Shown piece by piece: positions 1 to 64,000 of a stretch of 64,000 nucleotides of DNA (position 1 is the first letter of the stretch; every line of letters begins with the position of its first letter). The position numbers and the translations under genes are program-made. The stretch comes from Dokdonia sp. Hel_I_53 (GTDB taxonomy: Bacteria > Bacteroidota > Bacteroidia > Flavobacteriales > Flavobacteriaceae): positions 129,001 through 193,000 of the forward strand of contig NZ_VISL01000001.1 in NCBI RefSeq assembly GCF_007827465.1, written 5' to 3'. A model generated the notes under the pieces. The model was not told the origin of the DNA, searched no databases, and saw only the letters and a program-made list of their open reading frames with translations.

Positions 1-259
1 ACTCTCGAGCAATTTTTGCGCTTTCTGCCTCATGGTCTTTGGTCCCATTTATATACCCAACATCATGCAGAAGTGCAGCTAGTTGTAAAGCGAGCTTTTC
101 ATCATCTTTAAGTTTTCTTTCACTATTATCTATTATTTCTTGGGTACTTTTAAGAACTCTTTTAGTATGCACGTAGTTGTGATAAATACACGTTTTAGGA
201 AGTTCATTATCAAATAGTTCAGAAACAAATTGATCAGCTTTTTTTAAGATTTGGCTCAT
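1..259 (-). CDS. HD-domain phosphohydrolase, C-terminus beyond window
   Basis: The first 86 residues of a minus-strand gene can be read; the rest lies outside the left edge. The ATG is at 257-259. Visible motifs are YHNYVHTKRV near residue 27 and LLHDVGY near residue 64, the His and His-Asp metal-binding elements of the HD superfamily. In Bacteroidota this kind of N-terminus is often joined to a C-terminal membrane domain of the Pycsar-effector/DUF5706 type; that part cannot be seen here, so a plain HD hydrolase is equally possible. The gene is divergent from the phosphatase-barrel gene at 307, with 47 bp between them. Confidence 0.75.
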   Translation of the reverse strand, partial: MSQILKKADQFVSELFDNELPKTCIYHNYVHTKRVLKSTQEIIDNSERKLKDDEKLALQLAALLHDVGYINGTKDHEAESAKIARE

Positions 260-306
260 GGTTATTAACTAATATTAGAGACTAAAAATACATCAAATAA
301 TAACAG

Positions 307-3300
307 ATGAATAAAAATTACCTTTTTCTTAACGTCTTGCTCTGCCTGCTCTTAAGCGGCTGTGCAACGTACAATGCAAAATATCTAGATGAAAAATTTC
401 AACCAGAAAATTTTGATAACAGTTCGCTTTCGCGAAAGCGTATAAACACCTCTTTTTATTTAATAGGTGACGCTGGTGGAGATAAAGATGGTGGGAGTAC
501 GTATGCTCTTGATGCTTTTAAAAAAGTTATAGATACCTCAAAAACTGAAAATGATTATGCCATATTTTTAGGAGATAATATATACGAGGCCGGACTTCCT
601 AAGAAAAAAAGCCCAGAGCGTAAAGAAGCAGAAAGAAGACTAAATATACAAATAGCTTCTGTTGAAAATTTTGAAGGAAAGAAATTATTTATTCCAGGAA
701 ATCATGATTGGTACGCAGGAGGTGTAGAGGGAGTAAAACGTCAAGAGAAATATATAAAAGATGCTTTTGATGATAATGAGGCTTTTCAACCAGAGAACGG
801 TTGCCCTATCGAGATGAAAGGTGTAAATGATGAGATAGAGTTAATGATTATTGATACACAATGGTATTTAGAAAATTGGGATAATCATCCTACGATAAAT
901 GATGAGTGTACCATTAGAACAAGGGAGGCATTATTTCTTGAGATCGAGAATGAGTTTAAGAAAAATAATGAAAAAACAATAGTTGTTGTCATGCATCACC
1001 CTATGTATACTAATGGTATTCACGGAGGAAAGTACAGTATTGATAAACACTTATACCCATCACAGAGTAAATTTCCATTACCAATACTTGCATCACTCGT
1101 TACTCAAATACGGTCGCAGGGAGGGGTTTCTATACAGGATAGATATAATAAACAGTATAATGAGTTAATGCAACGTATCTCTGTCTTAGCAAGTGATACT
1201 GATAAGGTAATATTTGCTTCTGGACATGAACATAGCTTACAATATATTGAGCACGATGCCATTAAACAGATCGTAAGTGGTGCGGGCGCAAAGCAATCTG
1301 CAGCAGCCTTAGGTGATGATGGTCTTTTCTCTTATGGAGGTCAAGGGTTTGCAATCTTAGATATATTTGAAGACGAGTCTTCTGCCGTGCGCTTCTACAG
1401 CGCTGTAGACGGAAATCCTAAGCTTTTATTTACTAAAGAGGTATTCCCCCCTAGAAAGAAAGTAAACTTAGATTCCTTACCAAAATTTTATCCACAAACC
1501 GTTAAAGCATCAATATACCAGCAAAATGACACAGATGTTTCTGAAGTTCATAAATCACTTTGGGGAGACCACTATAGAGAAGTCTATGGCACTCCAGTTA
1601 CGGCTCAAGTAGCTACGCTAGACACACTTATGGGTGGGTTTACAGTAGATAGAAAAGGAGGTGGTCATCAAACAAGGTCTTTACGACTAAGAGACAAAGA
1701 TGGTAGAGCATATAATTTAAGAGCTTTACGAAAGAGCGCAGTACAATTTTTACAAAGTGTTGCTTTCAAAGATAAATTTGTACAGGAAGAATTTAAAAAT
1801 ACTTTTACAGAAGATTTAATTTTAGACTTCTATACTTCTGCGCATCCTTATGCATCATTAGCCGTAGCAGAGCTTTCTAATGCGGTAGGTATTTATCATA
1901 CAAATCCTAAGCTAGTATATATCCCTAAGCATAAAGCATTAGGTAAGTACAATGATGAATATGGAGATGAATTATACTTTATAGAAGAGAGACCCGATGA
2001 AGATTTCCTGATGGTAGATTCTTTTGGAAATCCAGACAGTATTGATAGCACAGAAGACTTATTTGAGAATTTACGAGATGATGAAGAGTATCAGGTAGAT
2101 GAAAACGCTTTTTTGAGAGCACGTATTTTTGATATGCTCATAGGAGACTGGGATAGACATACGGACCAATGGAGATGGGCAAGATTTGATGAGAATGGAA
2201 AAAAAATTTATAAACCTATTCCAAGAGATAGAGATCAAGTCTTTTCTAAATTTGACGGAGCAATCTTAGGAACATTAAAAACATTAATACCCGCAGTACA
2301 ACAATTTCAAAATTATGATGGTGATGTAGAAAATGTAAAATGGATTAATGAAGCAGGCATTAAGATGGACCGTACGTTACTAAGGAATGCCACAAAGCAA
2401 GATTGGATACGTGAAGCGCAGTTTATTCAAGATAATCTTTCTGATGAAGAGATAGATATCGCTTTTTCTAAGCTTCCATTGGAAGTGCAAGATCTGGGTG
2501 TTAGTACGATAAAGGAAAGTTTGAGAGAACGTAGATCAAATATTGTTGATATTGCAAAAGACTACTATAATTACATTTCTTCACTAATAATTATTACGGG
2601 AACAGATAAGGATGATCACTTTGAAATTACAAGAGGAAATGGAGAAACAAGAGTACAAATTTCTAGAATCAAAGATGATAAAGTCCAAGAACCTTTTGTA
2701 GATAGGCTCATTAGATCTGATGAAACTAGAGAAATATGGATATATGGATTAGATGATGATGATGTATTTCATGTAAGTGGTGAGGGCAAAAGACCTATAA
2801 AAATGAAAATCATAGGTGGTCAGAACAACGATATTTATGATATAGAAGATGGGCGTAGACTAAAGGTTTTTGAACACAAAACAAAACCTAATACTGTTAA
2901 ACAGAGAGGTGGTGCACATATTAAATTTTCAAACATTTATAATTTCAATACCTATGATCCACTTAAGAAAAAGAGTGTATCTAATAGTATTCTTCCTGCC
3001 ATAGGTTTTAACCCAGACGATGGGTTCTTGGTAGGAATATCAGATGTATTTACCACTTTTGGGTTTAAAAATGACCCTTTTTCTAGTAAGCATACTTTTA
3101 ATGCTACCTATTCATTTGCCACAAAGGCGATTAACTTAAACTATGAAGGTGATTTTGCAAATGCCTTTGGACAGTGGAATCTCGTGGTAGGAGGTAAGTT
3201 TACCAATGAAAGCTTTTCCCGTAACTTCTTTGGTTTTGGTAATGAAACAGAAAATTTTGACGATGATTTAGGTCTAGATTACAATAGAGTACGCAATGGT

Positions 3301-4029
3301 GAGTTAGGTGCACACCTAGGTGTTGAGAGTGATAATACCTTTGGAAGCAAATTAAGAATAATAGCAAATTTTGAAAGAATTGAGATAGAACAAACAGAAG
3401 GTAGAGTTCTAGCAGACCCAGAAATCTTTACGCCAGATCTTAACAATTTCTATGGAGGGCAATCCTTTGTTGGAGTAGAAGGGGCTTACACTTATGTAAG
3501 TGCAGATAATGATGCTAACCCCACTAGAGGATTTGAATTTGCAGCGATTGTAGGTGGTAAGCGTAACCTTAGTTCTGGAGATAGAATGTATGCGTATCTC
3601 AACCCTAAAATGGGATTCTATAATGCGCTCTCTCGTAATAGAAAACTCGTTTTAAAAACGCTTATTCAATCGCAACTTAGATTGGGTGATGACTTTGAAT
3701 TTTATCAAGCAGCTTCATTAGGAGCACGTACAGGATTAAGAGGTTATCGCTTTAATAGATTTACTGGAGAAGCAGCACTAGCAGGCTCTGCAGACTTGAG
3801 GTATAGCTTTGACCAATTCTCTGCTGGGTTATTACCTGTTCAAATCGGTGTTTTTGGTGGAGGAGATTTAGGTAGAGTTTGGGTTGATAATCAAGAAAGT
3901 GATAAATGGCATAATGACTTTGGGGGAGGATTTTGGGTCAATATGATTGATACCGTTTCAGGACAAGTAGGAGCATTTGTGGGAGAAGATGGAATGCGTA
4001 TTGATTTTAGATTCGGTGTTCGTTTGTAG
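307..4029 (+). CDS. Lipoprotein fusion: acid-phosphatase-like domain, kinase-like region, Omp85-like barrel
   Basis: 1240 residues. A lipobox (LLSGC, Cys19) predicts a lipidated N-terminus. Residues 50-330 carry a complete metallophosphoesterase set resembling purple acid phosphatases of the ACP5 type: GDAGG (54-58), GDNIY (89-93), GNHDW (131-135), HHP (230-232) and GHEH (306-309). The middle holds GDWDRH (about 612-617) and PRDRDQVF (about 639-646), which resemble the catalytic and metal loops of atypical kinases such as Fam20/CotH; this is inference. From about residue 890 the sequence looks like an outer-membrane barrel, with a GLRGYRFNRFTG motif (1143-1154) matching the Omp85 L6 (V/I)RGY signature. 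The palindrome at 425-440 encodes LSRKR (41-45) in the linker after the lipid anchor. The substrate is unknown. The paralogue at 4684 converges on it. Confidence 0.85.
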   Translation: MNKNYLFLNVLLCLLLSGCATYNAKYLDEKFQPENFDNSSLSRKRINTSFYLIGDAGGDKDGGSTYALDAFKKVIDTSKTENDYAIFLGDNIYEAGLPKKKSPERKEAERRLNIQIASVENFEGKKLFIPGNHDWYAGGVEGVKRQEKYIKDAFDDNEAFQPENGCPIEMKGVNDEIELMIIDTQWYLENWDNHPTINDECTIRTREALFLEIENEFKKNNEKTIVVVMHHPMYTNGIHGGKYSIDKHLYPSQSKFPLPILASLVTQIRSQGGVSIQDRYNKQYNELMQRISVLASDTDKVIFASGHEHSLQYIEHDAIKQIVSGAGAKQSAAALGDDGLFSYGGQGFAILDIFEDESSAVRFYSAVDGNPKLLFTKEVFPPRKKVNLDSLPKFYPQTVKASIYQQNDTDVSEVHKSLWGDHYREVYGTPVTAQVATLDTLMGGFTVDRKGGGHQTRSLRLRDKDGRAYNLRALRKSAVQFLQSVAFKDKFVQEEFKNTFTEDLILDFYTSAHPYASLAVAELSNAVGIYHTNPKLVYIPKHKALGKYNDEYGDELYFIEERPDEDFLMVDSFGNPDSIDSTEDLFENLRDDEEYQVDENAFLRARIFDMLIGDWDRHTDQWRWARFDENGKKIYKPIPRDRDQVFSKFDGAILGTLKTLIPAVQQFQNYDGDVENVKWINEAGIKMDRTLLRNATKQDWIREAQFIQDNLSDEEIDIAFSKLPLEVQDLGVSTIKESLRERRSNIVDIAKDYYNYISSLIIITGTDKDDHFEITRGNGETRVQISRIKDDKVQEPFVDRLIRSDETREIWIYGLDDDDVFHVSGEGKRPIKMKIIGGQNNDIYDIEDGRRLKVFEHKTKPNTVKQRGGAHIKFSNIYNFNTYDPLKKKSVSNSILPAIGFNPDDGFLVGISDVFTTFGFKNDPFSSKHTFNATYSFATKAINLNYEGDFANAFGQWNLVVGGKFTNESFSRNFFGFGNETENFDDDLGLDYNRVRNGELGAHLGVESDNTFGSKLRIIANFERIEIEQTEGRVLADPEIFTPDLNNFYGGQSFVGVEGAYTYVSADNDANPTRGFEFAAIVGGKRNLSSGDRMYAYLNPKMGFYNALSRNRKLVLKTLIQSQLRLGDDFEFYQAASLGARTGLRGYRFNRFTGEAALAGSADLRYSFDQFSAGLLPVQIGVFGGGDLGRVWVDNQESDKWHNDFGGGFWVNMIDTVSGQVGAFVGEDGMRIDFRFGVRL
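425..440. repeat. 16-bp palindrome copy, inside a gene (LSRKR frame)
   Basis: Perfect CGCTTTCGCGAAAGCG, read as LSRKR at residues 41-45 of the phosphatase-barrel protein, between the lipid anchor and the phosphatase domain. Confidence 0.95.
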
Positions 4030-4108
4030 ACCCTGCCTTATTACATTTTTAGTAACCTCAAGAACATCAATTATTTTAAAATGGTTGACAGTTTTAAATA
4101 GTTTAATT

Positions 4109-4143
4109 AATCCTGCGAGGTAACTTCGCAGGATTTTTTTTTT
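4109..4143 (+). terminator. Rho-independent terminator
   Basis: A 10-bp stem (AATCCTGCGA / TCGCAGGATT) with a 7-base loop is followed by a run of T. It ends transcription of the plus-strand phosphatase-barrel gene. Confidence 0.9.
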
Positions 4144-4558
4144 GATTAGAGCTAGTTCTTTAGCTCTTTTGAAAGCATACTTTTCTGATTGATAAAAAAC
4201 TTGTTTGCTAAACCAAAAAAATGTACAGCAGTAGGATAGGCTCAGCCCTGGTTATTGTGGGACTTGTGAGATAAAAATTTTTATGATAGAAGTCTTTGCT
4301 GTTGATCATAGATATTAATAGTGGTATTAACTACTTTATTCTTTAGTTTTTCATCAGAGTGTTCATCTTCAAAGTACTTGATTTCTGAGCTGAAGTCTCT
4401 TTAGATTTAGGCATTTAGTGTTTGATTGTATTTGTTCAGTCTAAGGAACCCCGTTTACAGAACCAAAACATAACAAAATAATGCAGAGACAATAATCTTG
4501 CCCTGAATACCGTAAGTTTTTTTGTATTTCTATAAGTCATCTCGCACATTTCTAGGAT

Positions 4559-4573
4559 GCTTTCGCGAAAGCG
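4559..4573. repeat. Palindrome copy, intergenic
   Basis: GCTTTCGCGAAAGCG in the gap between the convergent paralogues. It has no T-run after it, so it is not an ordinary terminator. Confidence 0.95.
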
Positions 4574-4683
4574 TAACTAATCTATAGTCTTCATGCTTCT
4601 TGTTCTAGCAGTGACATTTTTAAGATGCTATAAATTAGTGCTTCATCAACATAAAAAAGCTAAGTAAAATTATTACAAATCAT

Positions 4684-7600
4684 TTAAAGACCCATGGAGA
4701 ATGCAAAACCAAGTCTACCGCCTTCTGGCCCCGTAAAATAATTAATAGAAGCATTTACGACCGCTGCTGTAGATAACTTTACTCCACCTCCATAGCTATA
4801 ATGCAGCTGTTTACTTTTCTCCTCTGTGATCCAGACGCGACCAGTATCATAACCTAAATACCCTTGCATTCTTAAAGGAAATAGTGCCGTACGTAACGGT
4901 TTAAATTTGTAAGCCAAATCTATAGATCCTGTCAATGACTGTTTTCCAGTAAATCTACTTTGTCTATAAGACCTCAAACCATTATCAGCTCCTATATTTG
5001 CTAACTTATAGAAGGGTATGCTTTCACCAAAACGAATTTGACCCTTTACAGAGGTTTTAAAAATTAAATTTCTAGAAGTATCTATAGCGTTCCAAAAAGT
5101 AATACTAGGATCCAAGATGCCTACAGTTGCTGTACTATTCAATTCGTCAGAAAACTCACCGTTTACAGTAAAGTTCATTCCCCTTGTTGGAAAAAGTACA
5201 TCATCTATACTATGATAGGCATAGGTTGCATCTACAGTAAAGTAATCTGTAGATGTAATCAAATCGGGTTCTCGTAATTTATCACCTAGATCGTAATGTT
5301 CTGCAAGTAATTGAATTGCTGCTGCCGTACCGTACTCCCCATTGTAATAAGTACCTATCCCTCCAGAAAAATGCTGCATGACTATTCTATTTGCATCAAA
5401 AGAATTAGATCTATTTTCTGACTCGTTACCTAATCCAAAGAAATTCTGTGTGTAATTTGCTGTGGTAGCTCTCGCATTTGCTTGAAAGTTCCAATCTTTA
5501 AAAAGATGCCCACGATGCCATGCCATGCGAGCATCGGCTGCTTGCGTTAAAGAGAAATACTGTACACTTATATCAGTTTTTGTAGTAAAAGGGTTTCCTT
5601 CAAATCCTTTTGTTTTTTTACTTACGTTAAGATGCGGAGTTACTCCAGTATCTGGATTGTACGATAGTTCAAGGCCAAATCCAGAACCTCCACCAGGCAT
5701 ACGCTCTGTATCATAAATATGATTTTCATAAATATCATCTATATGATAGCTAGCATTTCCTTTTTTCTTTATTTCATTTTTATACGATTTCTGATCGTAA
5801 ATCGTAACATTATTCCCTCCATTAACGATAAATGTATCCTCATCTAAACCTCCAGTAATTACAACTTTAATCGGACTTGATTTTGTTGCTTGAACTTCAA
5901 ATATATCTTTGTCATCTAATCCATATATCCAAAGATCCTTCGTTTGAGATGGGCTAAAATAACGATCAAATAAAAGCGTTCCTTTCTCACCATCTTTGAT
6001 TCTATGTGCCGTCACATGAACACCTCCTTCTGGAGTGTTTGTAATTACAAAATGATCATCTTTATCAGTTCCTTTTAAGGTCTGAAAAGTCATAAAATGA
6101 TCGTAATAGCGTGTAACAATATCATTGAGGTTACGCTTTCGCGAAAGCAAATCGTCTTGAATACCTTTCCAAATGTCATCTTGAATTTCCTTAGGAGCTT
6201 CACTAAATGCTTTTGATACGACCTCTGGAGTGATCCGATCTTGTATAAATTTTATTTCTTCCTCCCATACGGACCAGTCTGATCGTTGCACAAGGGCTCT
6301 GTCTAGATTAATAGCACTTCTGCTAAATTGTTCTATATAGGGTATGTTGGGACCATATTTTCCAAACTGTCTAGTACCACTCATAAACTTTTGTAAACGT
6401 TCTAAAAAACTTCCATCAAAGTTTGCAAATACTTGATCTCTATCTCTAGGTACCGCAATATAGTTTGTGATCCCATCTTTCTCATCTATTTGAGATTGTG
6501 CCCATCTCCATTGATCTTCGTGTCGGTCCCAATCACCTATGAGCATATCAAATATGCGAGCCCTTATATAAACACGTTCATCAAGCTTGTTTTGCTCATC
6601 TTCACGTATTTCTTCAAAAAGATCAGGCGTACTTTCTACTTCTTTACTATTAGAAAACATATGTGAATTACTAAAGTCACCGTCTGGCTTCTCGACAATC
6701 ATATATAATAAATTACCATGAGTTTCATTGAACTCACCAAGAGCCTTTTGTTTAGGTACGAAATAGAGCTTGGGATGTGTGTGATTAATTTTTATTGATC
6801 CCGCTAGTCTAGGTATTGCAAATGCTCCATAGGGGTGTGCTGCAGTGTAAAAGTCTTCAATTATAGTTGCAGGAACCGTTCCTTCAAAATAATCATCTGC
6901 ATTAAGGTCATTGTATCCAGCAGATTTTAGAAAAGCGATTGGATCTTTTGCAATGGCGCGCATATTGAATTCTTTGTCATCCTTAGTAACAAGTCTAAGA
7001 GATAGTGTTTGATTACCACCACCAGCTCTTTCTACTTTAAGACCACCGTATAAAGTATCTAAAATGGCAACAGGAGCTTCTACGGGAACACCATAGACGT
7101 AGCGATAATGCTTTCCCCAAAATTTTTCATATTTAGCACTTTTAACAACACTTTCTGCAGGATATACAGAAGCAATTTTTGTTTTTGGGAAACTACTGCT
7201 TAGGCTATCTATATTGTACTCTTTTGGCTTTGGGAAGGCTTGTTTATTATAAATTTCTGTAAATTCAGTTCCATTAAAGGTGTAGAAATGCACAGATGAT
7301 GATCCATCTTTATAAATTCTCGTTTCAGAAATACCTGGTTTTGTGGATGTAAAAAGCCCTCTTTTACCAAGACGAGCAGGTTTTACTGAACTACCAGTAC
7401 CAGAGATTACTTGCTTTATACTTTTATGATCTATATATTGTAGAGAGCGCTCGTGTCCTGAAAGTACAATAACATTAGGCGCCTCAAAAGCGGCTAGCTC
7501 TATAATTTCCATAAGCTCATTCATAAGAGGATTATAACGATCCTGTTTTGACAAGCCTCCTTGAGAACGTAAGAATGACCAAAAGGTTCCTGCTACTGGT

Positions 7601-8367
7601 ATAAAAACATTTTCTGTTGTAGGTCTATATACAACTTCTGCTGGAATTTCTCCTCCATATACACCATTTGTATAAAGAGGGTGGTGCATAGCTATAAGTA
7701 TTGTTTTGTGCCGTGCTTTCCGCATCTCACTACTTAGTAGCGCTTTAAACTGTTCTCGCGTTTTAATTTGACATTTGTCATTGATTCCCGCCACCTTACT
7801 CCAATCTTCGATGTACCATTGAGAATTGATGAGCATAACCTCAATATCGTCACTCACATCAATAACTTCGAGAGGGCAACCATTTTTAGGTAAAAAATGG
7901 TCTTCCTCCTGATAATAATCTTCAATATAAGTTTCGATTTTTTCAAGACCTTCAACACCATATTCATTCCACTCTTGTTCACCAGTAAGGAAAAGTGTCT
8001 GTCCTTTAAACTTTGTAGAAAGATCAAGTTGAAGCGTCAAAGTTTCCTCATTTTGAGGTGTCTTTAGATTACTGCTATGTATATTATCACCTAAGAAAAG
8101 TAAAAAGTCACCGTCTTTACTTTTTAGGGATAGAGATTCTTTTAAAGCCTCTAGGAATTCTTTGTCAGGACCTTTTTTATAGGCTCCTACATTTGCTATG
8201 CTGTAAAAGCTTCTGTATGAATTAGACGTGTTAAGATATGTTAGACGTTTATTTGTGTCTTTAAACAAGTCAGAGTGAACTGCACATCCTTGAATAAATG
8301 TAATACAAGCCATAGCAATAATGATCTTGTATTTTGAAAAATGCCTGAGTAATAATTTAGATTTCAA
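4684..8367 (-). CDS. Paralogous phosphatase-barrel lipoprotein with degenerate phosphatase site
   Basis: 1227 residues, colinear with the gene at 307. The start is TTG (8365-8367); the next ATG would leave a signal peptide too short, while this one gives a basic n-region and lipobox (FIQGC, Cys28). Phosphatase motifs are eroded: GDAGG is replaced by ANVGA, GDNIY by GDNIH, GNHD by GEQE and GHEH by GHER; only GDN and HHP survive. The kinase-like motifs GDWDRH and PRDRDQVF are fully kept, and the barrel L6 motif reads GLRSY instead of GLRGY. I infer a protein that folds and inserts but no longer dephosphorylates. The palindrome at 6134 encodes LSRKR. Partner or decoy of the first copy is a guess. 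Confidence 0.85.
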   Translation of the reverse strand: MKSKLLLRHFSKYKIIIAMACITFIQGCAVHSDLFKDTNKRLTYLNTSNSYRSFYSIANVGAYKKGPDKEFLEALKESLSLKSKDGDFLLFLGDNIHSSNLKTPQNEETLTLQLDLSTKFKGQTLFLTGEQEWNEYGVEGLEKIETYIEDYYQEEDHFLPKNGCPLEVIDVSDDIEVMLINSQWYIEDWSKVAGINDKCQIKTREQFKALLSSEMRKARHKTILIAMHHPLYTNGVYGGEIPAEVVYRPTTENVFIPVAGTFWSFLRSQGGLSKQDRYNPLMNELMEIIELAAFEAPNVIVLSGHERSLQYIDHKSIKQVISGTGSSVKPARLGKRGLFTSTKPGISETRIYKDGSSSVHFYTFNGTEFTEIYNKQAFPKPKEYNIDSLSSSFPKTKIASVYPAESVVKSAKYEKFWGKHYRYVYGVPVEAPVAILDTLYGGLKVERAGGGNQTLSLRLVTKDDKEFNMRAIAKDPIAFLKSAGYNDLNADDYFEGTVPATIIEDFYTAAHPYGAFAIPRLAGSIKINHTHPKLYFVPKQKALGEFNETHGNLLYMIVEKPDGDFSNSHMFSNSKEVESTPDLFEEIREDEQNKLDERVYIRARIFDMLIGDWDRHEDQWRWAQSQIDEKDGITNYIAVPRDRDQVFANFDGSFLERLQKFMSGTRQFGKYGPNIPYIEQFSRSAINLDRALVQRSDWSVWEEEIKFIQDRITPEVVSKAFSEAPKEIQDDIWKGIQDDLLSRKRNLNDIVTRYYDHFMTFQTLKGTDKDDHFVITNTPEGGVHVTAHRIKDGEKGTLLFDRYFSPSQTKDLWIYGLDDKDIFEVQATKSSPIKVVITGGLDEDTFIVNGGNNVTIYDQKSYKNEIKKKGNASYHIDDIYENHIYDTERMPGGGSGFGLELSYNPDTGVTPHLNVSKKTKGFEGNPFTTKTDISVQYFSLTQAADARMAWHRGHLFKDWNFQANARATTANYTQNFFGLGNESENRSNSFDANRIVMQHFSGGIGTYYNGEYGTAAAIQLLAEHYDLGDKLREPDLITSTDYFTVDATYAYHSIDDVLFPTRGMNFTVNGEFSDELNSTATVGILDPSITFWNAIDTSRNLIFKTSVKGQIRFGESIPFYKLANIGADNGLRSYRQSRFTGKQSLTGSIDLAYKFKPLRTALFPLRMQGYLGYDTGRVWITEEKSKQLHYSYGGGVKLSTAAVVNASINYFTGPEGGRLGFAFSMGL
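6134..6148. repeat. Palindrome copy, inside a gene (LSRKR frame)
   Basis: CGCTTTCGCGAAAGC within the minus-strand paralogue. The aligned segment of the other paralogue has LRERR without a length change, so this copy arose by base substitution. Confidence 0.95.
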
Positions 8368-8468
8368 TAGTTGATATTTTGAGCAAGATACGAGGATATA
8401 TGCCTAATTTTTTCCTACTAAAAACATAAATTATGTTAACTGATCTTTTCTAAGTACTGCATAAAAAT

Positions 8469-8500
8469 AAACCTCCATACAGCTAACTGTATGGAGGTTT
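8469..8500 (-). terminator. Terminator of the 125-residue protein gene
   Basis: A 14-bp perfect stem (AAACCTCCATACAG and its complement) with a 4-base loop, followed on the minus strand by a T-rich tract (ATTTTTAT). Confidence 0.85.
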
Positions 8501-8520
8501 ATAATTAATGGTTATAAAGA

Positions 8521-8898
8521 TTAAATCCTTATAAAATCTTTGTTGAGGTTTGCGTCTTCAATCATATTTCTAGTAAAACTTAAGTGTCCCTTTGTTGTTA
8601 CTATTCTAAATCTGTAATCTTTTACTTTGGTTAAAGTATCGAGTAATAACCATTTTGATTTTAATAATTTTGGCTTAGCTGATTTTAGGCTTACTTCAAA
8701 AAAGTATTTAATACCTCTTTTCTCAGCAACGATATCTGGTGTTAAAGCATTTCCTGTTTCTTGACGAGTATAGGAGTGAGGGGTTGTATAGCCTTCGACA
8801 TCTGCTTTGATATTTTCGAATCCTTTATTTTCTAGATATTCGATAGTTTCTGTTAAAAATTCTGTGTTTTTCTCTACGTTCTTGTCTACTTGTATCAT
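8521..8898 (-). CDS. Conserved hypothetical, possibly PD-(D/E)XK-like
   Basis: 125 residues, no signal peptide or membrane segment. The central part reads TPDIVAEKRGIKYFFEVSLKS, with an Asp, a short beta-turn, then Glu on a hydrophobic strand and a Lys four residues later. That spacing recalls the PD-(D/E)XK nuclease core with a displaced Lys, but the evidence is thin and the protein is short. It is a single-gene unit with its own terminator. I do not recognise a named family with certainty. Confidence 0.65.
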   Translation of the reverse strand: MIQVDKNVEKNTEFLTETIEYLENKGFENIKADVEGYTTPHSYTRQETGNALTPDIVAEKRGIKYFFEVSLKSAKPKLLKSKWLLLDTLTKVKDYRFRIVTTKGHLSFTRNMIEDANLNKDFIRI

Positions 8899-8993
8899 AG
8901 TCTGTAATATACGGAGAGATAGCGGTAGATTTTCCCAAGGCCGGGTTAAAGCTTGATAGTTTATAGTTAAAATAAATGTTTTAATTGGTATAA

Positions 8994-9009
8994 GCTTTTC
9001 GCAAGAGCG
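8994..9009. repeat. Degraded palindrome copy, intergenic
   Basis: GCTTTTCGCAAGAGCG keeps the arms and centre imperfectly. It may be a decayed copy of the window-wide palindrome; chance cannot be ruled out. Confidence 0.35.
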
Positions 9010-9060
9010 TTATTGAAATATATTCAACCTGTTTGTAATCTAGCTATTTTACTATAAAAG

Positions 9061-9096
9061 TAAATGAGGGTATGTAATCTTACATACCCTCATTTA
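9061..9096 (-). terminator. Terminator of the EEP hydrolase gene
   Basis: A 16-bp stem (AAATGAGGGTATGTAA type arms) with a 3-base loop, then CTTTTATAG on the minus strand. Confidence 0.75.
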
Positions 9097-9148
9097 TAGT
9101 ATAATACAAAGTTTATCAATTTTTGAATATTCAAAAATTAGGTTCGCA

Positions 9149-10234
9149 TTACATATTTGGCATGTCAATATTTAATAAATTTTGTTTGTCCATTTGATCT
9201 CTCGCACTTTTTAGTTCACTTTCAGTTGGTTTTGTAGGTAATTGGTCTTTTGCCTTATTAGGCTCGAGTGTCAATTCTGTATATAGCGGGAAGTGATCAG
9301 AATTTATCCCATCTGTATGATCAAATGATTTAACTCTAAATTCTTCAGAAGTGAAAATATGATCTAATGGCCAACGCATCAAGATATTTTTTGCATTAAA
9401 AGTATTGTGAAAACCTCGACCTATACGAGGGTCTAATAATCTACTTACTTTTCTAAATAATGACGTTGTGCGAGACCAAGTAACATCGTTAAAGTCGCCT
9501 AAAACAATAACAGGCATCTTACGGTCATTAACCGTTAAGGCTGTTTTCATCATTTCCGTATCTCTATCAGAACTCATAGGGTTATGCTGGGGCATAGGTG
9601 GCGTGGGATGTATGGTGTATAGTTGAAATTGTTCTCCACTAGGAAGAGAAACTACTGCCTCCATAGAAGGAATTTCCTTATCAACTAAATGACGAATTTT
9701 CTGATTAGAAATAGGTAATCTAGAATAAAAAAGCATTCCGTACGTATTATCAAGTGGTTCTAGCATTTGATAACGATAGTTTTTTGCTAAAGATTGATGA
9801 ACAGCATTTTTCCATGATTGATCTGTCTCCATGAGCAAAATAATATCTGGATCTTTTTTAGAAATTTGATCTAATACTAATTGATACTCCTTGTTTTTCT
9901 GAAGAACGTTTGCACTGTAGATCTTTAAAGTATTAGATGATTCAGTGATAGTACTGTCATGAACCTCATAAGAAGCAAGTGGCGTGTACTCATAGATTTT
10001 TACCATTTGATAAATAAAGCAAGCTAAAAGTATGCCTACAAATATATAGTCTTTATAATATTTTACATCAAAGCGAATAAAATATACTGCTAATGCTATA
10101 AAAGTAAGACCAGTAAGCTGTGCATGCGGAAAGTCAAATACGCGAATCCACCAATAATCTAATGCAATAAGAGGAAGCAGCGTTAATAATATGGCGATAA
10201 TGCCAAAACCTTGAAGAAAGCTTTTTAATTTCAA
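9149..10234 (-). CDS. Membrane-anchored endonuclease/exonuclease/phosphatase family protein
   Basis: 361 residues. Three hydrophobic segments (about 10-28, 38-53 and 62-78) precede an EEP domain. The expected catalytic set is visible: Asn109 in SANV, Glu136 in LLMETD, His209 in TIHP, GDFND (246-250), DH at 291-292 and the final SDH (312-314). Family members cleave phosphodiester or phosphomonoester bonds in nucleic acids, phosphoinositides or sphingomyelin; the substrate here is unknown. The domain probably sits outside the cytoplasmic membrane. The start is TTG at 10232-10234; no ATG lies upstream in frame. Confidence 0.85.
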   Translation of the reverse strand: MKLKSFLQGFGIIAILLTLLPLIALDYWWIRVFDFPHAQLTGLTFIALAVYFIRFDVKYYKDYIFVGILLACFIYQMVKIYEYTPLASYEVHDSTITESSNTLKIYSANVLQKNKEYQLVLDQISKKDPDIILLMETDQSWKNAVHQSLAKNYRYQMLEPLDNTYGMLFYSRLPISNQKIRHLVDKEIPSMEAVVSLPSGEQFQLYTIHPTPPMPQHNPMSSDRDTEMMKTALTVNDRKMPVIVLGDFNDVTWSRTTSLFRKVSRLLDPRIGRGFHNTFNAKNILMRWPLDHIFTSEEFRVKSFDHTDGINSDHFPLYTELTLEPNKAKDQLPTKPTESELKSARDQMDKQNLLNIDMPNM

Positions 10235-10404
10235 AATATATGAGTTTGGTTAGTTGGAACCAAATTAGATGTATTTGAATAAGTAAGCTCTTAAATACTT
10301 CCCAAATAGTAAAACATTAAGAAATATTTCTAAAAGTAATTTCGTAGAATTTAAGTTGTTTAGATAACAACTTGTAAATTATTAGAGGCTTTAAGACAAA
10401 AAAA

Positions 10405-10722
10405 TCATTCGTAACTTACAGCAGTTCCCATTACAGATATGGCTCTGGTGAGACCATCTCGAGTTATCTCCATGTCCATTGAGATACCTATTACTGCCAT
10501 TGCTTGTTTTTCCTTAGCTAGGATAGCTAGTTTCTCAAAAGCTTCTTTTTTACCTGCTTCAATACCCTCTTCTGCATTTTCATAAATTTTCTCAGTTTTA
10601 AAATGATCCATAAAACTCATGCCCTTACTGGTGTTTGGTTTCACATAGACAGTGGCTGTAATAATTCCTATATAGTTATTTATTAATTTTCCTTGTATAC
10701 TGTTAGTCGTTGTAAGTAGCAT
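10405..10722 (-). CDS. YbjQ/UPF0145 family protein
   Basis: 105 residues of the YbjQ (DUF74, heavy-metal-binding-like) family, which forms pentameric rings and whose cellular role is not settled. Family landmarks are the opening LTTTNSIQGK, the YIGIITATV strand and the closing AISVMGTAVSYE, including the GTAV turn. There is no signal peptide. It is upstream of mscS on the same strand, 65 bp away with a palindrome copy between, so co-transcription is possible but not shown. Confidence 0.85.
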   Translation of the reverse strand: MLLTTTNSIQGKLINNYIGIITATVYVKPNTSKGMSFMDHFKTEKIYENAEEGIEAGKKEAFEKLAILAKEKQAMAVIGISMDMEITRDGLTRAISVMGTAVSYE

Positions 10723-10766
10723 AGATTTGTATTTTTTCTATAAGAAAATGATATTAGAAATTGTTA

Positions 10767-10781
10767 CGCTTTCGCGAAAGC
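10767..10781. repeat. Palindrome copy, intergenic
   Basis: CGCTTTCGCGAAAGC in the 65-bp gap after the mscS-like gene, close upstream of its neighbour on the map. Confidence 0.95.
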
Positions 10782-10787
10782 AAAAAT

Positions 10788-12557
10788 TTAAAAATCCTCT
10801 TTCTCTTTTGTAGTAGATTCTTTTTGAATCATAACGCGCTGTGTGGCGAGATGCTCCCCACTATTGAGGGTGGCAATAAACTTAACAAGCTCTTCCCTTA
10901 AATAACAATGGAGATCCCACGTGGTTGAAGCATCCTTTGCACTACAAAGACCACGTATTTCTATAGATTTTTCTGTGACGTTAGTAACCTGTACCACTGG
11001 TTCATGTTGTTCATCCCAATGTTCTGAATTTACTAATAGTTGAGCAAACTTTTCTCTCACTTTCTGTACGTCAATATGGTAATCTGCATAGACAACAACG
11101 GGTCGTACTTGATGCGCATTTGTCATTGACCAGTTTTCAAAAGGCTTAGAAATAATATCTTTCAAGGGAACAATTAATCTTCTAGCATCCCATGTCCTTA
11201 CAACCATGTAGGTAAAACGAATATCTTCTACATAACCCCATTCGTTTTCTATATATACAGTATCTCCTATACTGGCAGGTTGAGTAAGTGCGATTTGAAT
11301 TCCTGCAATAATATTGCCTAAGGTATTTTGTGCAGCCACACCTAGAATAATGGTGATTAATCCTGCAGAGGCTAGCAAGGAAATACCTAATTTCTCTAGG
11401 GACCTAAACTGTGATAGAATCACAGAGATAGCCACAATAATTATTATGATCGTTAAGATTCTACGAGCAACAGAAATATAGGTCATAATCATACGGGCTC
11501 GCTTATTTTCTTCTAATGAAGAATCTCCCACACGATTTTCTGCTACGTAAGCAAAGAAGTAGTCAATAAAATTCATTAAAAACCACGCGATAGATGCAAT
11601 CACTATTACAAGTAAAATAGCATATAGTGTGCTAGCCAGTGTTCCTGAAAAGGATATGAGATAGGTAAGCGTTAGGTAGAAGAAAAGAACACCAAGTACA
11701 ATACCAGCGGGAGTGGCCATTTTTGTAGCGATAGATTTGAGCCAAGGTCTTTTAGATTTTAGAAATAACTTTCGAGTAATGTAGGCAAAGAACTTGCCTA
11801 GAAAATAAGATATAAAAATGAGCAAAATTGTACCCATAAGTTTCCATAATGGAATTCCAAAAATTGCTACTCTTGCCCAGTCTGGCATTGCTCTGTCTAA
11901 CTTTCTAGGGCCATAAATGGCATAGAGACTTTCAATATTTTCAACAGTGTTTGCGCTTATCATCCAGAAGGCACCCCAGTTTTTGAGGCGTACACGTTGC
12001 AATCTCAAGACAGCATCGCGTCCATCAAGAGCAACTTCTCCAAAAACGACACTTCTTCTAGGCTCTCCTGCAATAGGTTGATTTGTAGATGTTCCTATAT
12101 CCACCTGGCCGTCTGGTCTGTCAGATATATTTCCCCAATCGATACTTACTCGTTGATTAAGTACAAAGTAAAATTTCTCTGCTAATACCGCTGCCTCTTC
12201 TTTAGTAACCTCCTTAGGAAACAAATTGAGGTTGAGTGCATAGGCAGCGTCCTCAAAATTACCTTGCTTGCAACTATTTATAAAATGTTCTAGCGTAGCT
12301 TGTGGACTTTGAAAATTAAATTTACGTGGAGGTAACCCTATATTGTCATTAAGACGATCTAATTGATAATAAGCTTCATTGTAATCACCAATAGGATTGC
12401 TTAAATAAGTGCCTTTCTTTGGGATGGTGTCACTAAGCTTGGGGTATTCTTGACCGTTCTGCTTAGTTTCATTTTTATCTTGCGCAAGAAGTATAGGCTG
12501 TATACATAGTGTTAAGAGGATTATATGAAAGAAAAAATTAAATTTTAGAGAAGGCAT
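10788..12557 (-). CDS. MscS-type mechanosensitive channel with extra N-terminal domain
   Basis: 589 residues. A signal peptide (about 1-25) leads into a periplasmic domain of about 200 residues, then membrane segments around 235-255, 283-305, 313-335 and 365-385. The pore helix and beta-domain of the MscS family follow: GISLLASAGLITIILGVAAQ (about 393-412), then NIIAGIQIALTQPASIGD and the VRTWDARRLIVPLKDI strand region. It is expected to open under membrane tension and release osmolytes. It lies 14 bp downstream of the pirin gene, so the two are likely co-transcribed. Confidence 0.9.
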   Translation of the reverse strand: MPSLKFNFFFHIILLTLCIQPILLAQDKNETKQNGQEYPKLSDTIPKKGTYLSNPIGDYNEAYYQLDRLNDNIGLPPRKFNFQSPQATLEHFINSCKQGNFEDAAYALNLNLFPKEVTKEEAAVLAEKFYFVLNQRVSIDWGNISDRPDGQVDIGTSTNQPIAGEPRRSVVFGEVALDGRDAVLRLQRVRLKNWGAFWMISANTVENIESLYAIYGPRKLDRAMPDWARVAIFGIPLWKLMGTILLIFISYFLGKFFAYITRKLFLKSKRPWLKSIATKMATPAGIVLGVLFFYLTLTYLISFSGTLASTLYAILLVIVIASIAWFLMNFIDYFFAYVAENRVGDSSLEENKRARMIMTYISVARRILTIIIIIVAISVILSQFRSLEKLGISLLASAGLITIILGVAAQNTLGNIIAGIQIALTQPASIGDTVYIENEWGYVEDIRFTYMVVRTWDARRLIVPLKDIISKPFENWSMTNAHQVRPVVVYADYHIDVQKVREKFAQLLVNSEHWDEQHEPVVQVTNVTEKSIEIRGLCSAKDASTTWDLHCYLREELVKFIATLNSGEHLATQRVMIQKESTTKEKEDF

Positions 12558-12571
12558 AGTTTGTAAGCTAT

Positions 12572-13285
12572 TTAAAATTCCATAGGAACTTCAATGATTA
12601 AAATTTTAGAGTCAGATTGTATAGTAATCTCTACTTTGTCAACATCAGAGATACCTATTGCATCTCTTTTATTAAGAAGATTTCCTGCGATCTGTGCATT
12701 TCCTTCTAACACAAAAAGGAATATTCCATCACCCTTTTTTTTAAGAGAATAAATGGTAGTTGTTTCCTCAATAAATTCTCCTATATGAAACCATGCATCT
12801 TGATAGATCCATACTCCTTCATCACTTTTATTAGGAGATAGAATCTGTACAAATTCGTTCTTTTTTCCATCTTCATTTATCTTCAACTGGTCATAACGAG
12901 GGTCTACGGGTCGTTTATTAGGAAGGATCCATATTTGAAGAAACTTTACTTCTTGATCACTATTTTTATTATACTCACTATGGTCTACACCTGTTCCTGC
13001 ACTCATCACTTGAATATCTCCTTCTTTAATGACGGTTTTGTTTCCCATACTGTCACTATGCTCAAGATCTCCTGATAATGGAATCGAAACAATCTCCATA
13101 TTAAGATGTCTGTGCATATCAAACCCACGACCTCCAGCTACAGTATCATCATTTAAAACGCGCATGGCACCAAAGTTCATTCTTGATGGATCATGATAAC
13201 CAGCAAAGCTAAAAGTGTGATGACTTTTAAGCCATCCATGATTAGCATAGCCTCGTGAATCTGCTTTATATATAGTAGTTTTCAT
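12572..13285 (-). CDS. Pirin family protein
   Basis: 237 residues, cupin fold. The N-terminal cupin carries the metal ligands at nearly the same positions as human pirin: His58 and His60 in DMHRH, His102 and Glu104 in VDHSEY. Bacterial relatives such as YhhW act as quercetin 2,3-dioxygenase; other pirins have regulatory roles, so the activity is left open. It precedes the mechanosensitive channel gene by 14 bp on the same strand. Confidence 0.9.
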   Translation of the reverse strand: MKTTIYKADSRGYANHGWLKSHHTFSFAGYHDPSRMNFGAMRVLNDDTVAGGRGFDMHRHLNMEIVSIPLSGDLEHSDSMGNKTVIKEGDIQVMSAGTGVDHSEYNKNSDQEVKFLQIWILPNKRPVDPRYDQLKINEDGKKNEFVQILSPNKSDEGVWIYQDAWFHIGEFIEETTTIYSLKKKGDGIFLFVLEGNAQIAGNLLNKRDAIGISDVDKVEITIQSDSKILIIEVPMEF

Positions 13286-13453
13286 ATTTATTTTGATTTA
13301 GAAGAGCAACTTTTTAGCGTTAGTGTAAGAAACTAAATACATCACAATAGCACTGTTTTATAACTATAGAATGTTTTTTATTAAAAATACAGTATCATGA
13401 GAGGTATGAAGATAATTTTAAAAGTATATTAACGCAATTAGATAAATAAGCGA

Positions 13454-13960
13454 TCATTCTGTAGGGTATTCAATTTGTTTTATAGTTATTTTCCTGACTT
13501 TATTGCCCATTTTAAAATCAATAATGTCATCAAGTCTCTTACCTACAAGTGATCTCGCTATAGGAGCTGTAAAAGCAATTTTTTGTTTGGTTACATTTGC
13601 TTCGTCTACGCCTACAATTTGTATAGTAACAGGTTTTTTTAATCCTTCTATAATGTATGTTACAATTGCTCCAAAGCGTATTTCTCCAATATCTTTAATT
13701 TTATCAAGGGTACGGGCAGTATTTATGCGCTCTATCAAAAGATTACGCTTTCCATTCAAAACGGCGAGGGCACGTCGTCTCTCACGATCATCAGTTTCGG
13801 CTAGGTTTCCAATTTGATGGTCTAATTTTTTTAATTCATTTTTTAGTTCCAGTAAACCAACTGATGTAACATAATTTGTAGTTCCAGCCGGCAAAGCTGC
13901 TCTAGGTGGTATAATAGGCGTTTCCTCTTGATCATCTTCTTTTACAAATCCTCTACTCAT
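13454..13960 (-). CDS. GreA/GreB family transcription factor
   Basis: 168 residues when started at MSRGFVKEDDQEE, the usual N-terminus in Bacteroidota; an in-frame upstream start at 14029 would overlap the neighbouring gene and is rejected. An N-terminal coiled-coil-like segment (ELKNELKKLDHQIGNL, then ERRRALAVLNGKRNLLIERI) is followed by the FKBP-like C-terminal domain (FGAIVTYI, TAPIARSLVGKRLDDIIDF). Gre factors rescue backtracked RNA polymerase by stimulating transcript cleavage. It starts 5 bp after the stop of the FAD/NAD gene, so the two form an operon. Confidence 0.85.
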   Translation of the reverse strand: MSRGFVKEDDQEETPIIPPRAALPAGTTNYVTSVGLLELKNELKKLDHQIGNLAETDDRERRRALAVLNGKRNLLIERINTARTLDKIKDIGEIRFGAIVTYIIEGLKKPVTIQIVGVDEANVTKQKIAFTAPIARSLVGKRLDDIIDFKMGNKVRKITIKQIEYPTE

Positions 13961-13965
13961 AATCT

Positions 13966-15702
13966 TTATTTTTCTAGCATACACTTTATTGAATGGTTTG
14001 CCCAGCTTGTAATGCGCTTTCCAAAACATTCTAAAATAGCATCCACTCCTATAACACTTCCTTTAGAGAGCCTTCCTAACACAGCTAGCGGCACAAAACT
14101 TTTATCTTCAGGAACTTCAACATAGCCATAATCATCAGTTCTTATACCCAGATCAGTGTGTTTAGGTTCTATCATTTTATCTTTTAGAAGATTCTGAATA
14201 AGAGTTGTATTTACTTTTACTAATTCTGGAGCGTCTAACACGGCATTAATCATGGTATGTACGTCTAATTCTTGCTCCTCAAGTTTTAGTTTCCAACCCT
14301 CATTATGTAAGTTTATGTCTGGATCCTTAAGGACACTAAGGTCTAAGTATCCTGCTTTTGTGAGTGCAATAAGCTGCTGTATACTTTCTACTGGAGGTCC
14401 ATATGTATATCTTTTTGAGGCCTCATCCAGTGCAATTACCTCTGCGACTACAGCGTCTGGGAGTTCAGGATAAGAAAACTCTGAATATATTGTAGGCTGG
14501 CAATGTCTCCACACTTGACCAATGCAATAGTCTAATGTTATTTGTACCTCTCCTATGGCCATTCCTACCTGATCTTGCATCATTTCGAGAGTGGGTAATT
14601 TATGGGATAGAAGTAAAGGGTGGTCTATTTCTTTGTTACTTATATAATTGATTGCTAGATAATACAGTTCTGATGAGGTATAGTCATGCTCAATAGCCTT
14701 ACTTCCTAAACTGAGAAAGATAGGCACCACTACTTCTGCCATGCTTTCTAAGAGAAAATAGTGATGTTTTGCAGTATGTTCACCACATGCACCTTGGTTT
14801 ACCGCTTTTGCAAAAGCAGACAATGCATCTTCACTAGGAGCAAATAGGTCATCTACAGTTTTATTGAGTGGTTTAGGTACCATAGGCAGTCCATCTAAAG
14901 AAAAAGGAACAAATTTCTCTGGATGTTTTTCTGATGGTTTAAATGCGACCTCTCTGGTGTGTTCATTTAAAATTTCGAAATGCGCTCCTTTCTTTATGGT
15001 GAGTGCTCGTAGAAGATCAATGGTTGCCAGACCGAAACCTCTAAAGCCAACAACCGTAGTTTTATCAATGGTGGCTTGTAATATTTTTTCTACTGGATAA
15101 GGTTCTGTAAAAGTTTGAGGCACTTTATTTTCTTTTGCGTGCTCTTGCCATTTTTTAAGTTGTTCCGAGAGTTCGGTATCTTGATGTCCTACGGTCAGGA
15201 CGATTTCATCTATACCTTTAATAGACTGTTGTTTAGTGATAATCTCAAAGTGTGGTGGTATATACTTTATATCAACCACTTTTTCCTTTATGACTAATAA
15301 CAGTCCAAAGCCTTGCAAAGCTTTTACGATAGTTTCAAACCTAGCATTGAGGTAAGTACCCATTTTTGCTCTAGGAGGAAACGTATCTGGAGTATTATCA
15401 GTAATGGTATCTTTCTCTTTTTCTATCCAATCGCTATATGAGGGAAAACCTGGTATAATAGAAGTTCCAAATTGTATTTCAGGTCGGCCCTTCAAACCTT
15501 GCAAACCTCGCTCCGTAATGTTAAGCCAGTTTGTTGTGACTTGTTCGGGGTTCCAAACCCAGCCGGCGCCTGGATATGCAAAGGGTTCAAAGAGCGTAAC
15601 TTTTACTTCTTTATTACTTTCAGAATTAAATAAAGCGAGATACAAACTTTCTAAAGCATAAAGTCCTCTAGGTCCACCGCCTATAATTGCATAATTTCTC
15701 AT
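13966..15702 (-). CDS. FAD/NAD(P)-binding protein
   Basis: 578 residues. The N-terminus IIGGGPRGLYALESL is a Rossmann dinucleotide-binding motif of the NAD_binding_9 / YdhS type, followed by GAGWVWNP and TNWLNITERG, typical of the family. A second pyridine-nucleotide-like motif is seen at VVGFRGFGLATIDLLRAL. Members are predicted flavoprotein oxidoreductases related to ornithine and lysine monooxygenases, with unknown substrates. It is the first gene of a two-gene unit with the Gre factor. Confidence 0.8.
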   Translation of the reverse strand: MRNYAIIGGGPRGLYALESLYLALFNSESNKEVKVTLFEPFAYPGAGWVWNPEQVTTNWLNITERGLQGLKGRPEIQFGTSIIPGFPSYSDWIEKEKDTITDNTPDTFPPRAKMGTYLNARFETIVKALQGFGLLLVIKEKVVDIKYIPPHFEIITKQQSIKGIDEIVLTVGHQDTELSEQLKKWQEHAKENKVPQTFTEPYPVEKILQATIDKTTVVGFRGFGLATIDLLRALTIKKGAHFEILNEHTREVAFKPSEKHPEKFVPFSLDGLPMVPKPLNKTVDDLFAPSEDALSAFAKAVNQGACGEHTAKHHYFLLESMAEVVVPIFLSLGSKAIEHDYTSSELYYLAINYISNKEIDHPLLLSHKLPTLEMMQDQVGMAIGEVQITLDYCIGQVWRHCQPTIYSEFSYPELPDAVVAEVIALDEASKRYTYGPPVESIQQLIALTKAGYLDLSVLKDPDINLHNEGWKLKLEEQELDVHTMINAVLDAPELVKVNTTLIQNLLKDKMIEPKHTDLGIRTDDYGYVEVPEDKSFVPLAVLGRLSKGSVIGVDAILECFGKRITSWANHSIKCMLEK

Positions 15703-15832
15703 AAATTGTATTGTATTACAAAACTATAGGTTGACTCCCAAACAGCGTTGTCCTTTATGATAGCGTTGGGATAAATTGGGTTCACAAATTGATTTAGGAA
15801 CGCAATTGTAATTTGATAAAACACCAAAATAA

Positions 15833-15865
15833 AATAGCGTACAGGTATTAATGCTGTACGCTATT
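15833..15865 (-). terminator. Terminator of the YceI gene
   Basis: A 12-bp stem (AATAGCGTACAG / CTGTACGCTATT) with a 9-base loop, followed on the minus strand by TTTTATTTTGG. Confidence 0.8.
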
Positions 15866-15894
15866 AAATTACATTTACACTTGTAAAGTGACTG

Positions 15895-16473
15895 TTAAAA
15901 TTCTAGATCTGCAATAAGATCAAATTCATCATAAATAGCTTTATCTTTTAAGTTGTCAAAAAAGCTAGTAGAACCGTAACGTACATCATACTTAGAGCGA
16001 TCCACTTTTAAAGTTGCATTTGCTTTATTACCATAAATGGACACAACAAGTGTTACAGGGTTTGTTTTTCCTTTAATTGTTAAATTACCAACTACATCAT
16101 AAGAATTCTTACCAGTAGGAGTTACTTTGGTAAAGTTGAGAGTTGCTGTTGGGAAAGTAGCAACTCCAAAAAAGTCATCAGACTTTAAATGCCCTTCTAG
16201 TTGCCCTTTTGACTCTCCTTCTAAATCTGTGCTCACAATTGTATTCATGGCAATGGTAAAGTTACCTCCGGTTAGCACATCTTCATTAAATTCTAGATGC
16301 CCAGAAGTAAGGTCAATTGTACCTTGGTGTGATCCAGTTACTTTGTAACCTTTCCAAGTTACTTTACTTTCTGATAATTTGATTGCTTTTTTTTCTGAGT
16401 TCATAGTGTTGAAGGATAAATTAAGTAGCGCTGTTACTAGTAACAGTACACTGGTTTTGATTACATTTTTCAT
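15895..16473 (-). CDS. YceI family secreted protein
   Basis: 192 residues with a signal peptide (about 1-22). The mature part shows the lipocalin-like YceI pattern: SKVTWKGYKVTGSHQGTI, then EGHLKSDDFFGVATFPTATL, and DVVGNLTIKGKTNPVTL. YceI proteins bind isoprenoid-type lipids in the periplasm. It is followed upstream by the Crp/Fnr gene on the same strand (96 bp), and in many Flavobacteriaceae such a pair is kept together, which may mean local regulation. Confidence 0.9.
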   Translation of the reverse strand: MKNVIKTSVLLLVTALLNLSFNTMNSEKKAIKLSESKVTWKGYKVTGSHQGTIDLTSGHLEFNEDVLTGGNFTIAMNTIVSTDLEGESKGQLEGHLKSDDFFGVATFPTATLNFTKVTPTGKNSYDVVGNLTIKGKTNPVTLVVSIYGNKANATLKVDRSKYDVRYGSTSFFDNLKDKAIYDEFDLIADLEF

Positions 16474-16569
16474 TTTCTTCTAATTTGATTAACGGTATAC
16501 AAAGGTCTGTAAGTGGTGACCTCTAGAAAATGAATTAGATTATGAAATCATGTTAAGCTAGATTAACAT

Positions 16570-17160
16570 CTAGTGATCCCTCAACAATTGGCTTTTTATC
16601 TTACTTAAAAATTCTTTTGTAATTCCGAGATATGAGGCGATCATATACTGGGGTACTCGATTTTCAATTTCTGGATAGGTATTTTTAAAAATAAGATACC
16701 TTTCTTTTGCAGAGAGACTAAAATTACGAATGAGTCTTTTTTGAGAAGCTACAAATGCACGCTCAGATATTTTTCTAAAAAGCCTATCAATTTTGGGTAT
16801 CTCATCATACAATTCTTGAAGCACATCGTACGTAAATTGTATTAATACCGTATTTTCAATACACTGTACATTAAAATCTGCTGGGGTTTGTGTTATAAAA
16901 CTACCTAAGTCTGAGGTCCACCAATCTTCAATAGAAATTAGAATGATGTGTTCTTGTCCCTCCTTATCTGCATAAAATGTTTTAGTGCATCCAGAAATAA
17001 TGAAATTTGCCGTTGTACAAACGTTTCCTTGCTGAACAATATATTGATCTTTAAGATAACGGCGAGCCTGTACTTTTTTAATAAGTAGCTCCTCCTCAGC
17101 ATTAGATAAATCAATATATCTACGGATATAGTTTAAAAGGCTTGAATAATCTTCAGTCAT
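16570..17160 (-). CDS. Crp/Fnr family transcriptional regulator
   Basis: 196 residues. The cyclic-nucleotide-binding-like beta-roll spans about 20-115 (IVQQGNVCTTANFIISGCTKTFY). A long helix and a C-terminal winged helix follow, with PQYMIASYLGITKEFLSKIKSQ as the recognition helix. The phosphate-binding cassette of true cAMP receptors is not obvious, nor are Fnr-type cysteines, so the ligand is unknown. It is divergent from the histidine kinase gene, with 356 bp between. Confidence 0.85.
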   Translation of the reverse strand: MTEDYSSLLNYIRRYIDLSNAEEELLIKKVQARRYLKDQYIVQQGNVCTTANFIISGCTKTFYADKEGQEHIILISIEDWWTSDLGSFITQTPADFNVQCIENTVLIQFTYDVLQELYDEIPKIDRLFRKISERAFVASQKRLIRNFSLSAKERYLIFKNTYPEIENRVPQYMIASYLGITKEFLSKIKSQLLRDH

Positions 17161-17516
17161 AGCAAATACTCGAAGATAAAAAACATTTTATTACAAAATC
17201 TTGCAATTATTTAAGAGAGTTATCTTTTCAAGCGCTAAGAAAGGATACACATGCAGGTTAATAGGATACTTTTCATAAAATACTTTTCCATTAACATTAG
17301 TCAAAAGCCTTTTAAAAATGAAGTATTGCGCTGTTTTCAAGGTTAATGCATGGTTAATGATACAAAGATGTTATGTGTAAACTAGGTTTGCTACTACTTT
17401 TACAAAACCTAATAATCACATAACTTGCTTAGTTGTACTTTACTAATCTGATAAACAATAAATATATGCTTTTTGCTTTCGCGAAAGCGTACAAACATTA
17501 AAGTTAAACATCTGTA
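17161..17516. promoter_or_regulatory. Divergent regulatory region with GGTTAAT repeats
   Basis: 356 bases between the Crp/Fnr gene and the two-component system. GGTTAATG occurs at 17341-17348 and again at 17352-17359, an 11-bp period typical of OmpR/PhoB-type sites. Looser matches are GGTTAATA at 17256-17263 and an inverted CATTAAC at 17289-17295. A palindrome copy sits at 17475. I see no small gene here. Confidence 0.45.
17475..17489. repeat. Palindrome copy, 28 bp upstream of the histidine kinase start
   Basis: GCTTTCGCGAAAGCG between the putative regulatory repeats and the ATG at 17517, so it would be in the mRNA leader or core promoter. Confidence 0.95.
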
Positions 17517-18911
17517 ATGAAAAGTAAATTCACTCTTTTAATACTCATTTCTGCACTCGCATTACTTGCATTGTGTGGTATACAAGCGTATTTGATAGCA
17601 AATACTTATGAGCTAAAAAAAGAGGCGTTTATGAATGAAGCCGATGATGCCGTCTCAGAAATTTCAAATAATCGTGTGCTAGATTCAATTTATGATATTT
17701 TAATAGAAGATAATTTAGAAAATCATTTAGCAGATTATTTAAATAACCGTATTACTAAACGCCAGGCTGTTGATCGCTTTTTTAGAACGGCAGATGAATT
17801 TAACAAGAAATACCTACCTGTTTACAAAGAGCAAGTAGCAAACTTAAATTTAGGGTATGAGATTGTATTTCAGTATGATCTACTTAGTATAGGTATCATT
17901 GATTATCCGGAGGTCGATACATTGTTTATCAAAGAAAATGGGATGCGAAGTAAGATTTTTGGGTCTAATTTTAGACCAGGAGAGGTTAGAGTCATCAACA
18001 CCTCACGTACGTATGATACCAACCAATATATAGAGCAAAGAGGAGACACTATTGTGACAAGTTCTTATGATTTTGAGGTACGTACCCAGCAACGTATTCA
18101 AGTTCCACATTGGAAAGCCATAGTATTAAAACGTATGTGGGTGCTTATTGTTGGGAGTATTATTCTCTTTCTATTTGTCATAGGACTGCTCTATTATTCT
18201 ATAAAAAACCTAATCACTCAAAAGAATATTGCAGTAGTAAAAACAGATTTCATTAATAATGTCACACATGAACTCAAAACACCACTGGCTACTTTAAGTA
18301 TTGCCACAAAAAGTTTAAGGAATGATGCGATACGCAATAATGAAGACGCTTTTGAAAATACTTTAGGAATTGTAGAACGGCAAAATAATAGGTTGCAAAA
18401 ATTAATAGATCAGGTGCTTACCAATAGTCTCAAAGCAGAAGAGATACATCTACACAAAGAACAGGTTTCTGACTCTATTTTCTTTAATGACCTTATTGCA
18501 GATTTTAAGATGGCAACGCAGCATTCCTCTATTGCCATCGTGAATGGAATTTATCAACCTGAGGTATTATTAAGAGTAGATAGATTTCACCTCACTACTG
18601 CACTACTTAACATTTTAGAGAATGCTGTAAAATATGGAAAACCCTCTATTAAAATCAGTATAACATCCACTATGGAAAATGGCTGTTATGTATTAAATAT
18701 TACAGATAATGGTATTGGTATCACAGAAAAGGACCAGCAAGCCATTTTTGATAAATTTTACCGAGCAAAAACTGGAAATGTCCATGATGTAAAAGGTCTA
18801 GGTCTAGGCCTGTATTTTACACACCAAATTATCACAGCTCATGGAGGGACAATTTCATTAAAAAGCAAAGAAGGAGTAGGAACCACATTTACAATAAAAT
18901 TACCTGTATAA
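17517..18911 (+). CDS. Sensor histidine kinase
   Basis: 464 residues. Two membrane helices (about 5-27 and 206-228) frame an extracytoplasmic sensor domain of about 175 residues. HisKA follows with the phosphoacceptor His251 in NNVTHELKTPLATLS, then the HATPase_c domain: N box around LLNILENAVKYG, DNGIGI, and GLGLGLYFTHQI. There is no HAMP domain of obvious type. The stop overlaps the response regulator start by one base (TAATG), so the two are translationally coupled partners. The signal sensed is unknown. Confidence 0.95.
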   Translation: MKSKFTLLILISALALLALCGIQAYLIANTYELKKEAFMNEADDAVSEISNNRVLDSIYDILIEDNLENHLADYLNNRITKRQAVDRFFRTADEFNKKYLPVYKEQVANLNLGYEIVFQYDLLSIGIIDYPEVDTLFIKENGMRSKIFGSNFRPGEVRVINTSRTYDTNQYIEQRGDTIVTSSYDFEVRTQQRIQVPHWKAIVLKRMWVLIVGSIILFLFVIGLLYYSIKNLITQKNIAVVKTDFINNVTHELKTPLATLSIATKSLRNDAIRNNEDAFENTLGIVERQNNRLQKLIDQVLTNSLKAEEIHLHKEQVSDSIFFNDLIADFKMATQHSSIAIVNGIYQPEVLLRVDRFHLTTALLNILENAVKYGKPSIKISITSTMENGCYVLNITDNGIGITEKDQQAIFDKFYRAKTGNVHDVKGLGLGLYFTHQIITAHGGTISLKSKEGVGTTFTIKLPV

Positions 18912-19642
18912 TGACAAAGCATCATATTTTATTAGCCGAAGATGATTTTGATTTTGGGAGTATTCTCAAGCAGTATCTCGAGGTACATAACTTTGAAGTT
19001 ACTTGGTGTGAAGATGGGGAAGCGGCTCATAACGCTTTCGCGAAAGCGTACTCAGAAAAAAATCCTTACAGTATCTGTGTGTTAGATGTTATGATGCCAA
19101 AGATGGATGGATTTACCCTAGCCGAAAAATTAATAGAGATACATCCAGAAATCCCATTTGTGTTTCTCACGGCACGCAAAATGAAGGAAGATCGTATACA
19201 GGGATTAAAATTAGGTGCAGATGATTACATCGTAAAGCCTTTTGAGGCAGATATTCTCGTATTACGTTTAAATAATATTTTGAAAAGATCCCAACGGGCA
19301 ATTTTAAATAGACAAAACTCACATAAAAATGTAGAGAATAGTTGTCAAAAAATTGGAAACTATCAATTTGACTTAAAGAATCACATACTAACTATAGGTG
19401 ATAAAAAGCAATCACTCACAGAGCGAGAAGCCCTATTAATTCAATTTTTCTATAAAAATAAAAATCAAATGCTCCGAAGAGAGAACATACTTACAAACAT
19501 CTGGGAAAGCGACGACTTTTTCTCGGGAAGAAGTATGGATGTTTTCATCAGTCGGCTTCGGAAATATTTTAAGGAAGATCCTTCCATCTCAATTGCTAGC
19601 ACGAGAGGGGTGGGGTTAACCTTTAAGATTATGGACGAATAA
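18911..19642 (+). CDS. OmpR/PhoB-family response regulator
   Basis: 243 residues. Receiver domain with acidic pocket Asp11-Asp12, phosphoacceptor Asp59 in VLDVMMPKMDG, Thr in FLTARK and Lys in IVKPF. The C-terminal winged helix (SLTEREALLIQFFYKNKNQMLRRENIL, then SMDVFISRLRKYF) is of the OmpR type. The palindrome at 19033 is translated as AFAKA at 42-46, in a surface stretch before the strand carrying Asp59. It probably controls the secreted protein gene 134 bp downstream; the sequence does not prove this. Confidence 0.95.
   Translation: MTKHHILLAEDDFDFGSILKQYLEVHNFEVTWCEDGEAAHNAFAKAYSEKNPYSICVLDVMMPKMDGFTLAEKLIEIHPEIPFVFLTARKMKEDRIQGLKLGADDYIVKPFEADILVLRLNNILKRSQRAILNRQNSHKNVENSCQKIGNYQFDLKNHILTIGDKKQSLTEREALLIQFFYKNKNQMLRRENILTNIWESDDFFSGRSMDVFISRLRKYFKEDPSISIASTRGVGLTFKIMDE
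19033..19048. repeat. Palindrome copy, inside a gene (AFAKA frame)
   Basis: Perfect 16-mer, read as AFAKA at residues 42-46 of the response regulator. Confidence 0.95.
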
Positions 19643-19776
19643 AATAAAACTTTATTCTGAAGTTATTTTACAACCTATATACGTAATCGATCATCACTGA
19701 TTTTGATGAAGTATATAAAAATCAAAAATCGAACAGTTAATCATTTTCTCTTCATAGAGAATTAAAATTAAAAATT

Positions 19777-21069
19777 ATGAAAACACTTAGGAATATACTT
19801 GTACTTGCTGTATTGGGAATAACAACGACGGGCATTGCTCAAACACTACCTCCCACACCTCCAGCAAAACCTGCGCGACCAGCAAGAGCCGCAGCGCCAG
19901 CCACACCTGTAAACGTGTATGAAGATGCCTCTACAAGAGTTACCACAAACTCTTCAAATAGATCTGTGATTACTCAAACTGGGAATAAAGGGGGTAATAT
20001 TTCCTTTTCTGTAAGTAGTTCAAACGATGAGTATCGTTTAAAGTCAAAATTTCCAAATAGATGTTACCCAGAAGTCAAAGAATTTTTACTTCAAGAAATG
20101 GGGACAAAAAACATGCAGAGTAGTGCAAAATCCATGGTATGGAGCCTAGAAGGAGATGATAATACGGTATATGAAATAGAATTACAGGAGCGTAAACTTG
20201 ATATAGAGCTTGATAAGGAAATAGCATCTCCAGAGCTTATTTCAAAGTTTGAAGACATGGGGATTATATTACGAACCCTTATATCTGGAGGTAGTGAGCG
20301 ACAAGAAGTAGCACGTTTAGAAAGAGAAGCAGATCGTGCACAAAGAGATGCAGAACGAATGCAGCGTGAAGCAGAGCGTCTTGAGGCTATGTCTGTGCGT
20401 GAAGCAGAGCGTCTTTCCCGTGAAGCTGAAAGACTCTCGCGAGAAGCTTACAAATTATCACTTATATCTAAGAGAGGAGGAGGTATAGATGGGTATGTTA
20501 GAGAGGTATTACAACATCAAAGCACTGTTTACCCTTCAAAAATTAGTAAGGGAACAGGGTGGAAGTGGCCAGCAATGCAAGAAGCTCTTTTAAATAAGTT
20601 AATGGAAGATGGTTTTTTGAAGAAAGGAGAAGAGCTCGTATTTGTAAAAGAAGACAGCGGAATGTATGTAAACGGAGATAAAATGAATCCGGCTTCTTGG
20701 TCAAGTTACAATTCACTTTTTAGAAAAAATGGTTACGCCTCCATAGATGACGTAAGTTTTTATAAAAAGGAAAATCATATTGCTGTGATTAACGCAACTT
20801 TTGATTTAGAAGATTTACATGACAATCTTGTACGTAATGGATTGTTGAAAAAGGGCAATGAACAAATCAAAGTCGATATTAATGGGAACTCAATTGTCGT
20901 AAATGGAAAAAAACTCTCAGACGCAGGTGCAGCTCGTTGGAATGCTGTTCTACACACCAATTTAGTTATTCCTGCACCAGGCAAAACGCTTATTGTGGGT
21001 AGTAATTTTATGAGTTTGGGATACTCTTTTGGGAAAAATACATTGGGGACATGGATGTCCTTAGATTAA
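19777..21069 (+). CDS. Secreted coiled-coil protein with duplicated C-terminal motif
   Basis: 430 residues. A signal peptide (about 1-21, ending GIAQ) is followed by a Pro/Ala-rich stretch. Around residues 185-230 lies a charged helix of short repeats (REAERLSREAERLSREA). The C-terminal half contains a motif twice: LLNKLMEDGFLKKGEE...YVNGDKM and LHDNLVRNGLLKKGNE...VVNGKKL, each about 50 residues. Similar segments occur in M56/BlaR1-type and anti-sigma-like proteins of Bacteroidota, from memory. It directly follows the two-component genes and is a candidate target or signalling partner. Confidence 0.75.
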   Translation: MKTLRNILVLAVLGITTTGIAQTLPPTPPAKPARPARAAAPATPVNVYEDASTRVTTNSSNRSVITQTGNKGGNISFSVSSSNDEYRLKSKFPNRCYPEVKEFLLQEMGTKNMQSSAKSMVWSLEGDDNTVYEIELQERKLDIELDKEIASPELISKFEDMGIILRTLISGGSERQEVARLEREADRAQRDAERMQREAERLEAMSVREAERLSREAERLSREAYKLSLISKRGGGIDGYVREVLQHQSTVYPSKISKGTGWKWPAMQEALLNKLMEDGFLKKGEELVFVKEDSGMYVNGDKMNPASWSSYNSLFRKNGYASIDDVSFYKKENHIAVINATFDLEDLHDNLVRNGLLKKGNEQIKVDINGNSIVVNGKKLSDAGAARWNAVLHTNLVIPAPGKTLIVGSNFMSLGYSFGKNTLGTWMSLD

Positions 21070-21089
21070 ATTTTTAATCACTGATAATA

Positions 21090-21127
21090 GAAAAGCCTGA
21101 TCTGTTGCTTGAGCAGGCTTTTCTTTT
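21090..21127 (+). terminator. Terminator of the secreted coiled-coil gene
   Basis: GAAAAGCCTG pairs with CAGGCTTTTC, followed by TTTTTTA. A palindrome copy starts 19 bp further on. Confidence 0.8.
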
Positions 21128-21145
21128 TTAAAATGAAATAAATTA

Positions 21146-21161
21146 CGCTTTCGCGAAAGCG
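21146..21161. repeat. Palindrome copy, between convergent genes
   Basis: Perfect 16-mer located after the plus-strand terminator and 10 bp from the stop codon of the minus-strand gene. Confidence 0.95.
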
Positions 21162-21171
21162 GTTATTGTAT

Positions 21172-21522
21172 TTACTCCTCTTCTTCACTGTGGCTTTCCT
21201 TTGCTAAAAGCTTAGGAGAAATCTTATAAGTAGCTGAATATGTGAGACCAGCTTGTTCTTTCTTAAAAGTAGTAAACGCTCTTTGGGACCAACTATAATC
21301 TGTAGCTTTTTTTTTATGATCTTCGTGTGTTGTATTTGCGTAAGCTTTTCCTTTAAAATATGCTTCAATAGTATAGATCCCTATTCCATAGTATTTAGCT
21401 CGACTTAAAATTTTTTCAAAATCTGTTTCTGTAAAGAGGTAGCTTTGCTCTGTATCCTTCACACCCTTAAGAGCCTTAAGGTCTTTGAATAGATATTGCT
21501 CTAAAAATTCTTCTTTTTCCAT
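21172..21522 (-). CDS. Hypothetical protein, 116 residues
   Basis: No family recognised. The protein is soluble and strongly charged, with a C-terminal acidic tail (SHSEEEE). Aromatic positions are frequent (YYGIGIYTIEAYFKGKAY). No signal peptide or metal motif is visible. The ATG at 21520-21522 is well placed, and the composition is like that of neighbouring genes, so I take it as a real gene. Confidence 0.6.
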   Translation of the reverse strand: MEKEEFLEQYLFKDLKALKGVKDTEQSYLFTETDFEKILSRAKYYGIGIYTIEAYFKGKAYANTTHEDHKKKATDYSWSQRAFTTFKKEQAGLTYSATYKISPKLLAKESHSEEEE

Positions 21523-21683
21523 GTGGTAAAAATCGACATTCTGGATGGGTTAGTGGTAGTATAATCACCAAAGAATTTTATAGTAACAGCTTAATAATTT
21601 TTAAAAACTAATTTAACTACAAACTACCCTGAAGATTTCAGGAAAGTTACTCACTTTATGGTGAGGAAAAGTTTTTTTATCCA

Positions 21684-22988
21684 TCAGCTTAGTTGCTTCT
21701 TGTTGAAACTTGCACCAAGCTTCTCAATTTTTTCAAGGTCAGATTCATTTTTTATATAGGCTCTAGCATCATCTAAAATTAGCAGTGCTTGTTTATTTAT
21801 AATTTTAGGATATTCCTTATCTACACACTCTGTGTCTTTTAAGTAATGTAGAGAAATGAGCATTTTATGCATCATCACAAAATCTGCTTTACAATACTGT
21901 CGCAAACTTGCAAAAATGAAATAAAGTAGCTGCTCAAAGTTGACAGTGTTAAGAGAGACTACAGGTTCTTTAGTAGCATCTAAAATGTAGCTTGTATCTC
22001 TTTTAAGCATTCTAAGAGAAAATAATTCTGTCAAGTAATCTAAGCATGTAATGGCAGTTCCAGGGTCGTTAATCCCTGGGCTCATTGCTTTTACAGCAAT
22101 TTCAGTGAGTTGTTTAAAACCCAAGACATAATTGAGCTTCACAATCTCGCTTCTTGAAAAGCCAAAACAAGATTGCAATTTATCTTGAGCCTCATCATCT
22201 AATGCTTCACTTGATTTCACAATAGGTACGTCTGCAAGTACAAATTCTCCTTTAGCAACTAGCATTTTGAAACGTGACTTATTCTCCATTGCAAGTTTTG
22301 ATAAAGATGTAAAAGCAATGTCATTAAGATGTCCTGAAGTCTTGCTATTGTATTCATTCCAATCGGATGTATTTTCAAAAACCTTATCATGATTACCACT
22401 TTCTTCTTTATCGATGAGTGTCTTTAAGCGTACAGATGCTACAGAGAAGATCCTATCTGTAATATTATTAATTTGTATAGCTTGAGAAATACTATGTATA
22501 AAATAAATAAATGCACCTAACACGTGAATTCCTAAAATAATTCCCACCAACACAGCAAAACCAGGTAATTGATATTTGTTATCTGTAGGCTCAATACTGA
22601 GTAAAATAATAATACAATAAATAATGACCGCTATATAAAAACCAAGAACGTATTGATGTTTTTTGTTTGAGATGAGACCAGGTAAAATACGAGGTGAGTA
22701 GTTGCTGGACGCTTGATTAAGTAAAAGCATTACCATAGAGAAAGAAAACACCATAAGGGATATTATCCCTCCTATAAAGGTACTCAGTAGCGTACGAGCT
22801 GTTTCTGCGTCATTAATAACGAGCCAGGGTGTATTCTCAATAAGATTTTTTGAAACACCTCTGTCTTCTGCATAAAGCATAAGTAAGGCAAATAATAATC
22901 CAAAGATTGCAATCAAGCTTGGAAAAAATGCAATATTCCCTGTGACCTGACTATACAGCATTTTAAGTTTGGTGTAGAGCTTATTCAT
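21684..22988 (-). CDS. DUF2254 predicted membrane protein
   Basis: 434 residues from the ATG at 22986-22988; a GTG two codons upstream is less likely. Four hydrophobic segments in the first 175 residues (about 20-40, 65-90, 115-135 and 145-170) precede a soluble C-terminal domain with MSPGINDPGTAITCLDYL, the hallmark of DUF2254. Function is unknown in the family; a channel or transporter role has been suggested only by topology. It is divergent from the coiled-coil gene at 23236. Confidence 0.85.
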   Translation of the reverse strand: MNKLYTKLKMLYSQVTGNIAFFPSLIAIFGLLFALLMLYAEDRGVSKNLIENTPWLVINDAETARTLLSTFIGGIISLMVFSFSMVMLLLNQASSNYSPRILPGLISNKKHQYVLGFYIAVIIYCIIILLSIEPTDNKYQLPGFAVLVGIILGIHVLGAFIYFIHSISQAIQINNITDRIFSVASVRLKTLIDKEESGNHDKVFENTSDWNEYNSKTSGHLNDIAFTSLSKLAMENKSRFKMLVAKGEFVLADVPIVKSSEALDDEAQDKLQSCFGFSRSEIVKLNYVLGFKQLTEIAVKAMSPGINDPGTAITCLDYLTELFSLRMLKRDTSYILDATKEPVVSLNTVNFEQLLYFIFASLRQYCKADFVMMHKMLISLHYLKDTECVDKEYPKIINKQALLILDDARAYIKNESDLEKIEKLGASFNKKQLS

Positions 22989-23072
22989 AGACACAATTTC
23001 CGTAAAATAGTTTGTCTTCTCTTACTTTTTAGATATTCATTAACAAGATTTCAAAAAGAGATTTTTTTTATT

Positions 23073-23088
23073 CGCTTTCGCGAAAGCG
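23073..23088. repeat. Palindrome copy, between divergent genes
   Basis: Perfect 16-mer in the 247-bp shared upstream region of the DUF2254 gene and the coiled-coil gene. Confidence 0.95.
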
Positions 23089-23235
23089 GTGTTTCAAATA
23101 GGCCTCTATGTCCTAAAAGACACGTACATTTAATTACAAAATCTAGACGTTTATGAAAAGTTTTTTTTTAAATGTGAGAGAAATAAAATCCAATCTTTAT
23201 TATTGTACGTATAACCAATAAACCAAATTTTAATT

Positions 23236-24117
23236 ATGGACAACGAAAAGAACAATAACGGTATTAAAATTATCGCAGGAATTCTAGCAGTACTTCTAGT
23301 AGTTGCTGGAGCATTTGCTGTAAAATTGTACAATCAAGAAAAAGACACCCGATCACAACTTACTAAAGAAAAGAACGTAGTGCTCTCAGATCTTAAAGAA
23401 ATGGTTAATAAGTATGATGTAGTCATAGAAGAGAACAATCTCAAGGACACTGAGCTTAATGATGCACGTGATAAAATACAATCTCTCATAGGGGACATCG
23501 AAGCAAAAGATGCTACTATAGCTAGTCTAGGAAGATATCGTGCAGAGGTTTTTAAACTACGTAATGAGCGTGACTTCTTATTTGCCCAAAACGACTCTTT
23601 ACGTGGTAGTAATGAAATGCTTGCTATGCGTGTGGATAGTACAACCTATGAATTAGAAGTACAACGTGGTCTTGGAGACTCTCTATACCTTGAAAACACA
23701 AAACTTTTTGAGCGCGTGGCTATAGGAGCTGCACTTGCAGCAAATAAATTGCGAGCAGTTGGAGTGATAGAACGTTCTTCTGGAAAACTTGTAGAAAACT
23801 CAAACAATAGACGTATAGATAAAGTGAGAGCCTGTTATACAGTACCTCAAAACAGACTTGCAGAAGCTGGTGATAGAGAGCTATATGTTCAAGTAATTGA
23901 TCCTTCTGGAAAAACTTTAGGAAGTGCAGAGACCGTTGCATTTGATGGAGAAATGATTACTTACAGTACGATATCAAAGTTTTACTATGAAAATGCTGCA
24001 CTAGATATTTGTGAAAATATAGCCCCATCAGGTAAAGAATTTGCAGAAGGGAAATATGAAGTAAAGATTTATGATGAAGCAAAATTAATTGCTCAGACAT
24101 CTTTTACAATGAAGTAA
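23236..24117 (+). CDS. Membrane-anchored coiled-coil protein
   Basis: 293 residues. A short cytoplasmic N-terminus (MDNEKNNNG) precedes one membrane helix (about 11-30). Residues 35-160 are predicted coiled coil, rich in Glu, Lys and Leu. The C-terminal region (about 160-293) looks like a compact beta-rich domain (ELYVQVIDPSGKTLGSAE, EGKYEVKIYDEAKLIAQTSF). Such proteins are common in Flavobacteriaceae and are sometimes labelled as chromosome-segregation-like because of the coiled coil; I see no evidence for that role. It has its own terminator. Confidence 0.7.
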   Translation: MDNEKNNNGIKIIAGILAVLLVVAGAFAVKLYNQEKDTRSQLTKEKNVVLSDLKEMVNKYDVVIEENNLKDTELNDARDKIQSLIGDIEAKDATIASLGRYRAEVFKLRNERDFLFAQNDSLRGSNEMLAMRVDSTTYELEVQRGLGDSLYLENTKLFERVAIGAALAANKLRAVGVIERSSGKLVENSNNRRIDKVRACYTVPQNRLAEAGDRELYVQVIDPSGKTLGSAETVAFDGEMITYSTISKFYYENAALDICENIAPSGKEFAEGKYEVKIYDEAKLIAQTSFTMK

Positions 24118-24136
24118 GATTTGTTTTAATAAAGTA

Positions 24137-24175
24137 AAAAATCCGCAGTACAATTGCTACTGCGGATTTTTTTAT
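24137..24175 (+). terminator. Terminator of the coiled-coil gene
   Basis: A 14-bp stem (AAAAATCCGCAGTA and its complement) with a 7-base loop runs into TTTTTTTATTTT. Confidence 0.9.
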
Positions 24176-24251
24176 TTTAGATTGAAAATAGCCAAAAAAG
24201 ATAAGAGGCTAATGTTAGTTTATATTTTAAAGCATATTTGAATTTATTCTC

Positions 24252-25055
24252 TTAATTCATTTCAGGATACCAATCTAGTTGAACCACTTCAATAAATTCA
24301 TTATTATCATTTATGAGCTTTGCAAATTTTTCAACATCACTCAATCCATTTTTCCCTCTATAATGGTAAGGGTATACCTTTGTTGGCGCAAAATCTAGAA
24401 CTGCGCTTGCAGCATTCTCTACGGTCATTGTATATGGTAAGTTCATACAAACAAAAGCAACATCTATATCTTTTAAATTACGCATTTCTGGAATATCCTC
24501 CGTATCGCCAGAAAAATAAATACGCTTTCCAGCCTTTTCAATTACATATCCGTTACCGCGACCCTTGGGGTGTTTATCAAGGTCTTCTTTACGTAAATTA
24601 TACATAGGTATGGCATTTATGGTAAACCCCGCTACGTCTGCACTATTCCCATTATCTAGAATCACAATATTTTTTTTTAGATTTTCAGGTAACTTTAAAG
24701 CAACCGCTTGAGGCACTATAAACTTAGCTCCATTTGTGTTCATACCTTCTAATGTTTCAACATTCAGATGATCACCATGAATATCTGTGATTAAAACAAC
24801 ATCTGGTGAATTGTATTTTTCATAGATACTACCCCCACCTACTGGATCTACATACATGGTTGTCCCGTCCCAACTTAAAATGGTTGAGGCGTGAGAAATG
24901 GGCGTGATGTCAAAATTTTTACTGTCTGAAGTAGATAAATTTTCTTCCTTTACGGTTTTCTCAGCAACGATCTCATCGTTTTTTGTCGTCTTTTCTTTAC
25001 AGCTTGTAAAAGCTAGGGTTGTGACAGCTATCACAGCAAGTGTAATCTTTTTCAT
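24252..25055 (-). CDS. Metallo-beta-lactamase-fold hydrolase, lipoprotein
   Basis: 267 residues from the ATG at 25053-25055, which gives a clean lipoprotein signal (LAFTSC, Cys19); an upstream start at 25079 would add eight residues before it and is rejected. The fold is UlaG/UPF0173-like: HASTILSWDG, TDIHGDHLN (the HxHxDH motif with its first His changed to Asp), GNGYVIEKAGKRIYFSGDTED and PYHYRG. It probably binds two metals in the periplasm or on the outer membrane. The substrate is unknown. Confidence 0.85.
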   Translation of the reverse strand: MKKITLAVIAVTTLAFTSCKEKTTKNDEIVAEKTVKEENLSTSDSKNFDITPISHASTILSWDGTTMYVDPVGGGSIYEKYNSPDVVLITDIHGDHLNVETLEGMNTNGAKFIVPQAVALKLPENLKKNIVILDNGNSADVAGFTINAIPMYNLRKEDLDKHPKGRGNGYVIEKAGKRIYFSGDTEDIPEMRNLKDIDVAFVCMNLPYTMTVENAASAVLDFAPTKVYPYHYRGKNGLSDVEKFAKLINDNNEFIEVVQLDWYPEMN

Positions 25056-25192
25056 AACGGTATTTTTTAATTTAAACATTGTAGGATATCAAAATGATTT
25101 TTTTAAATTTTCAGAGCAATATCGTTACGAAGTTATAGCATCACTTATAGATTCAAGAACTGGTTATCAAAATCTTAACGGTATTTATAGTT

Positions 25193-25654
25193 TTAAAAAA
25201 CTAATTCCATTTTTATGTTTGCTCTCTCATAACTGGCATTAGCTTCAACTGGTATTTCTTTAAATCCATATTTTTTATAAATGTGGATAGCATTTTCTAA
25301 AACTGTATTGGAGTAGAGTATAAGGGAAGGTTTTTCATGTGTTCTAGCAAATGAAATACAATGCTCCATTAAGTGCTTGCCAATGCCTCTACCTCTTGAT
25401 TCTGGAAGAACCGCCATTTTAGTCAACTCAAAAATATCCTCTTGAGAAGTGGGCATTAAAGCTACTGTACCAAGTATTTTATTATCTTCTTTTGCAAAGA
25501 AAATAAATCCTCCTTTGTGGATGATATAGTGCTCAGGATCACTTAAAACAGCTAGGTCATAAGGTTCTACATAAAAGTAGGTCTCAAGCCATTCTATATT
25601 GAGTTTCTTGAAATCTTTTGCGTACTGAGAGTTATATGATATTATTTCCATCAT
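25193..25654 (-). CDS. GNAT family N-acetyltransferase
   Basis: 153 residues. The acetyl-CoA motif A is clear: VLPESRGRGIGKHLMEHCISFA, followed by LYSNTVLENAIHIYKKYGFKEI, the typical GNAT end. The acceptor is unknown. Its start overlaps the end of hutG by 23 bp, so translation is probably coupled, and a link to histidine breakdown is possible but not shown. Confidence 0.85.
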   Translation of the reverse strand: MMEIISYNSQYAKDFKKLNIEWLETYFYVEPYDLAVLSDPEHYIIHKGGFIFFAKEDNKILGTVALMPTSQEDIFELTKMAVLPESRGRGIGKHLMEHCISFARTHEKPSLILYSNTVLENAIHIYKKYGFKEIPVEANASYERANIKMELVF

Positions 25655-26651
25655 TGTTTTGTATAAAATCTGTAACTAAGTAAGTCAGTGCTTTTCCTAC
25701 CTGCTGAGAGTTTGCTAGTGAAGGTGCAGCTTCACATATATGAAAATAGCGACAATATCTAGACGCTGAAAGTAATTTTACAAACGATCTAGTTGTGTTA
25801 AGGGAAAACCCGCTTGGACTCATTGCACTACTGGGAAAACTTGCTATACTGTCACAATCAAGTTCTAACCCAAAAGATTCATCAATTATAGTATTTATAA
25901 AATCGCTAAATGCTTCTAATTGTGCATTGGGGAAAAGCATATCCTCCATAAACTTGTATGTGATAGTATGACCATGTTTTTTATTATGTTCCTCTATAAA
26001 ATTGAATACGTACTGTGGAGTATAATTTTTATGCAGCCCAAAGACTCCATATTTATTTAAATATGGTCCTTCTTTATCATTTAAGGCATATGAAAATCCA
26101 TTACCGCTATGTCTATAATCTGTAAGCCTTAAGTCTGTATGTGCATCTATATTCACACAATTAAGAGCTTGCCCTAAAGCATTTGTCGCACCTTTTAAAT
26201 TTCCATAAGCATTATTGTGACCACCTCCTATAACAATAGGTATTTTACCAGCTTCTATGATGCGCTGTACCACAATAGCCACTTTATTATCTATTCTTTT
26301 TACAATAGCACCTAATATATTTCTGTCAGTTTTTTCATTGATTTCTTCATCTGGTGAAACTGTGATTTTCCCTAAAAGTATAACATTAGATTCCTTGTTA
26401 TAGGAGTTTACTTGAATGTTGCAAAATGAATTTAAGAAAACATTCCAAGCGTTACTAGCACCAGATTTTCCATAATTTGCTTGTACTCCAATGTCTTCAC
26501 AAATACCAAAAATCACAAACTTTTGTGTAAGTTCAGAAAGAGAATCAAGGCTGTCGCAAAGAGTAATTTTTTCACCAAGTTTTGTTTCGCTTTCGCGAAA
26601 GCGTATCAAGGATTCTAGTTCTTCTTTTTGCTGTAATTGTAATTGGATCAT
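25632..26651 (-). CDS. hutG: Formimidoylglutamase (arginase superfamily)
   Basis: 339 residues. The metal ligands of the ureohydrolase fold are present: GGGHNNAYGN, NIDAHTDLR and LDCDSI. HutG hydrolyses N-formimidoyl-L-glutamate to glutamate and formamide, the last step of one histidine degradation route. Assignment within the superfamily rests on the imidazolonepropionase gene 141 bp upstream on the same strand. The palindrome at 26588 encodes RFRES near residues 17-21. The other two pathway genes (hutH, hutU) are not in this window. Confidence 0.8.
   Translation of the reverse strand: MIQLQLQQKEELESLIRFRESETKLGEKITLCDSLDSLSELTQKFVIFGICEDIGVQANYGKSGASNAWNVFLNSFCNIQVNSYNKESNVILLGKITVSPDEEINEKTDRNILGAIVKRIDNKVAIVVQRIIEAGKIPIVIGGGHNNAYGNLKGATNALGQALNCVNIDAHTDLRLTDYRHSGNGFSYALNDKEGPYLNKYGVFGLHKNYTPQYVFNFIEEHNKKHGHTITYKFMEDMLFPNAQLEAFSDFINTIIDESFGLELDCDSIASFPSSAMSPSGFSLNTTRSFVKLLSASRYCRYFHICEAAPSLANSQQVGKALTYLVTDFIQNNDGNNII
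26588..26603. repeat. Palindrome copy, inside a gene (RFRES frame)
   Basis: Perfect 16-mer in the 5' part of hutG, translated as RFRES. Confidence 0.95.
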
Positions 26652-26792
26652 ACATTCAAAAATTTATTGTGTAACAAAGAGACACGTTTTATGAATATTC
26701 TTAATAGCCGAAGACTCCCTAGGGTACATAGACCATTTCCATTCAAAAATAATCACTACTGTTTTTTTGTTTTACATCAAAATTAGATCAAA

Positions 26793-28037
26793 TCATAAAA
26801 CCTCTCCGTTTACGATCAGAGTTTCTATTTGGCTTTCGCCAAAATGATATGGTATTGCTTTGTATGAATTAAGAGGTTTTGTAATAATTAAATTTGCTTT
26901 TTTCCCCTTAGTAATACTACCTGTTTCATTGGCAACATCCATAGAGAAGGCTCCATTGATCGTAGCAGCAATTATTGCCTCTGCTGGTGTCATTTTTAAA
27001 TTGATGCACGCTTGAGAAACTACAAAATTCATTGACAAGCTTGGGGAAGTGCCAGGGTTATAATCGGTTGCAATAGCAATAGGTAATCCTGCACTAATGA
27101 TACGTCTTGCAGGAGTATAGGGTATATTTATAAAAAATGAACACCCAGGTAGTGCTACAGGAATGGTTGTAGATCCTTGAAGAGCTTTAATATCTTGATC
27201 CGTAAGTTCCTCTAAGTGATCTACAGAAAGTGCATCTAGTGCTACGGCTTTCTCGATGCCTCCTATACTTGTAAATTGATTTACGTGCACTTTAGGTTTA
27301 AGACGGTACTTTATTCCTGCTGTTAAAATGGTGTCCATTTCTTGAACTGTAAAATACCCTGTCTCACAAAATATATCAACAAAATCTACAAGGGGACTGT
27401 CAGTTTCAGTACTGCTACAAAAAGAAGGTATCATCTCCTCAACAATCTCTTTTATGTATGCATCTCTATTTTCTTTGAATCGCTCGGGAATTGCATGGGC
27501 TGCAAGTAGGGTAGCTTTTATGGGTATAGCTACGTCTTTCTTAAGTCTCTGTATAACACGTAACATTTTGAGTTCTGCTTCAACAGTAAGGCCATATCCA
27601 GATTTAATTTCTATAGCTCCTGTCCCTAAAGATATTGCTTTGTGAAGTCTCTTTAAAGCATCTTTGTAAAGATCATCTTCAGACATTTCTCTCAATCTGC
27701 GGGCACTGTTTAAAATCCCTCCACCTCGACTAGCGATTTCTTGATAGGATAAACCATTAATACGATCTACAAACTCATCTTCCCGTGTAGCTGCATAGAT
27801 AAGATGCGTGTGTGAATCACACCACATAGGCATAACGATTTGCCCCGTAGCATCTATAACTTCATCTGCGGCAATAGGATGTAAGTCATCCATAAGTCCA
27901 TATTCATAAATGCGATCTTCCTTAATAACGAGATATGCGTTTTCTAGCATATGTAACTCGTTCATATTATCGCCTGCGACTGGTTTTTGATATTCTCCTG
28001 TCACCAATAGCTGGTGAATGTTTGTAATTAATTTCAT
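26793..28037 (-). CDS. hutI: Imidazolonepropionase
   Basis: 414 residues from the ATG at 28035-28037 (MKLITNIHQL); an upstream in-frame start at 28055 is less likely. Amidohydrolase features: MPMWCDSHTHLIYAATR with the HxH metal pair, the long AIEIKSGYGL segment, HAIPERF, KVHVNQF, and IAIATDYNPGTSPS. The enzyme opens the ring of imidazolonepropionate to give formimidoylglutamate, the substrate of the neighbouring hutG product. Confidence 0.93.
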   Translation of the reverse strand: MKLITNIHQLLVTGEYQKPVAGDNMNELHMLENAYLVIKEDRIYEYGLMDDLHPIAADEVIDATGQIVMPMWCDSHTHLIYAATREDEFVDRINGLSYQEIASRGGGILNSARRLREMSEDDLYKDALKRLHKAISLGTGAIEIKSGYGLTVEAELKMLRVIQRLKKDVAIPIKATLLAAHAIPERFKENRDAYIKEIVEEMIPSFCSSTETDSPLVDFVDIFCETGYFTVQEMDTILTAGIKYRLKPKVHVNQFTSIGGIEKAVALDALSVDHLEELTDQDIKALQGSTTIPVALPGCSFFINIPYTPARRIISAGLPIAIATDYNPGTSPSLSMNFVVSQACINLKMTPAEAIIAATINGAFSMDVANETGSITKGKKANLIITKPLNSYKAIPYHFGESQIETLIVNGEVL

Positions 28038-28195
28038 TGCGAATAAAGGTAACAACTTTATCTCAGTCTATTTTATCAAAAAAAATAACTAGAATAACAA
28101 GTCGGTCGTTAAAATTTTGAATTTGATGATCAAAGAAAATCATTCTCAAACGGGAACGGTTTTTCGTATTTTTAAAGAATAAAAATTGAAAGAAA

Positions 28196-29371
28196 ATGAG
28201 TACTACTTACAAAGGAATTCATACTATTTGTACGCACGCTGGTCAGCTTATAGATGAGCAGCATAAAGGGGCCGTTTCTCCCATTTATCTATCCTCGTCT
28301 TATGCTTTTATGGATGTCGATGTAAAGCGTTATCCTCGTTACTTTAATACGCCTAATCAAGAAGGGTTAAGTAAGAAAATTGCCGCTTTAGAAAAGACAG
28401 AAGCTGCAATGATTTTTGGGAGTGGTATGGCTGCGGTGAGTACTTCATTACTTTCCTTTTTACAGTCTGGAGACCATATAGTCTTACAACAAACATTGTA
28501 TGGTGGAACCTATAATCTTGTTGTCGAAGAATTTGAAAAATACGGAATAAAGTATACGTTCACAGAAGATCTAAGTGAATCCGCTTTCGCGAAAGCGATA
28601 ACGCCACAAACCAAGGTAATATACATAGAAACCCCATCTAATCCACTTATGAAGGTGACAGATATGTCTATGGTTACGAAGCTTGCTAAAAAACATGGTA
28701 TTATAACTATGATAGATAATACATTTGCGAGTCCTATCAATCAAAATCCAGTAGATTTTGGTGTTGATGTCATTATTCATTCGGCTACTAAATATATGGG
28801 CGGACATAGCGACATTTGTGCTGGCGCAGTCGCCAGTTCTCAAGAACATATAGATAAAATCTGGCATCTAGCAAAAAACTTGGGTGGTAGTCTAAGTGAT
28901 ATGACCGTTTGGATGCTTGAACGTAGTATGAAAACTATGTCTTTGCGAGTAAAAGCACAAAACAAAAATGCCAAGAAAATAGCAAAGTGGCTTGAAGAAA
29001 AAGAAGAAATTTCTGTGGTTTATTATCCAGGTTTAAAATCACATAAGGATTATCATTTAGCAAAAAAACAGATGAAAGGTTTTGGCGGAATGATGTCATT
29101 CGAGCTTGCCCCTCATATAGACCCAGAGTTGTTTCAAAAAGCACTTCATCTTATAAAACCATCTATGAGTCTAGCTGGAGTGGAGAGTACGATGCTATCC
29201 CCGGCTCAAACATCTCATTTTCTTTTAGGTGAAGAAGAACGTAAAAAACAGGGTATAGCAGAGGGATTAATACGATTTTCTGTAGGCATAGAGGATAAAG
29301 AAGACCTAATGGCAGATATTGACCAAGCGCTAGAAGCAGTCATTAAAAAGACTGTTTTAGTAGCAGATTAA
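28196..29371 (+). CDS. Trans-sulfuration family PLP enzyme
   Basis: 391 residues of the Cys/Met metabolism family. The pyridoxal phosphate Lys is in HSATKYMGGHSD, with IDNTFASPINQNP before it and the phosphate-cup SGMAAVS segment earlier. The sequence fits methionine gamma-lyase, cystathionine gamma-lyase or gamma-synthase; these are not separable by eye. The palindrome at 28582 encodes AFAKA, located in a variable surface stretch (SESAFAKAITPQTK). It stands 81 bp before bshB1 on the same strand, so a sulfur/thiol link is plausible. Confidence 0.85.
   Translation: MSTTYKGIHTICTHAGQLIDEQHKGAVSPIYLSSSYAFMDVDVKRYPRYFNTPNQEGLSKKIAALEKTEAAMIFGSGMAAVSTSLLSFLQSGDHIVLQQTLYGGTYNLVVEEFEKYGIKYTFTEDLSESAFAKAITPQTKVIYIETPSNPLMKVTDMSMVTKLAKKHGIITMIDNTFASPINQNPVDFGVDVIIHSATKYMGGHSDICAGAVASSQEHIDKIWHLAKNLGGSLSDMTVWMLERSMKTMSLRVKAQNKNAKKIAKWLEEKEEISVVYYPGLKSHKDYHLAKKQMKGFGGMMSFELAPHIDPELFQKALHLIKPSMSLAGVESTMLSPAQTSHFLLGEEERKKQGIAEGLIRFSVGIEDKEDLMADIDQALEAVIKKTVLVAD
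28582..28597. repeat. Palindrome copy, inside a gene (AFAKA frame)
   Basis: Perfect 16-mer in the trans-sulfuration enzyme gene. Confidence 0.95.
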
Positions 29372-29452
29372 TCTATTGATTTTTCTCCAACTCATTTTAA
29401 AAAGGTAAAAAAAATGAAACATTTTTAGCTAAACAATCAATAAACAAAATTT

Positions 29453-30169
29453 ATGAAATTAGACATACTTGCCATAGGTGCACATCCAGATGATGTAGAA
29501 TTAGGTTGCGGTGCAACCCTTGCAAAAGAAATAGCAAATGGCAAAAAAGTAGGTATACTAGACCTTACTCGTGGTGAGTTGGGTACTCGTGGAAGCGCAG
29601 CTATTAGAGATCAAGAATCTCAAGCGTCTGCAGAAATTTTAGGTGTAGCAATGCGTGAAAACCTAGCACTTGCAGATGGTTTTTTTGAGAATACTAAAGA
29701 GAATCAACTTAAAATTATTGAAGTGATTCGGAAGTATAAGCCTGATATGGTGCTTTGTAACGCAATCGAAGACAGACATATTGATCATGGAAAGGGAAGT
29801 AAATTAGCCAGCGATGCTTGTTTTTTAAGTGGTTTAGTAAAAATAGAAACATATTTAAATGGAGTATCACAAGAAAAGTGGAGGCCTAAGTTCGTCTATC
29901 ATTACATACAGTGGAAGAATATTACACCCGATGTAGTAGTGGATGTGAGTGGGTTTATAGATAAGAAGTGTGAAGCTGTATTTGCCTATAGTTCGCAATT
30001 TCATGACCCAAATAATAAGGATGGGGATACGCCTATCTCAAGTAAAACATTTAAGGAAAGTATTAATTACAGGGCTCGCGATTTAGGGAGACTTATTGGT
30101 ACTGAGTATGGAGAAGGATTTACTGTAGAACGTTATCCAGCAGTAGCAAGTTTATTTGATCTGATATGA
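29453..30169 (+). CDS. bshB1: Bacillithiol biosynthesis deacetylase
   Basis: 238 residues of the PIG-L/LmbE deacetylase family. The zinc motif AIGAHPDDVELGCGA (8-22) and DRHIDHGKGS are intact, and LTRGELGTRGS is characteristic of BshB1. It removes acetyl from GlcNAc-malate during synthesis of bacillithiol, the low-molecular-weight thiol of Bacillota and many Bacteroidota. Length is normal for the family. The neighbouring trans-sulfuration gene fits cysteine-linked metabolism. Confidence 0.92.
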   Translation: MKLDILAIGAHPDDVELGCGATLAKEIANGKKVGILDLTRGELGTRGSAAIRDQESQASAEILGVAMRENLALADGFFENTKENQLKIIEVIRKYKPDMVLCNAIEDRHIDHGKGSKLASDACFLSGLVKIETYLNGVSQEKWRPKFVYHYIQWKNITPDVVVDVSGFIDKKCEAVFAYSSQFHDPNNKDGDTPISSKTFKESINYRARDLGRLIGTEYGEGFTVERYPAVASLFDLI

Positions 30170-30200
30170 GATTGAGTGAGAGTTATTTGCAAATAAAAAA

Positions 30201-30222
30201 GTCTTCAGATTTCTCTGAAGAC
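30201..30222 (-). terminator. Terminator behind tRNA-His
   Basis: GTCTTCAGA / TCTGAAGAC stem with a 4-base loop; on the minus strand it runs into TTTTTTATTT directly after the tRNA. It also ends about 30 bp after bshB1. Confidence 0.85.
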
Positions 30223-30230
30223 TTTAGAAG

Positions 30231-30304
30231 GGTGGAAGACCGGTCTCGAACCGGCGACCTCTGGTACCACAAACCAGCGCTCTAACCAACTGAGCTACAA
30301 CCAC
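30231..30304 (-). tRNA. tRNA-His (GTG anticodon)
   Basis: A full cloverleaf can be drawn: D-stem GCTC/GAGC with AGTTGGTTA loop, anticodon stem CTGGT/ACCAG with loop TTGTGGT, T-arm with TTCGAGA. The expected extra G at -1 is encoded at 30305. The 3' CCA is not encoded. In the acceptor stem, positions 5-68 and 6-67 are T-T oppositions, which weakens the lower stem; the rest pairs normally. Confidence 0.93.
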
Positions 30305-30364
30305 CATTTTGCGAGGGCAAAGATACTTAATATTGATACATACACAACATTTTAAACAAAAAAA

Positions 30365-30384
30365 GGAGTGAAAATTTTCACTCC
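30365..30384 (-). terminator. Terminator of the M28 peptidase gene
   Basis: A perfect palindromic stem GGAGTGAAAA / TTTTCACTCC flanked by A-runs on the left and T-runs on the right, so it can act on both strands; the minus-strand peptidase gene ends 42 bp away. Confidence 0.85.
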
Positions 30385-30425
30385 TTTTTTAATTTTCTGA
30401 TTTACAGTGCGTATATATATTAAAA

Positions 30426-31490
30426 TTATTGAGCTTTATCTACCACTGGACGTTCTTTGCGATTTGCAAGTTCCCAAGCGGTTGCAAAAACTAGTTGCGC
30501 TCTCTTCTCTAAAAGGGGGTAGTTTATTTTATCTGGTGTATCGCTTATCTGGTGATAATCATCATGTACTCCATTAAAATAAAAAATGATAGGAACGTTT
30601 TTCTTAGCAAAATTGTAGTGATCAGAGCGGTAGTAAAAGCGATTAGGCTCGTTTTCTACATTGTATCTATAGTCAAGATTAATGTCAAAGTACTTTTTGT
30701 TTACAGCCGTTGAAATATTATGTAGATCTGTACTTAATTTATCAGAACCTATAAGGTATACGTAGTTATTGTCTTCTAAGTGTGCATCGTCATTACGTCC
30801 TATCATATCTATGTTGAGATCTGCAATTGTATTTTCTAGTGGATACACAGGATTTTCTGAGTAGTAAGCAGATCCATAAAGACCTTTTTCTTCTCCGGTT
30901 ACATGTAGAAATAATATGGATCTTTTTGGGCCCTTTCCTTCAATTACAGCTTGTTTAAATGCTTCTGCAATCTCTAAGATGGCTACAGTTCCAGATCCAT
31001 CATCATCTGCACCATTAAAAACGTTTCCTTTGCCATCCATACCTACATGATCTAAGTGAGCAGAAAGAACTAGTACTTCTTCAGGCTTTTCAGAACCTTT
31101 AATAAAAGCGAGTACATTTTCAGAATCATTTAATCCGCTTCCTTTTCTAAAAAAAGTATTAGGAACTATTTGATAGTAATCACCTTTATTACCCGGTGCA
31201 ACTCCTAAATTTTTATAGTAATTTTTTAAATACTCTGCGGCTTTTTTTTGTCCGGGCTCACCTGTATTACGTCCTTCAAATTCATCACTTGCATAAATAT
31301 AGAGCATGTCTTGCAGTTCGTTTGCAGTTATTGTTCCTGCATATTTGTTAACGTCTGCTTCATTACTTTCTAGTCCTGTAAGGTCAACGATGGTAGGTTT
31401 TGCAGGTTCTTGAGGGGTCACGACAGTTTTTGTTTCATTACAAGAAATAGCAATAATCCCTAGGCTTAATAGCGCAATGTATTTTTTCAT
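30426..31490 (-). CDS. M28 family zinc metallopeptidase, lipoprotein
   Basis: 354 residues. Lipobox AISC (Cys17). The co-catalytic zinc ligands of the M28 fold are visible: SAHLDHVG, NGADDDGSGT, TGEEKGLYGS, NIDMIGRND and YRSDHYNFAKK. Family members are aminopeptidases or carboxypeptidases that cut short peptides outside the cytoplasm, here on the periplasmic or surface side of a membrane. It stands alone with its own terminator. Confidence 0.9.
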   Translation of the reverse strand: MKKYIALLSLGIIAISCNETKTVVTPQEPAKPTIVDLTGLESNEADVNKYAGTITANELQDMLYIYASDEFEGRNTGEPGQKKAAEYLKNYYKNLGVAPGNKGDYYQIVPNTFFRKGSGLNDSENVLAFIKGSEKPEEVLVLSAHLDHVGMDGKGNVFNGADDDGSGTVAILEIAEAFKQAVIEGKGPKRSILFLHVTGEEKGLYGSAYYSENPVYPLENTIADLNIDMIGRNDDAHLEDNNYVYLIGSDKLSTDLHNISTAVNKKYFDINLDYRYNVENEPNRFYYRSDHYNFAKKNVPIIFYFNGVHDDYHQISDTPDKINYPLLEKRAQLVFATAWELANRKERPVVDKAQ

Positions 31491-31595
31491 ATAATTATTT
31501 TGTTAAGAGGCTTAAAAGTAAGTATTTCAATACACTATAGAAAAGGCATTTGCAAAAGTTTCTAAGTGTGATTACGTATTATGTAGATTAGGATA

Positions 31596-31611
31596 CACTT
31601 TCGCGAAAGCG
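31596..31611. repeat. Palindrome copy with one arm mismatch, intergenic
   Basis: CACTTTCGCGAAAGCG: the left arm has A where G is expected. It lies 11 bp from the hairpin that terminates dnaN. Confidence 0.85.
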
Positions 31612-31621
31612 TAACAAAAAA

Positions 31622-31638
31622 CCACTCAAATTGAGTGG
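31622..31638 (-). terminator. Terminator of dnaN
   Basis: CCACTCAA and TTGAGTGG form the stem; on the minus strand the sequence continues with TTTTTTGTTACG. Confidence 0.8.
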
Positions 31639-31674
31639 CTTTCTATTGGTTGGTTAGGTAATTAAATTTAAATG

Positions 31675-32793
31675 CTAGTTGTTAAGCATTACTGGCATTA
31701 CCAGCATGGTAACATATTCACCTTCATCAAGTCCATCCACGGGAGTAAGAATTCCAGCTCTATTAGGTAATGACATTTCTAAAGACACATCATTTGCATT
31801 TAAGTTATTAAGCATTTCAGTTAAGAAGCGAGAGTTAAAACCTATTTGCATATCGTCTCCTTGATAATCACAAGTAAGACGTTCTTCGGCTTTGTTGCTA
31901 TAATCAATGTCTTCTGCAGAAATATTAAGTTCTGCACCAGCAATTTTTAAACGAATCTGGTGAGTTGTCTTATTTGAAAATATAGATACTCGACGTACAG
32001 AATTTAAAAACTGATTACGGTCAATAGAAAGTCTGTTAGGGTTTTCTTTTGGTATGACCGCTTCATAATTAGGGTATTTGCCATCGATTAGACGACAGAC
32101 AAGCTCTACATTATCAAACGTAAATTTTGCGTTACTCTCATTATACTCTACAGAAATTTCATCATCAGAAGTAGCAAGAATGCCTTTAAGCAAGTTCAGC
32201 GGCTTTTTTGGCATGATGAATTCAGCAGCTTGTGAAGCGACCACATCTGTGCGCATATACTTTACTAATTTATGTGCATCTGTGGCTACAAAAGTAAGTC
32301 CGTCTGTTGCAAATTGAAAAAATACACCACTCATTACGGGGCGTAGGTCGTCATTTCCAGTTGCAAAAATTGTATTACTTATTGCGGTCGCTAGTACGTT
32401 TCCAGGTATTTTAACAACACTTGGATCTTCTAAGGATACAGCATTTGGGAACTCAGCTCCATCTGCATACGCAAGTGCATATTTACCATGATTAGAGCTT
32501 ATTTCAATTGTATTATTTTCGTGCTGAGTAAAAGTTAAAGGCTGCTCAGGAAAGGTTTTGAGTGTGTCAAGCAATAAGCGAGCTGGAATTGCTATAGATC
32601 CATTATCACTAGATTCTACATCTAGCTTTGCCGTCATAGTTGTTTCAAGATCTGAAGCAGATACAGTGAGTGAGTTTCCGTCTAATTCAAAAAGAAAATT
32701 ATCGAGAATAGGGAGCGTATTACTGTTGTTGATCACCCCACCCAGTACTTGTAGTTGTTTGAGAAGGTACGAACTAGATACTATAAATTTCAT
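31675..32793 (-). CDS. dnaN: DNA polymerase III beta subunit (sliding clamp)
   Basis: 372 residues, normal family length, three repeated clamp domains. Recognisable blocks are LLKQLQVLGGVINNSNTLPILDNFLFEL at the start, ATDAHKLVKY near the middle, the PNYEAVIPKENPNRLSIDR segment, and the C-terminal VTMLVMPVMLNN. It forms the dimeric ring that holds replicases on DNA. It lies downstream of the gldF-gldG gene on the same strand, an order I recall from other Flavobacteriaceae; dnaA is not in the window. Confidence 0.97.
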   Translation of the reverse strand: MKFIVSSSYLLKQLQVLGGVINNSNTLPILDNFLFELDGNSLTVSASDLETTMTAKLDVESSDNGSIAIPARLLLDTLKTFPEQPLTFTQHENNTIEISSNHGKYALAYADGAEFPNAVSLEDPSVVKIPGNVLATAISNTIFATGNDDLRPVMSGVFFQFATDGLTFVATDAHKLVKYMRTDVVASQAAEFIMPKKPLNLLKGILATSDDEISVEYNESNAKFTFDNVELVCRLIDGKYPNYEAVIPKENPNRLSIDRNQFLNSVRRVSIFSNKTTHQIRLKIAGAELNISAEDIDYSNKAEERLTCDYQGDDMQIGFNSRFLTEMLNNLNANDVSLEMSLPNRAGILTPVDGLDEGEYVTMLVMPVMLNN

Positions 32794-32865
32794 AAAAAGT
32801 TAGGTTTTGCAATGGCAAGAAAATAAATATTTTTTGTAGAGGCTTAGAATTCTACTACGTTCATA

Positions 32866-32873
32866 CAAATATA
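32866..32873 (-). promoter_or_regulatory. Probable -7 box of the dnaN promoter
   Basis: TATATTTG on the minus strand, matching the Bacteroidota TAnnTTTG element, about 73 bp before the start codon. No clear TTG -33 box was found at the usual distance. Confidence 0.45.
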
Positions 32874-32912
32874 TTTGAATTGCCACGGCTACAGAAAATA
32901 ACTTATCAACAG

Positions 32913-35357
32913 CTAGTGGGCGAATTTTCTTTTTCTAATCCAGCCATAAATGACTCCAAAAATTATTAATATAGTCAGAGGCACCGCCATAGTCAAGACT
33001 TTCCACGTACTTAGATTTTGTGCAGTTTTCTTACCATCTAGAAATGGAAGTGCAATCTCTTTAGTCCTTATGTTAATAAGACCAGTGTCATCTAGCAGAT
33101 AATTTACAGCATTGAGTAAAAATTCCTTGTTACCGTAACCTGTACGCGTATAATAGTCAAAGCCAAGTTCGAGAGGATTTCCCTTTCTGTCTATTTCATT
33201 TGCGATAATATCCCCATCAGAGATGAGAATAAACTTTGAGGGTTTTGTAGCGCTTTCGCGAAAGCTATCTTTATGTACTCCACTAGGTAACACTCTATTT
33301 TTAAAAGCGCTTTCAAAATTTCCTTCTAATAGAACGGCTAGCGGTTGATTTCCAGCATTGAAATCTCCTTCTATGGGTTCTTGATCTACCTGCGCTAGTG
33401 ATATTTCTCTTGGAACGGCCTCTATCTTTGTTAAAATACTAGAAGTGAGCAACACAGTTTGATCAATAGATGGGGTATTCTTAAGTAATTCTATAGGGCT
33501 AGCGTAGTTAAATTTAACGGGCCTTTCAATATTCGTGTTAATAGGATGTGTGTTTAAGCCGGGAACTTGTGGTCTGTAAAACCATGGTAATTGTACATAC
33601 TGTGAAGAACTCCCATCACCAGCAGCTACACTTAGTGGGGCAGAGTAGAGGTCTACTACTAATGCTGGGTTTATACGCACTCCATAGTTGAAAAATTGAT
33701 CATTAAGATTTAAATCACGCTCAAAAGCAATCGCCTTACTGGTGTCGTTACGTAAACTATCATCTTCCATTATGACTGCATCTAGCATCCAGAGGGTATT
33801 TCCTCCATTTAGAATGTATTGATCAATTACATATTTTTGTTTTTCTGTAAATGGTTTTGTGGGCTTAGCAATCACAACTAGATCAAAGGTGTTTTGAAGA
33901 GCGTTTAAAGCCTTTGAAGGATCTTGATTTGCAACATTCATAGGGAAAGGGGCAATACTATAAGTTTCTCCTAGCTTACGGAACATATCTGCAATTTTTG
34001 CATCAGGTAATTCACCATTATCTCTGAGAACAGCAATTCGCTTAGATTTTGCATTTACAGAGCGATTGAACCCTTCGGCAAAGGCGTATTCTAAATTCTG
34101 AATAGAACTATAGACTAACTGTTCTGGAGAGCTTCCCGCTACATTTTTAACTAATGATACTGGGATAGCCTTATCATTGTAATTAATAGTCGCCCAAGGA
34201 AAAATGGTTTGTGTAGTTTCTTGACCATCACTCTTAACTTTAAGTGGGATTGTGTTCATCCCAAAAGAGTTAAACTGCGCAGAAACCTCTGCAGGGTTTT
34301 GTCCTTCTTCAACAGGGTTAGAAAACGCAAAAAGAATTTTTGGATTGTATGCCTGCATTTCTTCTAGAAGATACTGCGTTTCATTTTGCAATTTCTTAAA
34401 CTCTGAGGGAAATGTACCCTCTAAAAACACATCAATTATAAGCGGACTGTTTATTTGATCTAAGATATCCTTAGTTGGGTCACTTAGACTATACCTCTGA
34501 TCTTGCGTTAGGTCATAACGTTTATGAATGGTGGAGGCTATCAGATTTATCATTATGAGCACTAATAACCCTATTAGTATAGATGGCGTAGTTTTAAATA
34601 CTTTTACAAATACAGATTTTTCCTTTTTATATTGCTGTCTTTGTAACCTACGCACAGTAAGAAATAGTAAGAAAGCAGTAAGCGATATAAAATAAACCAA
34701 ATCCCTAGAGTCTATTACCCCACGACTAATGCTTTCATAATGAGATTGAATTCCAAGATTTTCAATAATTCGATCCCCACTACCTAAAAAATGATAATTA
34801 GCAATACCTTCTAACCCATAATAAAGCAAAAAACATATAAACACAGCACTTATAAAAGCCACGATCTGATTATCTGTAAGCGAGGAAGTGTATATACCTA
34901 TAGAGGTATACACACCTGATAGAAATAACAGACCTATATAAGACCCAATAGTCACTCCAGTGTCTAGGTTACCTGTAGGATTACCTAATTGATATATTGC
35001 AATCACATAAATTAAAGTAGGTGCTAAAGCGATTATAATTAATAAGAAGGCTCCTAAATATTTGCCTAACGTAAGTTGTAAAGTGGTAATAGGCTTTGTG
35101 AGTAGTAATTCTAATGTACCTTGTTTTTGCTCATCACTTAAACTCCGCATTGTTATAGCTGGGATGAGAAGTAAAAAAATCCATGGTGCAAGCTGAAAGA
35201 AGGGGGCAAGATCTGCAAATCCACTATTAGGAATGTTAAATTGCCCCTCAAAGAACCAAAGAAATAAACCTGTGATTACGAGAAATAACGCAATTACAAG
35301 ATAGCCAATGGCGCTAGTAAAAAATGAGGAAACTTCTTTTTTGAGTATGGCTATCAA
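32913..35357 (-). CDS. Fused GldF-GldG gliding motility ABC transporter protein
   Basis: 814 residues. Residues 1-240 match GldF, an ABC-2 type permease: six hydrophobic segments and SDEQKQGTLELLLTKPI (74-90). From about 255 the sequence is GldG: a membrane helix (about 257-275), YDLTQDQRYSLSDPTKDILDQI, a long periplasmic domain, and a final helix (about 785-805) before a basic tail. The two are usually separate genes; here the linker RLQRQQYKKEKSVFV is continuous with no stop or Met. The start is TTG (35355-35357), the only option after an upstream stop. GldFG pairs with GldA, absent here. The palindrome at 33251 encodes FRES. Confidence 0.88.
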   Translation of the reverse strand: MIAILKKEVSSFFTSAIGYLVIALFLVITGLFLWFFEGQFNIPNSGFADLAPFFQLAPWIFLLLIPAITMRSLSDEQKQGTLELLLTKPITTLQLTLGKYLGAFLLIIIALAPTLIYVIAIYQLGNPTGNLDTGVTIGSYIGLLFLSGVYTSIGIYTSSLTDNQIVAFISAVFICFLLYYGLEGIANYHFLGSGDRIIENLGIQSHYESISRGVIDSRDLVYFISLTAFLLFLTVRRLQRQQYKKEKSVFVKVFKTTPSILIGLLVLIMINLIASTIHKRYDLTQDQRYSLSDPTKDILDQINSPLIIDVFLEGTFPSEFKKLQNETQYLLEEMQAYNPKILFAFSNPVEEGQNPAEVSAQFNSFGMNTIPLKVKSDGQETTQTIFPWATINYNDKAIPVSLVKNVAGSSPEQLVYSSIQNLEYAFAEGFNRSVNAKSKRIAVLRDNGELPDAKIADMFRKLGETYSIAPFPMNVANQDPSKALNALQNTFDLVVIAKPTKPFTEKQKYVIDQYILNGGNTLWMLDAVIMEDDSLRNDTSKAIAFERDLNLNDQFFNYGVRINPALVVDLYSAPLSVAAGDGSSSQYVQLPWFYRPQVPGLNTHPINTNIERPVKFNYASPIELLKNTPSIDQTVLLTSSILTKIEAVPREISLAQVDQEPIEGDFNAGNQPLAVLLEGNFESAFKNRVLPSGVHKDSFRESATKPSKFILISDGDIIANEIDRKGNPLELGFDYYTRTGYGNKEFLLNAVNYLLDDTGLINIRTKEIALPFLDGKKTAQNLSTWKVLTMAVPLTILIIFGVIYGWIRKRKFAH
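33251..33265. repeat. Palindrome copy, inside a gene (FRES frame)
   Basis: CGCTTTCGCGAAAGC in the GldG half of the fused gene, translated on the minus strand as SFRESA. Confidence 0.95.
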
Positions 35358-35408
35358 GGGCTTAAATTTTATCTAGTAAAACTACAGTAGTTTTTTTATT
35401 TCTAAAAA

Positions 35409-36080
35409 TTAATTAGTTGGATAAGTAGATTGTGGAGGTCCATCAATTGGGATGTGCGCTCCTAGATATTTGGGCTCTTTACCAATAGTGAGCTCTAAGA
35501 ATGCCTTCACGTTAGCTAGAAGTTCTCTCTTTTTATTTCGATCTTCTTGTTGGTAAGCACGTTTATCTCCTATGAGACCATAGTAGTTAAGGTTTAATTT
35601 GTTTGCAATATAAATAGCTCTAGGTAAGTGAAACTCTTGAGTGACCACGACTGCATTTTTTACATTAAAGACAGAACTTGCTCGATACATACTGTCGTAA
35701 GTATCAAACCCTGCATAGTCTAGAAAGATAATGTCTTCTGGTACTCCTTGTTGCATTAAATATTCTTTCATAGCCTGTGGCTCATTGTATGATTTTGTAC
35801 CATTATCGCCACTCAGTAAAAAACGCTCTACCTTGCCATTATTGTATAATTGTAATGCGCTTTCTACTCTATCTTCTAGCATTGTAGATAGATTTCCATT
35901 TGCACGTACACTGGCACCTAATACGATAACTGTGTAAACTGATGGGATCTCATCGATTTTATTTGAAATTTGATCCTTTGTAGAGGATTGAATATACCAT
36001 GATAGCCCCATTATAAAACTAATCATGAGCACTCCCAATATGAGGAGTGTGTAGATGCTTTTTTTAACAATTTTAGTCAC
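35409..36080 (-). CDS. SanA/YdcF-like membrane protein (DUF218)
   Basis: 223 residues. One N-terminal membrane helix (about 10-30) and then a DUF218 domain: VIVLGASVRANGNLSTMLEDRVESAL, LLSGDNG, and VVTQEFHLPRAIYIANKLNL. SanA-type proteins affect envelope barrier function (vancomycin exclusion in E. coli); the molecular activity is not known. The start is GTG at 36078-36080. It is 9 bp downstream of the thioesterase gene, so the two are co-transcribed. Confidence 0.85.
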   Translation of the reverse strand: MTKIVKKSIYTLLILGVLMISFIMGLSWYIQSSTKDQISNKIDEIPSVYTVIVLGASVRANGNLSTMLEDRVESALQLYNNGKVERFLLSGDNGTKSYNEPQAMKEYLMQQGVPEDIIFLDYAGFDTYDSMYRASSVFNVKNAVVVTQEFHLPRAIYIANKLNLNYYGLIGDKRAYQQEDRNKKRELLANVKAFLELTIGKEPKYLGAHIPIDGPPQSTYPTN

Positions 36081-36089
36081 AAGTTAAAT

Positions 36090-36479
36090 TTATAAAATTG
36101 AAATTGGTTTTTTATCGTCATCTATGGCCACAAATGTAAATCTTCCAGCGACTGCAAGTTCACGATCTTCACTATACATATCCTCTTTAAATATTTCCAC
36201 GCGTACAATGCAACTCGTATTACCTACTTTTTCTACATGTGCTACTAACTCTACAAAACTACCTTGAGGGATTGATTTTGTAAAGTCTATTTGATCAGTA
36301 GACACAGTTACTACCTTCTTACGACTAAAGCGCGTAGCACAAATAAAAGCAGCTTCATCCATCATGTGCAAAGCAGTTCCTCCAAAAAGGGTATCATAAT
36401 GATTTGTTGTGTTTGGAAATACAGCCTTGAAGATGCGGGTTTCAGATTTACTTATGCGATTTTCTATACTAGCCATCAT
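36090..36479 (-). CDS. Acyl-CoA thioesterase, hotdog fold
   Basis: 129 residues. Family pattern of YciA/cytosolic acyl-CoA hydrolases: PNTTNHYDTLFGGTALHMMDEAAFICATRFS with the active-site Asp and the hotdog helix, then SFVELVAHVEKVGNTSCIVRVEIF. It hydrolyses acyl-CoA to free acid and CoA in the cytosol. Two ATGs in a row (36479 and 36476) make the exact start uncertain by one codon. Confidence 0.88.
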   Translation of the reverse strand: MMASIENRISKSETRIFKAVFPNTTNHYDTLFGGTALHMMDEAAFICATRFSRKKVVTVSTDQIDFTKSIPQGSFVELVAHVEKVGNTSCIVRVEIFKEDMYSEDRELAVAGRFTFVAIDDDKKPISIL

Positions 36480-36524
36480 CTTAGATTTTTTTAAAAAGGA
36501 GACCTCTCACTAAGAAGCTCATTG

Positions 36525-36532
36525 TATCTTTG
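36525..36532 (+). promoter_or_regulatory. Probable -7 box of the nitroreductase promoter
   Basis: TATCTTTG fits TAnnTTTG and lies 21 bp before the ATG at 36554. Confidence 0.5.
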
Positions 36533-36553
36533 CAAGGTCTTAAAACCCAATAA

Positions 36554-37186
36554 ATGACACAAGTATTAGAAGCGCTAAAATGGCGATACGCTACAAAAAA
36601 ATTTAACCCTAACAATAAATTATCTTTTGAGAAGATAAATACTCTAAAAAAAGCTTTTAATCTTACAGCTACTAGTTTTGGTTTACAGCCTGTACGTCTT
36701 GTGGTTTTAAATGATAAGACTATACAAGAGAAATTAGTTGCTGCGTCAATGGGGCAGCGCCAAGTTGCAGATGCATCCCATTTACTCATACTTTGTATTG
36801 AAAAAAATGTAGGTAAAGTATACGTAGAAAATTACTTTGATAGAGTTAAGGATATTAGAAGTACCCCTGAAGAGGTTTTAAAACCCTTCAAGAACTATTT
36901 GCTCGATCATTTTACAACAACTTCAGAGCAAGAAAAGCAATTGTGGGCAGCAAAACAAGCGTACCTTGTTATGGGTAATCTTCTTACTGTGTGCGCGCTA
37001 GAAGGAATAGACGCTTGTCCTATGGAGGGGTTTGTTCCTAGTGAGTATAATGATATTTTAGGGCTTGCAGAGAAAGGTATAGAGGCTGTTCTAGTACTGC
37101 CTGTAGGGTACAGAGCAGAAGACGATATGTTTTCAGATTTTAAAAAGGTACGTAAGCCGCTGGAAAATTCAGTGATAGATATGTAA
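36554..37186 (+). CDS. Nitroreductase family NAD(P)H-dependent oxidoreductase
   Basis: 210 residues, FMN-dependent NfsB-like. Seen are LKWRYATKKFNP at the start (FMN phosphate contacts), TATSFGLQPVRLVV, the QAYLVMGNLLTVCALEGIDACPMEGF block and LVLPVGYRAEDD. Such enzymes reduce nitro compounds, quinones or flavins with NAD(P)H; the physiological substrate is unknown. It is divergent from the thioesterase gene and convergent with uvrB. Confidence 0.9.
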   Translation: MTQVLEALKWRYATKKFNPNNKLSFEKINTLKKAFNLTATSFGLQPVRLVVLNDKTIQEKLVAASMGQRQVADASHLLILCIEKNVGKVYVENYFDRVKDIRSTPEEVLKPFKNYLLDHFTTTSEQEKQLWAAKQAYLVMGNLLTVCALEGIDACPMEGFVPSEYNDILGLAEKGIEAVLVLPVGYRAEDDMFSDFKKVRKPLENSVIDM

Positions 37187-37195
37187 TTGCTTTAT

Positions 37196-37210
37196 GCTTT
37201 CGCGAAAGCG
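37196..37210. repeat. Palindrome copy, between convergent genes
   Basis: GCTTTCGCGAAAGCG 10 bp after the nitroreductase stop codon and 44 bp from the uvrB stop. Confidence 0.95.
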
Positions 37211-37253
37211 TATTTTAAAACTATTAAAGCGAAGTAAACATGACGAGGACACG

Positions 37254-39254
37254 TTATGCTAATTCCTTAAGTTGGTCTTGAAAAGCTTTGATTTGATCAC
37301 GTAATTTTGCTGCTTGCATAAAGTCTAATTCTTTTGCGGCAGTTTCCATAGCCTTACGTGTAGTACGTATTTTCTTTTCAATTTGCGGTTTAGTAAGATA
37401 TTCTTCTGCATCCTCGGCAGCGAGGTTTACAAGTTCTTCGGCTTCGACTTTATAGGTGGCTTTGCGCGTTAAGGCATTGTCTAGCGATTTTTTAATCGCC
37501 ATAGGTGTCAAGCCGTTTTTAGTGTTATAATCAATTTGCTTCTGACGGCGATAGTTACTATCGTCTATGGTTTCTTGCATGGACTTCGTAACTTTATCTG
37601 CATACATGATGGCCTTGCCGTTTACGTTTCTGGCTGCTCTACCAATTGTTTGAGTTAGGGAACGATTGCTACGTAAAAACCCCTCTTTATCTGCATCAAG
37701 AATAGCAACTAGTGAGACTTCCGGTAGGTCTAATCCTTCTCTTAGTAAATTAACTCCTACAAGAACATCATATAATCCCTTGCGAAGGTCTTGCATAATT
37801 TCTACTCGCTCTAAAGTATCTACATCTGAGTGTATATATCGTGTTCTTATATCAATTCGTGTAAGGTATTTTGTGAGTTCCTCTGCCATACGCTTTGTGA
37901 GTGTAGTTACTAAAATGCGCTCGTCTCTCTCTACAACTTTATTTATCTCCTCTATGAGATCATCTATTTGATTAAGTGAAGGTCGTACTTCTACAATAGG
38001 GTCTAATAGACCTGTAGGTCTAATGATTTGCTCCACGTAAGTTCCTTCAGATTTTTGTAATTCATAATCTGCAGGTGTGGCAGAAACATAAATTACCTGA
38101 TTCTGTAAAGCTTCCCACTCTTCAAATTTAAGCGGTCTATTATCCATAGCCGCAGGCAATCTAAATCCATATTCTACCAGATTTTCTTTTCTACTCCTAT
38201 CACCTCCGTACATGGCACTTACTTGAGAAACCGTTACGTGACTTTCATCTACAACCATAAGATAATCACTAGGGAAGTAGTCTAACAAACAGAAAGGTCT
38301 TGTTCCAGGCTCACGACCGTCTAAGTATCGAGAGTAATTTTCAATACCAGAGCAATATCCTAGCTCTCGTATCATTTCAAGATCAAAATTAGTGCGTTCA
38401 TCGAGGCGTTTTGCCTCCAGATGTTTTCCTACTTCCTCAAAGAAGCCTACTTGCTTCACAAGATCTTCCCCTATTTGATTAATGGCTCCTTGTAAAACAT
38501 CTGGTGAGGTAACAAACATGTTTGCAGGGTAGATCCTAAGTCTTGAGTATTTTTCAATAACCTCTGCACTCTTTGGGTCAAAAGCTTCAATTTCTTCAAT
38601 TTCATCTCCAAAAAAGTGAACCCTAAAAGCCATATCTGAGTAGCCAGGAAAAATTTCAACAATATCTCCTTTTATTCTAAAGTTACCTCGGTTAAAGTCT
38701 CCTTCAGTACGCGAGTATAAACTTTGTACAAGCTTTTTAAGTAACATCGTGCGAGCAATGACCTGATCTGTTTTAATTTCAATAACATTTTTTTGAAATT
38801 CTACAGGGTTACCTATACCATATAAGCAGGATACAGAGGCAACTACAAGCACGTCCCTTCGTCCAGAAAGGAGTGATGAGGTAGTGCTCAACCTCATTTT
38901 CTCTATCTCTTCGTTAATAGATAAATCTTTCTCAATGTATACTCCAGAGGATGGGATAAACGCTTCGGGCTGATAATAATCATAGTAAGACACAAAGTAT
39001 TCAACAGCATTATCTGGAAAAAAAGCTTTAAACTCACTGTATAATTGTGCTGCAAGTGTCTTATTATGTGCAAGTACTAATGTAGGTTTTTGAACATTCT
39101 CTATTACGTTTGCAATCGTAAATGTTTTTCCACTTCCAGTAACTCCTAATAATGTTTGGTAAGTTTCTTTTGCATGAATCCCTTCTGTCAAAGATTTAAT
39201 TGCAGAGGGTTGATCACCAGTAGGTTTAAAGTCAGATTGTAGTGTAAATTTCAA
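37254..39254 (-). CDS. uvrB: Excinuclease ABC subunit B
   Basis: 666 residues, normal for UvrB. Helicase motifs: Walker A LLGVTGSGKTFT (36-47), the beta-hairpin YYDYYQPEAFIPSSGVYIEKD, DESHVT, GVNLLREGLDLPEV, and QTIGRAARN; the C-terminal UVR domain for UvrC contact is at EKKIRTTRKAMETAAKELDF. It verifies damage and loads UvrC in nucleotide excision repair. The start is TTG at 39252-39254; the resulting N-terminus (MKFTLQSDFKPTGDQP) matches the family. Confidence 0.97.
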   Translation of the reverse strand: MKFTLQSDFKPTGDQPSAIKSLTEGIHAKETYQTLLGVTGSGKTFTIANVIENVQKPTLVLAHNKTLAAQLYSEFKAFFPDNAVEYFVSYYDYYQPEAFIPSSGVYIEKDLSINEEIEKMRLSTTSSLLSGRRDVLVVASVSCLYGIGNPVEFQKNVIEIKTDQVIARTMLLKKLVQSLYSRTEGDFNRGNFRIKGDIVEIFPGYSDMAFRVHFFGDEIEEIEAFDPKSAEVIEKYSRLRIYPANMFVTSPDVLQGAINQIGEDLVKQVGFFEEVGKHLEAKRLDERTNFDLEMIRELGYCSGIENYSRYLDGREPGTRPFCLLDYFPSDYLMVVDESHVTVSQVSAMYGGDRSRKENLVEYGFRLPAAMDNRPLKFEEWEALQNQVIYVSATPADYELQKSEGTYVEQIIRPTGLLDPIVEVRPSLNQIDDLIEEINKVVERDERILVTTLTKRMAEELTKYLTRIDIRTRYIHSDVDTLERVEIMQDLRKGLYDVLVGVNLLREGLDLPEVSLVAILDADKEGFLRSNRSLTQTIGRAARNVNGKAIMYADKVTKSMQETIDDSNYRRQKQIDYNTKNGLTPMAIKKSLDNALTRKATYKVEAEELVNLAAEDAEEYLTKPQIEKKIRTTRKAMETAAKELDFMQAAKLRDQIKAFQDQLKELA

Positions 39255-39288
39255 GCGCTTTCTTTTGTATAAAAATACGGGTTTTTTA

Positions 39289-39304
39289 CGCTTTCGCGAA
39301 AGCG
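39289..39304. repeat. Extended palindrome copy, intergenic
   Basis: Perfect 16-mer whose symmetry extends outward to 39284-39309 (TTTTA and TAAAA flanks), the longest copy in the window. It lies upstream of uvrB. Confidence 0.97.
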
Positions 39305-39347
39305 TAAAACTCCTAAAGAAATCATAAGAATTAGGGTGTTATTAGGC

Positions 39348-40526
39348 TCATTCAATTTCAGAGAGCACTTCTAAAATAATAGCACAGCCTTTTCTAATTT
39401 CTTTTTCTGAAATTATTAATGGAGGCGTAATACGAATGGCTTTACTCTCAAAGAGTAACCAAAATAAAATGAGACCTCTGTCTTGACACTTTAAAATAAC
39501 TTCTGATGCAATCTCTGCAGATGGGGTAATTAACGCGAGCATGAGTCCGCGACCTCGAATTTCTTCAATTAAAGGATGTACTAATAGAGACCTAAATAGT
39601 TGCTCTTTCTTCAGCGTCTCTTCTATAAGGTCTGATTCGGTTATTTCTTGTAAGGTGGCTAGTGCCGCAGCAGCAATTACTGGGTGACCGCCAAAGGTGG
39701 TAATGTGTCCTAATTTTGGATTGTCAGAAAGCAAAGTCATCAATTCTCTTGATGCTGTGAAAGCACCTATAGGCATCCCACCTCCAAGACCTTTACCAGT
39801 AACTAAAATATCTGGCGTGACATTGTAGTGCTCAAAACCAAATAGCTTACCTGTACGTCCCATTCCAGGTTGTACTTCATCAAGAACTAATAAAGCTCCT
39901 ACATCATCACATCGTGTCTTGACTTTATGAAGAAAATCATTGATAGGCTCAATAAAGCCTGCGCCACCTTGAATAGTTTCTAGAAAAACAGCAGCTGTTC
40001 TTTTAGAAATCCGATCGAGGTACCGTTCACAATTAAATTTAATAAAAGAAATATCACCTACCATAGGTCTAAAAGGAGCAGTACGTTCTTCATTGCTCAT
40101 AAGACTCAATGCTCCATAACTATTACCGTGATATGCATTTACAGCTGCGATAATTTCTGTGCGTCCTGTGGCTCTACGAGCCAACTTTATTGCACCATCT
40201 ATGGCTTCTGTACCACTATTAACTAAATAGGTACTTTCTAAAGGAGAAGGCAAGTGTTGAGCGAGTAGTTTTGTGAGTTGCACAGCTGGAGATTGTGCGT
40301 ATTCTCCATATACCATGACGTGCATATATTTATCCAGTTGTGACTTGATCGCATCTTTTACTCTGGGATGTTGGTGTCCTAGGCTGCATGCAGAAACACC
40401 TGCTACAAAATCTAAATATCTTTTTTCTGAGGTATCATAAATATAGCTTCCCTCTGCACGATGCACTTCCATCGCTAGGGGATGCGGCGTGGTTTGAGCT
40501 TGATATTTGAAAAAGTCAGATTTCAA
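39348..40526 (-). CDS. Class III PLP-dependent aminotransferase
   Basis: 392 residues. Fold-type I pattern: LVNSGTEAIDGAIKLARRATGR, YHGNSYGALS, VLDEVQPGMGRTG and the Schiff-base Lys in VTGKGLGGGMPIGAF. Relatives include acetylornithine, ornithine and lysine aminotransferases; no arginine-biosynthesis neighbours are present, so the substrate is left open. The start is TTG (40524-40526). It lies 89 bp downstream of the TPR protein gene on the same strand. Confidence 0.9.
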   Translation of the reverse strand: MKSDFFKYQAQTTPHPLAMEVHRAEGSYIYDTSEKRYLDFVAGVSACSLGHQHPRVKDAIKSQLDKYMHVMVYGEYAQSPAVQLTKLLAQHLPSPLESTYLVNSGTEAIDGAIKLARRATGRTEIIAAVNAYHGNSYGALSLMSNEERTAPFRPMVGDISFIKFNCERYLDRISKRTAAVFLETIQGGAGFIEPINDFLHKVKTRCDDVGALLVLDEVQPGMGRTGKLFGFEHYNVTPDILVTGKGLGGGMPIGAFTASRELMTLLSDNPKLGHITTFGGHPVIAAAALATLQEITESDLIEETLKKEQLFRSLLVHPLIEEIRGRGLMLALITPSAEIASEVILKCQDRGLILFWLLFESKAIRITPPLIISEKEIRKGCAIILEVLSEIE

Positions 40527-40561
40527 AATGATTATGGGAAGCTTGTAGCTGTTTTGATTTT

Positions 40562-40576
40562 GCTTTCGCGGAAGCG
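40562..40576. repeat. Palindrome copy with one mismatch, intergenic
   Basis: GCTTTCGCGGAAGCG differs by one base from the 15-mer; located 36 bp upstream of the aminotransferase start. Confidence 0.8.
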
Positions 40577-40615
40577 TCTACATTATTATATATCTAAATG
40601 CATGCTAATAATTTA

Positions 40616-41194
40616 TTAACGTTGTCTTCTTCCAGCTCTAGCAGATGTAGGTTGTCCATATTGCCGCTTAGGCTGGTTCCCTGCGCGTTTCATGTTTGCC
40701 TTCATTTCTTTAAGTTGACCTGCTAACATATTGTGTTTATCGTGAGCCTCTGCTTCTTTTAGTAATGTTTGTGCTTCACGTTTACGATTTTTGGTCATTG
40801 CAATACCTGCAAGATTTAATTTTGCCATAGCAAGATCTGCACTCATCGATAATCCTAAATTAATTGCTTTCTTGAAATGCTTTTCGGCAAGTGTCATATT
40901 ATCTTGGCTTACCATTAAGCCTTGAAGATAATAGTAATATCCTTGCTGTTTTTTTACAAGCGCAGCTTCTGGGTTTTTAATCTTAGAAAGCCATTTTTGT
41001 GCACCTGGAAAGTCTTGTTTTCTTAAACGTAAGAAGGCTAGGACAATAATTTCATTTTTAAAATAAAGGAGGACGAATATTGCAGCTAATAAAATAAGCA
41101 TGATTCCATTTCCTATTTCATTTTCTATAAATTGCCAAACAGCGAGGGCGATTGTTGCTACTGCGAGAAAAAGTTTGATATTTTTATTAAACAT
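40616..41194 (-). CDS. Membrane protein with TPR-like repeats
   Basis: 192 residues. Two hydrophobic segments at the N-terminus (about 8-22 and 28-45), then helical repeats of the TPR type (YYYYLQGLMVSQDNMTLAEKHFKKAINLGL, AKLNLAGIAMTKNRKREAQTLLKEAE), and a basic Gln/Arg-rich tail. It probably mediates protein contacts at the cytoplasmic membrane. No specific partner is suggested by the neighbours. Confidence 0.75.
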   Translation of the reverse strand: MFNKNIKLFLAVATIALAVWQFIENEIGNGIMLILLAAIFVLLYFKNEIIVLAFLRLRKQDFPGAQKWLSKIKNPEAALVKKQQGYYYYLQGLMVSQDNMTLAEKHFKKAINLGLSMSADLAMAKLNLAGIAMTKNRKREAQTLLKEAEAHDKHNMLAGQLKEMKANMKRAGNQPKRQYGQPTSARAGRRQR

Positions 41195-41291
41195 TATCTT
41201 TTATTTAATCAGATTAAGGAGTTATTTTTGCGCTTAGTTAAGCAGATTGCAAAGGTAGTTAAAAGCGAGTAAAATATTTTTTATTTTCCAT

Positions 41292-41321
41292 TTGTGATTG
41301 TAAAAATAGATTGTATATTTG
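41292..41321 (+). promoter_or_regulatory. rpmH promoter
   Basis: TTG at 41292-41294, 19 bases, then TATATTTG at 41314-41321: both Bacteroidota elements (-33 TTG, -7 TAnnTTTG) in proper spacing. It leaves a leader of about 65 bases before the ATG. Confidence 0.65.
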
Positions 41322-41391
41322 CGCCCAGCTTAGAAAGCGATAAGAACGAATTAAAATCACATTGGTCTTAAAGACCCTAAAGTAATAGATT

Positions 41392-41553
41392 ATGCCGAAA
41401 AGAACGTTTCAGCCATCAAAGAGAAAAAGAAGAAATAAGCACGGTTTTAGAGAGCGTATGGCTTCAGTAAACGGTCGTAAAGTTTTAGCACGTCGTCGTG
41501 CTAAAGGAAGAAAGAAAATATCTGTTTCTTCTGAGACGCGTCATAAAAAATAA
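41392..41553 (+). CDS. rpmH: Ribosomal protein bL34
   Basis: 53 residues, very basic, beginning [20 protein letters not shown] with [15 protein letters not shown] further on, the universal bL34 pattern. The C-terminal extension ([11 protein letters not shown]) is usual in Bacteroidota. It is a component of the large ribosomal subunit. It has its own promoter and terminator and is not next to rnpA or dnaA here. Confidence 0.98.
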
Positions 41554-41578
41554 TGCATCCGTATTGATGTACATATTA

Positions 41579-41611
41579 AGGTGTTACTTTTTTTAAGTAA
41601 CACCTTTTTTT
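41579..41611 (+). terminator. Terminator of rpmH
   Basis: AAGGTGTTACTT / AAGTAACACCTT stem, 5-base T loop, then a T-run. Confidence 0.9.
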
Positions 41612-41658
41612 ATACCCTGTCAGTTCATAATTTTAGAAATTAAGAAATACTATTTTAA

Positions 41659-44511
41659 ATGCCTAAAAACAAAAACCTAAAGTCCATCCTTCTCATCGGT
41701 TCTGGGCCTATTGTAATTGGTCAAGCGTGTGAATTTGATTATGCTGGTTCTCAATCCTTACGTTCTTTACGTGAAGATGGTATCGAAACCATACTTATTA
41801 ACTCAAATCCTGCCACTATAATGACAGACCCGTCTATGGCAGACCACGTGTATTTATTACCGCTTAACACAAAATCAATTGTTCAGATTTTGAAAGAGCA
41901 TCCACAAATAGATGCAGTGCTTCCCACAATGGGGGGGCAGACAGCACTCAATTTATGTATTGAAGCAGATGAGAAAGGCATCTGGAAAGATTTTGGAGTA
42001 GATTTAATAGGAGTAGATATTGATGCTATTAATATTACGGAAGATAGAGATCAATTTAAAAACTTAATGCGAGAGATAGGGATACCTATGGCTCCTCAAG
42101 CGAGCGCTAATTCTTTTTTAACGGGTAAAGAAATTGCCCAAGAGTTTGGGTTTCCACTTGTAATTCGATCTTCCTTTACATTAGGAGGAGCAGGAGCATC
42201 TTTTGTTTATAAAGAAGAAGATTTTGATGAGTTACTCTCTCATGGTCTAGAGGTGTCGCCGGTACATGAGGTAATGATAGACAAAGCCTTGATAGGTTGG
42301 AAAGAGTATGAGTTAGAGTTATTAAGAGATGCAAATGATAATGTTGTAATTATTTGTACTATAGAAAATATGGATCCTATGGGGATTCACACAGGAGATT
42401 CTATTACTGTGGCTCCAGCTATGACCCTATCTGATGTTACGTATCAGAAAATGCGTGATATGGCTATACACATGATGCGCAGTATAGGTGATTTTGCAGG
42501 AGGGTGTAATGTTCAATTTGCTGTAAATCCTGATAATGAAGAAGAAATTATTGCAATTGAAATAAATCCACGTGTATCTCGATCATCTGCATTAGCCTCT
42601 AAGGCTACAGGTTATCCTATTGCAAAAATAGCGACAAAGCTAGCTATAGGCTACAACCTAGATGAACTTGATAACCAAATAACAAAATCTACATCAGCAC
42701 TATTTGAGCCCACATTAGATTATGTGATTGTTAAAATACCGCGATGGAACTTTGACAAATTCGAAGGTAGTGATCGTACTTTAGGTTTACAGATGAAATC
42801 TGTAGGCGAGGTGATGGGCATAGGTCGCTCGTTCCAAGAAGCACTTCATAAAGCTACACAATCATTAGAGATAAAACGTAACGGCTTAGGAGCAGATGGT
42901 AAAGGATTAAAGAGCTATGATCAAATCATAGAAAAGCTTACAAATGCGAGTTGGGATCGTGTATTTGTCATTTATGACGCAATTGCAATGGGAATTCCGC
43001 TCAAACGTATTCATGAGATCACTAAAATAGATATGTGGTTCTTAAAGCAGTATGAAGAACTGCATTTGATGGATCAAGAAATATCTAATTATAAAATTGA
43101 TACCTTACCTCGAGAGTTGCTACTGGAAGCAAAACAGCGGGGATTTGCAGATCGTCAAATTGCACACATGCTAGGGTGTCTTGAAAGTGAAGTTTACAAT
43201 AAAAGAGATGAACTAAAAATAAATAGAGTCTACAAGCTTGTAGACACATGTGCGGCAGAGTTTGTTGCAAAAACACCTTATTTCTATTCTACATTTGAAA
43301 ATGAGATGGAAACTGCAGATGGGAATAAATTTTCTCATAATGAAAGTATTGTCTCAGATAAGAAGAAAATAATTGTATTAGGATCTGGACCCAATAGAAT
43401 TGGACAAGGGATTGAATTTGATTATTGCTGTGTACATGGTGTACTTGCCGCGGCAGAATGTGGTTACGAAACTATCATGATTAACTGTAATCCAGAAACG
43501 GTTTCTACAGATTTTGACACAGCCGATAAACTCTATTTTGAGCCTGTTTTTTGGGAGCATATTTACGACATCATAAGGCATGAAAAGCCAGAAGGTGTCA
43601 TTGTACAACTAGGAGGACAAACAGCACTCAAGCTTGCAGAAAAGCTAGATCGCTATGGTATAAAGATTTTGGGAACAAGCTACAAAGCTTTAGATCTTGC
43701 AGAAGATAGAGGAAGCTTCTCATCTCTTTTAAAAGATTTAGATATTCCTTACCCTGAATTTGATGTAGCCGAAACAGCAGATGAAGCACTAGCAGTAGCT
43801 AAGAAATTAGATTACCCAATTCTTGTGCGCCCTTCTTATGTATTAGGAGGTCAAGGAATGAAAATAGTTATTAATGACGAAGACCTAGAAGAGCACGTAG
43901 TAGATTTATTACAAAAAATACCTAATAACAAACTGTTGCTAGATCATTATTTAGATGGAGCAATTGAAGCAGAAGCAGATGCCATTTGTGACGGGGAAGA
44001 TGTTTATATTATTGGGATCATGGAGCACATAGAACCTTGTGGTATTCACTCTGGAGATTCTAACGCGACACTTCCACCATTCAATCTAGGTGATTTAGTG
44101 TTGGAGCAAATTAAAGATCACACCCGTAAGATAGCCTTAGCTTTAGAGACCGTAGGCCTTATTAATATACAGTTTGCGGTTAAAGATGATAAAGTTTATA
44201 TCATTGAAGCAAATCCTAGAGCATCCCGTACGGTACCATTTATTGCAAAGGCATATAAAGAACCTTACGTTAACTATGCGACGAAAGTGATGTTAGGAGA
44301 GAAAAAAGTAAAGGATTTTAATTTTAATCCACAACTAGAAGGATATGCTATTAAGCAACCAGTATTTTCTTTCAATAAATTTCCTAATGTAAATAAAAAG
44401 CTAGGTCCAGAAATGAAAAGTACTGGAGAAAGTATCCTGTTTATTGATAACTTAAGAGATGATGCCTTTTATGATTTATATGCAAGAAGAAAAATGTATT
44501 TAAGTAAGTAA
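41659..44511 (+). CDS. carB: Carbamoyl-phosphate synthase large subunit, short form
   Basis: 950 residues. The two ATP-grasp halves are plain: IGSGPIVIGQACEFDYAGSQ near the start and LGSGPNRIGQGIEFDYCC in the second half, each with its own GGQTAL segment. It makes carbamoyl phosphate from bicarbonate, ATP and ammonia passed from CarA, for arginine and pyrimidines. The E. coli protein has about 1073 residues; the missing part corresponds to the C-terminal MGS-like allosteric domain. carA is not in the window. Confidence 0.95.
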   Translation: MPKNKNLKSILLIGSGPIVIGQACEFDYAGSQSLRSLREDGIETILINSNPATIMTDPSMADHVYLLPLNTKSIVQILKEHPQIDAVLPTMGGQTALNLCIEADEKGIWKDFGVDLIGVDIDAINITEDRDQFKNLMREIGIPMAPQASANSFLTGKEIAQEFGFPLVIRSSFTLGGAGASFVYKEEDFDELLSHGLEVSPVHEVMIDKALIGWKEYELELLRDANDNVVIICTIENMDPMGIHTGDSITVAPAMTLSDVTYQKMRDMAIHMMRSIGDFAGGCNVQFAVNPDNEEEIIAIEINPRVSRSSALASKATGYPIAKIATKLAIGYNLDELDNQITKSTSALFEPTLDYVIVKIPRWNFDKFEGSDRTLGLQMKSVGEVMGIGRSFQEALHKATQSLEIKRNGLGADGKGLKSYDQIIEKLTNASWDRVFVIYDAIAMGIPLKRIHEITKIDMWFLKQYEELHLMDQEISNYKIDTLPRELLLEAKQRGFADRQIAHMLGCLESEVYNKRDELKINRVYKLVDTCAAEFVAKTPYFYSTFENEMETADGNKFSHNESIVSDKKKIIVLGSGPNRIGQGIEFDYCCVHGVLAAAECGYETIMINCNPETVSTDFDTADKLYFEPVFWEHIYDIIRHEKPEGVIVQLGGQTALKLAEKLDRYGIKILGTSYKALDLAEDRGSFSSLLKDLDIPYPEFDVAETADEALAVAKKLDYPILVRPSYVLGGQGMKIVINDEDLEEHVVDLLQKIPNNKLLLDHYLDGAIEAEADAICDGEDVYIIGIMEHIEPCGIHSGDSNATLPPFNLGDLVLEQIKDHTRKIALALETVGLINIQFAVKDDKVYIIEANPRASRTVPFIAKAYKEPYVNYATKVMLGEKKVKDFNFNPQLEGYAIKQPVFSFNKFPNVNKKLGPEMKSTGESILFIDNLRDDAFYDLYARRKMYLSK

Positions 44512-44528
44512 TTGTTTTCTTATAAATA

Positions 44529-44543
44529 CGCTTTCGCGAAAGC
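44529..44543. repeat. Palindrome copy between carB stop and its terminator
   Basis: CGCTTTCGCGAAAGC, 17 bp after the carB stop and 10 bp before the terminator stem. Confidence 0.95.
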
Positions 44544-44552
44544 TAAACCCAT

Positions 44553-44582
44553 AAACCTCCATGTAATCATGGAGGTTTTTTC
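44553..44582 (+). terminator. Terminator of carB
   Basis: AAACCTCCATG / CATGGAGGTTT with a TAAT loop, followed by T residues. Confidence 0.9.
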
Positions 44583-44720
44583 GTCTAAATACATATATAT
44601 TGCTCCATATCACGTTTTTTAGCGTTAATATAAGTTAATGATGTAATATTATTCTTACATAATGATGATTAATTGAATATCTATTAATATATTGCTTATG
44701 TAATCAAAAAGAAAGAAAAG

Positions 44721-45068
44721 ATGTTAAAAAAAATACTAATCACAGCAAGCTTTATTTTAGTGACACTTACATCTTTTTCTCAAACGAAAGACTTGGCAAT
44801 AGCCAAAATTCCAGAGCTTACATTATCACATAGAAGCGATCAGGTAGCTGTCTACCCAAATCCTGCAAATAGTGAAATTTCAATCTCTAATAAATCAGGT
44901 TTAATATTAAAACTCACAGTATTTAATATTTTAGGAGATGAATTAATAACTCAAAAAATTACTAATGGGCTAACTGATATCAATGTGAGTAATTTACCAG
45001 CAGGAACTTATATTGTTGCATTTGCAGACGAGCAAAAAGTAACAACCCAGAGACTTATTATTGGATAG
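44721..45068 (+). CDS. Secreted protein made only of a type IX sorting domain
   Basis: 115 residues: a signal peptide (about 1-20, ending SFSQ), a short spacer and a type A C-terminal sorting domain starting at VAVYPNPANSEISI, with VFNILGDEL, INVSNLPAGTYIVAF and a closing TQRLIIG. In Bacteroidota this domain directs cargo through the type IX system to the surface, where it is normally cut off. Here no cargo domain precedes it. It is either a remnant of a larger gene or a real small secreted protein; I find no frameshift or upstream coding remains. Confidence 0.85.
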   Translation: MLKKILITASFILVTLTSFSQTKDLAIAKIPELTLSHRSDQVAVYPNPANSEISISNKSGLILKLTVFNILGDELITQKITNGLTDINVSNLPAGTYIVAFADEQKVTTQRLIIG

Positions 45069-45089
45069 TTTTCAAGATTAGAATAGATA

Positions 45090-45120
45090 AAAAAAGGGCT
45101 GCAATTGCAGCCCTTTTTTT
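45090..45120. terminator. Bidirectional terminator
   Basis: GGGCTGCAATTGCAGCCC is a perfect inverted repeat with A-run on the left and T-run on the right, between the convergent sorting-domain gene and the 121-residue gene. Confidence 0.9.
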
Positions 45121-45484
45121 ATCTATTGAAGTGGGGTGATTTTTCTGGAGTTACTTTCGTTATAAAATATTTAGTATCCCCCCAAAAGGAAAATGTTCCA
45201 AATCGTTCTATATAATCTACTTTCACATATTGGCCTTGATAAGTATTAAGACTTTTTATTACGTCGTCTTCTTTATCCAAGACGGAGAAGCTAAAAATTT
45301 GTGCACCGCTTATGCCTTGACTAATCTCTCCTTCCCAAGTTTTGAAAACTACTCCCTTGTTAGAAAATTTAATAAGTTCTCCAGCACGAGTACCTTTACT
45401 GTAAGGCACATAATAAACAAAGGCAAACCATCCAGCTGCCATTAAGAAGATAGTCGTAAGGACGACAAAGAGTATTTTTTTCAT
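45119..45484 (-). CDS. Hypothetical protein with one membrane helix
   Basis: 121 residues. An N-terminal membrane helix (about 5-25) and then a small beta-rich domain (TRAGELIKFSNKGVVFKTWEGEI, IFSFSV, YVKVDYIERFG). Homologues in Flavobacteriaceae exist by my recollection, at times mislabelled as dehydrogenase; nothing in it supports an enzyme. It starts 10 bp after rmuC, so the two are likely co-transcribed. Confidence 0.65.
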   Translation of the reverse strand: MKKILFVVLTTIFLMAAGWFAFVYYVPYSKGTRAGELIKFSNKGVVFKTWEGEISQGISGAQIFSFSVLDKEDDVIKSLNTYQGQYVKVDYIERFGTFSFWGDTKYFITKVTPEKSPHFNR

Positions 45485-45494
45485 AATATTTTTA

Positions 45495-46904
45495 TTAGTC
45501 TTTCAAAGTTAGTGTATCATCATCACCTAACGCTCTTTTTATAATCGCATCAGGAAGTGCTTTTTTTGCTTTGGCTCCCATCTTTTTGAGTCTTTCTACT
45601 CTTGTAATTAAATTTCCGTTGCCTTCTACAAGTTTATTCATGGCGGCTGAGTATCCTTGTTTTGCATCATCCATTTTTTTACCTACCGAAGTTAGATCAG
45701 TCACAAGCCCATGAAATTTATCGTATAAGGCCCCTGCTTGCTTAGCAATTTCTAAAGCATTTTGTTGCTGTTTTTCATTGTTCCACATGCTATCAATAGT
45801 GCGTAGAGTTGCTAGCAGGGTAGAAGGGGTAACAATAACAATATTTTTTTCAAATGCTTGATTGTATAATTGGTTGTCACTATTTATTGCGATGGCAAAT
45901 GCAGGCTCTATAGGAATAAAGAGTAGTACAAAATCTGGACTTTCTATTTGATAAAGGTCGTGGTAGTTTTTATCGCTAAGCTGTTGTACATGACGTTTAA
46001 GCGCGTTAATATGTTCTTTAAGGTGAGCGTCTCTTAAAATTTTATCATCCTCATTTACAAAACGCTCATAAGCTCTTAATGACACTTTGCTATCTACGAT
46101 CATCTTTTTATTATCGGGAAGATGGATCACGACATCTGGCAACACACGATTACCTTCTTCAGTAGTAAAACTCTGTTGCATAAAATACTCTCGATCTTTT
46201 TCAAGACCAGATTTTTCTAGTACGCGTTCTAGTACAAGTTCTCCCCAGTTACCCTGCATCTTACTATCACCTTTTAAAGCTTTGGTGAGGTTGCTGGCCT
46301 CTTTAGTCATTTGCTCATTAAGGGCTGTTAATCCTTTAATTTGCTCTCGAAGGGCAGAGGTTCTATCAATAGCTTCTTTATTTGTTTCTTCTACTCTTTT
46401 TTCAAAATGTTGAATTTTTTCTTGAAGGGGTTTGAGGATGATATCAAGATTTTGCTTGTTTTGTAAAGTAAATTTTGAAGATTTATCTTCCAGTATTTTT
46501 TGAGCTACAATTTCAAAGTCCTTGGTAAATTTTTCTTGAAGTTGCTGCAATTCCATATTTTTTTCTTCCATACGTAATTTTAGATTAGAAAAATCTACAT
46601 TACGTGCGGTCAGTTCATTTTGAAATTGATCTTTTTCTTCCCTCAAGTACGCAAGCTGCTTCTCATTAGCTGCTCTCAAGGCCGTGAGTTGTAGGTCTTT
46701 TTCTGCACGTATTTCTGAGATTTGATTTTCTGCTTTCGCGAAAGCGTCTTTACTCTCGGTCACGTTTAGTTGTGCTTGTGAAAGTCGTTCCTCTATACTA
46801 GAAAGCTCACCTTTCTTTTTAAGATTTGCAATAAAAAAACCTAGAGCGGCACCTATAAGAAGTGCGCCAGTAGCAATAAGTAAAAGGAGAAGAGATTCAT
46901 TCAT
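45495..46904 (-). CDS. rmuC: DNA recombination protein RmuC
   Basis: 469 residues. A membrane helix (about 4-25) is followed by a coiled coil (about 30-150) and the RmuC domain: GNWGELVLERVLEKSGLEKDREYF, LPDVVIHLPDNKKMIVDSKVSLRAYE and IVTPSTLLATLRTIDSMWNNEKQQ. The domain belongs to the PD-(D/E)XK nuclease superfamily (Asp in PDV, DSK). It is associated with limiting DNA rearrangement at inverted repeats. The palindrome at 46732 encodes AFAKA (54-58) in the coiled coil. Confidence 0.93.
   Translation of the reverse strand: MNESLLLLLIATGALLIGAALGFFIANLKKKGELSSIEERLSQAQLNVTESKDAFAKAENQISEIRAEKDLQLTALRAANEKQLAYLREEKDQFQNELTARNVDFSNLKLRMEEKNMELQQLQEKFTKDFEIVAQKILEDKSSKFTLQNKQNLDIILKPLQEKIQHFEKRVEETNKEAIDRTSALREQIKGLTALNEQMTKEASNLTKALKGDSKMQGNWGELVLERVLEKSGLEKDREYFMQQSFTTEEGNRVLPDVVIHLPDNKKMIVDSKVSLRAYERFVNEDDKILRDAHLKEHINALKRHVQQLSDKNYHDLYQIESPDFVLLFIPIEPAFAIAINSDNQLYNQAFEKNIVIVTPSTLLATLRTIDSMWNNEKQQQNALEIAKQAGALYDKFHGLVTDLTSVGKKMDDAKQGYSAAMNKLVEGNGNLITRVERLKKMGAKAKKALPDAIIKRALGDDDTLTLKD
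46732..46746. repeat. Palindrome copy, inside a gene (AFAKA frame)
   Basis: GCTTTCGCGAAAGCG in rmuC, read on the minus strand as DAFAKAE within the coiled coil. Confidence 0.95.
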
Positions 46905-46936
46905 ACTGTAAATATAAAAAGAACCTAACGCAATAA

Positions 46937-47728
46937 TTACTCTAAATCAAATCGTTTTTGAACAGTATTAAAGGTAATATGTTTACTTGGAAATAAGGAG
47001 CTGAATATATCTGTCTTTATTAGATTTTCTGGTGAGTCCATAAAAACACCTTCTTTGTGTAGCACAATAAGAGAGTCACATCTCTCAATAGCGTATTCTA
47101 TATCGTGTGTAGAAAAAAGTACGGTCTTATTTTGATCGTGTGCAATGCTTGCTAGAAGCTTTAGTAAAGATGCTTTGTGATGTAAGTCAAGATGTGATAG
47201 TGGTTCATCTAGCAACATTACATCTGTGTCTTGAGCGAGTGCTCTCGCTATAAGAACGCGTTGTAATTGTCCATCACTAAGTTCTGAGCATTTTTTATGT
47301 CTAATAGTATATGTTTCGGTAACATGTAATGCTTCTTTTATGTGAGTAAGGTCTACTTTATTTAAAGTCCCTATCCAATTGGTATAAGGTTGCCGTCCCA
47401 ATCCAACAAGCTCAGAAACACTCAAGTTTTTTGAAGTGTTTTCTTGTGTGAGTACAACACTTATTTTTTTTGCAACAGTCAAGTTGTCTAGAGTTGTTAA
47501 AGGTTTTTGATTTAAAAAAATTGTTCCAGCAAGTGGTGGTTGTAACCCAGAAAGTGTACGTAGTAACGTAGACTTACCAGAGCCATTGATACCTATTAGA
47601 CCAGTGAGAGTACTTTTTTTTAAATCAAAAGAGATATTATCTAAAATCCTGCTTTGAGATTTTTTTGTAACGTATCCTACAGAGAGACCTTTTGTGGTTA
47701 GTGTACTATGTAATGTGCTTTTTTTCAT
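46937..47728 (-). CDS. btuD: Cobalamin ABC transporter ATP-binding protein
   Basis: 263 residues. Walker A GINGSGKST (45-53), signature LSDGQLQRVLIARAL, Walker B VMLLDEPLSHLD and the switch His in FSTHDIE. It belongs to the FecE/BtuD class of importers. It overlaps the permease gene by one base and is divergent from the riboswitch-controlled receptor; these neighbours point to B12, though iron-chelate import is the alternative when only the sequence is considered. Confidence 0.85.
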   Translation of the reverse strand: MKKSTLHSTLTTKGLSVGYVTKKSQSRILDNISFDLKKSTLTGLIGINGSGKSTLLRTLSGLQPPLAGTIFLNQKPLTTLDNLTVAKKISVVLTQENTSKNLSVSELVGLGRQPYTNWIGTLNKVDLTHIKEALHVTETYTIRHKKCSELSDGQLQRVLIARALAQDTDVMLLDEPLSHLDLHHKASLLKLLASIAHDQNKTVLFSTHDIEYAIERCDSLIVLHKEGVFMDSPENLIKTDIFSSLFPSKHITFNTVQKRFDLE

Positions 47729-48753
47729 TAAAACAGTACTTTCTTTTTACGAACTAATAACCAAATAACTACTGGAGCACCTAATAATGCAGAAATTGCA
47801 TTAATGGGTAATGTATATTGGCTATAAGGAACTTGTGCAAGCGTATCACAAAGGAGCATAAGTATTGCACCTCCTATCATTACAGCGGGCAATAAGATAA
47901 CATGATTTGCTGTAGGTATGACTTGTCTTATAAGGTGTGGAACCGCAAGACCTATAAACGCAATAGGGCCTGCAAAGGCCGTAATACTTCCTGCTAAGAG
48001 GCTTGTGGAAATAATAATAGTAAGTCTTGTCCTAGAAAATTTTAGCCCTAATGTTTTTGCATACATATCACCTAACAATAGAGTGTTAAGTGATTTTAAG
48101 CTTAGGATGGATAAAAAAATACCTATAACAAAACAACCAGTAAGTATATAAACTCCACGCCACGAAAGATCCCCTAAACTGCCAAAAGACCAAAAAATAA
48201 AACGCTGCAGCTCTTCAGCTTTACTAAAATAAGAGAGTACACTCACAACCGCACTTGTGATACTCCCTACCATGAGTCCGATTATAAGAAGAGCCATAGT
48301 ATCACGCACCCGAGATGCAACTGATAACACAATGAGCAACACGGAAGCACTACCAACACTTGATGCCAAAATCAATCCCCATTTTCCCGAAATATATATT
48401 GAGGAAATACCAATGGCAGTGCCACCCAGAATATACAAAGCTACTCCTAAACTGGCTCCACTACTAATACCAAGTACAAAAGGACCAGCAAGTGGGTTTC
48501 TAAACAGCGTTTGCATTAATAAACCCGCTACAGCAAGTCCTGCACCAGCTATGACAGCTGTTATAGCTTTAGGTAATCTATAGTCTAAGAGGATATATTC
48601 CCAAGACTTCTTTGACAACTCACCACCGGTAAAACCTTCAAAAATTTCATTTATAGGAATGTGTACAGACCCTAGACTTAAATTGAGAAAAAAACTAAGT
48701 AGTAGTACTAAAGTCAATCCTATAAAGCAATATGTATATGTAGATTTACTCAT
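47728..48753 (-). CDS. btuC: Cobalamin ABC transporter permease
   Basis: 341 residues of the FecCD/BtuC family with about ten hydrophobic segments. Landmarks are YRLPKAITAVIAGAGLAVAGLLMQTLFRNPLAGPFVLGISSGA and the coupling-helix region, AGPIAFIGLAVPHLIRQ. It forms the inner-membrane channel with the ATPase dimer. It overlaps the binding-protein gene by 8 bp and the ATPase gene by 1 bp, a tightly coupled operon. Confidence 0.88.
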   Translation of the reverse strand: MSKSTYTYCFIGLTLVLLLSFFLNLSLGSVHIPINEIFEGFTGGELSKKSWEYILLDYRLPKAITAVIAGAGLAVAGLLMQTLFRNPLAGPFVLGISSGASLGVALYILGGTAIGISSIYISGKWGLILASSVGSASVLLIVLSVASRVRDTMALLIIGLMVGSITSAVVSVLSYFSKAEELQRFIFWSFGSLGDLSWRGVYILTGCFVIGIFLSILSLKSLNTLLLGDMYAKTLGLKFSRTRLTIIISTSLLAGSITAFAGPIAFIGLAVPHLIRQVIPTANHVILLPAVMIGGAILMLLCDTLAQVPYSQYTLPINAISALLGAPVVIWLLVRKKKVLF

Positions 48754-49924
48754 CTAAAGGAGTAAAAAATATAGAAGATTTAGGCATTTGTTCTGGATGT
48801 AATATACTTACTAAATCTTCTAATACAAGATCTGGTCTATTAGGTGCAAGCTCGTAATATAAAACTCCGCCCTTAATCCCCTTTTGTTTAGCAAACGTAT
48901 AAATCCTTTTATTTTTAAAAGAATCAAACTCGCCATAAACTTTATTGTCACTTAATAATTTTGAATAGCTAGTATATTGTGCTGGCGCTATCCAAAATGC
49001 TGCATCTTGACCTTCATCTAATACAGCTTCAACACTCATCGTAATACTACCAGTACCAGCGGTTTGTGACCAAAGGTAATTTCCGCCCGCATCATCTATA
49101 ATTTTTGCTTGCCAACTTTCTCCGTTAGGTACATACCAAACGTCTTTATACATAGCACCACTTAAAACAGTAGGTTTGTCAACAATTTTTTTGGCTTTTT
49201 CTTTCGTTGATAAGTAATTTCTTTCAATCCTCTTGAAAATACTATCTGCCTCATGTGCTTTGTTATACAGCGCGCCAAAAAATTTAATCCATTCAGCTTT
49301 TCCAAGTGGATGGGTTTCTACCCAATCACCATTATAAATTACGGGTATTTTAGCATTTTGTAGCGTATTTAAAGTTTTATTTTCACCTTCTACTCCAAAG
49401 GACACCACCACATCTGGCGATAGCTCTATTACAAGTTCTGTGTTGAGAGATTCATTATATCCTACTTCTTTGATTAAATTTTGATCAATACGCTTTCGCG
49501 AAAGCGGACTCGAAATGTAATCTAACCCTGGAAACCCAACTAATGTTTGCGCTACGCCCAACGTTTCTAGTGAAGGAATATGTGTAGTAGAGGTAACAAT
49601 TATAGACTGGATAGGGGTGATTAGAGTTTGATCAATGCGGTTACTATTTTTTAGAGAATCTGCAAGTTGAGTATTATTTGAGTCATTTAGAAGCGCATAT
49701 GAATATACCTTGTCAGAACCTGGGAAAGCCTTGGTAATATCAAGTATGGTATAATCTTTATATGAAGTGATGTTAAAGCCCTCTGCGTAGGTAACTGCAT
49801 TTTCTAATTGTACAGACTCCACTGTTGAAGATGTTTCTTTAATGGGTTCACTCTGCTGCTTACAACTTAATAGTTGTAAATTAATTAAAAGTAGAATAAC
49901 AGGTGCTAGAACCATTTTTTTCAT
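48746..49924 (-). CDS. btuF: Cobalamin-binding lipoprotein of the ABC transporter
   Basis: 392 residues. Lipobox LLSC (Cys21). The periplasmic-binding fold of the TroA/BtuF class is seen: IIVTSTTHIPSLETLGVAQTLVGF, LVIELSPDVVVSFG, IPVIYNGDWVETHPLGKAEWIKFFGALY. It hands B12 from the periplasm to BtuCD. The palindrome at 49491 encodes LSRKR in a loop after residue 140. Its start faces the riboswitch region. Confidence 0.85.
   Translation of the reverse strand: MKKMVLAPVILLLINLQLLSCKQQSEPIKETSSTVESVQLENAVTYAEGFNITSYKDYTILDITKAFPGSDKVYSYALLNDSNNTQLADSLKNSNRIDQTLITPIQSIIVTSTTHIPSLETLGVAQTLVGFPGLDYISSPLSRKRIDQNLIKEVGYNESLNTELVIELSPDVVVSFGVEGENKTLNTLQNAKIPVIYNGDWVETHPLGKAEWIKFFGALYNKAHEADSIFKRIERNYLSTKEKAKKIVDKPTVLSGAMYKDVWYVPNGESWQAKIIDDAGGNYLWSQTAGTGSITMSVEAVLDEGQDAAFWIAPAQYTSYSKLLSDNKVYGEFDSFKNKRIYTFAKQKGIKGGVLYYELAPNRPDLVLEDLVSILHPEQMPKSSIFFTPLDE
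49491..49506. repeat. Palindrome copy, inside a gene (LSRKR frame)
   Basis: Perfect 16-mer in btuF, translated as SPLSRKRID. Confidence 0.95.
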
Positions 49925-49996
49925 AGTTCAAAAATAGCATTTATGAAATAAGAAATAGACTCCTCATTTTAAATGTTATTTTCTTTACTGTTTATT

Positions 49997-50030
49997 TTGC
50001 AAATAGACACATAGAAGTTAGTTATATTTG
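49997..50030 (+). promoter_or_regulatory. Promoter of the riboswitch-btuB-btuG unit
   Basis: TTG at 49997-49999 and TATATTTG at 50023-50030, 23 bases apart, fit the Bacteroidota promoter. Transcription would begin a few bases later, just before the riboswitch. Confidence 0.6.
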
Positions 50031-50040
50031 CCTTGAAATT

Positions 50041-50225
50041 TTTGGTTCTGATACACTTCACAAGTGTTGAAGATTAAAAGGGAATTCCGTCAATAATCGG
50101 AAGCTGTTCCCGCAACTGTGAGCTAAGTCCTTGAAAGGGCTAGTTGCAAATACATAACCACTGTCTTAAGGTGTAAAGATGGGAAGGTGCAACAAAAGCA
50201 AGCCAGGAGACCTGCCATGATTGAA
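50041..50225 (+). promoter_or_regulatory. Cobalamin riboswitch
   Basis: The B12 box AGCCAGGAGACCTGCC is at 50201-50216. Upstream are other conserved parts in order: AAAAGGGAAT (50077 on), GAAGCTGTTCCCGCAACTGT (about 50100-50119), ACCACTG and GGGAAGG. It senses adenosylcobalamin or a related form and represses the downstream receptor genes when B12 is plentiful. Together with 49925-50040 and the leader it fills the 342-base gap before the receptor; no gene is seen there. Confidence 0.97.
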
Positions 50226-50237
50226 CATAAAATCCAG

Positions 50238-50258
50238 CGACTTTCGGGTAAAAAGTCG
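50238..50258 (+). promoter_or_regulatory. Hairpin next to the btuB start, likely expression platform
   Basis: CGACTTT pairs with AAAGTCG around a 7-base loop; the ATG is at 50267. There is no T-run, so control of translation initiation is more likely than transcription termination. Confidence 0.5.
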
Positions 50259-50266
50259 GTAGATGA

Positions 50267-52138
50267 ATGAAAGATATATTTACAATTTTAATCTTTGTGC
50301 TTTGTATTACAAGTGCAACTTCCCAAATAGATACTCTGCAGTACCTGCCAGAGGTGATTCTCAGTGACATAAAGTTACAGAAGCATAGTACAGGAGTTTC
50401 TATACACACGATTACAGATAGTATCATAAAAGGATCTAAAACTTCTCTAACAGAAATACTTAGTGCAAATAGTTTAATTTATTTTAAAGATAATGGGCCT
50501 GGTGGTGTTTCCTCACCATCATTTAGAGGCACAAGTGCGCAACAGACTGCGGTTGTTTGGAACGGTATTAATGTAAATAGTCAATTAACAGGACAGACGG
50601 ATTTCAATACGATTTCTTCTAGAAATTATAGTAACATTACTGTTAGGTCAGGTGGTGGAAGTATTATATATGGATCTGGCGCAGTAGGAGGAAGTGTTCA
50701 TTTAGAAAATAAAATATCTTTTAATAAAGCAAATACAACCAGTATAATAGCAGGGTACGGGAGTTTCAATACAAAGGTTGCGGCAGCAAAAACAATAGTT
50801 GCTAAGGAAAAAATATATGTAGATCTTGGAGTGGATTATCAGTCTAGTGACAATGATTTCAAATATTTAGAATCTGATAGGCGTAATGAAAATGGCTCTT
50901 TTGAAAATTTAGATGCTAGTTTAAATTTTGGCTATACGTTATCCTCCTCCTTAGTCTCTAAAAATGTCGTAAAATTCCATCATAATACGTACGTAGGGGA
51001 CCGTAATTTTTCTGGTACTCTTACCGCACCTAGTGATGATGCTTATGAAGATAGGACGTCAAAGACACTAGCTATTTGGGATCAAAAACGATCTGATTAT
51101 AAAGGATCACTTAAAATTGGGCATATTTTTGAGCAATTTAAATACTTTGCAAACAATGATAATAAGGATCAATATAGTTTAGGTAAATCAAGTAGGTATG
51201 TAGCACACTACGATGGGGCTATACGTATAGATAATTCTAAAAATCTAACACTTTCTGGAGAGTTTAATGCTATTTCTGGAGATGGTAGTTCTATCGAAAA
51301 ATCTTCAAGAAAAAGTACTTCTGCCATTGCCTTGTGGAAGCATAGGCTAAATGACCAGCTTAATTACGAGTTACAAATGAGGCAAGAATTTATAGACAAC
51401 TACAAGAGTCCTTTTTTGTTAAGTCTAGGGGTAGAATACGCTTTCGCGAAAGCAAATAAAAACCCGCGCTATATCCTCTCCTTGAACGCTTCACGGAACT
51501 ATAGAATTCCTACATTTAATGATCTCTATTGGGAGGGTGCGGGTTCCATGGGTAATATTAATCTGCTACCAGAAACCAGTTTGCAAGTCGATGTAGGACA
51601 GAAATTAAACTTTAAAGAAGTACTACTTGATCTTAGAGGTTATTATATACAAACTAAAGATCTTATAAGATGGCAACCCAATACGAGTGGGATTTGGATT
51701 CCAGTTAATATTGCCGATGCAAAACATTATGGTATTGAATTTTCAGGAACCTATCATATACAATTAGGTAAACATTACTTTGAAACAGATGTGAGGTATG
51801 GTCATACGATCGCAAAAGATATATCTACAAATAAACAACTTATTTATGTGCCTAAACATAAGGCTACTTTTTCTATTACGCATAGATATAATTGGATACA
51901 GTTTTTTGCTCAGAATATAGTTCAAAGTAATGTATTTACTACTTCTGACCATACTGCTACTGTGAAGGGATACTATTTGATACATACTGGTTTAACAGCA
52001 AGTATATTAAATAAAAAAAATAATAAGATGTCTATTACGGCTAGATTAAATAATGCACTCAATACAAATTATGAAACAGTCGCTTTTAGACCTAATCCAG
52101 GTCAAAATTTATTAATACAAACCACTTATACATTTTAA
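50267..52138 (+). CDS. btuB: TonB-dependent cobalamin receptor
   Basis: 623 residues. Signal peptide (about 1-19, ending TSATSQ). The plug domain has LTEILSANSLIYFKDNGPGG, SFRGTSAQQTAVVWNGINVNS and the VRSGGGSIIYGSGAVGGSV block, then a 22-strand-type barrel ending in an aromatic residue (TTYTF). It imports B12 across the outer membrane using TonB energy. The assignment rests on the riboswitch, the BtuG-like gene and the BtuFCD operon. The palindrome at 51439 encodes AFAKA in an outer or turn segment (VEYAFAKANKN). Confidence 0.92.
   Translation: MKDIFTILIFVLCITSATSQIDTLQYLPEVILSDIKLQKHSTGVSIHTITDSIIKGSKTSLTEILSANSLIYFKDNGPGGVSSPSFRGTSAQQTAVVWNGINVNSQLTGQTDFNTISSRNYSNITVRSGGGSIIYGSGAVGGSVHLENKISFNKANTTSIIAGYGSFNTKVAAAKTIVAKEKIYVDLGVDYQSSDNDFKYLESDRRNENGSFENLDASLNFGYTLSSSLVSKNVVKFHHNTYVGDRNFSGTLTAPSDDAYEDRTSKTLAIWDQKRSDYKGSLKIGHIFEQFKYFANNDNKDQYSLGKSSRYVAHYDGAIRIDNSKNLTLSGEFNAISGDGSSIEKSSRKSTSAIALWKHRLNDQLNYELQMRQEFIDNYKSPFLLSLGVEYAFAKANKNPRYILSLNASRNYRIPTFNDLYWEGAGSMGNINLLPETSLQVDVGQKLNFKEVLLDLRGYYIQTKDLIRWQPNTSGIWIPVNIADAKHYGIEFSGTYHIQLGKHYFETDVRYGHTIAKDISTNKQLIYVPKHKATFSITHRYNWIQFFAQNIVQSNVFTTSDHTATVKGYYLIHTGLTASILNKKNNKMSITARLNNALNTNYETVAFRPNPGQNLLIQTTYTF
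51439..51453. repeat. Palindrome copy, inside a gene (AFAKA frame)
   Basis: CGCTTTCGCGAAAGC in btuB. Confidence 0.95.
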
Positions 52139-52146
52139 AACTAGTT

Positions 52147-53199
52147 ATGAAATTAAAAATTCTATTTATTACAATTACTGCTTTACTAATTTACTCTTGT
52201 GAAAATGATGATATTCCAGATTTTGAACCACTTGGTGACTATCAATATGGACTTCTTATAACAAATCAAGGTCCATTTAATAATGGTTTTGGTTCTGTGT
52301 CTTACGTTGATCCAAACTTATCAGAAGCAGAGAATACAATTTTTCAAAATGTAAATGAAGACAACCTAGGTAATGTTATAAATGCTATAGGCTTTTATGA
52401 AAACAAAGCTTATGTCGTTGCTAATGTGAGTAATCGTATCACCGTTGTAGATAGGTTTACCTTTACAGAAATGGGCCGTATTGAAGATGGTTTAAATAAT
52501 CCAAGATTTTTTCAAGCTGTAAATGGAAAAGGTTATGTGTCAAATTGGGGGGATCCTAATAATCCATCAGACGATTATATAGCTGTGATTGATCTTGATA
52601 CTAATGAAATAATTAAAGAAATCACCGTAAGCGAGGGTCCAGAAAAAATTGCTAGGGCAGGTTCTGTTGTGTATGTACTGCATCAAGGTGGCTATAATGT
52701 GAATAATGAAGTCTCAGTTATAGATACCCTCTCGGACGAAATTATTTCTACATTATCAATAGGAGATGTTCCTAACAGTTACGATTTTGATGCACAAGGT
52801 AATTTGTGGATTTTGTCTGGTGGAGCACCATCATATACTGGTGAAGAAACGAACGGAAGTATTTCTGTTATTAGTACCACTTCAAACGAAGTTTCTGAAA
52901 CATTTAATTTTGATACAACAGTGCACCCTAGTGCTTTAAATATCGAAAACGGTAATGTATATTATTATAACAATGGTGAAGTATATGAAGGGAATAGCTT
53001 TGACTTCGAGGTTCCTACTGAATCTATATTAAGTGGCCTCAATTTCTTTAACATGAAAGTTTCTGGCAATGCCATTTTAGGCGTCGATGCTGGGGATTTT
53101 AATAGTAACGGGGAGCTGGTGATCTATAACCTTAGCTCTTTGAGAATTTTCAATACCATAGAACTAGGAGTTATTCCAGACCAAATTTATTTGAACTAA
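52147..53199 (+). CDS. btuG: Surface beta-propeller lipoprotein, BtuG-like
   Basis: 350 residues. Lipobox IYSC (Cys18) followed by acidic residues (ENDD), a mark of surface export in Bacteroidota. The rest is a beta-propeller of YVTN/YncE type: repeats such as VIDLDTNEIIKEITVSEGPEKIA and VIDTLSDEIISTLSIGDVPNSY. In Bacteroides, BtuG is a seven-bladed propeller that binds B12 with extreme affinity and caps BtuB. Position 8 bp after btuB, under the same riboswitch, supports that role here. Confidence 0.85.
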   Translation: MKLKILFITITALLIYSCENDDIPDFEPLGDYQYGLLITNQGPFNNGFGSVSYVDPNLSEAENTIFQNVNEDNLGNVINAIGFYENKAYVVANVSNRITVVDRFTFTEMGRIEDGLNNPRFFQAVNGKGYVSNWGDPNNPSDDYIAVIDLDTNEIIKEITVSEGPEKIARAGSVVYVLHQGGYNVNNEVSVIDTLSDEIISTLSIGDVPNSYDFDAQGNLWILSGGAPSYTGEETNGSISVISTTSNEVSETFNFDTTVHPSALNIENGNVYYYNNGEVYEGNSFDFEVPTESILSGLNFFNMKVSGNAILGVDAGDFNSNGELVIYNLSSLRIFNTIELGVIPDQIYLN

Positions 53200-53223
53200 T
53201 AGTCTCAAGTAAATAATAATTAT

Positions 53224-53261
53224 AAAAAAATGGCGAGCATTTCTGCTCGCCATTTTTTTAA
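53224..53261. terminator. Bidirectional terminator
   Basis: ATGGCGAGCA / TGCTCGCCAT with a TTTC loop, flanked by A-run and T-run, between the convergent btuG and S41 protease genes. Confidence 0.92.
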
Positions 53262-53270
53262 ATGTATTTT

Positions 53271-54716
53271 TTATTCTATACTCGGCTCGGTAATCATGCG
53301 TTGGTATAAAGCCTCTGTTTGCTCATTATCAAATAGAGTAGGAGTGTGTTCGCCATTATAGATCTTGCTCAAGCTTCTACCATTTAAAATAGCATTTATT
53401 GCAGCATCGAGTAATGGTTCTCCAGGTTCACCTAAGGTTCCATACGTTCTGAAGTTCTCTACAATTTCTATTTCAGGAGTAAATCCATCAAAGTAATCAG
53501 TTAGGCCATTTGCATTTACAGATTTGAAAGTTAGCGGTAGCATTACGTATCTATGATTTGGGTTTGCATTAGCGCGTCTAAAGTCTGGAGCATCATATAA
53601 TAAAAAAGAGCCTTCAAATTTTCCAGTCGTATTGGTTCCTATTTGTATCACCTCAATATAAGGATTTAGTCCACTTATAATGAGTTCACTCGCAGAGGCA
53701 GTGCGATTTGTTGTAAGAATGTAAACCTTATTTAAACCGAGGCTATTAATGCTAGCGCCACTAGCTGAAGAGCCTAAGTTGTTATTGAAGTATCTTATTG
53801 TTTCGTTATCTGGATTTCTATCTGCATTATATTGCTGGGTGATAAATTCTTGTCCTTCAAATTGACCTGTAATCATAGTAGAAAGATCATTAGCCGTTTC
53901 TACAGAACCTCCACCATTGTATCTTAAGTCTAGAATAAGATCAGTAACTCCTGCGTTTTGAAATTGTGCAAAAGCCTCATTGAGTGCCGGGTCAAACTCA
54001 TTTGTAAAGCTAGTATAGTGTAAATAACCTACAGACTCGCCGTCTACATTAAGAACTTTTGTTGTATGAACAGGGTTAATGGTAAGCTCTGTTTTATTTA
54101 ATACGATTTCTTCTCCAGTTAATGTGAAACCATTAGTGTCATCAAATGTGGCTAAGCTTATAGAATAAGTTTCTGGAGAGAAGAACTCAATGAAACTTGT
54201 ATCAGAAGTAATTGCACTCCCAGAAGGATCTTGTAATGCAAAACCATCAACCATCGTAAATAACATTCCTCTTTCAACACCTGCTTGATCTGCTGGACTA
54301 TCATTTACTACATATCTAACTGCTCCAAAAGCCTTAGTATCATCTGTAGGGTCTATAAACAGTGAGAAATTCATCCCGTTTGAGGTTCTAATTCCAGAAA
54401 GTGCATTCTCCAATTCAATGTAATCGCTTCTTAAAACGCTAAAACGATCTCTTGGTGAAATTAAAGCATCAAATGTAGCTTCTGGAGATTCAAACTGAGC
54501 TAAATATTCTAGTCGTTCATTTTCAGTGTCAAAAAAGTCGTTTGCCAGCTCTGGTACATCTGCTTTATATAGAGACCATATGTTGAGGCCTCTATATATG
54601 AAATCTGATATTTCAAGAGTACTAGCAGGTCTTATAATATCATCAAGATCGTCATCGCAGCTTGAAAAAATAAGTAAGCCACAAATGGCAAGTAACAATG
54701 GGGATTTTTTTATCAT
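53271..54716 (-). CDS. S41 family (tail-specific) peptidase, lipoprotein
   Basis: 481 residues. Lipobox FSSC (Cys20) followed by DDDLDD, so it is probably surface exposed. A PDZ-like segment (DSPADQAGVERGMLFTMVDG) precedes the S41 catalytic region: LILDLRYNGGGSVETANDL, the serine in TNRTASASELIISGL, and a Lys in NTTGKFEGS. It would cut unfolded or tagged proteins outside the cytoplasm. Confidence 0.88.
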   Translation of the reverse strand: MIKKSPLLLAICGLLIFSSCDDDLDDIIRPASTLEISDFIYRGLNIWSLYKADVPELANDFFDTENERLEYLAQFESPEATFDALISPRDRFSVLRSDYIELENALSGIRTSNGMNFSLFIDPTDDTKAFGAVRYVVNDSPADQAGVERGMLFTMVDGFALQDPSGSAITSDTSFIEFFSPETYSISLATFDDTNGFTLTGEEIVLNKTELTINPVHTTKVLNVDGESVGYLHYTSFTNEFDPALNEAFAQFQNAGVTDLILDLRYNGGGSVETANDLSTMITGQFEGQEFITQQYNADRNPDNETIRYFNNNLGSSASGASINSLGLNKVYILTTNRTASASELIISGLNPYIEVIQIGTNTTGKFEGSFLLYDAPDFRRANANPNHRYVMLPLTFKSVNANGLTDYFDGFTPEIEIVENFRTYGTLGEPGEPLLDAAINAILNGRSLSKIYNGEHTPTLFDNEQTEALYQRMITEPSIE

Positions 54717-54766
54717 AGTATTTCAAATATAATTAACTAACGTAAAAGTTACCTATTTCTGTTAAA

Positions 54767-55435
54767 TTAAAAGTTTTTAAGTAATAGCAATAATTTAGAA
54801 ACTTCAGTATTAAGTTTTTGCAAATCATTTTTTCGAGTACGGTATCCTATAAAAGTAGAGAAATAAATATATGTATTAGAACCCTTTAGATGATATAAAT
54901 CTTCTATCCCGCTTTTGTAAAAGTAAGACCCATCACTTATACTCTCAACTTCATACCCTATCCATTCCTTAGTAAAAAATAAAGAAGCCTTTCTATTGAA
55001 TAATAAGATAAGCCGAGGAGATGTATGGCTTATTATGTTTTTTGTGATATCAAGTTGTTCTCTTAAAAACCCTCTGCCTATATTATTTTTTAGAAAAGCA
55101 TTAATTTCTTTTTGCTCAGAATGCTTTTGATAGAAAAGGTCGCAATAGGATACCAGACCGTCATAGGGTTTAAGTAAATTATGAAATTTTTTAAAATATC
55201 TATCTCTTTCTAATTCATCATAATTATAAGATAAACCATCAGATCGCAAAAAATCTACACGCTCTGAGGGGTTAATGCCCATAATAAGCAGTTTTGCATG
55301 AGTATTAACTGTTGAGTAAGCAAATCCTCTTAGAATAATTTTTCTTAGGTGCTCATCTTCAATATGATTTTCGTATTTCTTGAAAAGAGTGTGTAATTCC
55401 GATTTTAATACATCATGAAATTTGGTTCTACTCAT
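54767..55435 (-). CDS. Uracil-DNA-glycosylase-like fold protein, unassigned
   Basis: 222 residues. KLLIMGINPSERVDF (about 46-60) resembles the first motif of the UDG superfamily, and RLILLFNRKAS the strand before the second. The canonical second motif (HPSPLS-type) is not found; the end is YFSTFIGYRTRK. The overlap of 8 bp with the NamZ gene makes it part of that transcript. The role, if any in base excision, is not proved by sequence. Confidence 0.55.
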   Translation of the reverse strand: MSRTKFHDVLKSELHTLFKKYENHIEDEHLRKIILRGFAYSTVNTHAKLLIMGINPSERVDFLRSDGLSYNYDELERDRYFKKFHNLLKPYDGLVSYCDLFYQKHSEQKEINAFLKNNIGRGFLREQLDITKNIISHTSPRLILLFNRKASLFFTKEWIGYEVESISDGSYFYKSGIEDLYHLKGSNTYIYFSTFIGYRTRKNDLQKLNTEVSKLLLLLKNF

Positions 55436-56705
55436 ATAAAAGATATTTAGAACGTATTTTTTTAAAGTGCTCTATATCTTCTGTCCAACTACTTTTTATT
55501 TCCTCAAATGGAATTCCAGCTTCAATTGCTTTTTGTAAATCTTCTGTTCCAGCATGTAGTGTAAAACTCGCTGTTTTAAAAAACGAATCTTTATCATTAC
55601 TTGCCTTATATGCTTCTATAAGCCACTGTAGATTTACAGAGGATAGATCATCTACTTCTCGTAAGTCCTTTCCGTTACATAATAATCCATTATACTTTGG
55701 AGACTTTGCTCCAAAGTTAGGTTGCGGTGTATATGCATATGTAAATTGAGACTTAGAAAAATCTGGTGCTCCAAAAATTTGAAATTGCATTTCAGTTCCT
55801 CTTCCTGCATTAACGGTCGTACCTTCAAAAAAGCCTAAACTAGGGTAGAGGTTAATACTTTTGCTATTAGGTAAATTTGGAGAAGGGCGCACAGGTAGCT
55901 TGTATGTAGTCGTATATTTCCAATTTCTTAATGGAATAACTTTAAGATCTGTCTTAACATTGTTCTTAAGCCATTTTTCACCATTAATCATTTTTGCATA
56001 CTCGCCTATTGTCATTCCATAAACAAGTGGTATTTCATGCATACCCAAGAAGCTACTATGTTCTTTTCTTAAGGTAGGACCATCAATATAATGCGCATTA
56101 GGATTAGGTCTATCTAAAACAATTAAAGGGATGTCCTTTTCAGCCGCAGCCTCCATCACATAAGTGAGTGTCGAGATATACGTGTAAAATCGTACACCTA
56201 CATCCTGTATATCAAAAAGTAGAATGTCTAACCCTTCTAATTGCTCCTGTGAAGGTTTTTTATTATTACCATAAATAGATATAATGTTTAATCCAGTTTT
56301 TGGATCCTTACCATCTTTTACATCTTCTCCAGCATCTACATCACCCCGGAAACCGTGCTCAGGAGAAAATACTTTTGATACATTTATACCGCTAGTTAAA
56401 AGTGAGTCTACTAAGTGTATACTTTCTTCTTCAGAATGTGGATACGTTCTAAATATAAGTCCACTTTTATTAGTCACAACTCCTACATTCTTTCCACGTA
56501 ATAGTGGAAAATATTGTTCTGTTTGATTTGCCCCTACTAAGATTTTTAAGTTTTGTTGTTGAGTAAACACCTTAGCTTTTGTAGAGTCTTTTTCTTTATG
56601 AATATTCGCTTTCGCGAAAGCGTTATTCCCGCCTCCCTTATTTGCGCAAGAAATAAGAAGTAAGAGCGTTAAAAAAACGGTATTTTTGATAAAAAGTAAA
56701 CGCAT
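55428..56705 (-). CDS. namZ: Exo-beta-N-acetylmuramidase (DUF1343)
   Basis: 425 residues. Lipobox LISC (Cys20). The DUF1343 pattern is strong: LRGKNVGVVTNKSGL, SPEHGFRGDVDAGE, LLFDIQDVGVRFYTYISTL, IVLDRPNPN and LYPSLGFFEGTTVNAGRGTE. NamZ enzymes release N-acetylmuramic acid from the non-reducing ends of peptidoglycan fragments, for wall recycling. The palindrome at 56607 encodes AFAKA in the linker behind the lipid anchor. Its ATG lies directly against the start codon of the divergent permease gene. Confidence 0.93.
   Translation of the reverse strand: MRLLFIKNTVFLTLLLLISCANKGGGNNAFAKANIHKEKDSTKAKVFTQQQNLKILVGANQTEQYFPLLRGKNVGVVTNKSGLIFRTYPHSEEESIHLVDSLLTSGINVSKVFSPEHGFRGDVDAGEDVKDGKDPKTGLNIISIYGNNKKPSQEQLEGLDILLFDIQDVGVRFYTYISTLTYVMEAAAEKDIPLIVLDRPNPNAHYIDGPTLRKEHSSFLGMHEIPLVYGMTIGEYAKMINGEKWLKNNVKTDLKVIPLRNWKYTTTYKLPVRPSPNLPNSKSINLYPSLGFFEGTTVNAGRGTEMQFQIFGAPDFSKSQFTYAYTPQPNFGAKSPKYNGLLCNGKDLREVDDLSSVNLQWLIEAYKASNDKDSFFKTASFTLHAGTEDLQKAIEAGIPFEEIKSSWTEDIEHFKKIRSKYLLYE
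56607..56622. repeat. Palindrome copy, inside a gene (AFAKA frame)
   Basis: Perfect 16-mer in the linker region of namZ, about 85 bp from the divergent start codons. Confidence 0.95.
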
Positions 56706-57938
56706 TTGAATCTTGAATATTTTATAGCAAAACGCCTTAATGGCGAGACATCGTATAAAAGTAGTGCTTCCAGCACGATAATTAAAATTGCCATAGTAGC
56801 CATTGCACTAGGAATGGTGATGATGCTAGTTGCTATTTCTATAACGTTAGGATTGCAAAGAGAAATAAGACAAAAGGTTTCTGCCTTTTCTGGAGATATG
56901 CTGGTATCTAATTTTGATGGTAATGACAGTGAGGAAACTGTAAATCCAGTATCAATTAATCAAGATTTTTATCCAGATTTTACCTCTGTGCCAGAGGTGA
57001 CGCACGTACAGGCGATTACGACTCGTGCCGGAATTATACGTACAGCCGAAACGTTTGAAGGAGTAATGGTAAAAGGCCTGGGGGATGATTACGATTGGTC
57101 TCGTATAGAAAATTACATAGTTGATGGCCGTAAGCCAGATTTTACGGGGCAAATAACTACAGAGACTCTAATGAGTACGTATCTAGCAAATAGGCTTAAC
57201 CTAACAGTAGGCGATAAGGCTATTATTTATTTTGTAAATCAAGAAAGTGGCAAGTTTAGACCTTTGCGACTTGATATTGTAGGCCTTTATGAAAGTGCTT
57301 TTCAAGAATTTGATAAGGTGTATATCATGGCAGATAGACGCCAACTTACCCGTATCAATAAATGGGAAAAGGATGAAGTAGGAGCTTTTGAAGTTTTTAT
57401 AGATGATTTTGATGAGATAGAGCGCGTTAACAATGAAGTATATAAAAATACGGGATCTACCTTAAGATCTATATCTGTAATTCAAAAGAACTATAACATT
57501 TTTGAGTGGATCAAGCTGTTTGACTTTAATATGATTTTGATCATCATTGTAATGATACTTGTGGCGGGTATAAATATGATAGTAGCCTTATTAGTTTTAG
57601 TTCTTGAACGCACACAAATGATAGGAGTTTTAAAGGCTTTAGGAAGTTCAGATTGGAGTATACGCAAAGTGTTTTTATATAATGCGATGTATCTCATAGG
57701 TCTCGGATTATTCTGGGGAAATCTTATAGGTCTAGGGTTATTAGCAATTCAAAAATATTTTGGTGTGATTACGCTCAACCCCGCTACCTATTATGTAAAA
57801 CAAGCACCCGTTGTGTTAGAGTTAGGATATATTCTTGCCCTAAACCTAGGTGTTTTTATAGTTTGTGTTTTAATGTTATTGGTTCCATCGTTTATCATTA
57901 CAAAAATAAGTCCTGTAAAAGCAATGCGATTTGATTAA
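56706..57938 (+). CDS. LolE/FtsX-family ABC transporter permease
   Basis: 410 residues. The start is TTG at 56706-56708; the N-terminus (NLEYFIAKRLNG) matches Bacteroidota homologues, so no upstream start is needed. Membrane segments at about 22-45, 272-298, 322-345 and 372-400 with a large periplasmic domain between the first two give the MacB/LolE topology. It probably extracts lipoproteins or acts in envelope transport with an ATPase encoded elsewhere. There are zero bases between its start and that of namZ. Confidence 0.88.
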   Translation: MNLEYFIAKRLNGETSYKSSASSTIIKIAIVAIALGMVMMLVAISITLGLQREIRQKVSAFSGDMLVSNFDGNDSEETVNPVSINQDFYPDFTSVPEVTHVQAITTRAGIIRTAETFEGVMVKGLGDDYDWSRIENYIVDGRKPDFTGQITTETLMSTYLANRLNLTVGDKAIIYFVNQESGKFRPLRLDIVGLYESAFQEFDKVYIMADRRQLTRINKWEKDEVGAFEVFIDDFDEIERVNNEVYKNTGSTLRSISVIQKNYNIFEWIKLFDFNMILIIIVMILVAGINMIVALLVLVLERTQMIGVLKALGSSDWSIRKVFLYNAMYLIGLGLFWGNLIGLGLLAIQKYFGVITLNPATYYVKQAPVVLELGYILALNLGVFIVCVLMLLVPSFIITKISPVKAMRFD

Positions 57939-57946
57939 TAGAGCTA

Positions 57947-57962
57947 CGCTTTCGCGAAAGCG
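57947..57962. repeat. Palindrome copy, 9 bp after the permease stop
   Basis: Perfect 16-mer with TA-rich flanks between the permease and SDR genes. Confidence 0.95.
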
Positions 57963-57989
57963 TAAAACCAAAAACTATTTATCAAGTAT

Positions 57990-57997
57990 TATCTTTG
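57990..57997 (+). promoter_or_regulatory. Probable -7 box of the SDR promoter
   Basis: TATCTTTG, matching TAnnTTTG, 19 bp before the ATG at 58017. Confidence 0.5.
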
Positions 57998-58016
57998 CCG
58001 AATTTTAAAACTATCT

Positions 58017-58820
58017 ATGTCTAAAGTCGTACTCATTACTGGCGCTTCCTCTGGAATAGGTCAAGCTATAGCACAACACCTCGTTGCTCAATCTTATATT
58101 ACTTATGGCACTAGCAGAAACCCTAAAAAGTCTTCTGAAAAAGGAGTGCATATGGTGGCATTAGATGTCACAAAGCCAGAAACAATAACTGCAGCAGTTA
58201 AAAATATCATAGCAAAAGAAGGGAAAATTGATTATCTTATAAATAATGCCGGTATGGGTATTACAGGTCCCTTAGAAGAGACACCAGATGCAGAAACTAA
58301 AAGAGTTTTTGAGACCAACTATTTTGGGGCATTAGAAGTTATTAAAGCAGTACTTCCTACTATGCGTAGTAGTCGAAGTGGGATGGTTATAAATATAACT
58401 TCTATAGCAGGATATATGGGGCTGCCTTACAGAGGAATCTATTCTGCCACAAAAGGAGCACTAGGTATTACTACAGAAGCGTATCGCATGGAACTTAAAG
58501 AGTTTAATGTGAAAATGACTACAGTTGCACCAGGAGATTTTGCTACAAACATTGCTGCTGGTAGATATCATGCTCCATTACTAGATGACTCTCCCTATCG
58601 CGAAAACTATAAAAACACGCTCTCTCTTATGGATAAACATGTAGACGATGGTATGAGCCCGCTTGTGATGGCAAAGGTTATACATCGCATCATGAAGACT
58701 AAAAATCCAAAAGTGCATTACCGTGTGGGATTTTTTATGCAACGCTTTAGTATAGCGCTTAAAAGGATACTTCCGGATACATGGTATGAAAAGTTATTAC
58801 TCAACCACTATGATCTGTAG
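58017..58820 (+). CDS. Short-chain dehydrogenase/reductase
   Basis: 267 residues. Cofactor motif TGASSGIG (7-14), NNAGMGI, the catalytic Ser in ITSIAG and YSATKGALG with Tyr and Lys. The C-terminal part (HRIMKTKNPKVHYRVGFFMQRFSIALKRILP) is typical of the retinol-dehydrogenase-like SDR subgroup. It reduces or oxidises an unknown alcohol or ketone with NAD(P)H. It has its own promoter box. Confidence 0.92.
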   Translation: MSKVVLITGASSGIGQAIAQHLVAQSYITYGTSRNPKKSSEKGVHMVALDVTKPETITAAVKNIIAKEGKIDYLINNAGMGITGPLEETPDAETKRVFETNYFGALEVIKAVLPTMRSSRSGMVINITSIAGYMGLPYRGIYSATKGALGITTEAYRMELKEFNVKMTTVAPGDFATNIAAGRYHAPLLDDSPYRENYKNTLSLMDKHVDDGMSPLVMAKVIHRIMKTKNPKVHYRVGFFMQRFSIALKRILPDTWYEKLLLNHYDL

Positions 58821-58868
58821 TTAACAAACAATTAGAGTATTAGAAAAGGACAAGGTTAACGTTTTGAT

Positions 58869-58876
58869 TACATTTG
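58869..58876 (+). promoter_or_regulatory. Probable -7 box of the aldolase promoter
   Basis: TACATTTG, matching TAnnTTTG, 21 bp before the ATG at 58898. An alternative GTG start at 58874 would fall inside this box. Confidence 0.5.
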
Positions 58877-58897
58877 TGTATAACCAAAAACGAATCG

Positions 58898-59554
58898 ATG
58901 AAATTTTTTATAGATACCGCAAATCTTGACCAAATTAGAGAGGCTCAAGATCTAGGAGTTCTTGATGGTGTGACAACAAACCCATCATTAATGGCAAAAG
59001 AAGGAATCACAGGACTAGATAATATATTACAACATTATAAGGATATCTGTGAGATAGTTACTGGCGATGTGAGTGCAGAAGTTATTTCTACAGAGTACGA
59101 TGATATGATTAAGGAAGGGGAAGAACTCGCTAGACTTCATGATCAAATTGTAGTGAAAGTACCTATGATAAAAGATGGTATTAAGGCAATTAAATATTTT
59201 AGTGACAAGGGAATAAGAACCAATTGCACACTGGTGTTTTCAAGTGGTCAAGCATTGCTAGCGGCAAAAGCTGGAGCAACCTATGTTTCTCCTTTTATAG
59301 GGAGATTAGATGATATCTCAACAGATGGATTAAATCTTATTGCAGAAATACGACATATCTACGATAATTATATGTTTGAAACTCAAATTCTAGCAGCCTC
59401 TGTACGTCACACAATGCATGTAATAGACTGTGCCAAAATAGGAGCAGATGTCATGACAGGCCCATTGTCTTCTATAGAAGGACTATTAAAACACCCACTT
59501 ACAGATAGTGGTCTTGCAAAATTTCTTGCAGATTATGAGAAAGGAAATCAATAA
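58898..59554 (+). CDS. fsa: Fructose-6-phosphate aldolase / transaldolase-like protein
   Basis: 218 residues from the ATG at 58898 ([10 protein letters not shown]), the usual start of the family; an upstream GTG would put the start inside the promoter. Family elements: [23 protein letters not shown], the Schiff-base Lys in [18 protein letters not shown], and [10 protein letters not shown]. Members are either FSA or short transaldolases; sequence alone does not separate them, and in Bacteroidota transaldolase is more likely. Confidence 0.92.
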
Positions 59555-59570
59555 CTGCGACGCTAGTTTA

Positions 59571-59614
59571 AACAAGAAAGCCTTCAATTACTAATTGAAG
59601 GCTTTCTTGTTTTT
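59571..59614. terminator. Bidirectional terminator
   Basis: A 19-bp perfect stem centred on CTA, with flanking T-run on the plus strand; it separates the aldolase gene from the convergent lipoprotein gene. Confidence 0.9.
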
Positions 59615-59633
59615 GCAAGGTAATTTATGAAAG

Positions 59634-61037
59634 CTATAACTTTAAATAAGCTATTAAGTCATTTTCAAATTTTGCATTTTGAAGATTTGCGTGACTATTT
59701 AAAATAGTTCCATTTTTATCAAGGACAATAGTTTTATTTATATCATTGATTACTAGTTGCTTTCTAGCTTGTTTAGGATTTAGAAATCGAAATTCTTTTT
59801 GAGAAGAATAGCCGTTTTTTTGTAAATGCTTAAGCCATGTGTCTTGTTCTGTATTTATATTTATTCCCACAAAATTAAACTCAGGATACTTCTTTTGTAG
59901 TTCTGCAGCCTTTTGGTGAGAGCTTTTCATATGAGGTAAATTTAAATAAGACCAAAAGTATAATACAGAAGGGCTTTCAAAAGCTTTACTCATAATATTT
60001 GCTTTCCCCTCAGTATTCAAGACAGCAAGTTTTGGAATTTTATTCCCAGCTTGCATACTTTTATTATTTGCATAGGTATCATTAAGAGCCTCGATAGTTT
60101 CTTGAGAGGAGGAGACTTCTTTTATTTCATCAAAAAGAGCATCAACTTTCTTTAGGTCATTACTGTTTGCGATAAAAATGCGTGCAACTTGTTTGAGCAT
60201 GCGTTCTTTCTGCCTGCTATTAGTGATAAGACTATCTATCATTTTCACTTTGTGATGATTATGAAGATATGAAGTTCTGTCAAAATTATGTTGATCTCCA
60301 TATTCCATATATGCGAGGTTATTCATATAACTATTCACATACCTTTGAAAACTAAAAAGCTCTTCAATATTTCTATTATTTAGATCTACGCTTTCGCGAA
60401 AATTGTAAAAATTAGGGTTAAGATTTTTTATGAATTCATATTTATCTTCTCCATACCTAGCAAAAGGATACCACTCTTTACGCTGATAATTATCTAACAC
60501 GCTTGCTGCAGAAGCTATTTCAGAAAAATTGTCAGAAAAATTTTCTTTTGCAAGAAATTCATTGAGCCCCCGTGTATGAACTATCGCCATGGAGTCAAGC
60601 ATCTTTTCAAAATTTTCAGGGTTTTTCTGATATCGTTGTTTTAAGAAATTATTTTCTTCTTCCCAGTGTAAGAATTTATTTATTAGAAAATTATTTTTTG
60701 CAGCACCATAGCCAGAAAATGTAAGGGATTCATCAAACTCTTTAGTATTTACACGTAGTAGTAAACTATCTCCTTCTTCTATATGTAGTAATTGAAACTC
60801 TCCGTGTACAAAACGGTAAAGTCCTTCTTCTAGATTTGAAAAAGTATACGAAAATTTATTTCTTCTATCAAGAGGAATACTATCAGTAACTTTTTCATTT
60901 TTATAAAGCAATATATAGCTCTGGACAGGATTGATAATCTCTCCACTTAAAAAGGTTCCGTTGGCTTTTGTAGATTCACTAGAATCACAACTGTTACAGA
61001 GGGTAAATATGATTATAAGGGCAGCAACGTATTTCAT
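59634..61037 (-). CDS. Thioredoxin-fold lipoprotein lacking the CxxC motif
   Basis: 467 residues. Lipobox LCNSC (Cys17). The N-terminal 120 residues look like the DUF4369/ resA-like beta domain of Bacteroidota TlpA proteins; the C-terminal 130 residues are thioredoxin-like (SPSVLYFWSYLNLPHMKSSH, FNFVGININTEQDTW, IVLDKNGTILN). At the place of CxxC the sequence is SYLNLPHM, so disulfide exchange is impossible. The protein may bind other proteins. The imperfect palindrome at 60389 encodes FRES. Confidence 0.8.
   Translation of the reverse strand: MKYVAALIIIFTLCNSCDSSESTKANGTFLSGEIINPVQSYILLYKNEKVTDSIPLDRRNKFSYTFSNLEEGLYRFVHGEFQLLHIEEGDSLLLRVNTKEFDESLTFSGYGAAKNNFLINKFLHWEEENNFLKQRYQKNPENFEKMLDSMAIVHTRGLNEFLAKENFSDNFSEIASAASVLDNYQRKEWYPFARYGEDKYEFIKNLNPNFYNFRESVDLNNRNIEELFSFQRYVNSYMNNLAYMEYGDQHNFDRTSYLHNHHKVKMIDSLITNSRQKERMLKQVARIFIANSNDLKKVDALFDEIKEVSSSQETIEALNDTYANNKSMQAGNKIPKLAVLNTEGKANIMSKAFESPSVLYFWSYLNLPHMKSSHQKAAELQKKYPEFNFVGININTEQDTWLKHLQKNGYSSQKEFRFLNPKQARKQLVINDINKTIVLDKNGTILNSHANLQNAKFENDLIAYLKL
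60389..60402. repeat. Half-degraded palindrome copy, inside a gene (FRES frame)
   Basis: CGCTTTCGCGAAAA: left arm and centre intact, right arm lost. Read as NFRESV on the minus strand. Confidence 0.7.
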
Positions 61038-61120
61038 AAATCAAGTACTTCTTTACACCATCTAAGGTGTTTGCAGTATTTTCAAAAGTAACTTTAATGA
61101 ATTTGGGTAGTTGTTAATGA

Positions 61121-62821
<1,701 letters not shown>

Positions 62822-62838
62822 GTATTAATATATTTTAC

Positions 62839-62884
62839 AAACTAAAAAAGCCCAAAACTCATATGTTTTGGGCTTTTTTAGTTT
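62839..62884. terminator. Bidirectional terminator
   Basis: A 20-bp perfect stem containing GCCCAAAAC / GTTTTGGGC with T-runs, between the ABC-F gene and the convergent membrane protein gene. Confidence 0.93.
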
Positions 62885-62893
62885 ACAATTAAT

Positions 62894-63409
62894 TTATTTT
62901 TTAAAAAACTCTATTAATCTATATAGGCAAAAGATTATTAAGGCCCCACTTATCGCTATACGCCACATTGGTAATTCTTCACCCTCAAGAAGAGGGTACA
63001 GTCTCCACAAGGAATATGCTATAAATGAAAAATAGAAGAAAGCAAGTCCCTTAGAGATTTTTTTAGCTTCTGAAGGAGCAGACGCTTTTTTGCTTGTATA
63101 TGTGATTTTAGGTTCAGCTTTTGTATTTTGGGCTAAATTTTCTAACTCTGATGCAGAAATAGCATTATTCTCAAAGTCCTGGAGTGTTGACGCAACAATA
63201 CGTTTAGCCTTTATAATATCTTGTTTTCCTACTAATAATCTTGTGTTGTCGGGAGAACCTAGTGCGTACCCGCCTAATTTTGCACTCTCGTTATCGTCAC
63301 GCACGATGCTTGAAATTTCATGTTCCTCTAAAATAGATTGTAACCTTTTAGTTTCAATAGCAGATCCTGTGTGAATTTTCTCATATTGAGAGTCAGAAAG
63401 TATACTCAT
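62894..63409 (-). CDS. DUF2007 domain membrane protein
   Basis: 171 residues. The N-terminal domain (about 5-75) has KIHTGSAIETKRLQSILEEHEISSIVRDDN and NTRLLVGKQDIIKAKRIV, the pattern of DUF2007, a putative signal-transducing domain. Two hydrophobic segments near the C-terminus (about 125-140 and 148-165) anchor it. It starts 3 bp after the gene upstream, so both are one transcript. Confidence 0.8.
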   Translation of the reverse strand: MSILSDSQYEKIHTGSAIETKRLQSILEEHEISSIVRDDNESAKLGGYALGSPDNTRLLVGKQDIIKAKRIVASTLQDFENNAISASELENLAQNTKAEPKITYTSKKASAPSEAKKISKGLAFFYFSFIAYSLWRLYPLLEGEELPMWRIAISGALIIFCLYRLIEFFKK

Positions 63410-63412
63410 ATA

Positions 63413-64000
63413 TTATTTTGTTTTGTCATATTTACTATTCCATATAGCTTTATTGAAGTTCTTTCCTAGTGCAAAGCCATAAAAAAGAACCACCGCAGCA
63501 ATGGATTTAAACATAAAGAAAAAAACCATTACATCCTGTGATGTATCTTGATTTTTCGTAAAAAGGCCATCTGGAACGAACCAAGTTGCAAAAAGGCTCA
63601 AAACAATCATTGTTATAATAAGATTTTCAAAAGATTTAAATGACCAGGCCCAGCACTTACGTAACGGGCTTAAATCATTACCCCATTTGTGAATCAAATA
63701 ATAATACCCATTACCTATAGGAGCAAAAAGTAGCGGATCATCTGATTTTTCTAGCACAAACATTTTTGAAGGGGCTATTATCTTATAGCCATTTAGTTCA
63801 GTAGCGTGTTTGTTTTCTAAGTATTTAATTTCATCCAGAACACCTTGAGGGTACTTACCTTTAAAGTATTTTGTGTCTAAAAAACGAAGCCTATAATCCA
63901 CACAAATCTTTTTAATTTGGTTAATGTGGAAGATTCGATCGGTAGCAAGCAAGTCAAAATTAAATACATTATAACCGATAGTTGATGAATCTTTTAATGT
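63413..64000 (-). CDS. Membrane protein, N-terminus beyond the window
   Basis: The reading frame is open to the right edge with no ATG in view; a TTG at 63950-63952 is the only start-like codon but coding-like sequence (FNFDLL) continues upstream, so I treat the gene as 5' truncated. 196 residues are visible. Two hydrophobic segments near the C-terminus (IITMIVLSLFATWFV and MVFFFMFKSIAAVVLFYGFAL) and a soluble N-terminal part (KMFVLEKSDDPLLFAPIGNGYYYLIHKWG). No family recognised. Confidence 0.65.
   Translation of the reverse strand, partial: TLKDSSTIGYNVFNFDLLATDRIFHINQIKKICVDYRLRFLDTKYFKGKYPQGVLDEIKYLENKHATELNGYKIIAPSKMFVLEKSDDPLLFAPIGNGYYYLIHKWGNDLSPLRKCWAWSFKSFENLIITMIVLSLFATWFVPDGLFTKNQDTSQDVMVFFFMFKSIAAVVLFYGFALGKNFNKAIWNSKYDKTK

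What the first reader, a model, noticed from the sequence alone, without database searches (positions are those of the whole stretch)
425..60402. A highly iterated palindrome, CGCTTTCGCGAAAGCG, spread over the whole window
Seen directly: 19 copies with an intact 14-bp core (GCTTTCGCGAAAGC), 10 of them full 16-mers, and four degraded ones (8994, 31596, 40562, 60389). With base frequencies of about 0.18 for G or C and 0.32 for A or T, fewer than 0.0001 copies are expected in 64 kb. Gaps between genes are about 9 percent of the window but hold 9 of 19 intact copies, roughly a nine-fold higher density. The copies have no T-run and lie upstream, downstream, between and inside genes, so they are not terminators or operators of one regulon. 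Comparable known cases are HIP1 of cyanobacteria and uptake signals of Neisseria and Haemophilus, both different in sequence. A site for a nucleoid, segregation, uptake or methylation protein is inferred.
Basis: partly seen in the sequence, partly recalled or inferred. Interest (0 to 1): 0.88.

Follow-up and report, generated by a model that had tools for sequence, protein, structure and literature searches.

The report
Genome-wide evenly spaced bacterial palindrome
A marine bacterium has the same exact DNA palindrome written hundreds of times across its chromosome, evenly spaced and kept intact by evolution, which looks like landing sites for an unknown protein that helps organise or exchange its DNA.

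Summary
GCTTTCGCGAAAGC occurs 19 times here and 700 times in the 2.93-Mb genome; the reversed control occurs 0 times. The genus is Dokdonia (inferred). The 17 other same-genus genomes searched hold 369-905 copies. Of 397 family genomes, six in three genera have hundreds, 74 have 1-19 and 317 none. Where low-copy islands were fetched (7 of those 74 genomes), they belong to one island family shared with this genome, probably mobile.

The element is larger than reported: a consensus 20-bp palindrome (TACGCTTTCGCGAAAGCGTA) in a symmetric 50-bp footprint whose C-poor, G/T-rich arms end sharply 25 bp from the dyad. Copies arise and decay by point mutation, are mostly exact, avoid each other within about 1 kb and are 9-fold denser between genes than inside them.

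No C5 (PF00145) or N4/N6 (PF01555) methyltransferase, extra ParB or pilus-type ATPase is common to 12 palindrome genomes tested. Best reading: sites of an unidentified dimeric DNA-binding protein, most likely architectural; DNA uptake is the main rival. The recogniser was not found.

The parts
425..440 (.). full 16-mer palindrome, inside gene 307-4029 (LSRK frame)
4558..4573 (.). 14-mer core intact, 1 outer mismatch, intergenic
6134..6149 (.). 14-mer core intact, inside gene 4684-8367 (LSRK frame)
10767..10782 (.). 14-mer core intact, intergenic
14803..14818 (.). degenerate copy, 3 mismatches, core still symmetric
17474..17489 (.). 14-mer core intact, just upstream of a histidine-kinase-like gene
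19033..19048 (.). full 16-mer, in gene 18911-19642, encodes AFAKA
21146..21161 (.). full 16-mer, intergenic
23073..23088 (.). full 16-mer, intergenic
26588..26603 (.). full 16-mer, in gene 25632-26651, encodes RFRES
28582..28597 (.). full 16-mer, in gene 28196-29371, encodes AFAKA
31596..31611 (.). 1-mismatch copy (CACTTTCGCGAAAGCG)
33251..33266 (.). 14-mer core intact, inside the fused gldF-gldG gene, encodes SFRES
37195..37210 (.). 14-mer core intact, downstream of uvrB
39289..39304 (.). full 16-mer upstream of uvrB; same place in 11 of 12 same-genus relatives printed
39272..39321 (.). example of the full 50-bp symmetric element (14-mer core +/- 18 bp) at the uvrB copy
   Evidence: footprint edge
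40561..40576 (.). 2-mismatch copy
44529..44544 (.). 14-mer core intact, just downstream of carB
46731..46746 (.). 14-mer core intact, in gene 45495-46904, encodes AFAKA
49491..49506 (.). full 16-mer, in gene 48746-49924 (LSRK frame)
51439..51454 (.). 14-mer core intact, in TonB-receptor-like gene 50267-52138, encodes AFAKA
56607..56622 (.). full 16-mer, in gene 55428-56705, encodes AFAKA
57947..57962 (.). full 16-mer, intergenic
60389..60404 (.). degraded copy, 3 mismatches on one side

Best explanation
Each copy is a high-affinity site for one lineage-specific, homodimeric DNA-binding protein that reads a 20-bp palindrome and touches about 15 further bases on each side (50 bp in all). The protein occupies several hundred sites along the chromosome, about one per 4.2 kb, and works as a chromosome-architecture (nucleoid) factor. 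A site is useful where none lies within about 1 kb, and redundant or harmful when another is close, in a promoter, or in a constrained codon. Sites arise by point mutation in permissive places and are then held exact by purifying selection. Shown: the symmetric element, exactness, spacing, placement, retention and point-mutational turnover. Inferred: that a dedicated dimer reads it, that it acts inside the cell, and that the role is architectural.
For: 700 copies against 0 of the reversed control. 208 exact, 32 one-mismatch, 35 two-mismatch and 40 three-mismatch copies in 857.5 kb; 60 shuffled palindromes average 0, 0.08, 1.2 and 18.75. Two-mismatch copies are not symmetric (1 of 35, 0.9 expected), so sequence rather than hairpin pairing is kept. 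The footprint edge at -18/-19 is seen in own sites (C 500/6600 inside against 939/6600 outside), other Dokdonia, the two other genera and island copies in other hosts; the two arms vary independently, as two half-sites would. Gaps under 500 bp: 2 of 167 against 27 expected; short gaps are also rare in two relatives. Between two species (80-89% identical in four blocks) 15 of 19 comparable sites are intact in both; three differ by one substitution, one by an indel-bearing stretch. About 0.15 would survive unconstrained at 87-88% identity (my arithmetic). Divergent gaps, which hold two promoters, carry fewer sites than convergent ones: 15 in 18.8 kb against 19 in 9.7 kb, p 0.01.
Against: The protein is not identified. 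The origin-terminus trend is not significant once three presumed island stretches are dropped and three origin-near ones added (rho -0.25, p 0.10, n 43), although an axis pattern is typical of known segregation and occlusion factors. Even spacing and exactness are also predicted by biased uptake with molecular drive, and one paper argues that uptake sequences are less even than compaction would need (PMC1939737, passage), a standard not applied here. Patchy distribution (three changes on a ParB tree, two forced) is odd for a core chromosome function. No known architectural factor that I recall has so many long exact sites.
Confidence: 0.42

Rival explanations
1. DNA-uptake signal spread by molecular drive: an unknown surface receptor prefers DNA with the palindrome, so site-bearing alleles overwrite others by transformation; no benefit of the single site is needed.
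For: Even spacing, permissive places, exactness and presence on islands shared between genera fit. Papers say DUS spacing matches conversion fragments and that even USS distribution follows from drive (PMC2397512, PMC7811141, passages seen). Riemerella columbina, described there as Flavobacteriaceae, prefers its own DNA in transformation, with no motif established (PMC7965970 section 16). ComEC is present in 26 of 26 genomes tested, and this genome itself has a T2SSE/PilB-type ATPase.
Against: Known uptake sequences are not palindromic (recalled). The T2SSE/PilB-type ATPase passes its cut-off in only 3 of 12 palindrome genomes and in 2 of 14 others. ComEC is equally present in palindrome-free sisters, so nothing found in the core machinery explains the patchy distribution.
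Confidence: 0.27
2. Recombination or repair mark: a two-way Chi-like stop signal. A break-processing nuclease arriving from either side meets the palindrome, and RecA loads on the G/T-rich 5' arm of the surviving 3'-ended strand.
For: The arms are strand-specific: G/T up and C down on the 5' side of each half, which base-step mechanics alone does not explain (the argument is mine). Density of one per 4.2 kb is like that of E. coli Chi (recalled).
Against: Known Chi sites are short and polar (recalled); 14-20 symmetric bases are far more than needed. No nuclease difference between palindrome and sister genera was tested.
Confidence: 0.1
3. HIP1-like iterated palindrome kept in relation to a DNA methyltransferase that recognises its centre (TCGCGA or CGCG).
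For: Same style: palindrome, intra- and intergenic, spread by substitution, lineage-wide. In cyanobacteria every genome with such a sequence is said to have a fitting methyltransferase (PMC4390886, passages seen).
Against: This genome has no PF00145 and no PF01555 match; PF00145 is missing from 7 of 12 palindrome genomes and PF01555 passes its cut-off in 2 of 12. HIP1 is 8 bp; no such long arms are described in the passages seen.
Confidence: 0.05
4. A small mobile repeat (REP, MITE or palindromic element) that copies itself by insertion.
For: High copy number, palindromic, intergenic copies mostly near gene ends.
Against: 107 of 208 copies are inside genes; the two enzymes examined, phosphoglycerate mutase and enoyl-CoA hydratase, align through AFAKA without a gap. 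Most differences in ungapped sites between species are single substitutions. No conserved flank beyond 25 bp and no family of spaced half-sites.
Confidence: 0.03
5. Transcription terminators or operators of a large regulon.
For: Intergenic copies lie near stop codons: median 18 bp from the upstream stop against 71 bp to the next start in 65 tandem gaps. Convergent gaps are denser than divergent ones.
Against: 107 of 208 copies are inside genes. The 3' side is A/C-rich on average, without a T-run. Hairpin pairing is not what is conserved.
Confidence: 0.04

Closest known systems
HIP1 (GCGATCGC) of cyanobacteria
   Same: Highly iterated palindrome in genes and between them, gained by substitution, typical of a lineage
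   Different: Other sequence and phylum; 20-bp consensus palindrome with 50-bp footprint instead of 8 bp; about 240 per Mb against the 500-2500 per Mb cited for HIP-type sequences; no PF00145 or PF01555 methyltransferase in this genome
DNA uptake sequences of Neisseriaceae (DUS) and Pasteurellaceae (USS)
   Same: Hundreds of copies, even spacing, permissive places, also inside genes
   Different: Palindromic and longer; high copy number in three flavobacterial genera with palindrome-free sisters; T2SSE/PilB-type ATPase in only 3 of 12 genomes; uptake not shown
Noc-binding sites, SlmA-binding sites and parS
   Same: Palindromic sites for homodimeric DNA-binding proteins, spread over the chromosome (site lengths recalled)
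   Different: Some 700 sites rather than dozens; no gap at the inferred terminus; no shared extra ParB; ParB without fixed differences between palindrome and other genera in 28 sequences
Chi sites
   Same: Density near one per 4-5 kb (recalled); G/T-rich strand next to the site
   Different: Chi is short and polar; this is a long palindrome
REP/BIME elements
   Same: Many palindromic copies between genes
   Different: No insertion seen in the cases examined, half in genes, no conserved longer unit

Membership tests
HIP (highly iterated palindrome, cyanobacterial sense) | Extreme over-representation of one palindrome over the whole genome | tested here: met
   700 against 0 control
HIP (highly iterated palindrome, cyanobacterial sense) | Gained by nucleotide substitution, not insertion | tested here: met
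   (two proteins and three species examined)
HIP (highly iterated palindrome, cyanobacterial sense) | Presence of a methyltransferase that recognises the centre | tested here: inconclusive
   not met for PF00145 and PF01555, no match in this genome; other methyltransferase families not tested
DUS/USS uptake sequences | High copy number with even spacing in permissive places | tested here: met
DUS/USS uptake sequences | Type IV pilus-type machine common to the genomes with the sites | tested here: not met
   PF00437 over cut-off in 3 of 12 palindrome genomes, this one included; ComEC in 26 of 26
DUS/USS uptake sequences | Site raises DNA uptake | not testable with these tools
   needs a transformation assay
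ParB/Noc/SlmA-type chromosome sites | Second ParB-type protein in genomes with the sites | tested here: not met
   one ParB in 11 of 12 palindrome genomes, two in one; 28 genomes searched; no fixed ParB differences. SlmA-type TetR proteins not tested
ParB/Noc/SlmA-type chromosome sites | Uneven chromosome distribution, such as a gap at the terminus | tested here: not met
   14 sites in four 20-kb stretches at 0.435-0.68 Mb near the inferred terminus; rho -0.36, p 0.017 at first, -0.25, p 0.10 in the revised sample
ParB/Noc/SlmA-type chromosome sites | Palindromic site bound by a homodimer | tested here: inconclusive
   palindromic with independent half-site arms; no protein known
REP/MITE | Copies inserted as a unit | tested here: not met
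Chi | Protects DNA from the break-processing nuclease | not testable with these tools
   needs an assay

The most novel reading that the evidence does not exclude
A chromosome-wide address code of a new kind: a horizontally acquired or repeatedly lost protein with a 50-bp symmetric site has, by selection or drive on single point mutations, rewritten the chromosomes of at least two separate flavobacterial lineages with hundreds of exact, spaced copies. It placed one in the same loop of the same transporter gene twice, in different reading frames.
Probability: 0.35. Interest if true: 0.88.

Novelty: new variant of a known kind. Interest (0 to 1): 0.74.

Why it matters
HIP1 still has no agreed function, and uptake sequences are known from two families. 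Here is an independent, longer and sharper case in Bacteroidota, with palindrome-free sister genera as natural controls. The recogniser can be sought by gene content and by affinity pull-down, and the uptake, architecture and recombination readings make different predictions. It would also serve as a watermark for tracing DNA that has lived in these hosts.

Tried and rejected
Noc-like ParB paralogue: rejected. C5 and N4/N6 methyltransferase as common recogniser: rejected for PF00145 and PF01555 only. Type IV pilus-type ATPase common to palindrome genomes: rejected. ComEC as discriminator: uninformative, present in all 26. Origin-terminus gradient: first seen (rho -0.36, p 0.017), then not significant after three stretches taken to be island DNA (L172, L015 by homology, L153 by assumption) were dropped and three origin-near stretches added (rho -0.25, p 0.10). 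Spaced half-sites as a MITE: none as a family. A different palindrome in six palindrome-free loci (three relatives, three other Bacteroidetes contigs): none but AT-rich ones at 12 bases seen in 20-22 kb each. A close pair of sites at 588 kb as the recogniser's own operator: nothing telling nearby. Named phages and plasmids with the element: no convincing match to the one 38-base query. Literature: in an open-access library; no paper describing this palindrome was recognised in the listings, and none held the exact 14-mer.
Full report
OBSERVATION. The window holds 19 exact copies of GCTTTCGCGAAAGC and none in 100 dinucleotide shuffles; 10 are CGCTTTCGCGAAAGCG. The window lies at 129001-193000 of a single 2.93-Mb contig that holds 700 copies against 0 of the reversed control.

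WHO HAS IT. The 17 other same-genus genomes searched hold 369-905 copies. The genus is Dokdonia by inference: a locus titled Dokdonia sp. lies in a genome of the same size and count (2.6 Mb, 385) as a same-genus genome. Of 397 family genomes (a drawn sample), six have hundreds: two of this genus, three of three in genus g11 (578, 664, 609) and one of one in g210 (408). 74 have 1-19 and 317 have none. None of the 23 genomes of other families in the order has a copy.

LOW COUNTS AS A WATERMARK. I looked at nine of the 74 low-copy genomes. In ten island stretches fetched from seven of them, every stretch matches others of the set and this genome's own 342-380 kb stretches (L172, L015) in pieces of about 66-97% nucleotide identity; most copies, not all, lie inside matched pieces. 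That the island is a mobile element is my inference from its spread. A pair 933 bp apart recurs in four genera and also in g96; in L194 it lies in one 405-codon frame that I read as TolC-like. In the g96 genomes G120 and G330 the 16 and 19 exact copies are clustered on one and three contigs. Mismatched copies outside those clusters number about 14 in G120 (control 5) and at most about 8 in G330 (control 15; its list was cut); G024 has 13 against 16. So there is little sign of decayed relics outside islands, with G120 somewhat above its control; G095 (17 exact) was not looked at further.

ANATOMY. In 464 kb the consensus extends to TACGCTTTCGCGAAAGCGTA; the outer positions are C 79%, A 56% and T 76%. 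In 857.5 kb there are 208 exact, 32 one-mismatch, 35 two-mismatch and 40 three-mismatch copies; 60 shuffled palindromes average 0, 0.08, 1.2 and 18.75. Beyond the palindrome, the 5' arm of each half is poor in C and rich in G and T from -4 to -18 and is near background from -19, that is 25 bp from the dyad. C counts inside (-18 to -4) against outside (-34 to -20): 500 of 6600 against 939 of 6600 in 220 own sites; 189 of 3000 against 468 of 3000 in 100 sites of other Dokdonia stretches; 48 of 630 against 108 of 630 in 21 sites of g11 and g210; 63 of 810 against 143 of 810 in 27 island sites in other hosts. The relatives' sites are partly orthologous, so p-values overstate independence. The arms of one site vary independently and are not complementary to each other beyond the outer palindrome. 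Only 1 of 35 two-mismatch copies is symmetric, as chance gives, so exact sequence and not hairpin pairing is kept.

PLACEMENT. With a simple home-made gene caller (753 genes, 91% coding), 107 copies are in genes and 101 between them, intergenic bases being 9.4%. Convergent gaps carry 19 in 9.7 kb, tandem 65 in 44.4 kb, divergent 15 in 18.8 kb (p 0.026 over the three). In tandem gaps the median distance is 18 bp from the upstream stop and 71 bp to the next start. In genes the three frames hold 59, 28 and 20 copies, read as AFAKA, xLSRK and RFRES or SFRES; several AFAKA look by eye like signal-peptide ends. In the two enzymes examined, homologues of known structure align through AFAKA without a gap, so there the site was made by substitution.

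SPACING. For the first 100 listed copies 2 of 99 gaps are under 1.1 kb; 21.7 are expected and 8 is the lowest in 20,000 simulations. In the sample 2 of 167 gaps are under 500 bp (27.0 expected) and 11 under 1 kb (45.5 expected), with intergenic preference built into the null. 97 intergenic gaps have one site, one has two, 614 none. Among the first listed places the same holds in G016 (2 of 66 under 1 kb, 16.4 expected) and G010 (0 of 32, 4.8 expected); nine gaps of G234 are too few.

TURNOVER. The uvrB-upstream site is at the same place in this genome and 11 of 12 same-genus relatives printed, lies further upstream in the twelfth (G011), and is absent in three palindrome-free relatives. Elsewhere sites do move: beside carB two relatives have it at another place, beyond the terminator-like hairpin, and three show none in the printed stretch. 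Among close pairs, 16 of 18 comparable sites are intact in both G008 and G005 (88-95% identical by block) and six of six in G003 and G016 (94%). Between G008 and G007 (80-89%) 15 of 19 are intact in both; three differ by one substitution, one by an indel-bearing stretch. Six gapped cases, several at block ends, and one masked one were set aside. G234 shares three of its seven sites in two loci with Dokdonia at the same aligned position and frame, in comEC, an ABC-transporter permease and the gene after parB. In that permease g11 has the palindrome in the same variable loop but in another frame (RFRES instead of AFAKA), and in a second gene at another place. The simplest reading is that these g11 copies were gained separately.

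HISTORY. On a ParB tree g11 groups with g96, whose only copies are clustered (100/97), and G234 with palindrome-free G024 (92/89); the label needs three changes, two forced by well-supported branches. One gene only, so this is a rough guide.

SEARCH FOR THE READER OF THE SITE. ParB: each of 28 genomes has one; extra copies occur in one palindrome genome and two others, and no ParB position separates the groups. C5 methyltransferase PF00145 is absent from 7 of 12 palindrome genomes, this one included. N4/N6 methyltransferase PF01555 passes its cut-off in 2 of 12, not here. T2SSE ATPase PF00437 passes in 3 of 12 palindrome genomes, this one included, and 2 of 14 others. ComEC is in 26 of 26.

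CHROMOSOME AXIS. A one-mismatch parS-like site at 2.005 Mb lies beside a gene that I read as mnmG; with two mismatches three places match, as many as in the reversed control, so the count alone is no evidence. The GC skew changes sign near there. I take it as the origin. Density falls from 2.86 to 1.81 per 10 kb away from it (rho -0.36, p 0.017). With three presumed island stretches dropped and three origin-near ones added, rho is -0.25, p 0.10. There is no gap at the inferred terminus: 14 sites in four 20-kb stretches.

MECHANISM. An exact, symmetric, 50-bp element with independent arms, kept by selection or drive and spaced out, is best read as the site of a dedicated dimeric protein (inference; I would put this broad claim at about 0.85). 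Between architecture and uptake the data do not decide. I lean to architecture because the site is palindromic, promoter-bearing gaps are avoided as a bound protein would demand, and the pilus-type ATPase is missing from 9 of 12 palindrome genomes. Against it stand the patchy distribution and the lack of a firm chromosome-scale pattern. The strand-specific G/T arms also allow a recombination signal readable from both sides.

COMPARISON. It behaves like HIP1 or an uptake sequence in its population genetics. Whether it meets the methyltransferase criterion of HIPs is open beyond the two families tested (PMC4390886, passages); it does not meet the pilus criterion of uptake sequences as a shared trait. 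Literature seen: passages of PMC4390886, PMC7965970 (also its section 16), PMC7811141, PMC2397512, PMC1939737, PMC6657595 and PMC12306157; other papers only as search listings.

Noticed in passing
L172, L015 (own genome 342-380 kb), perhaps to L153 (402-422 kb): A large island with efflux-type genes (CusA/TolC-like by my reading) is shared in pieces of about 66-97% nucleotide identity with islands in seven low-copy genomes of other genera; the palindromes suggest it has lived long in palindrome hosts.
   Followed up: partly
window 32913-35357: GldF and GldG are fused into one 814-residue reading frame; a pattern-limited genome scan returned four loci matching nearly its full length.
   Followed up: partly
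L180 (G015), just downstream of uvrB: A palindrome is split at its centre by about 45 bp that contains CTGAGCGGAGTCGAAG, a sequence I recall as a common flavobacterial repeat.
   Followed up: no
L247 around 11049 and L248 around 9804: The comEC gene itself carries a conserved palindrome (RFRES) in four Dokdonia genomes and in G234.
   Followed up: partly
L053, L067, L084, L107, L139, L145, L152 and further pieces of the same viral contigs: Some viral contigs of unknown host hold two to four copies, so phages of palindrome hosts may carry the element.
   Followed up: partly
own genome 1560105-1561238: A strong T2SSE/PilB-type ATPase match exists here and in only two others of the 12 palindrome genomes searched.
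   Followed up: no
G120: C3 118777, 135759, 179279; C4 55863; C6 62115: Five copies of one two-mismatch form (GCTTTCGCGAAAAT) lie outside the island cluster in G120; perhaps a different repeat.
   Followed up: no
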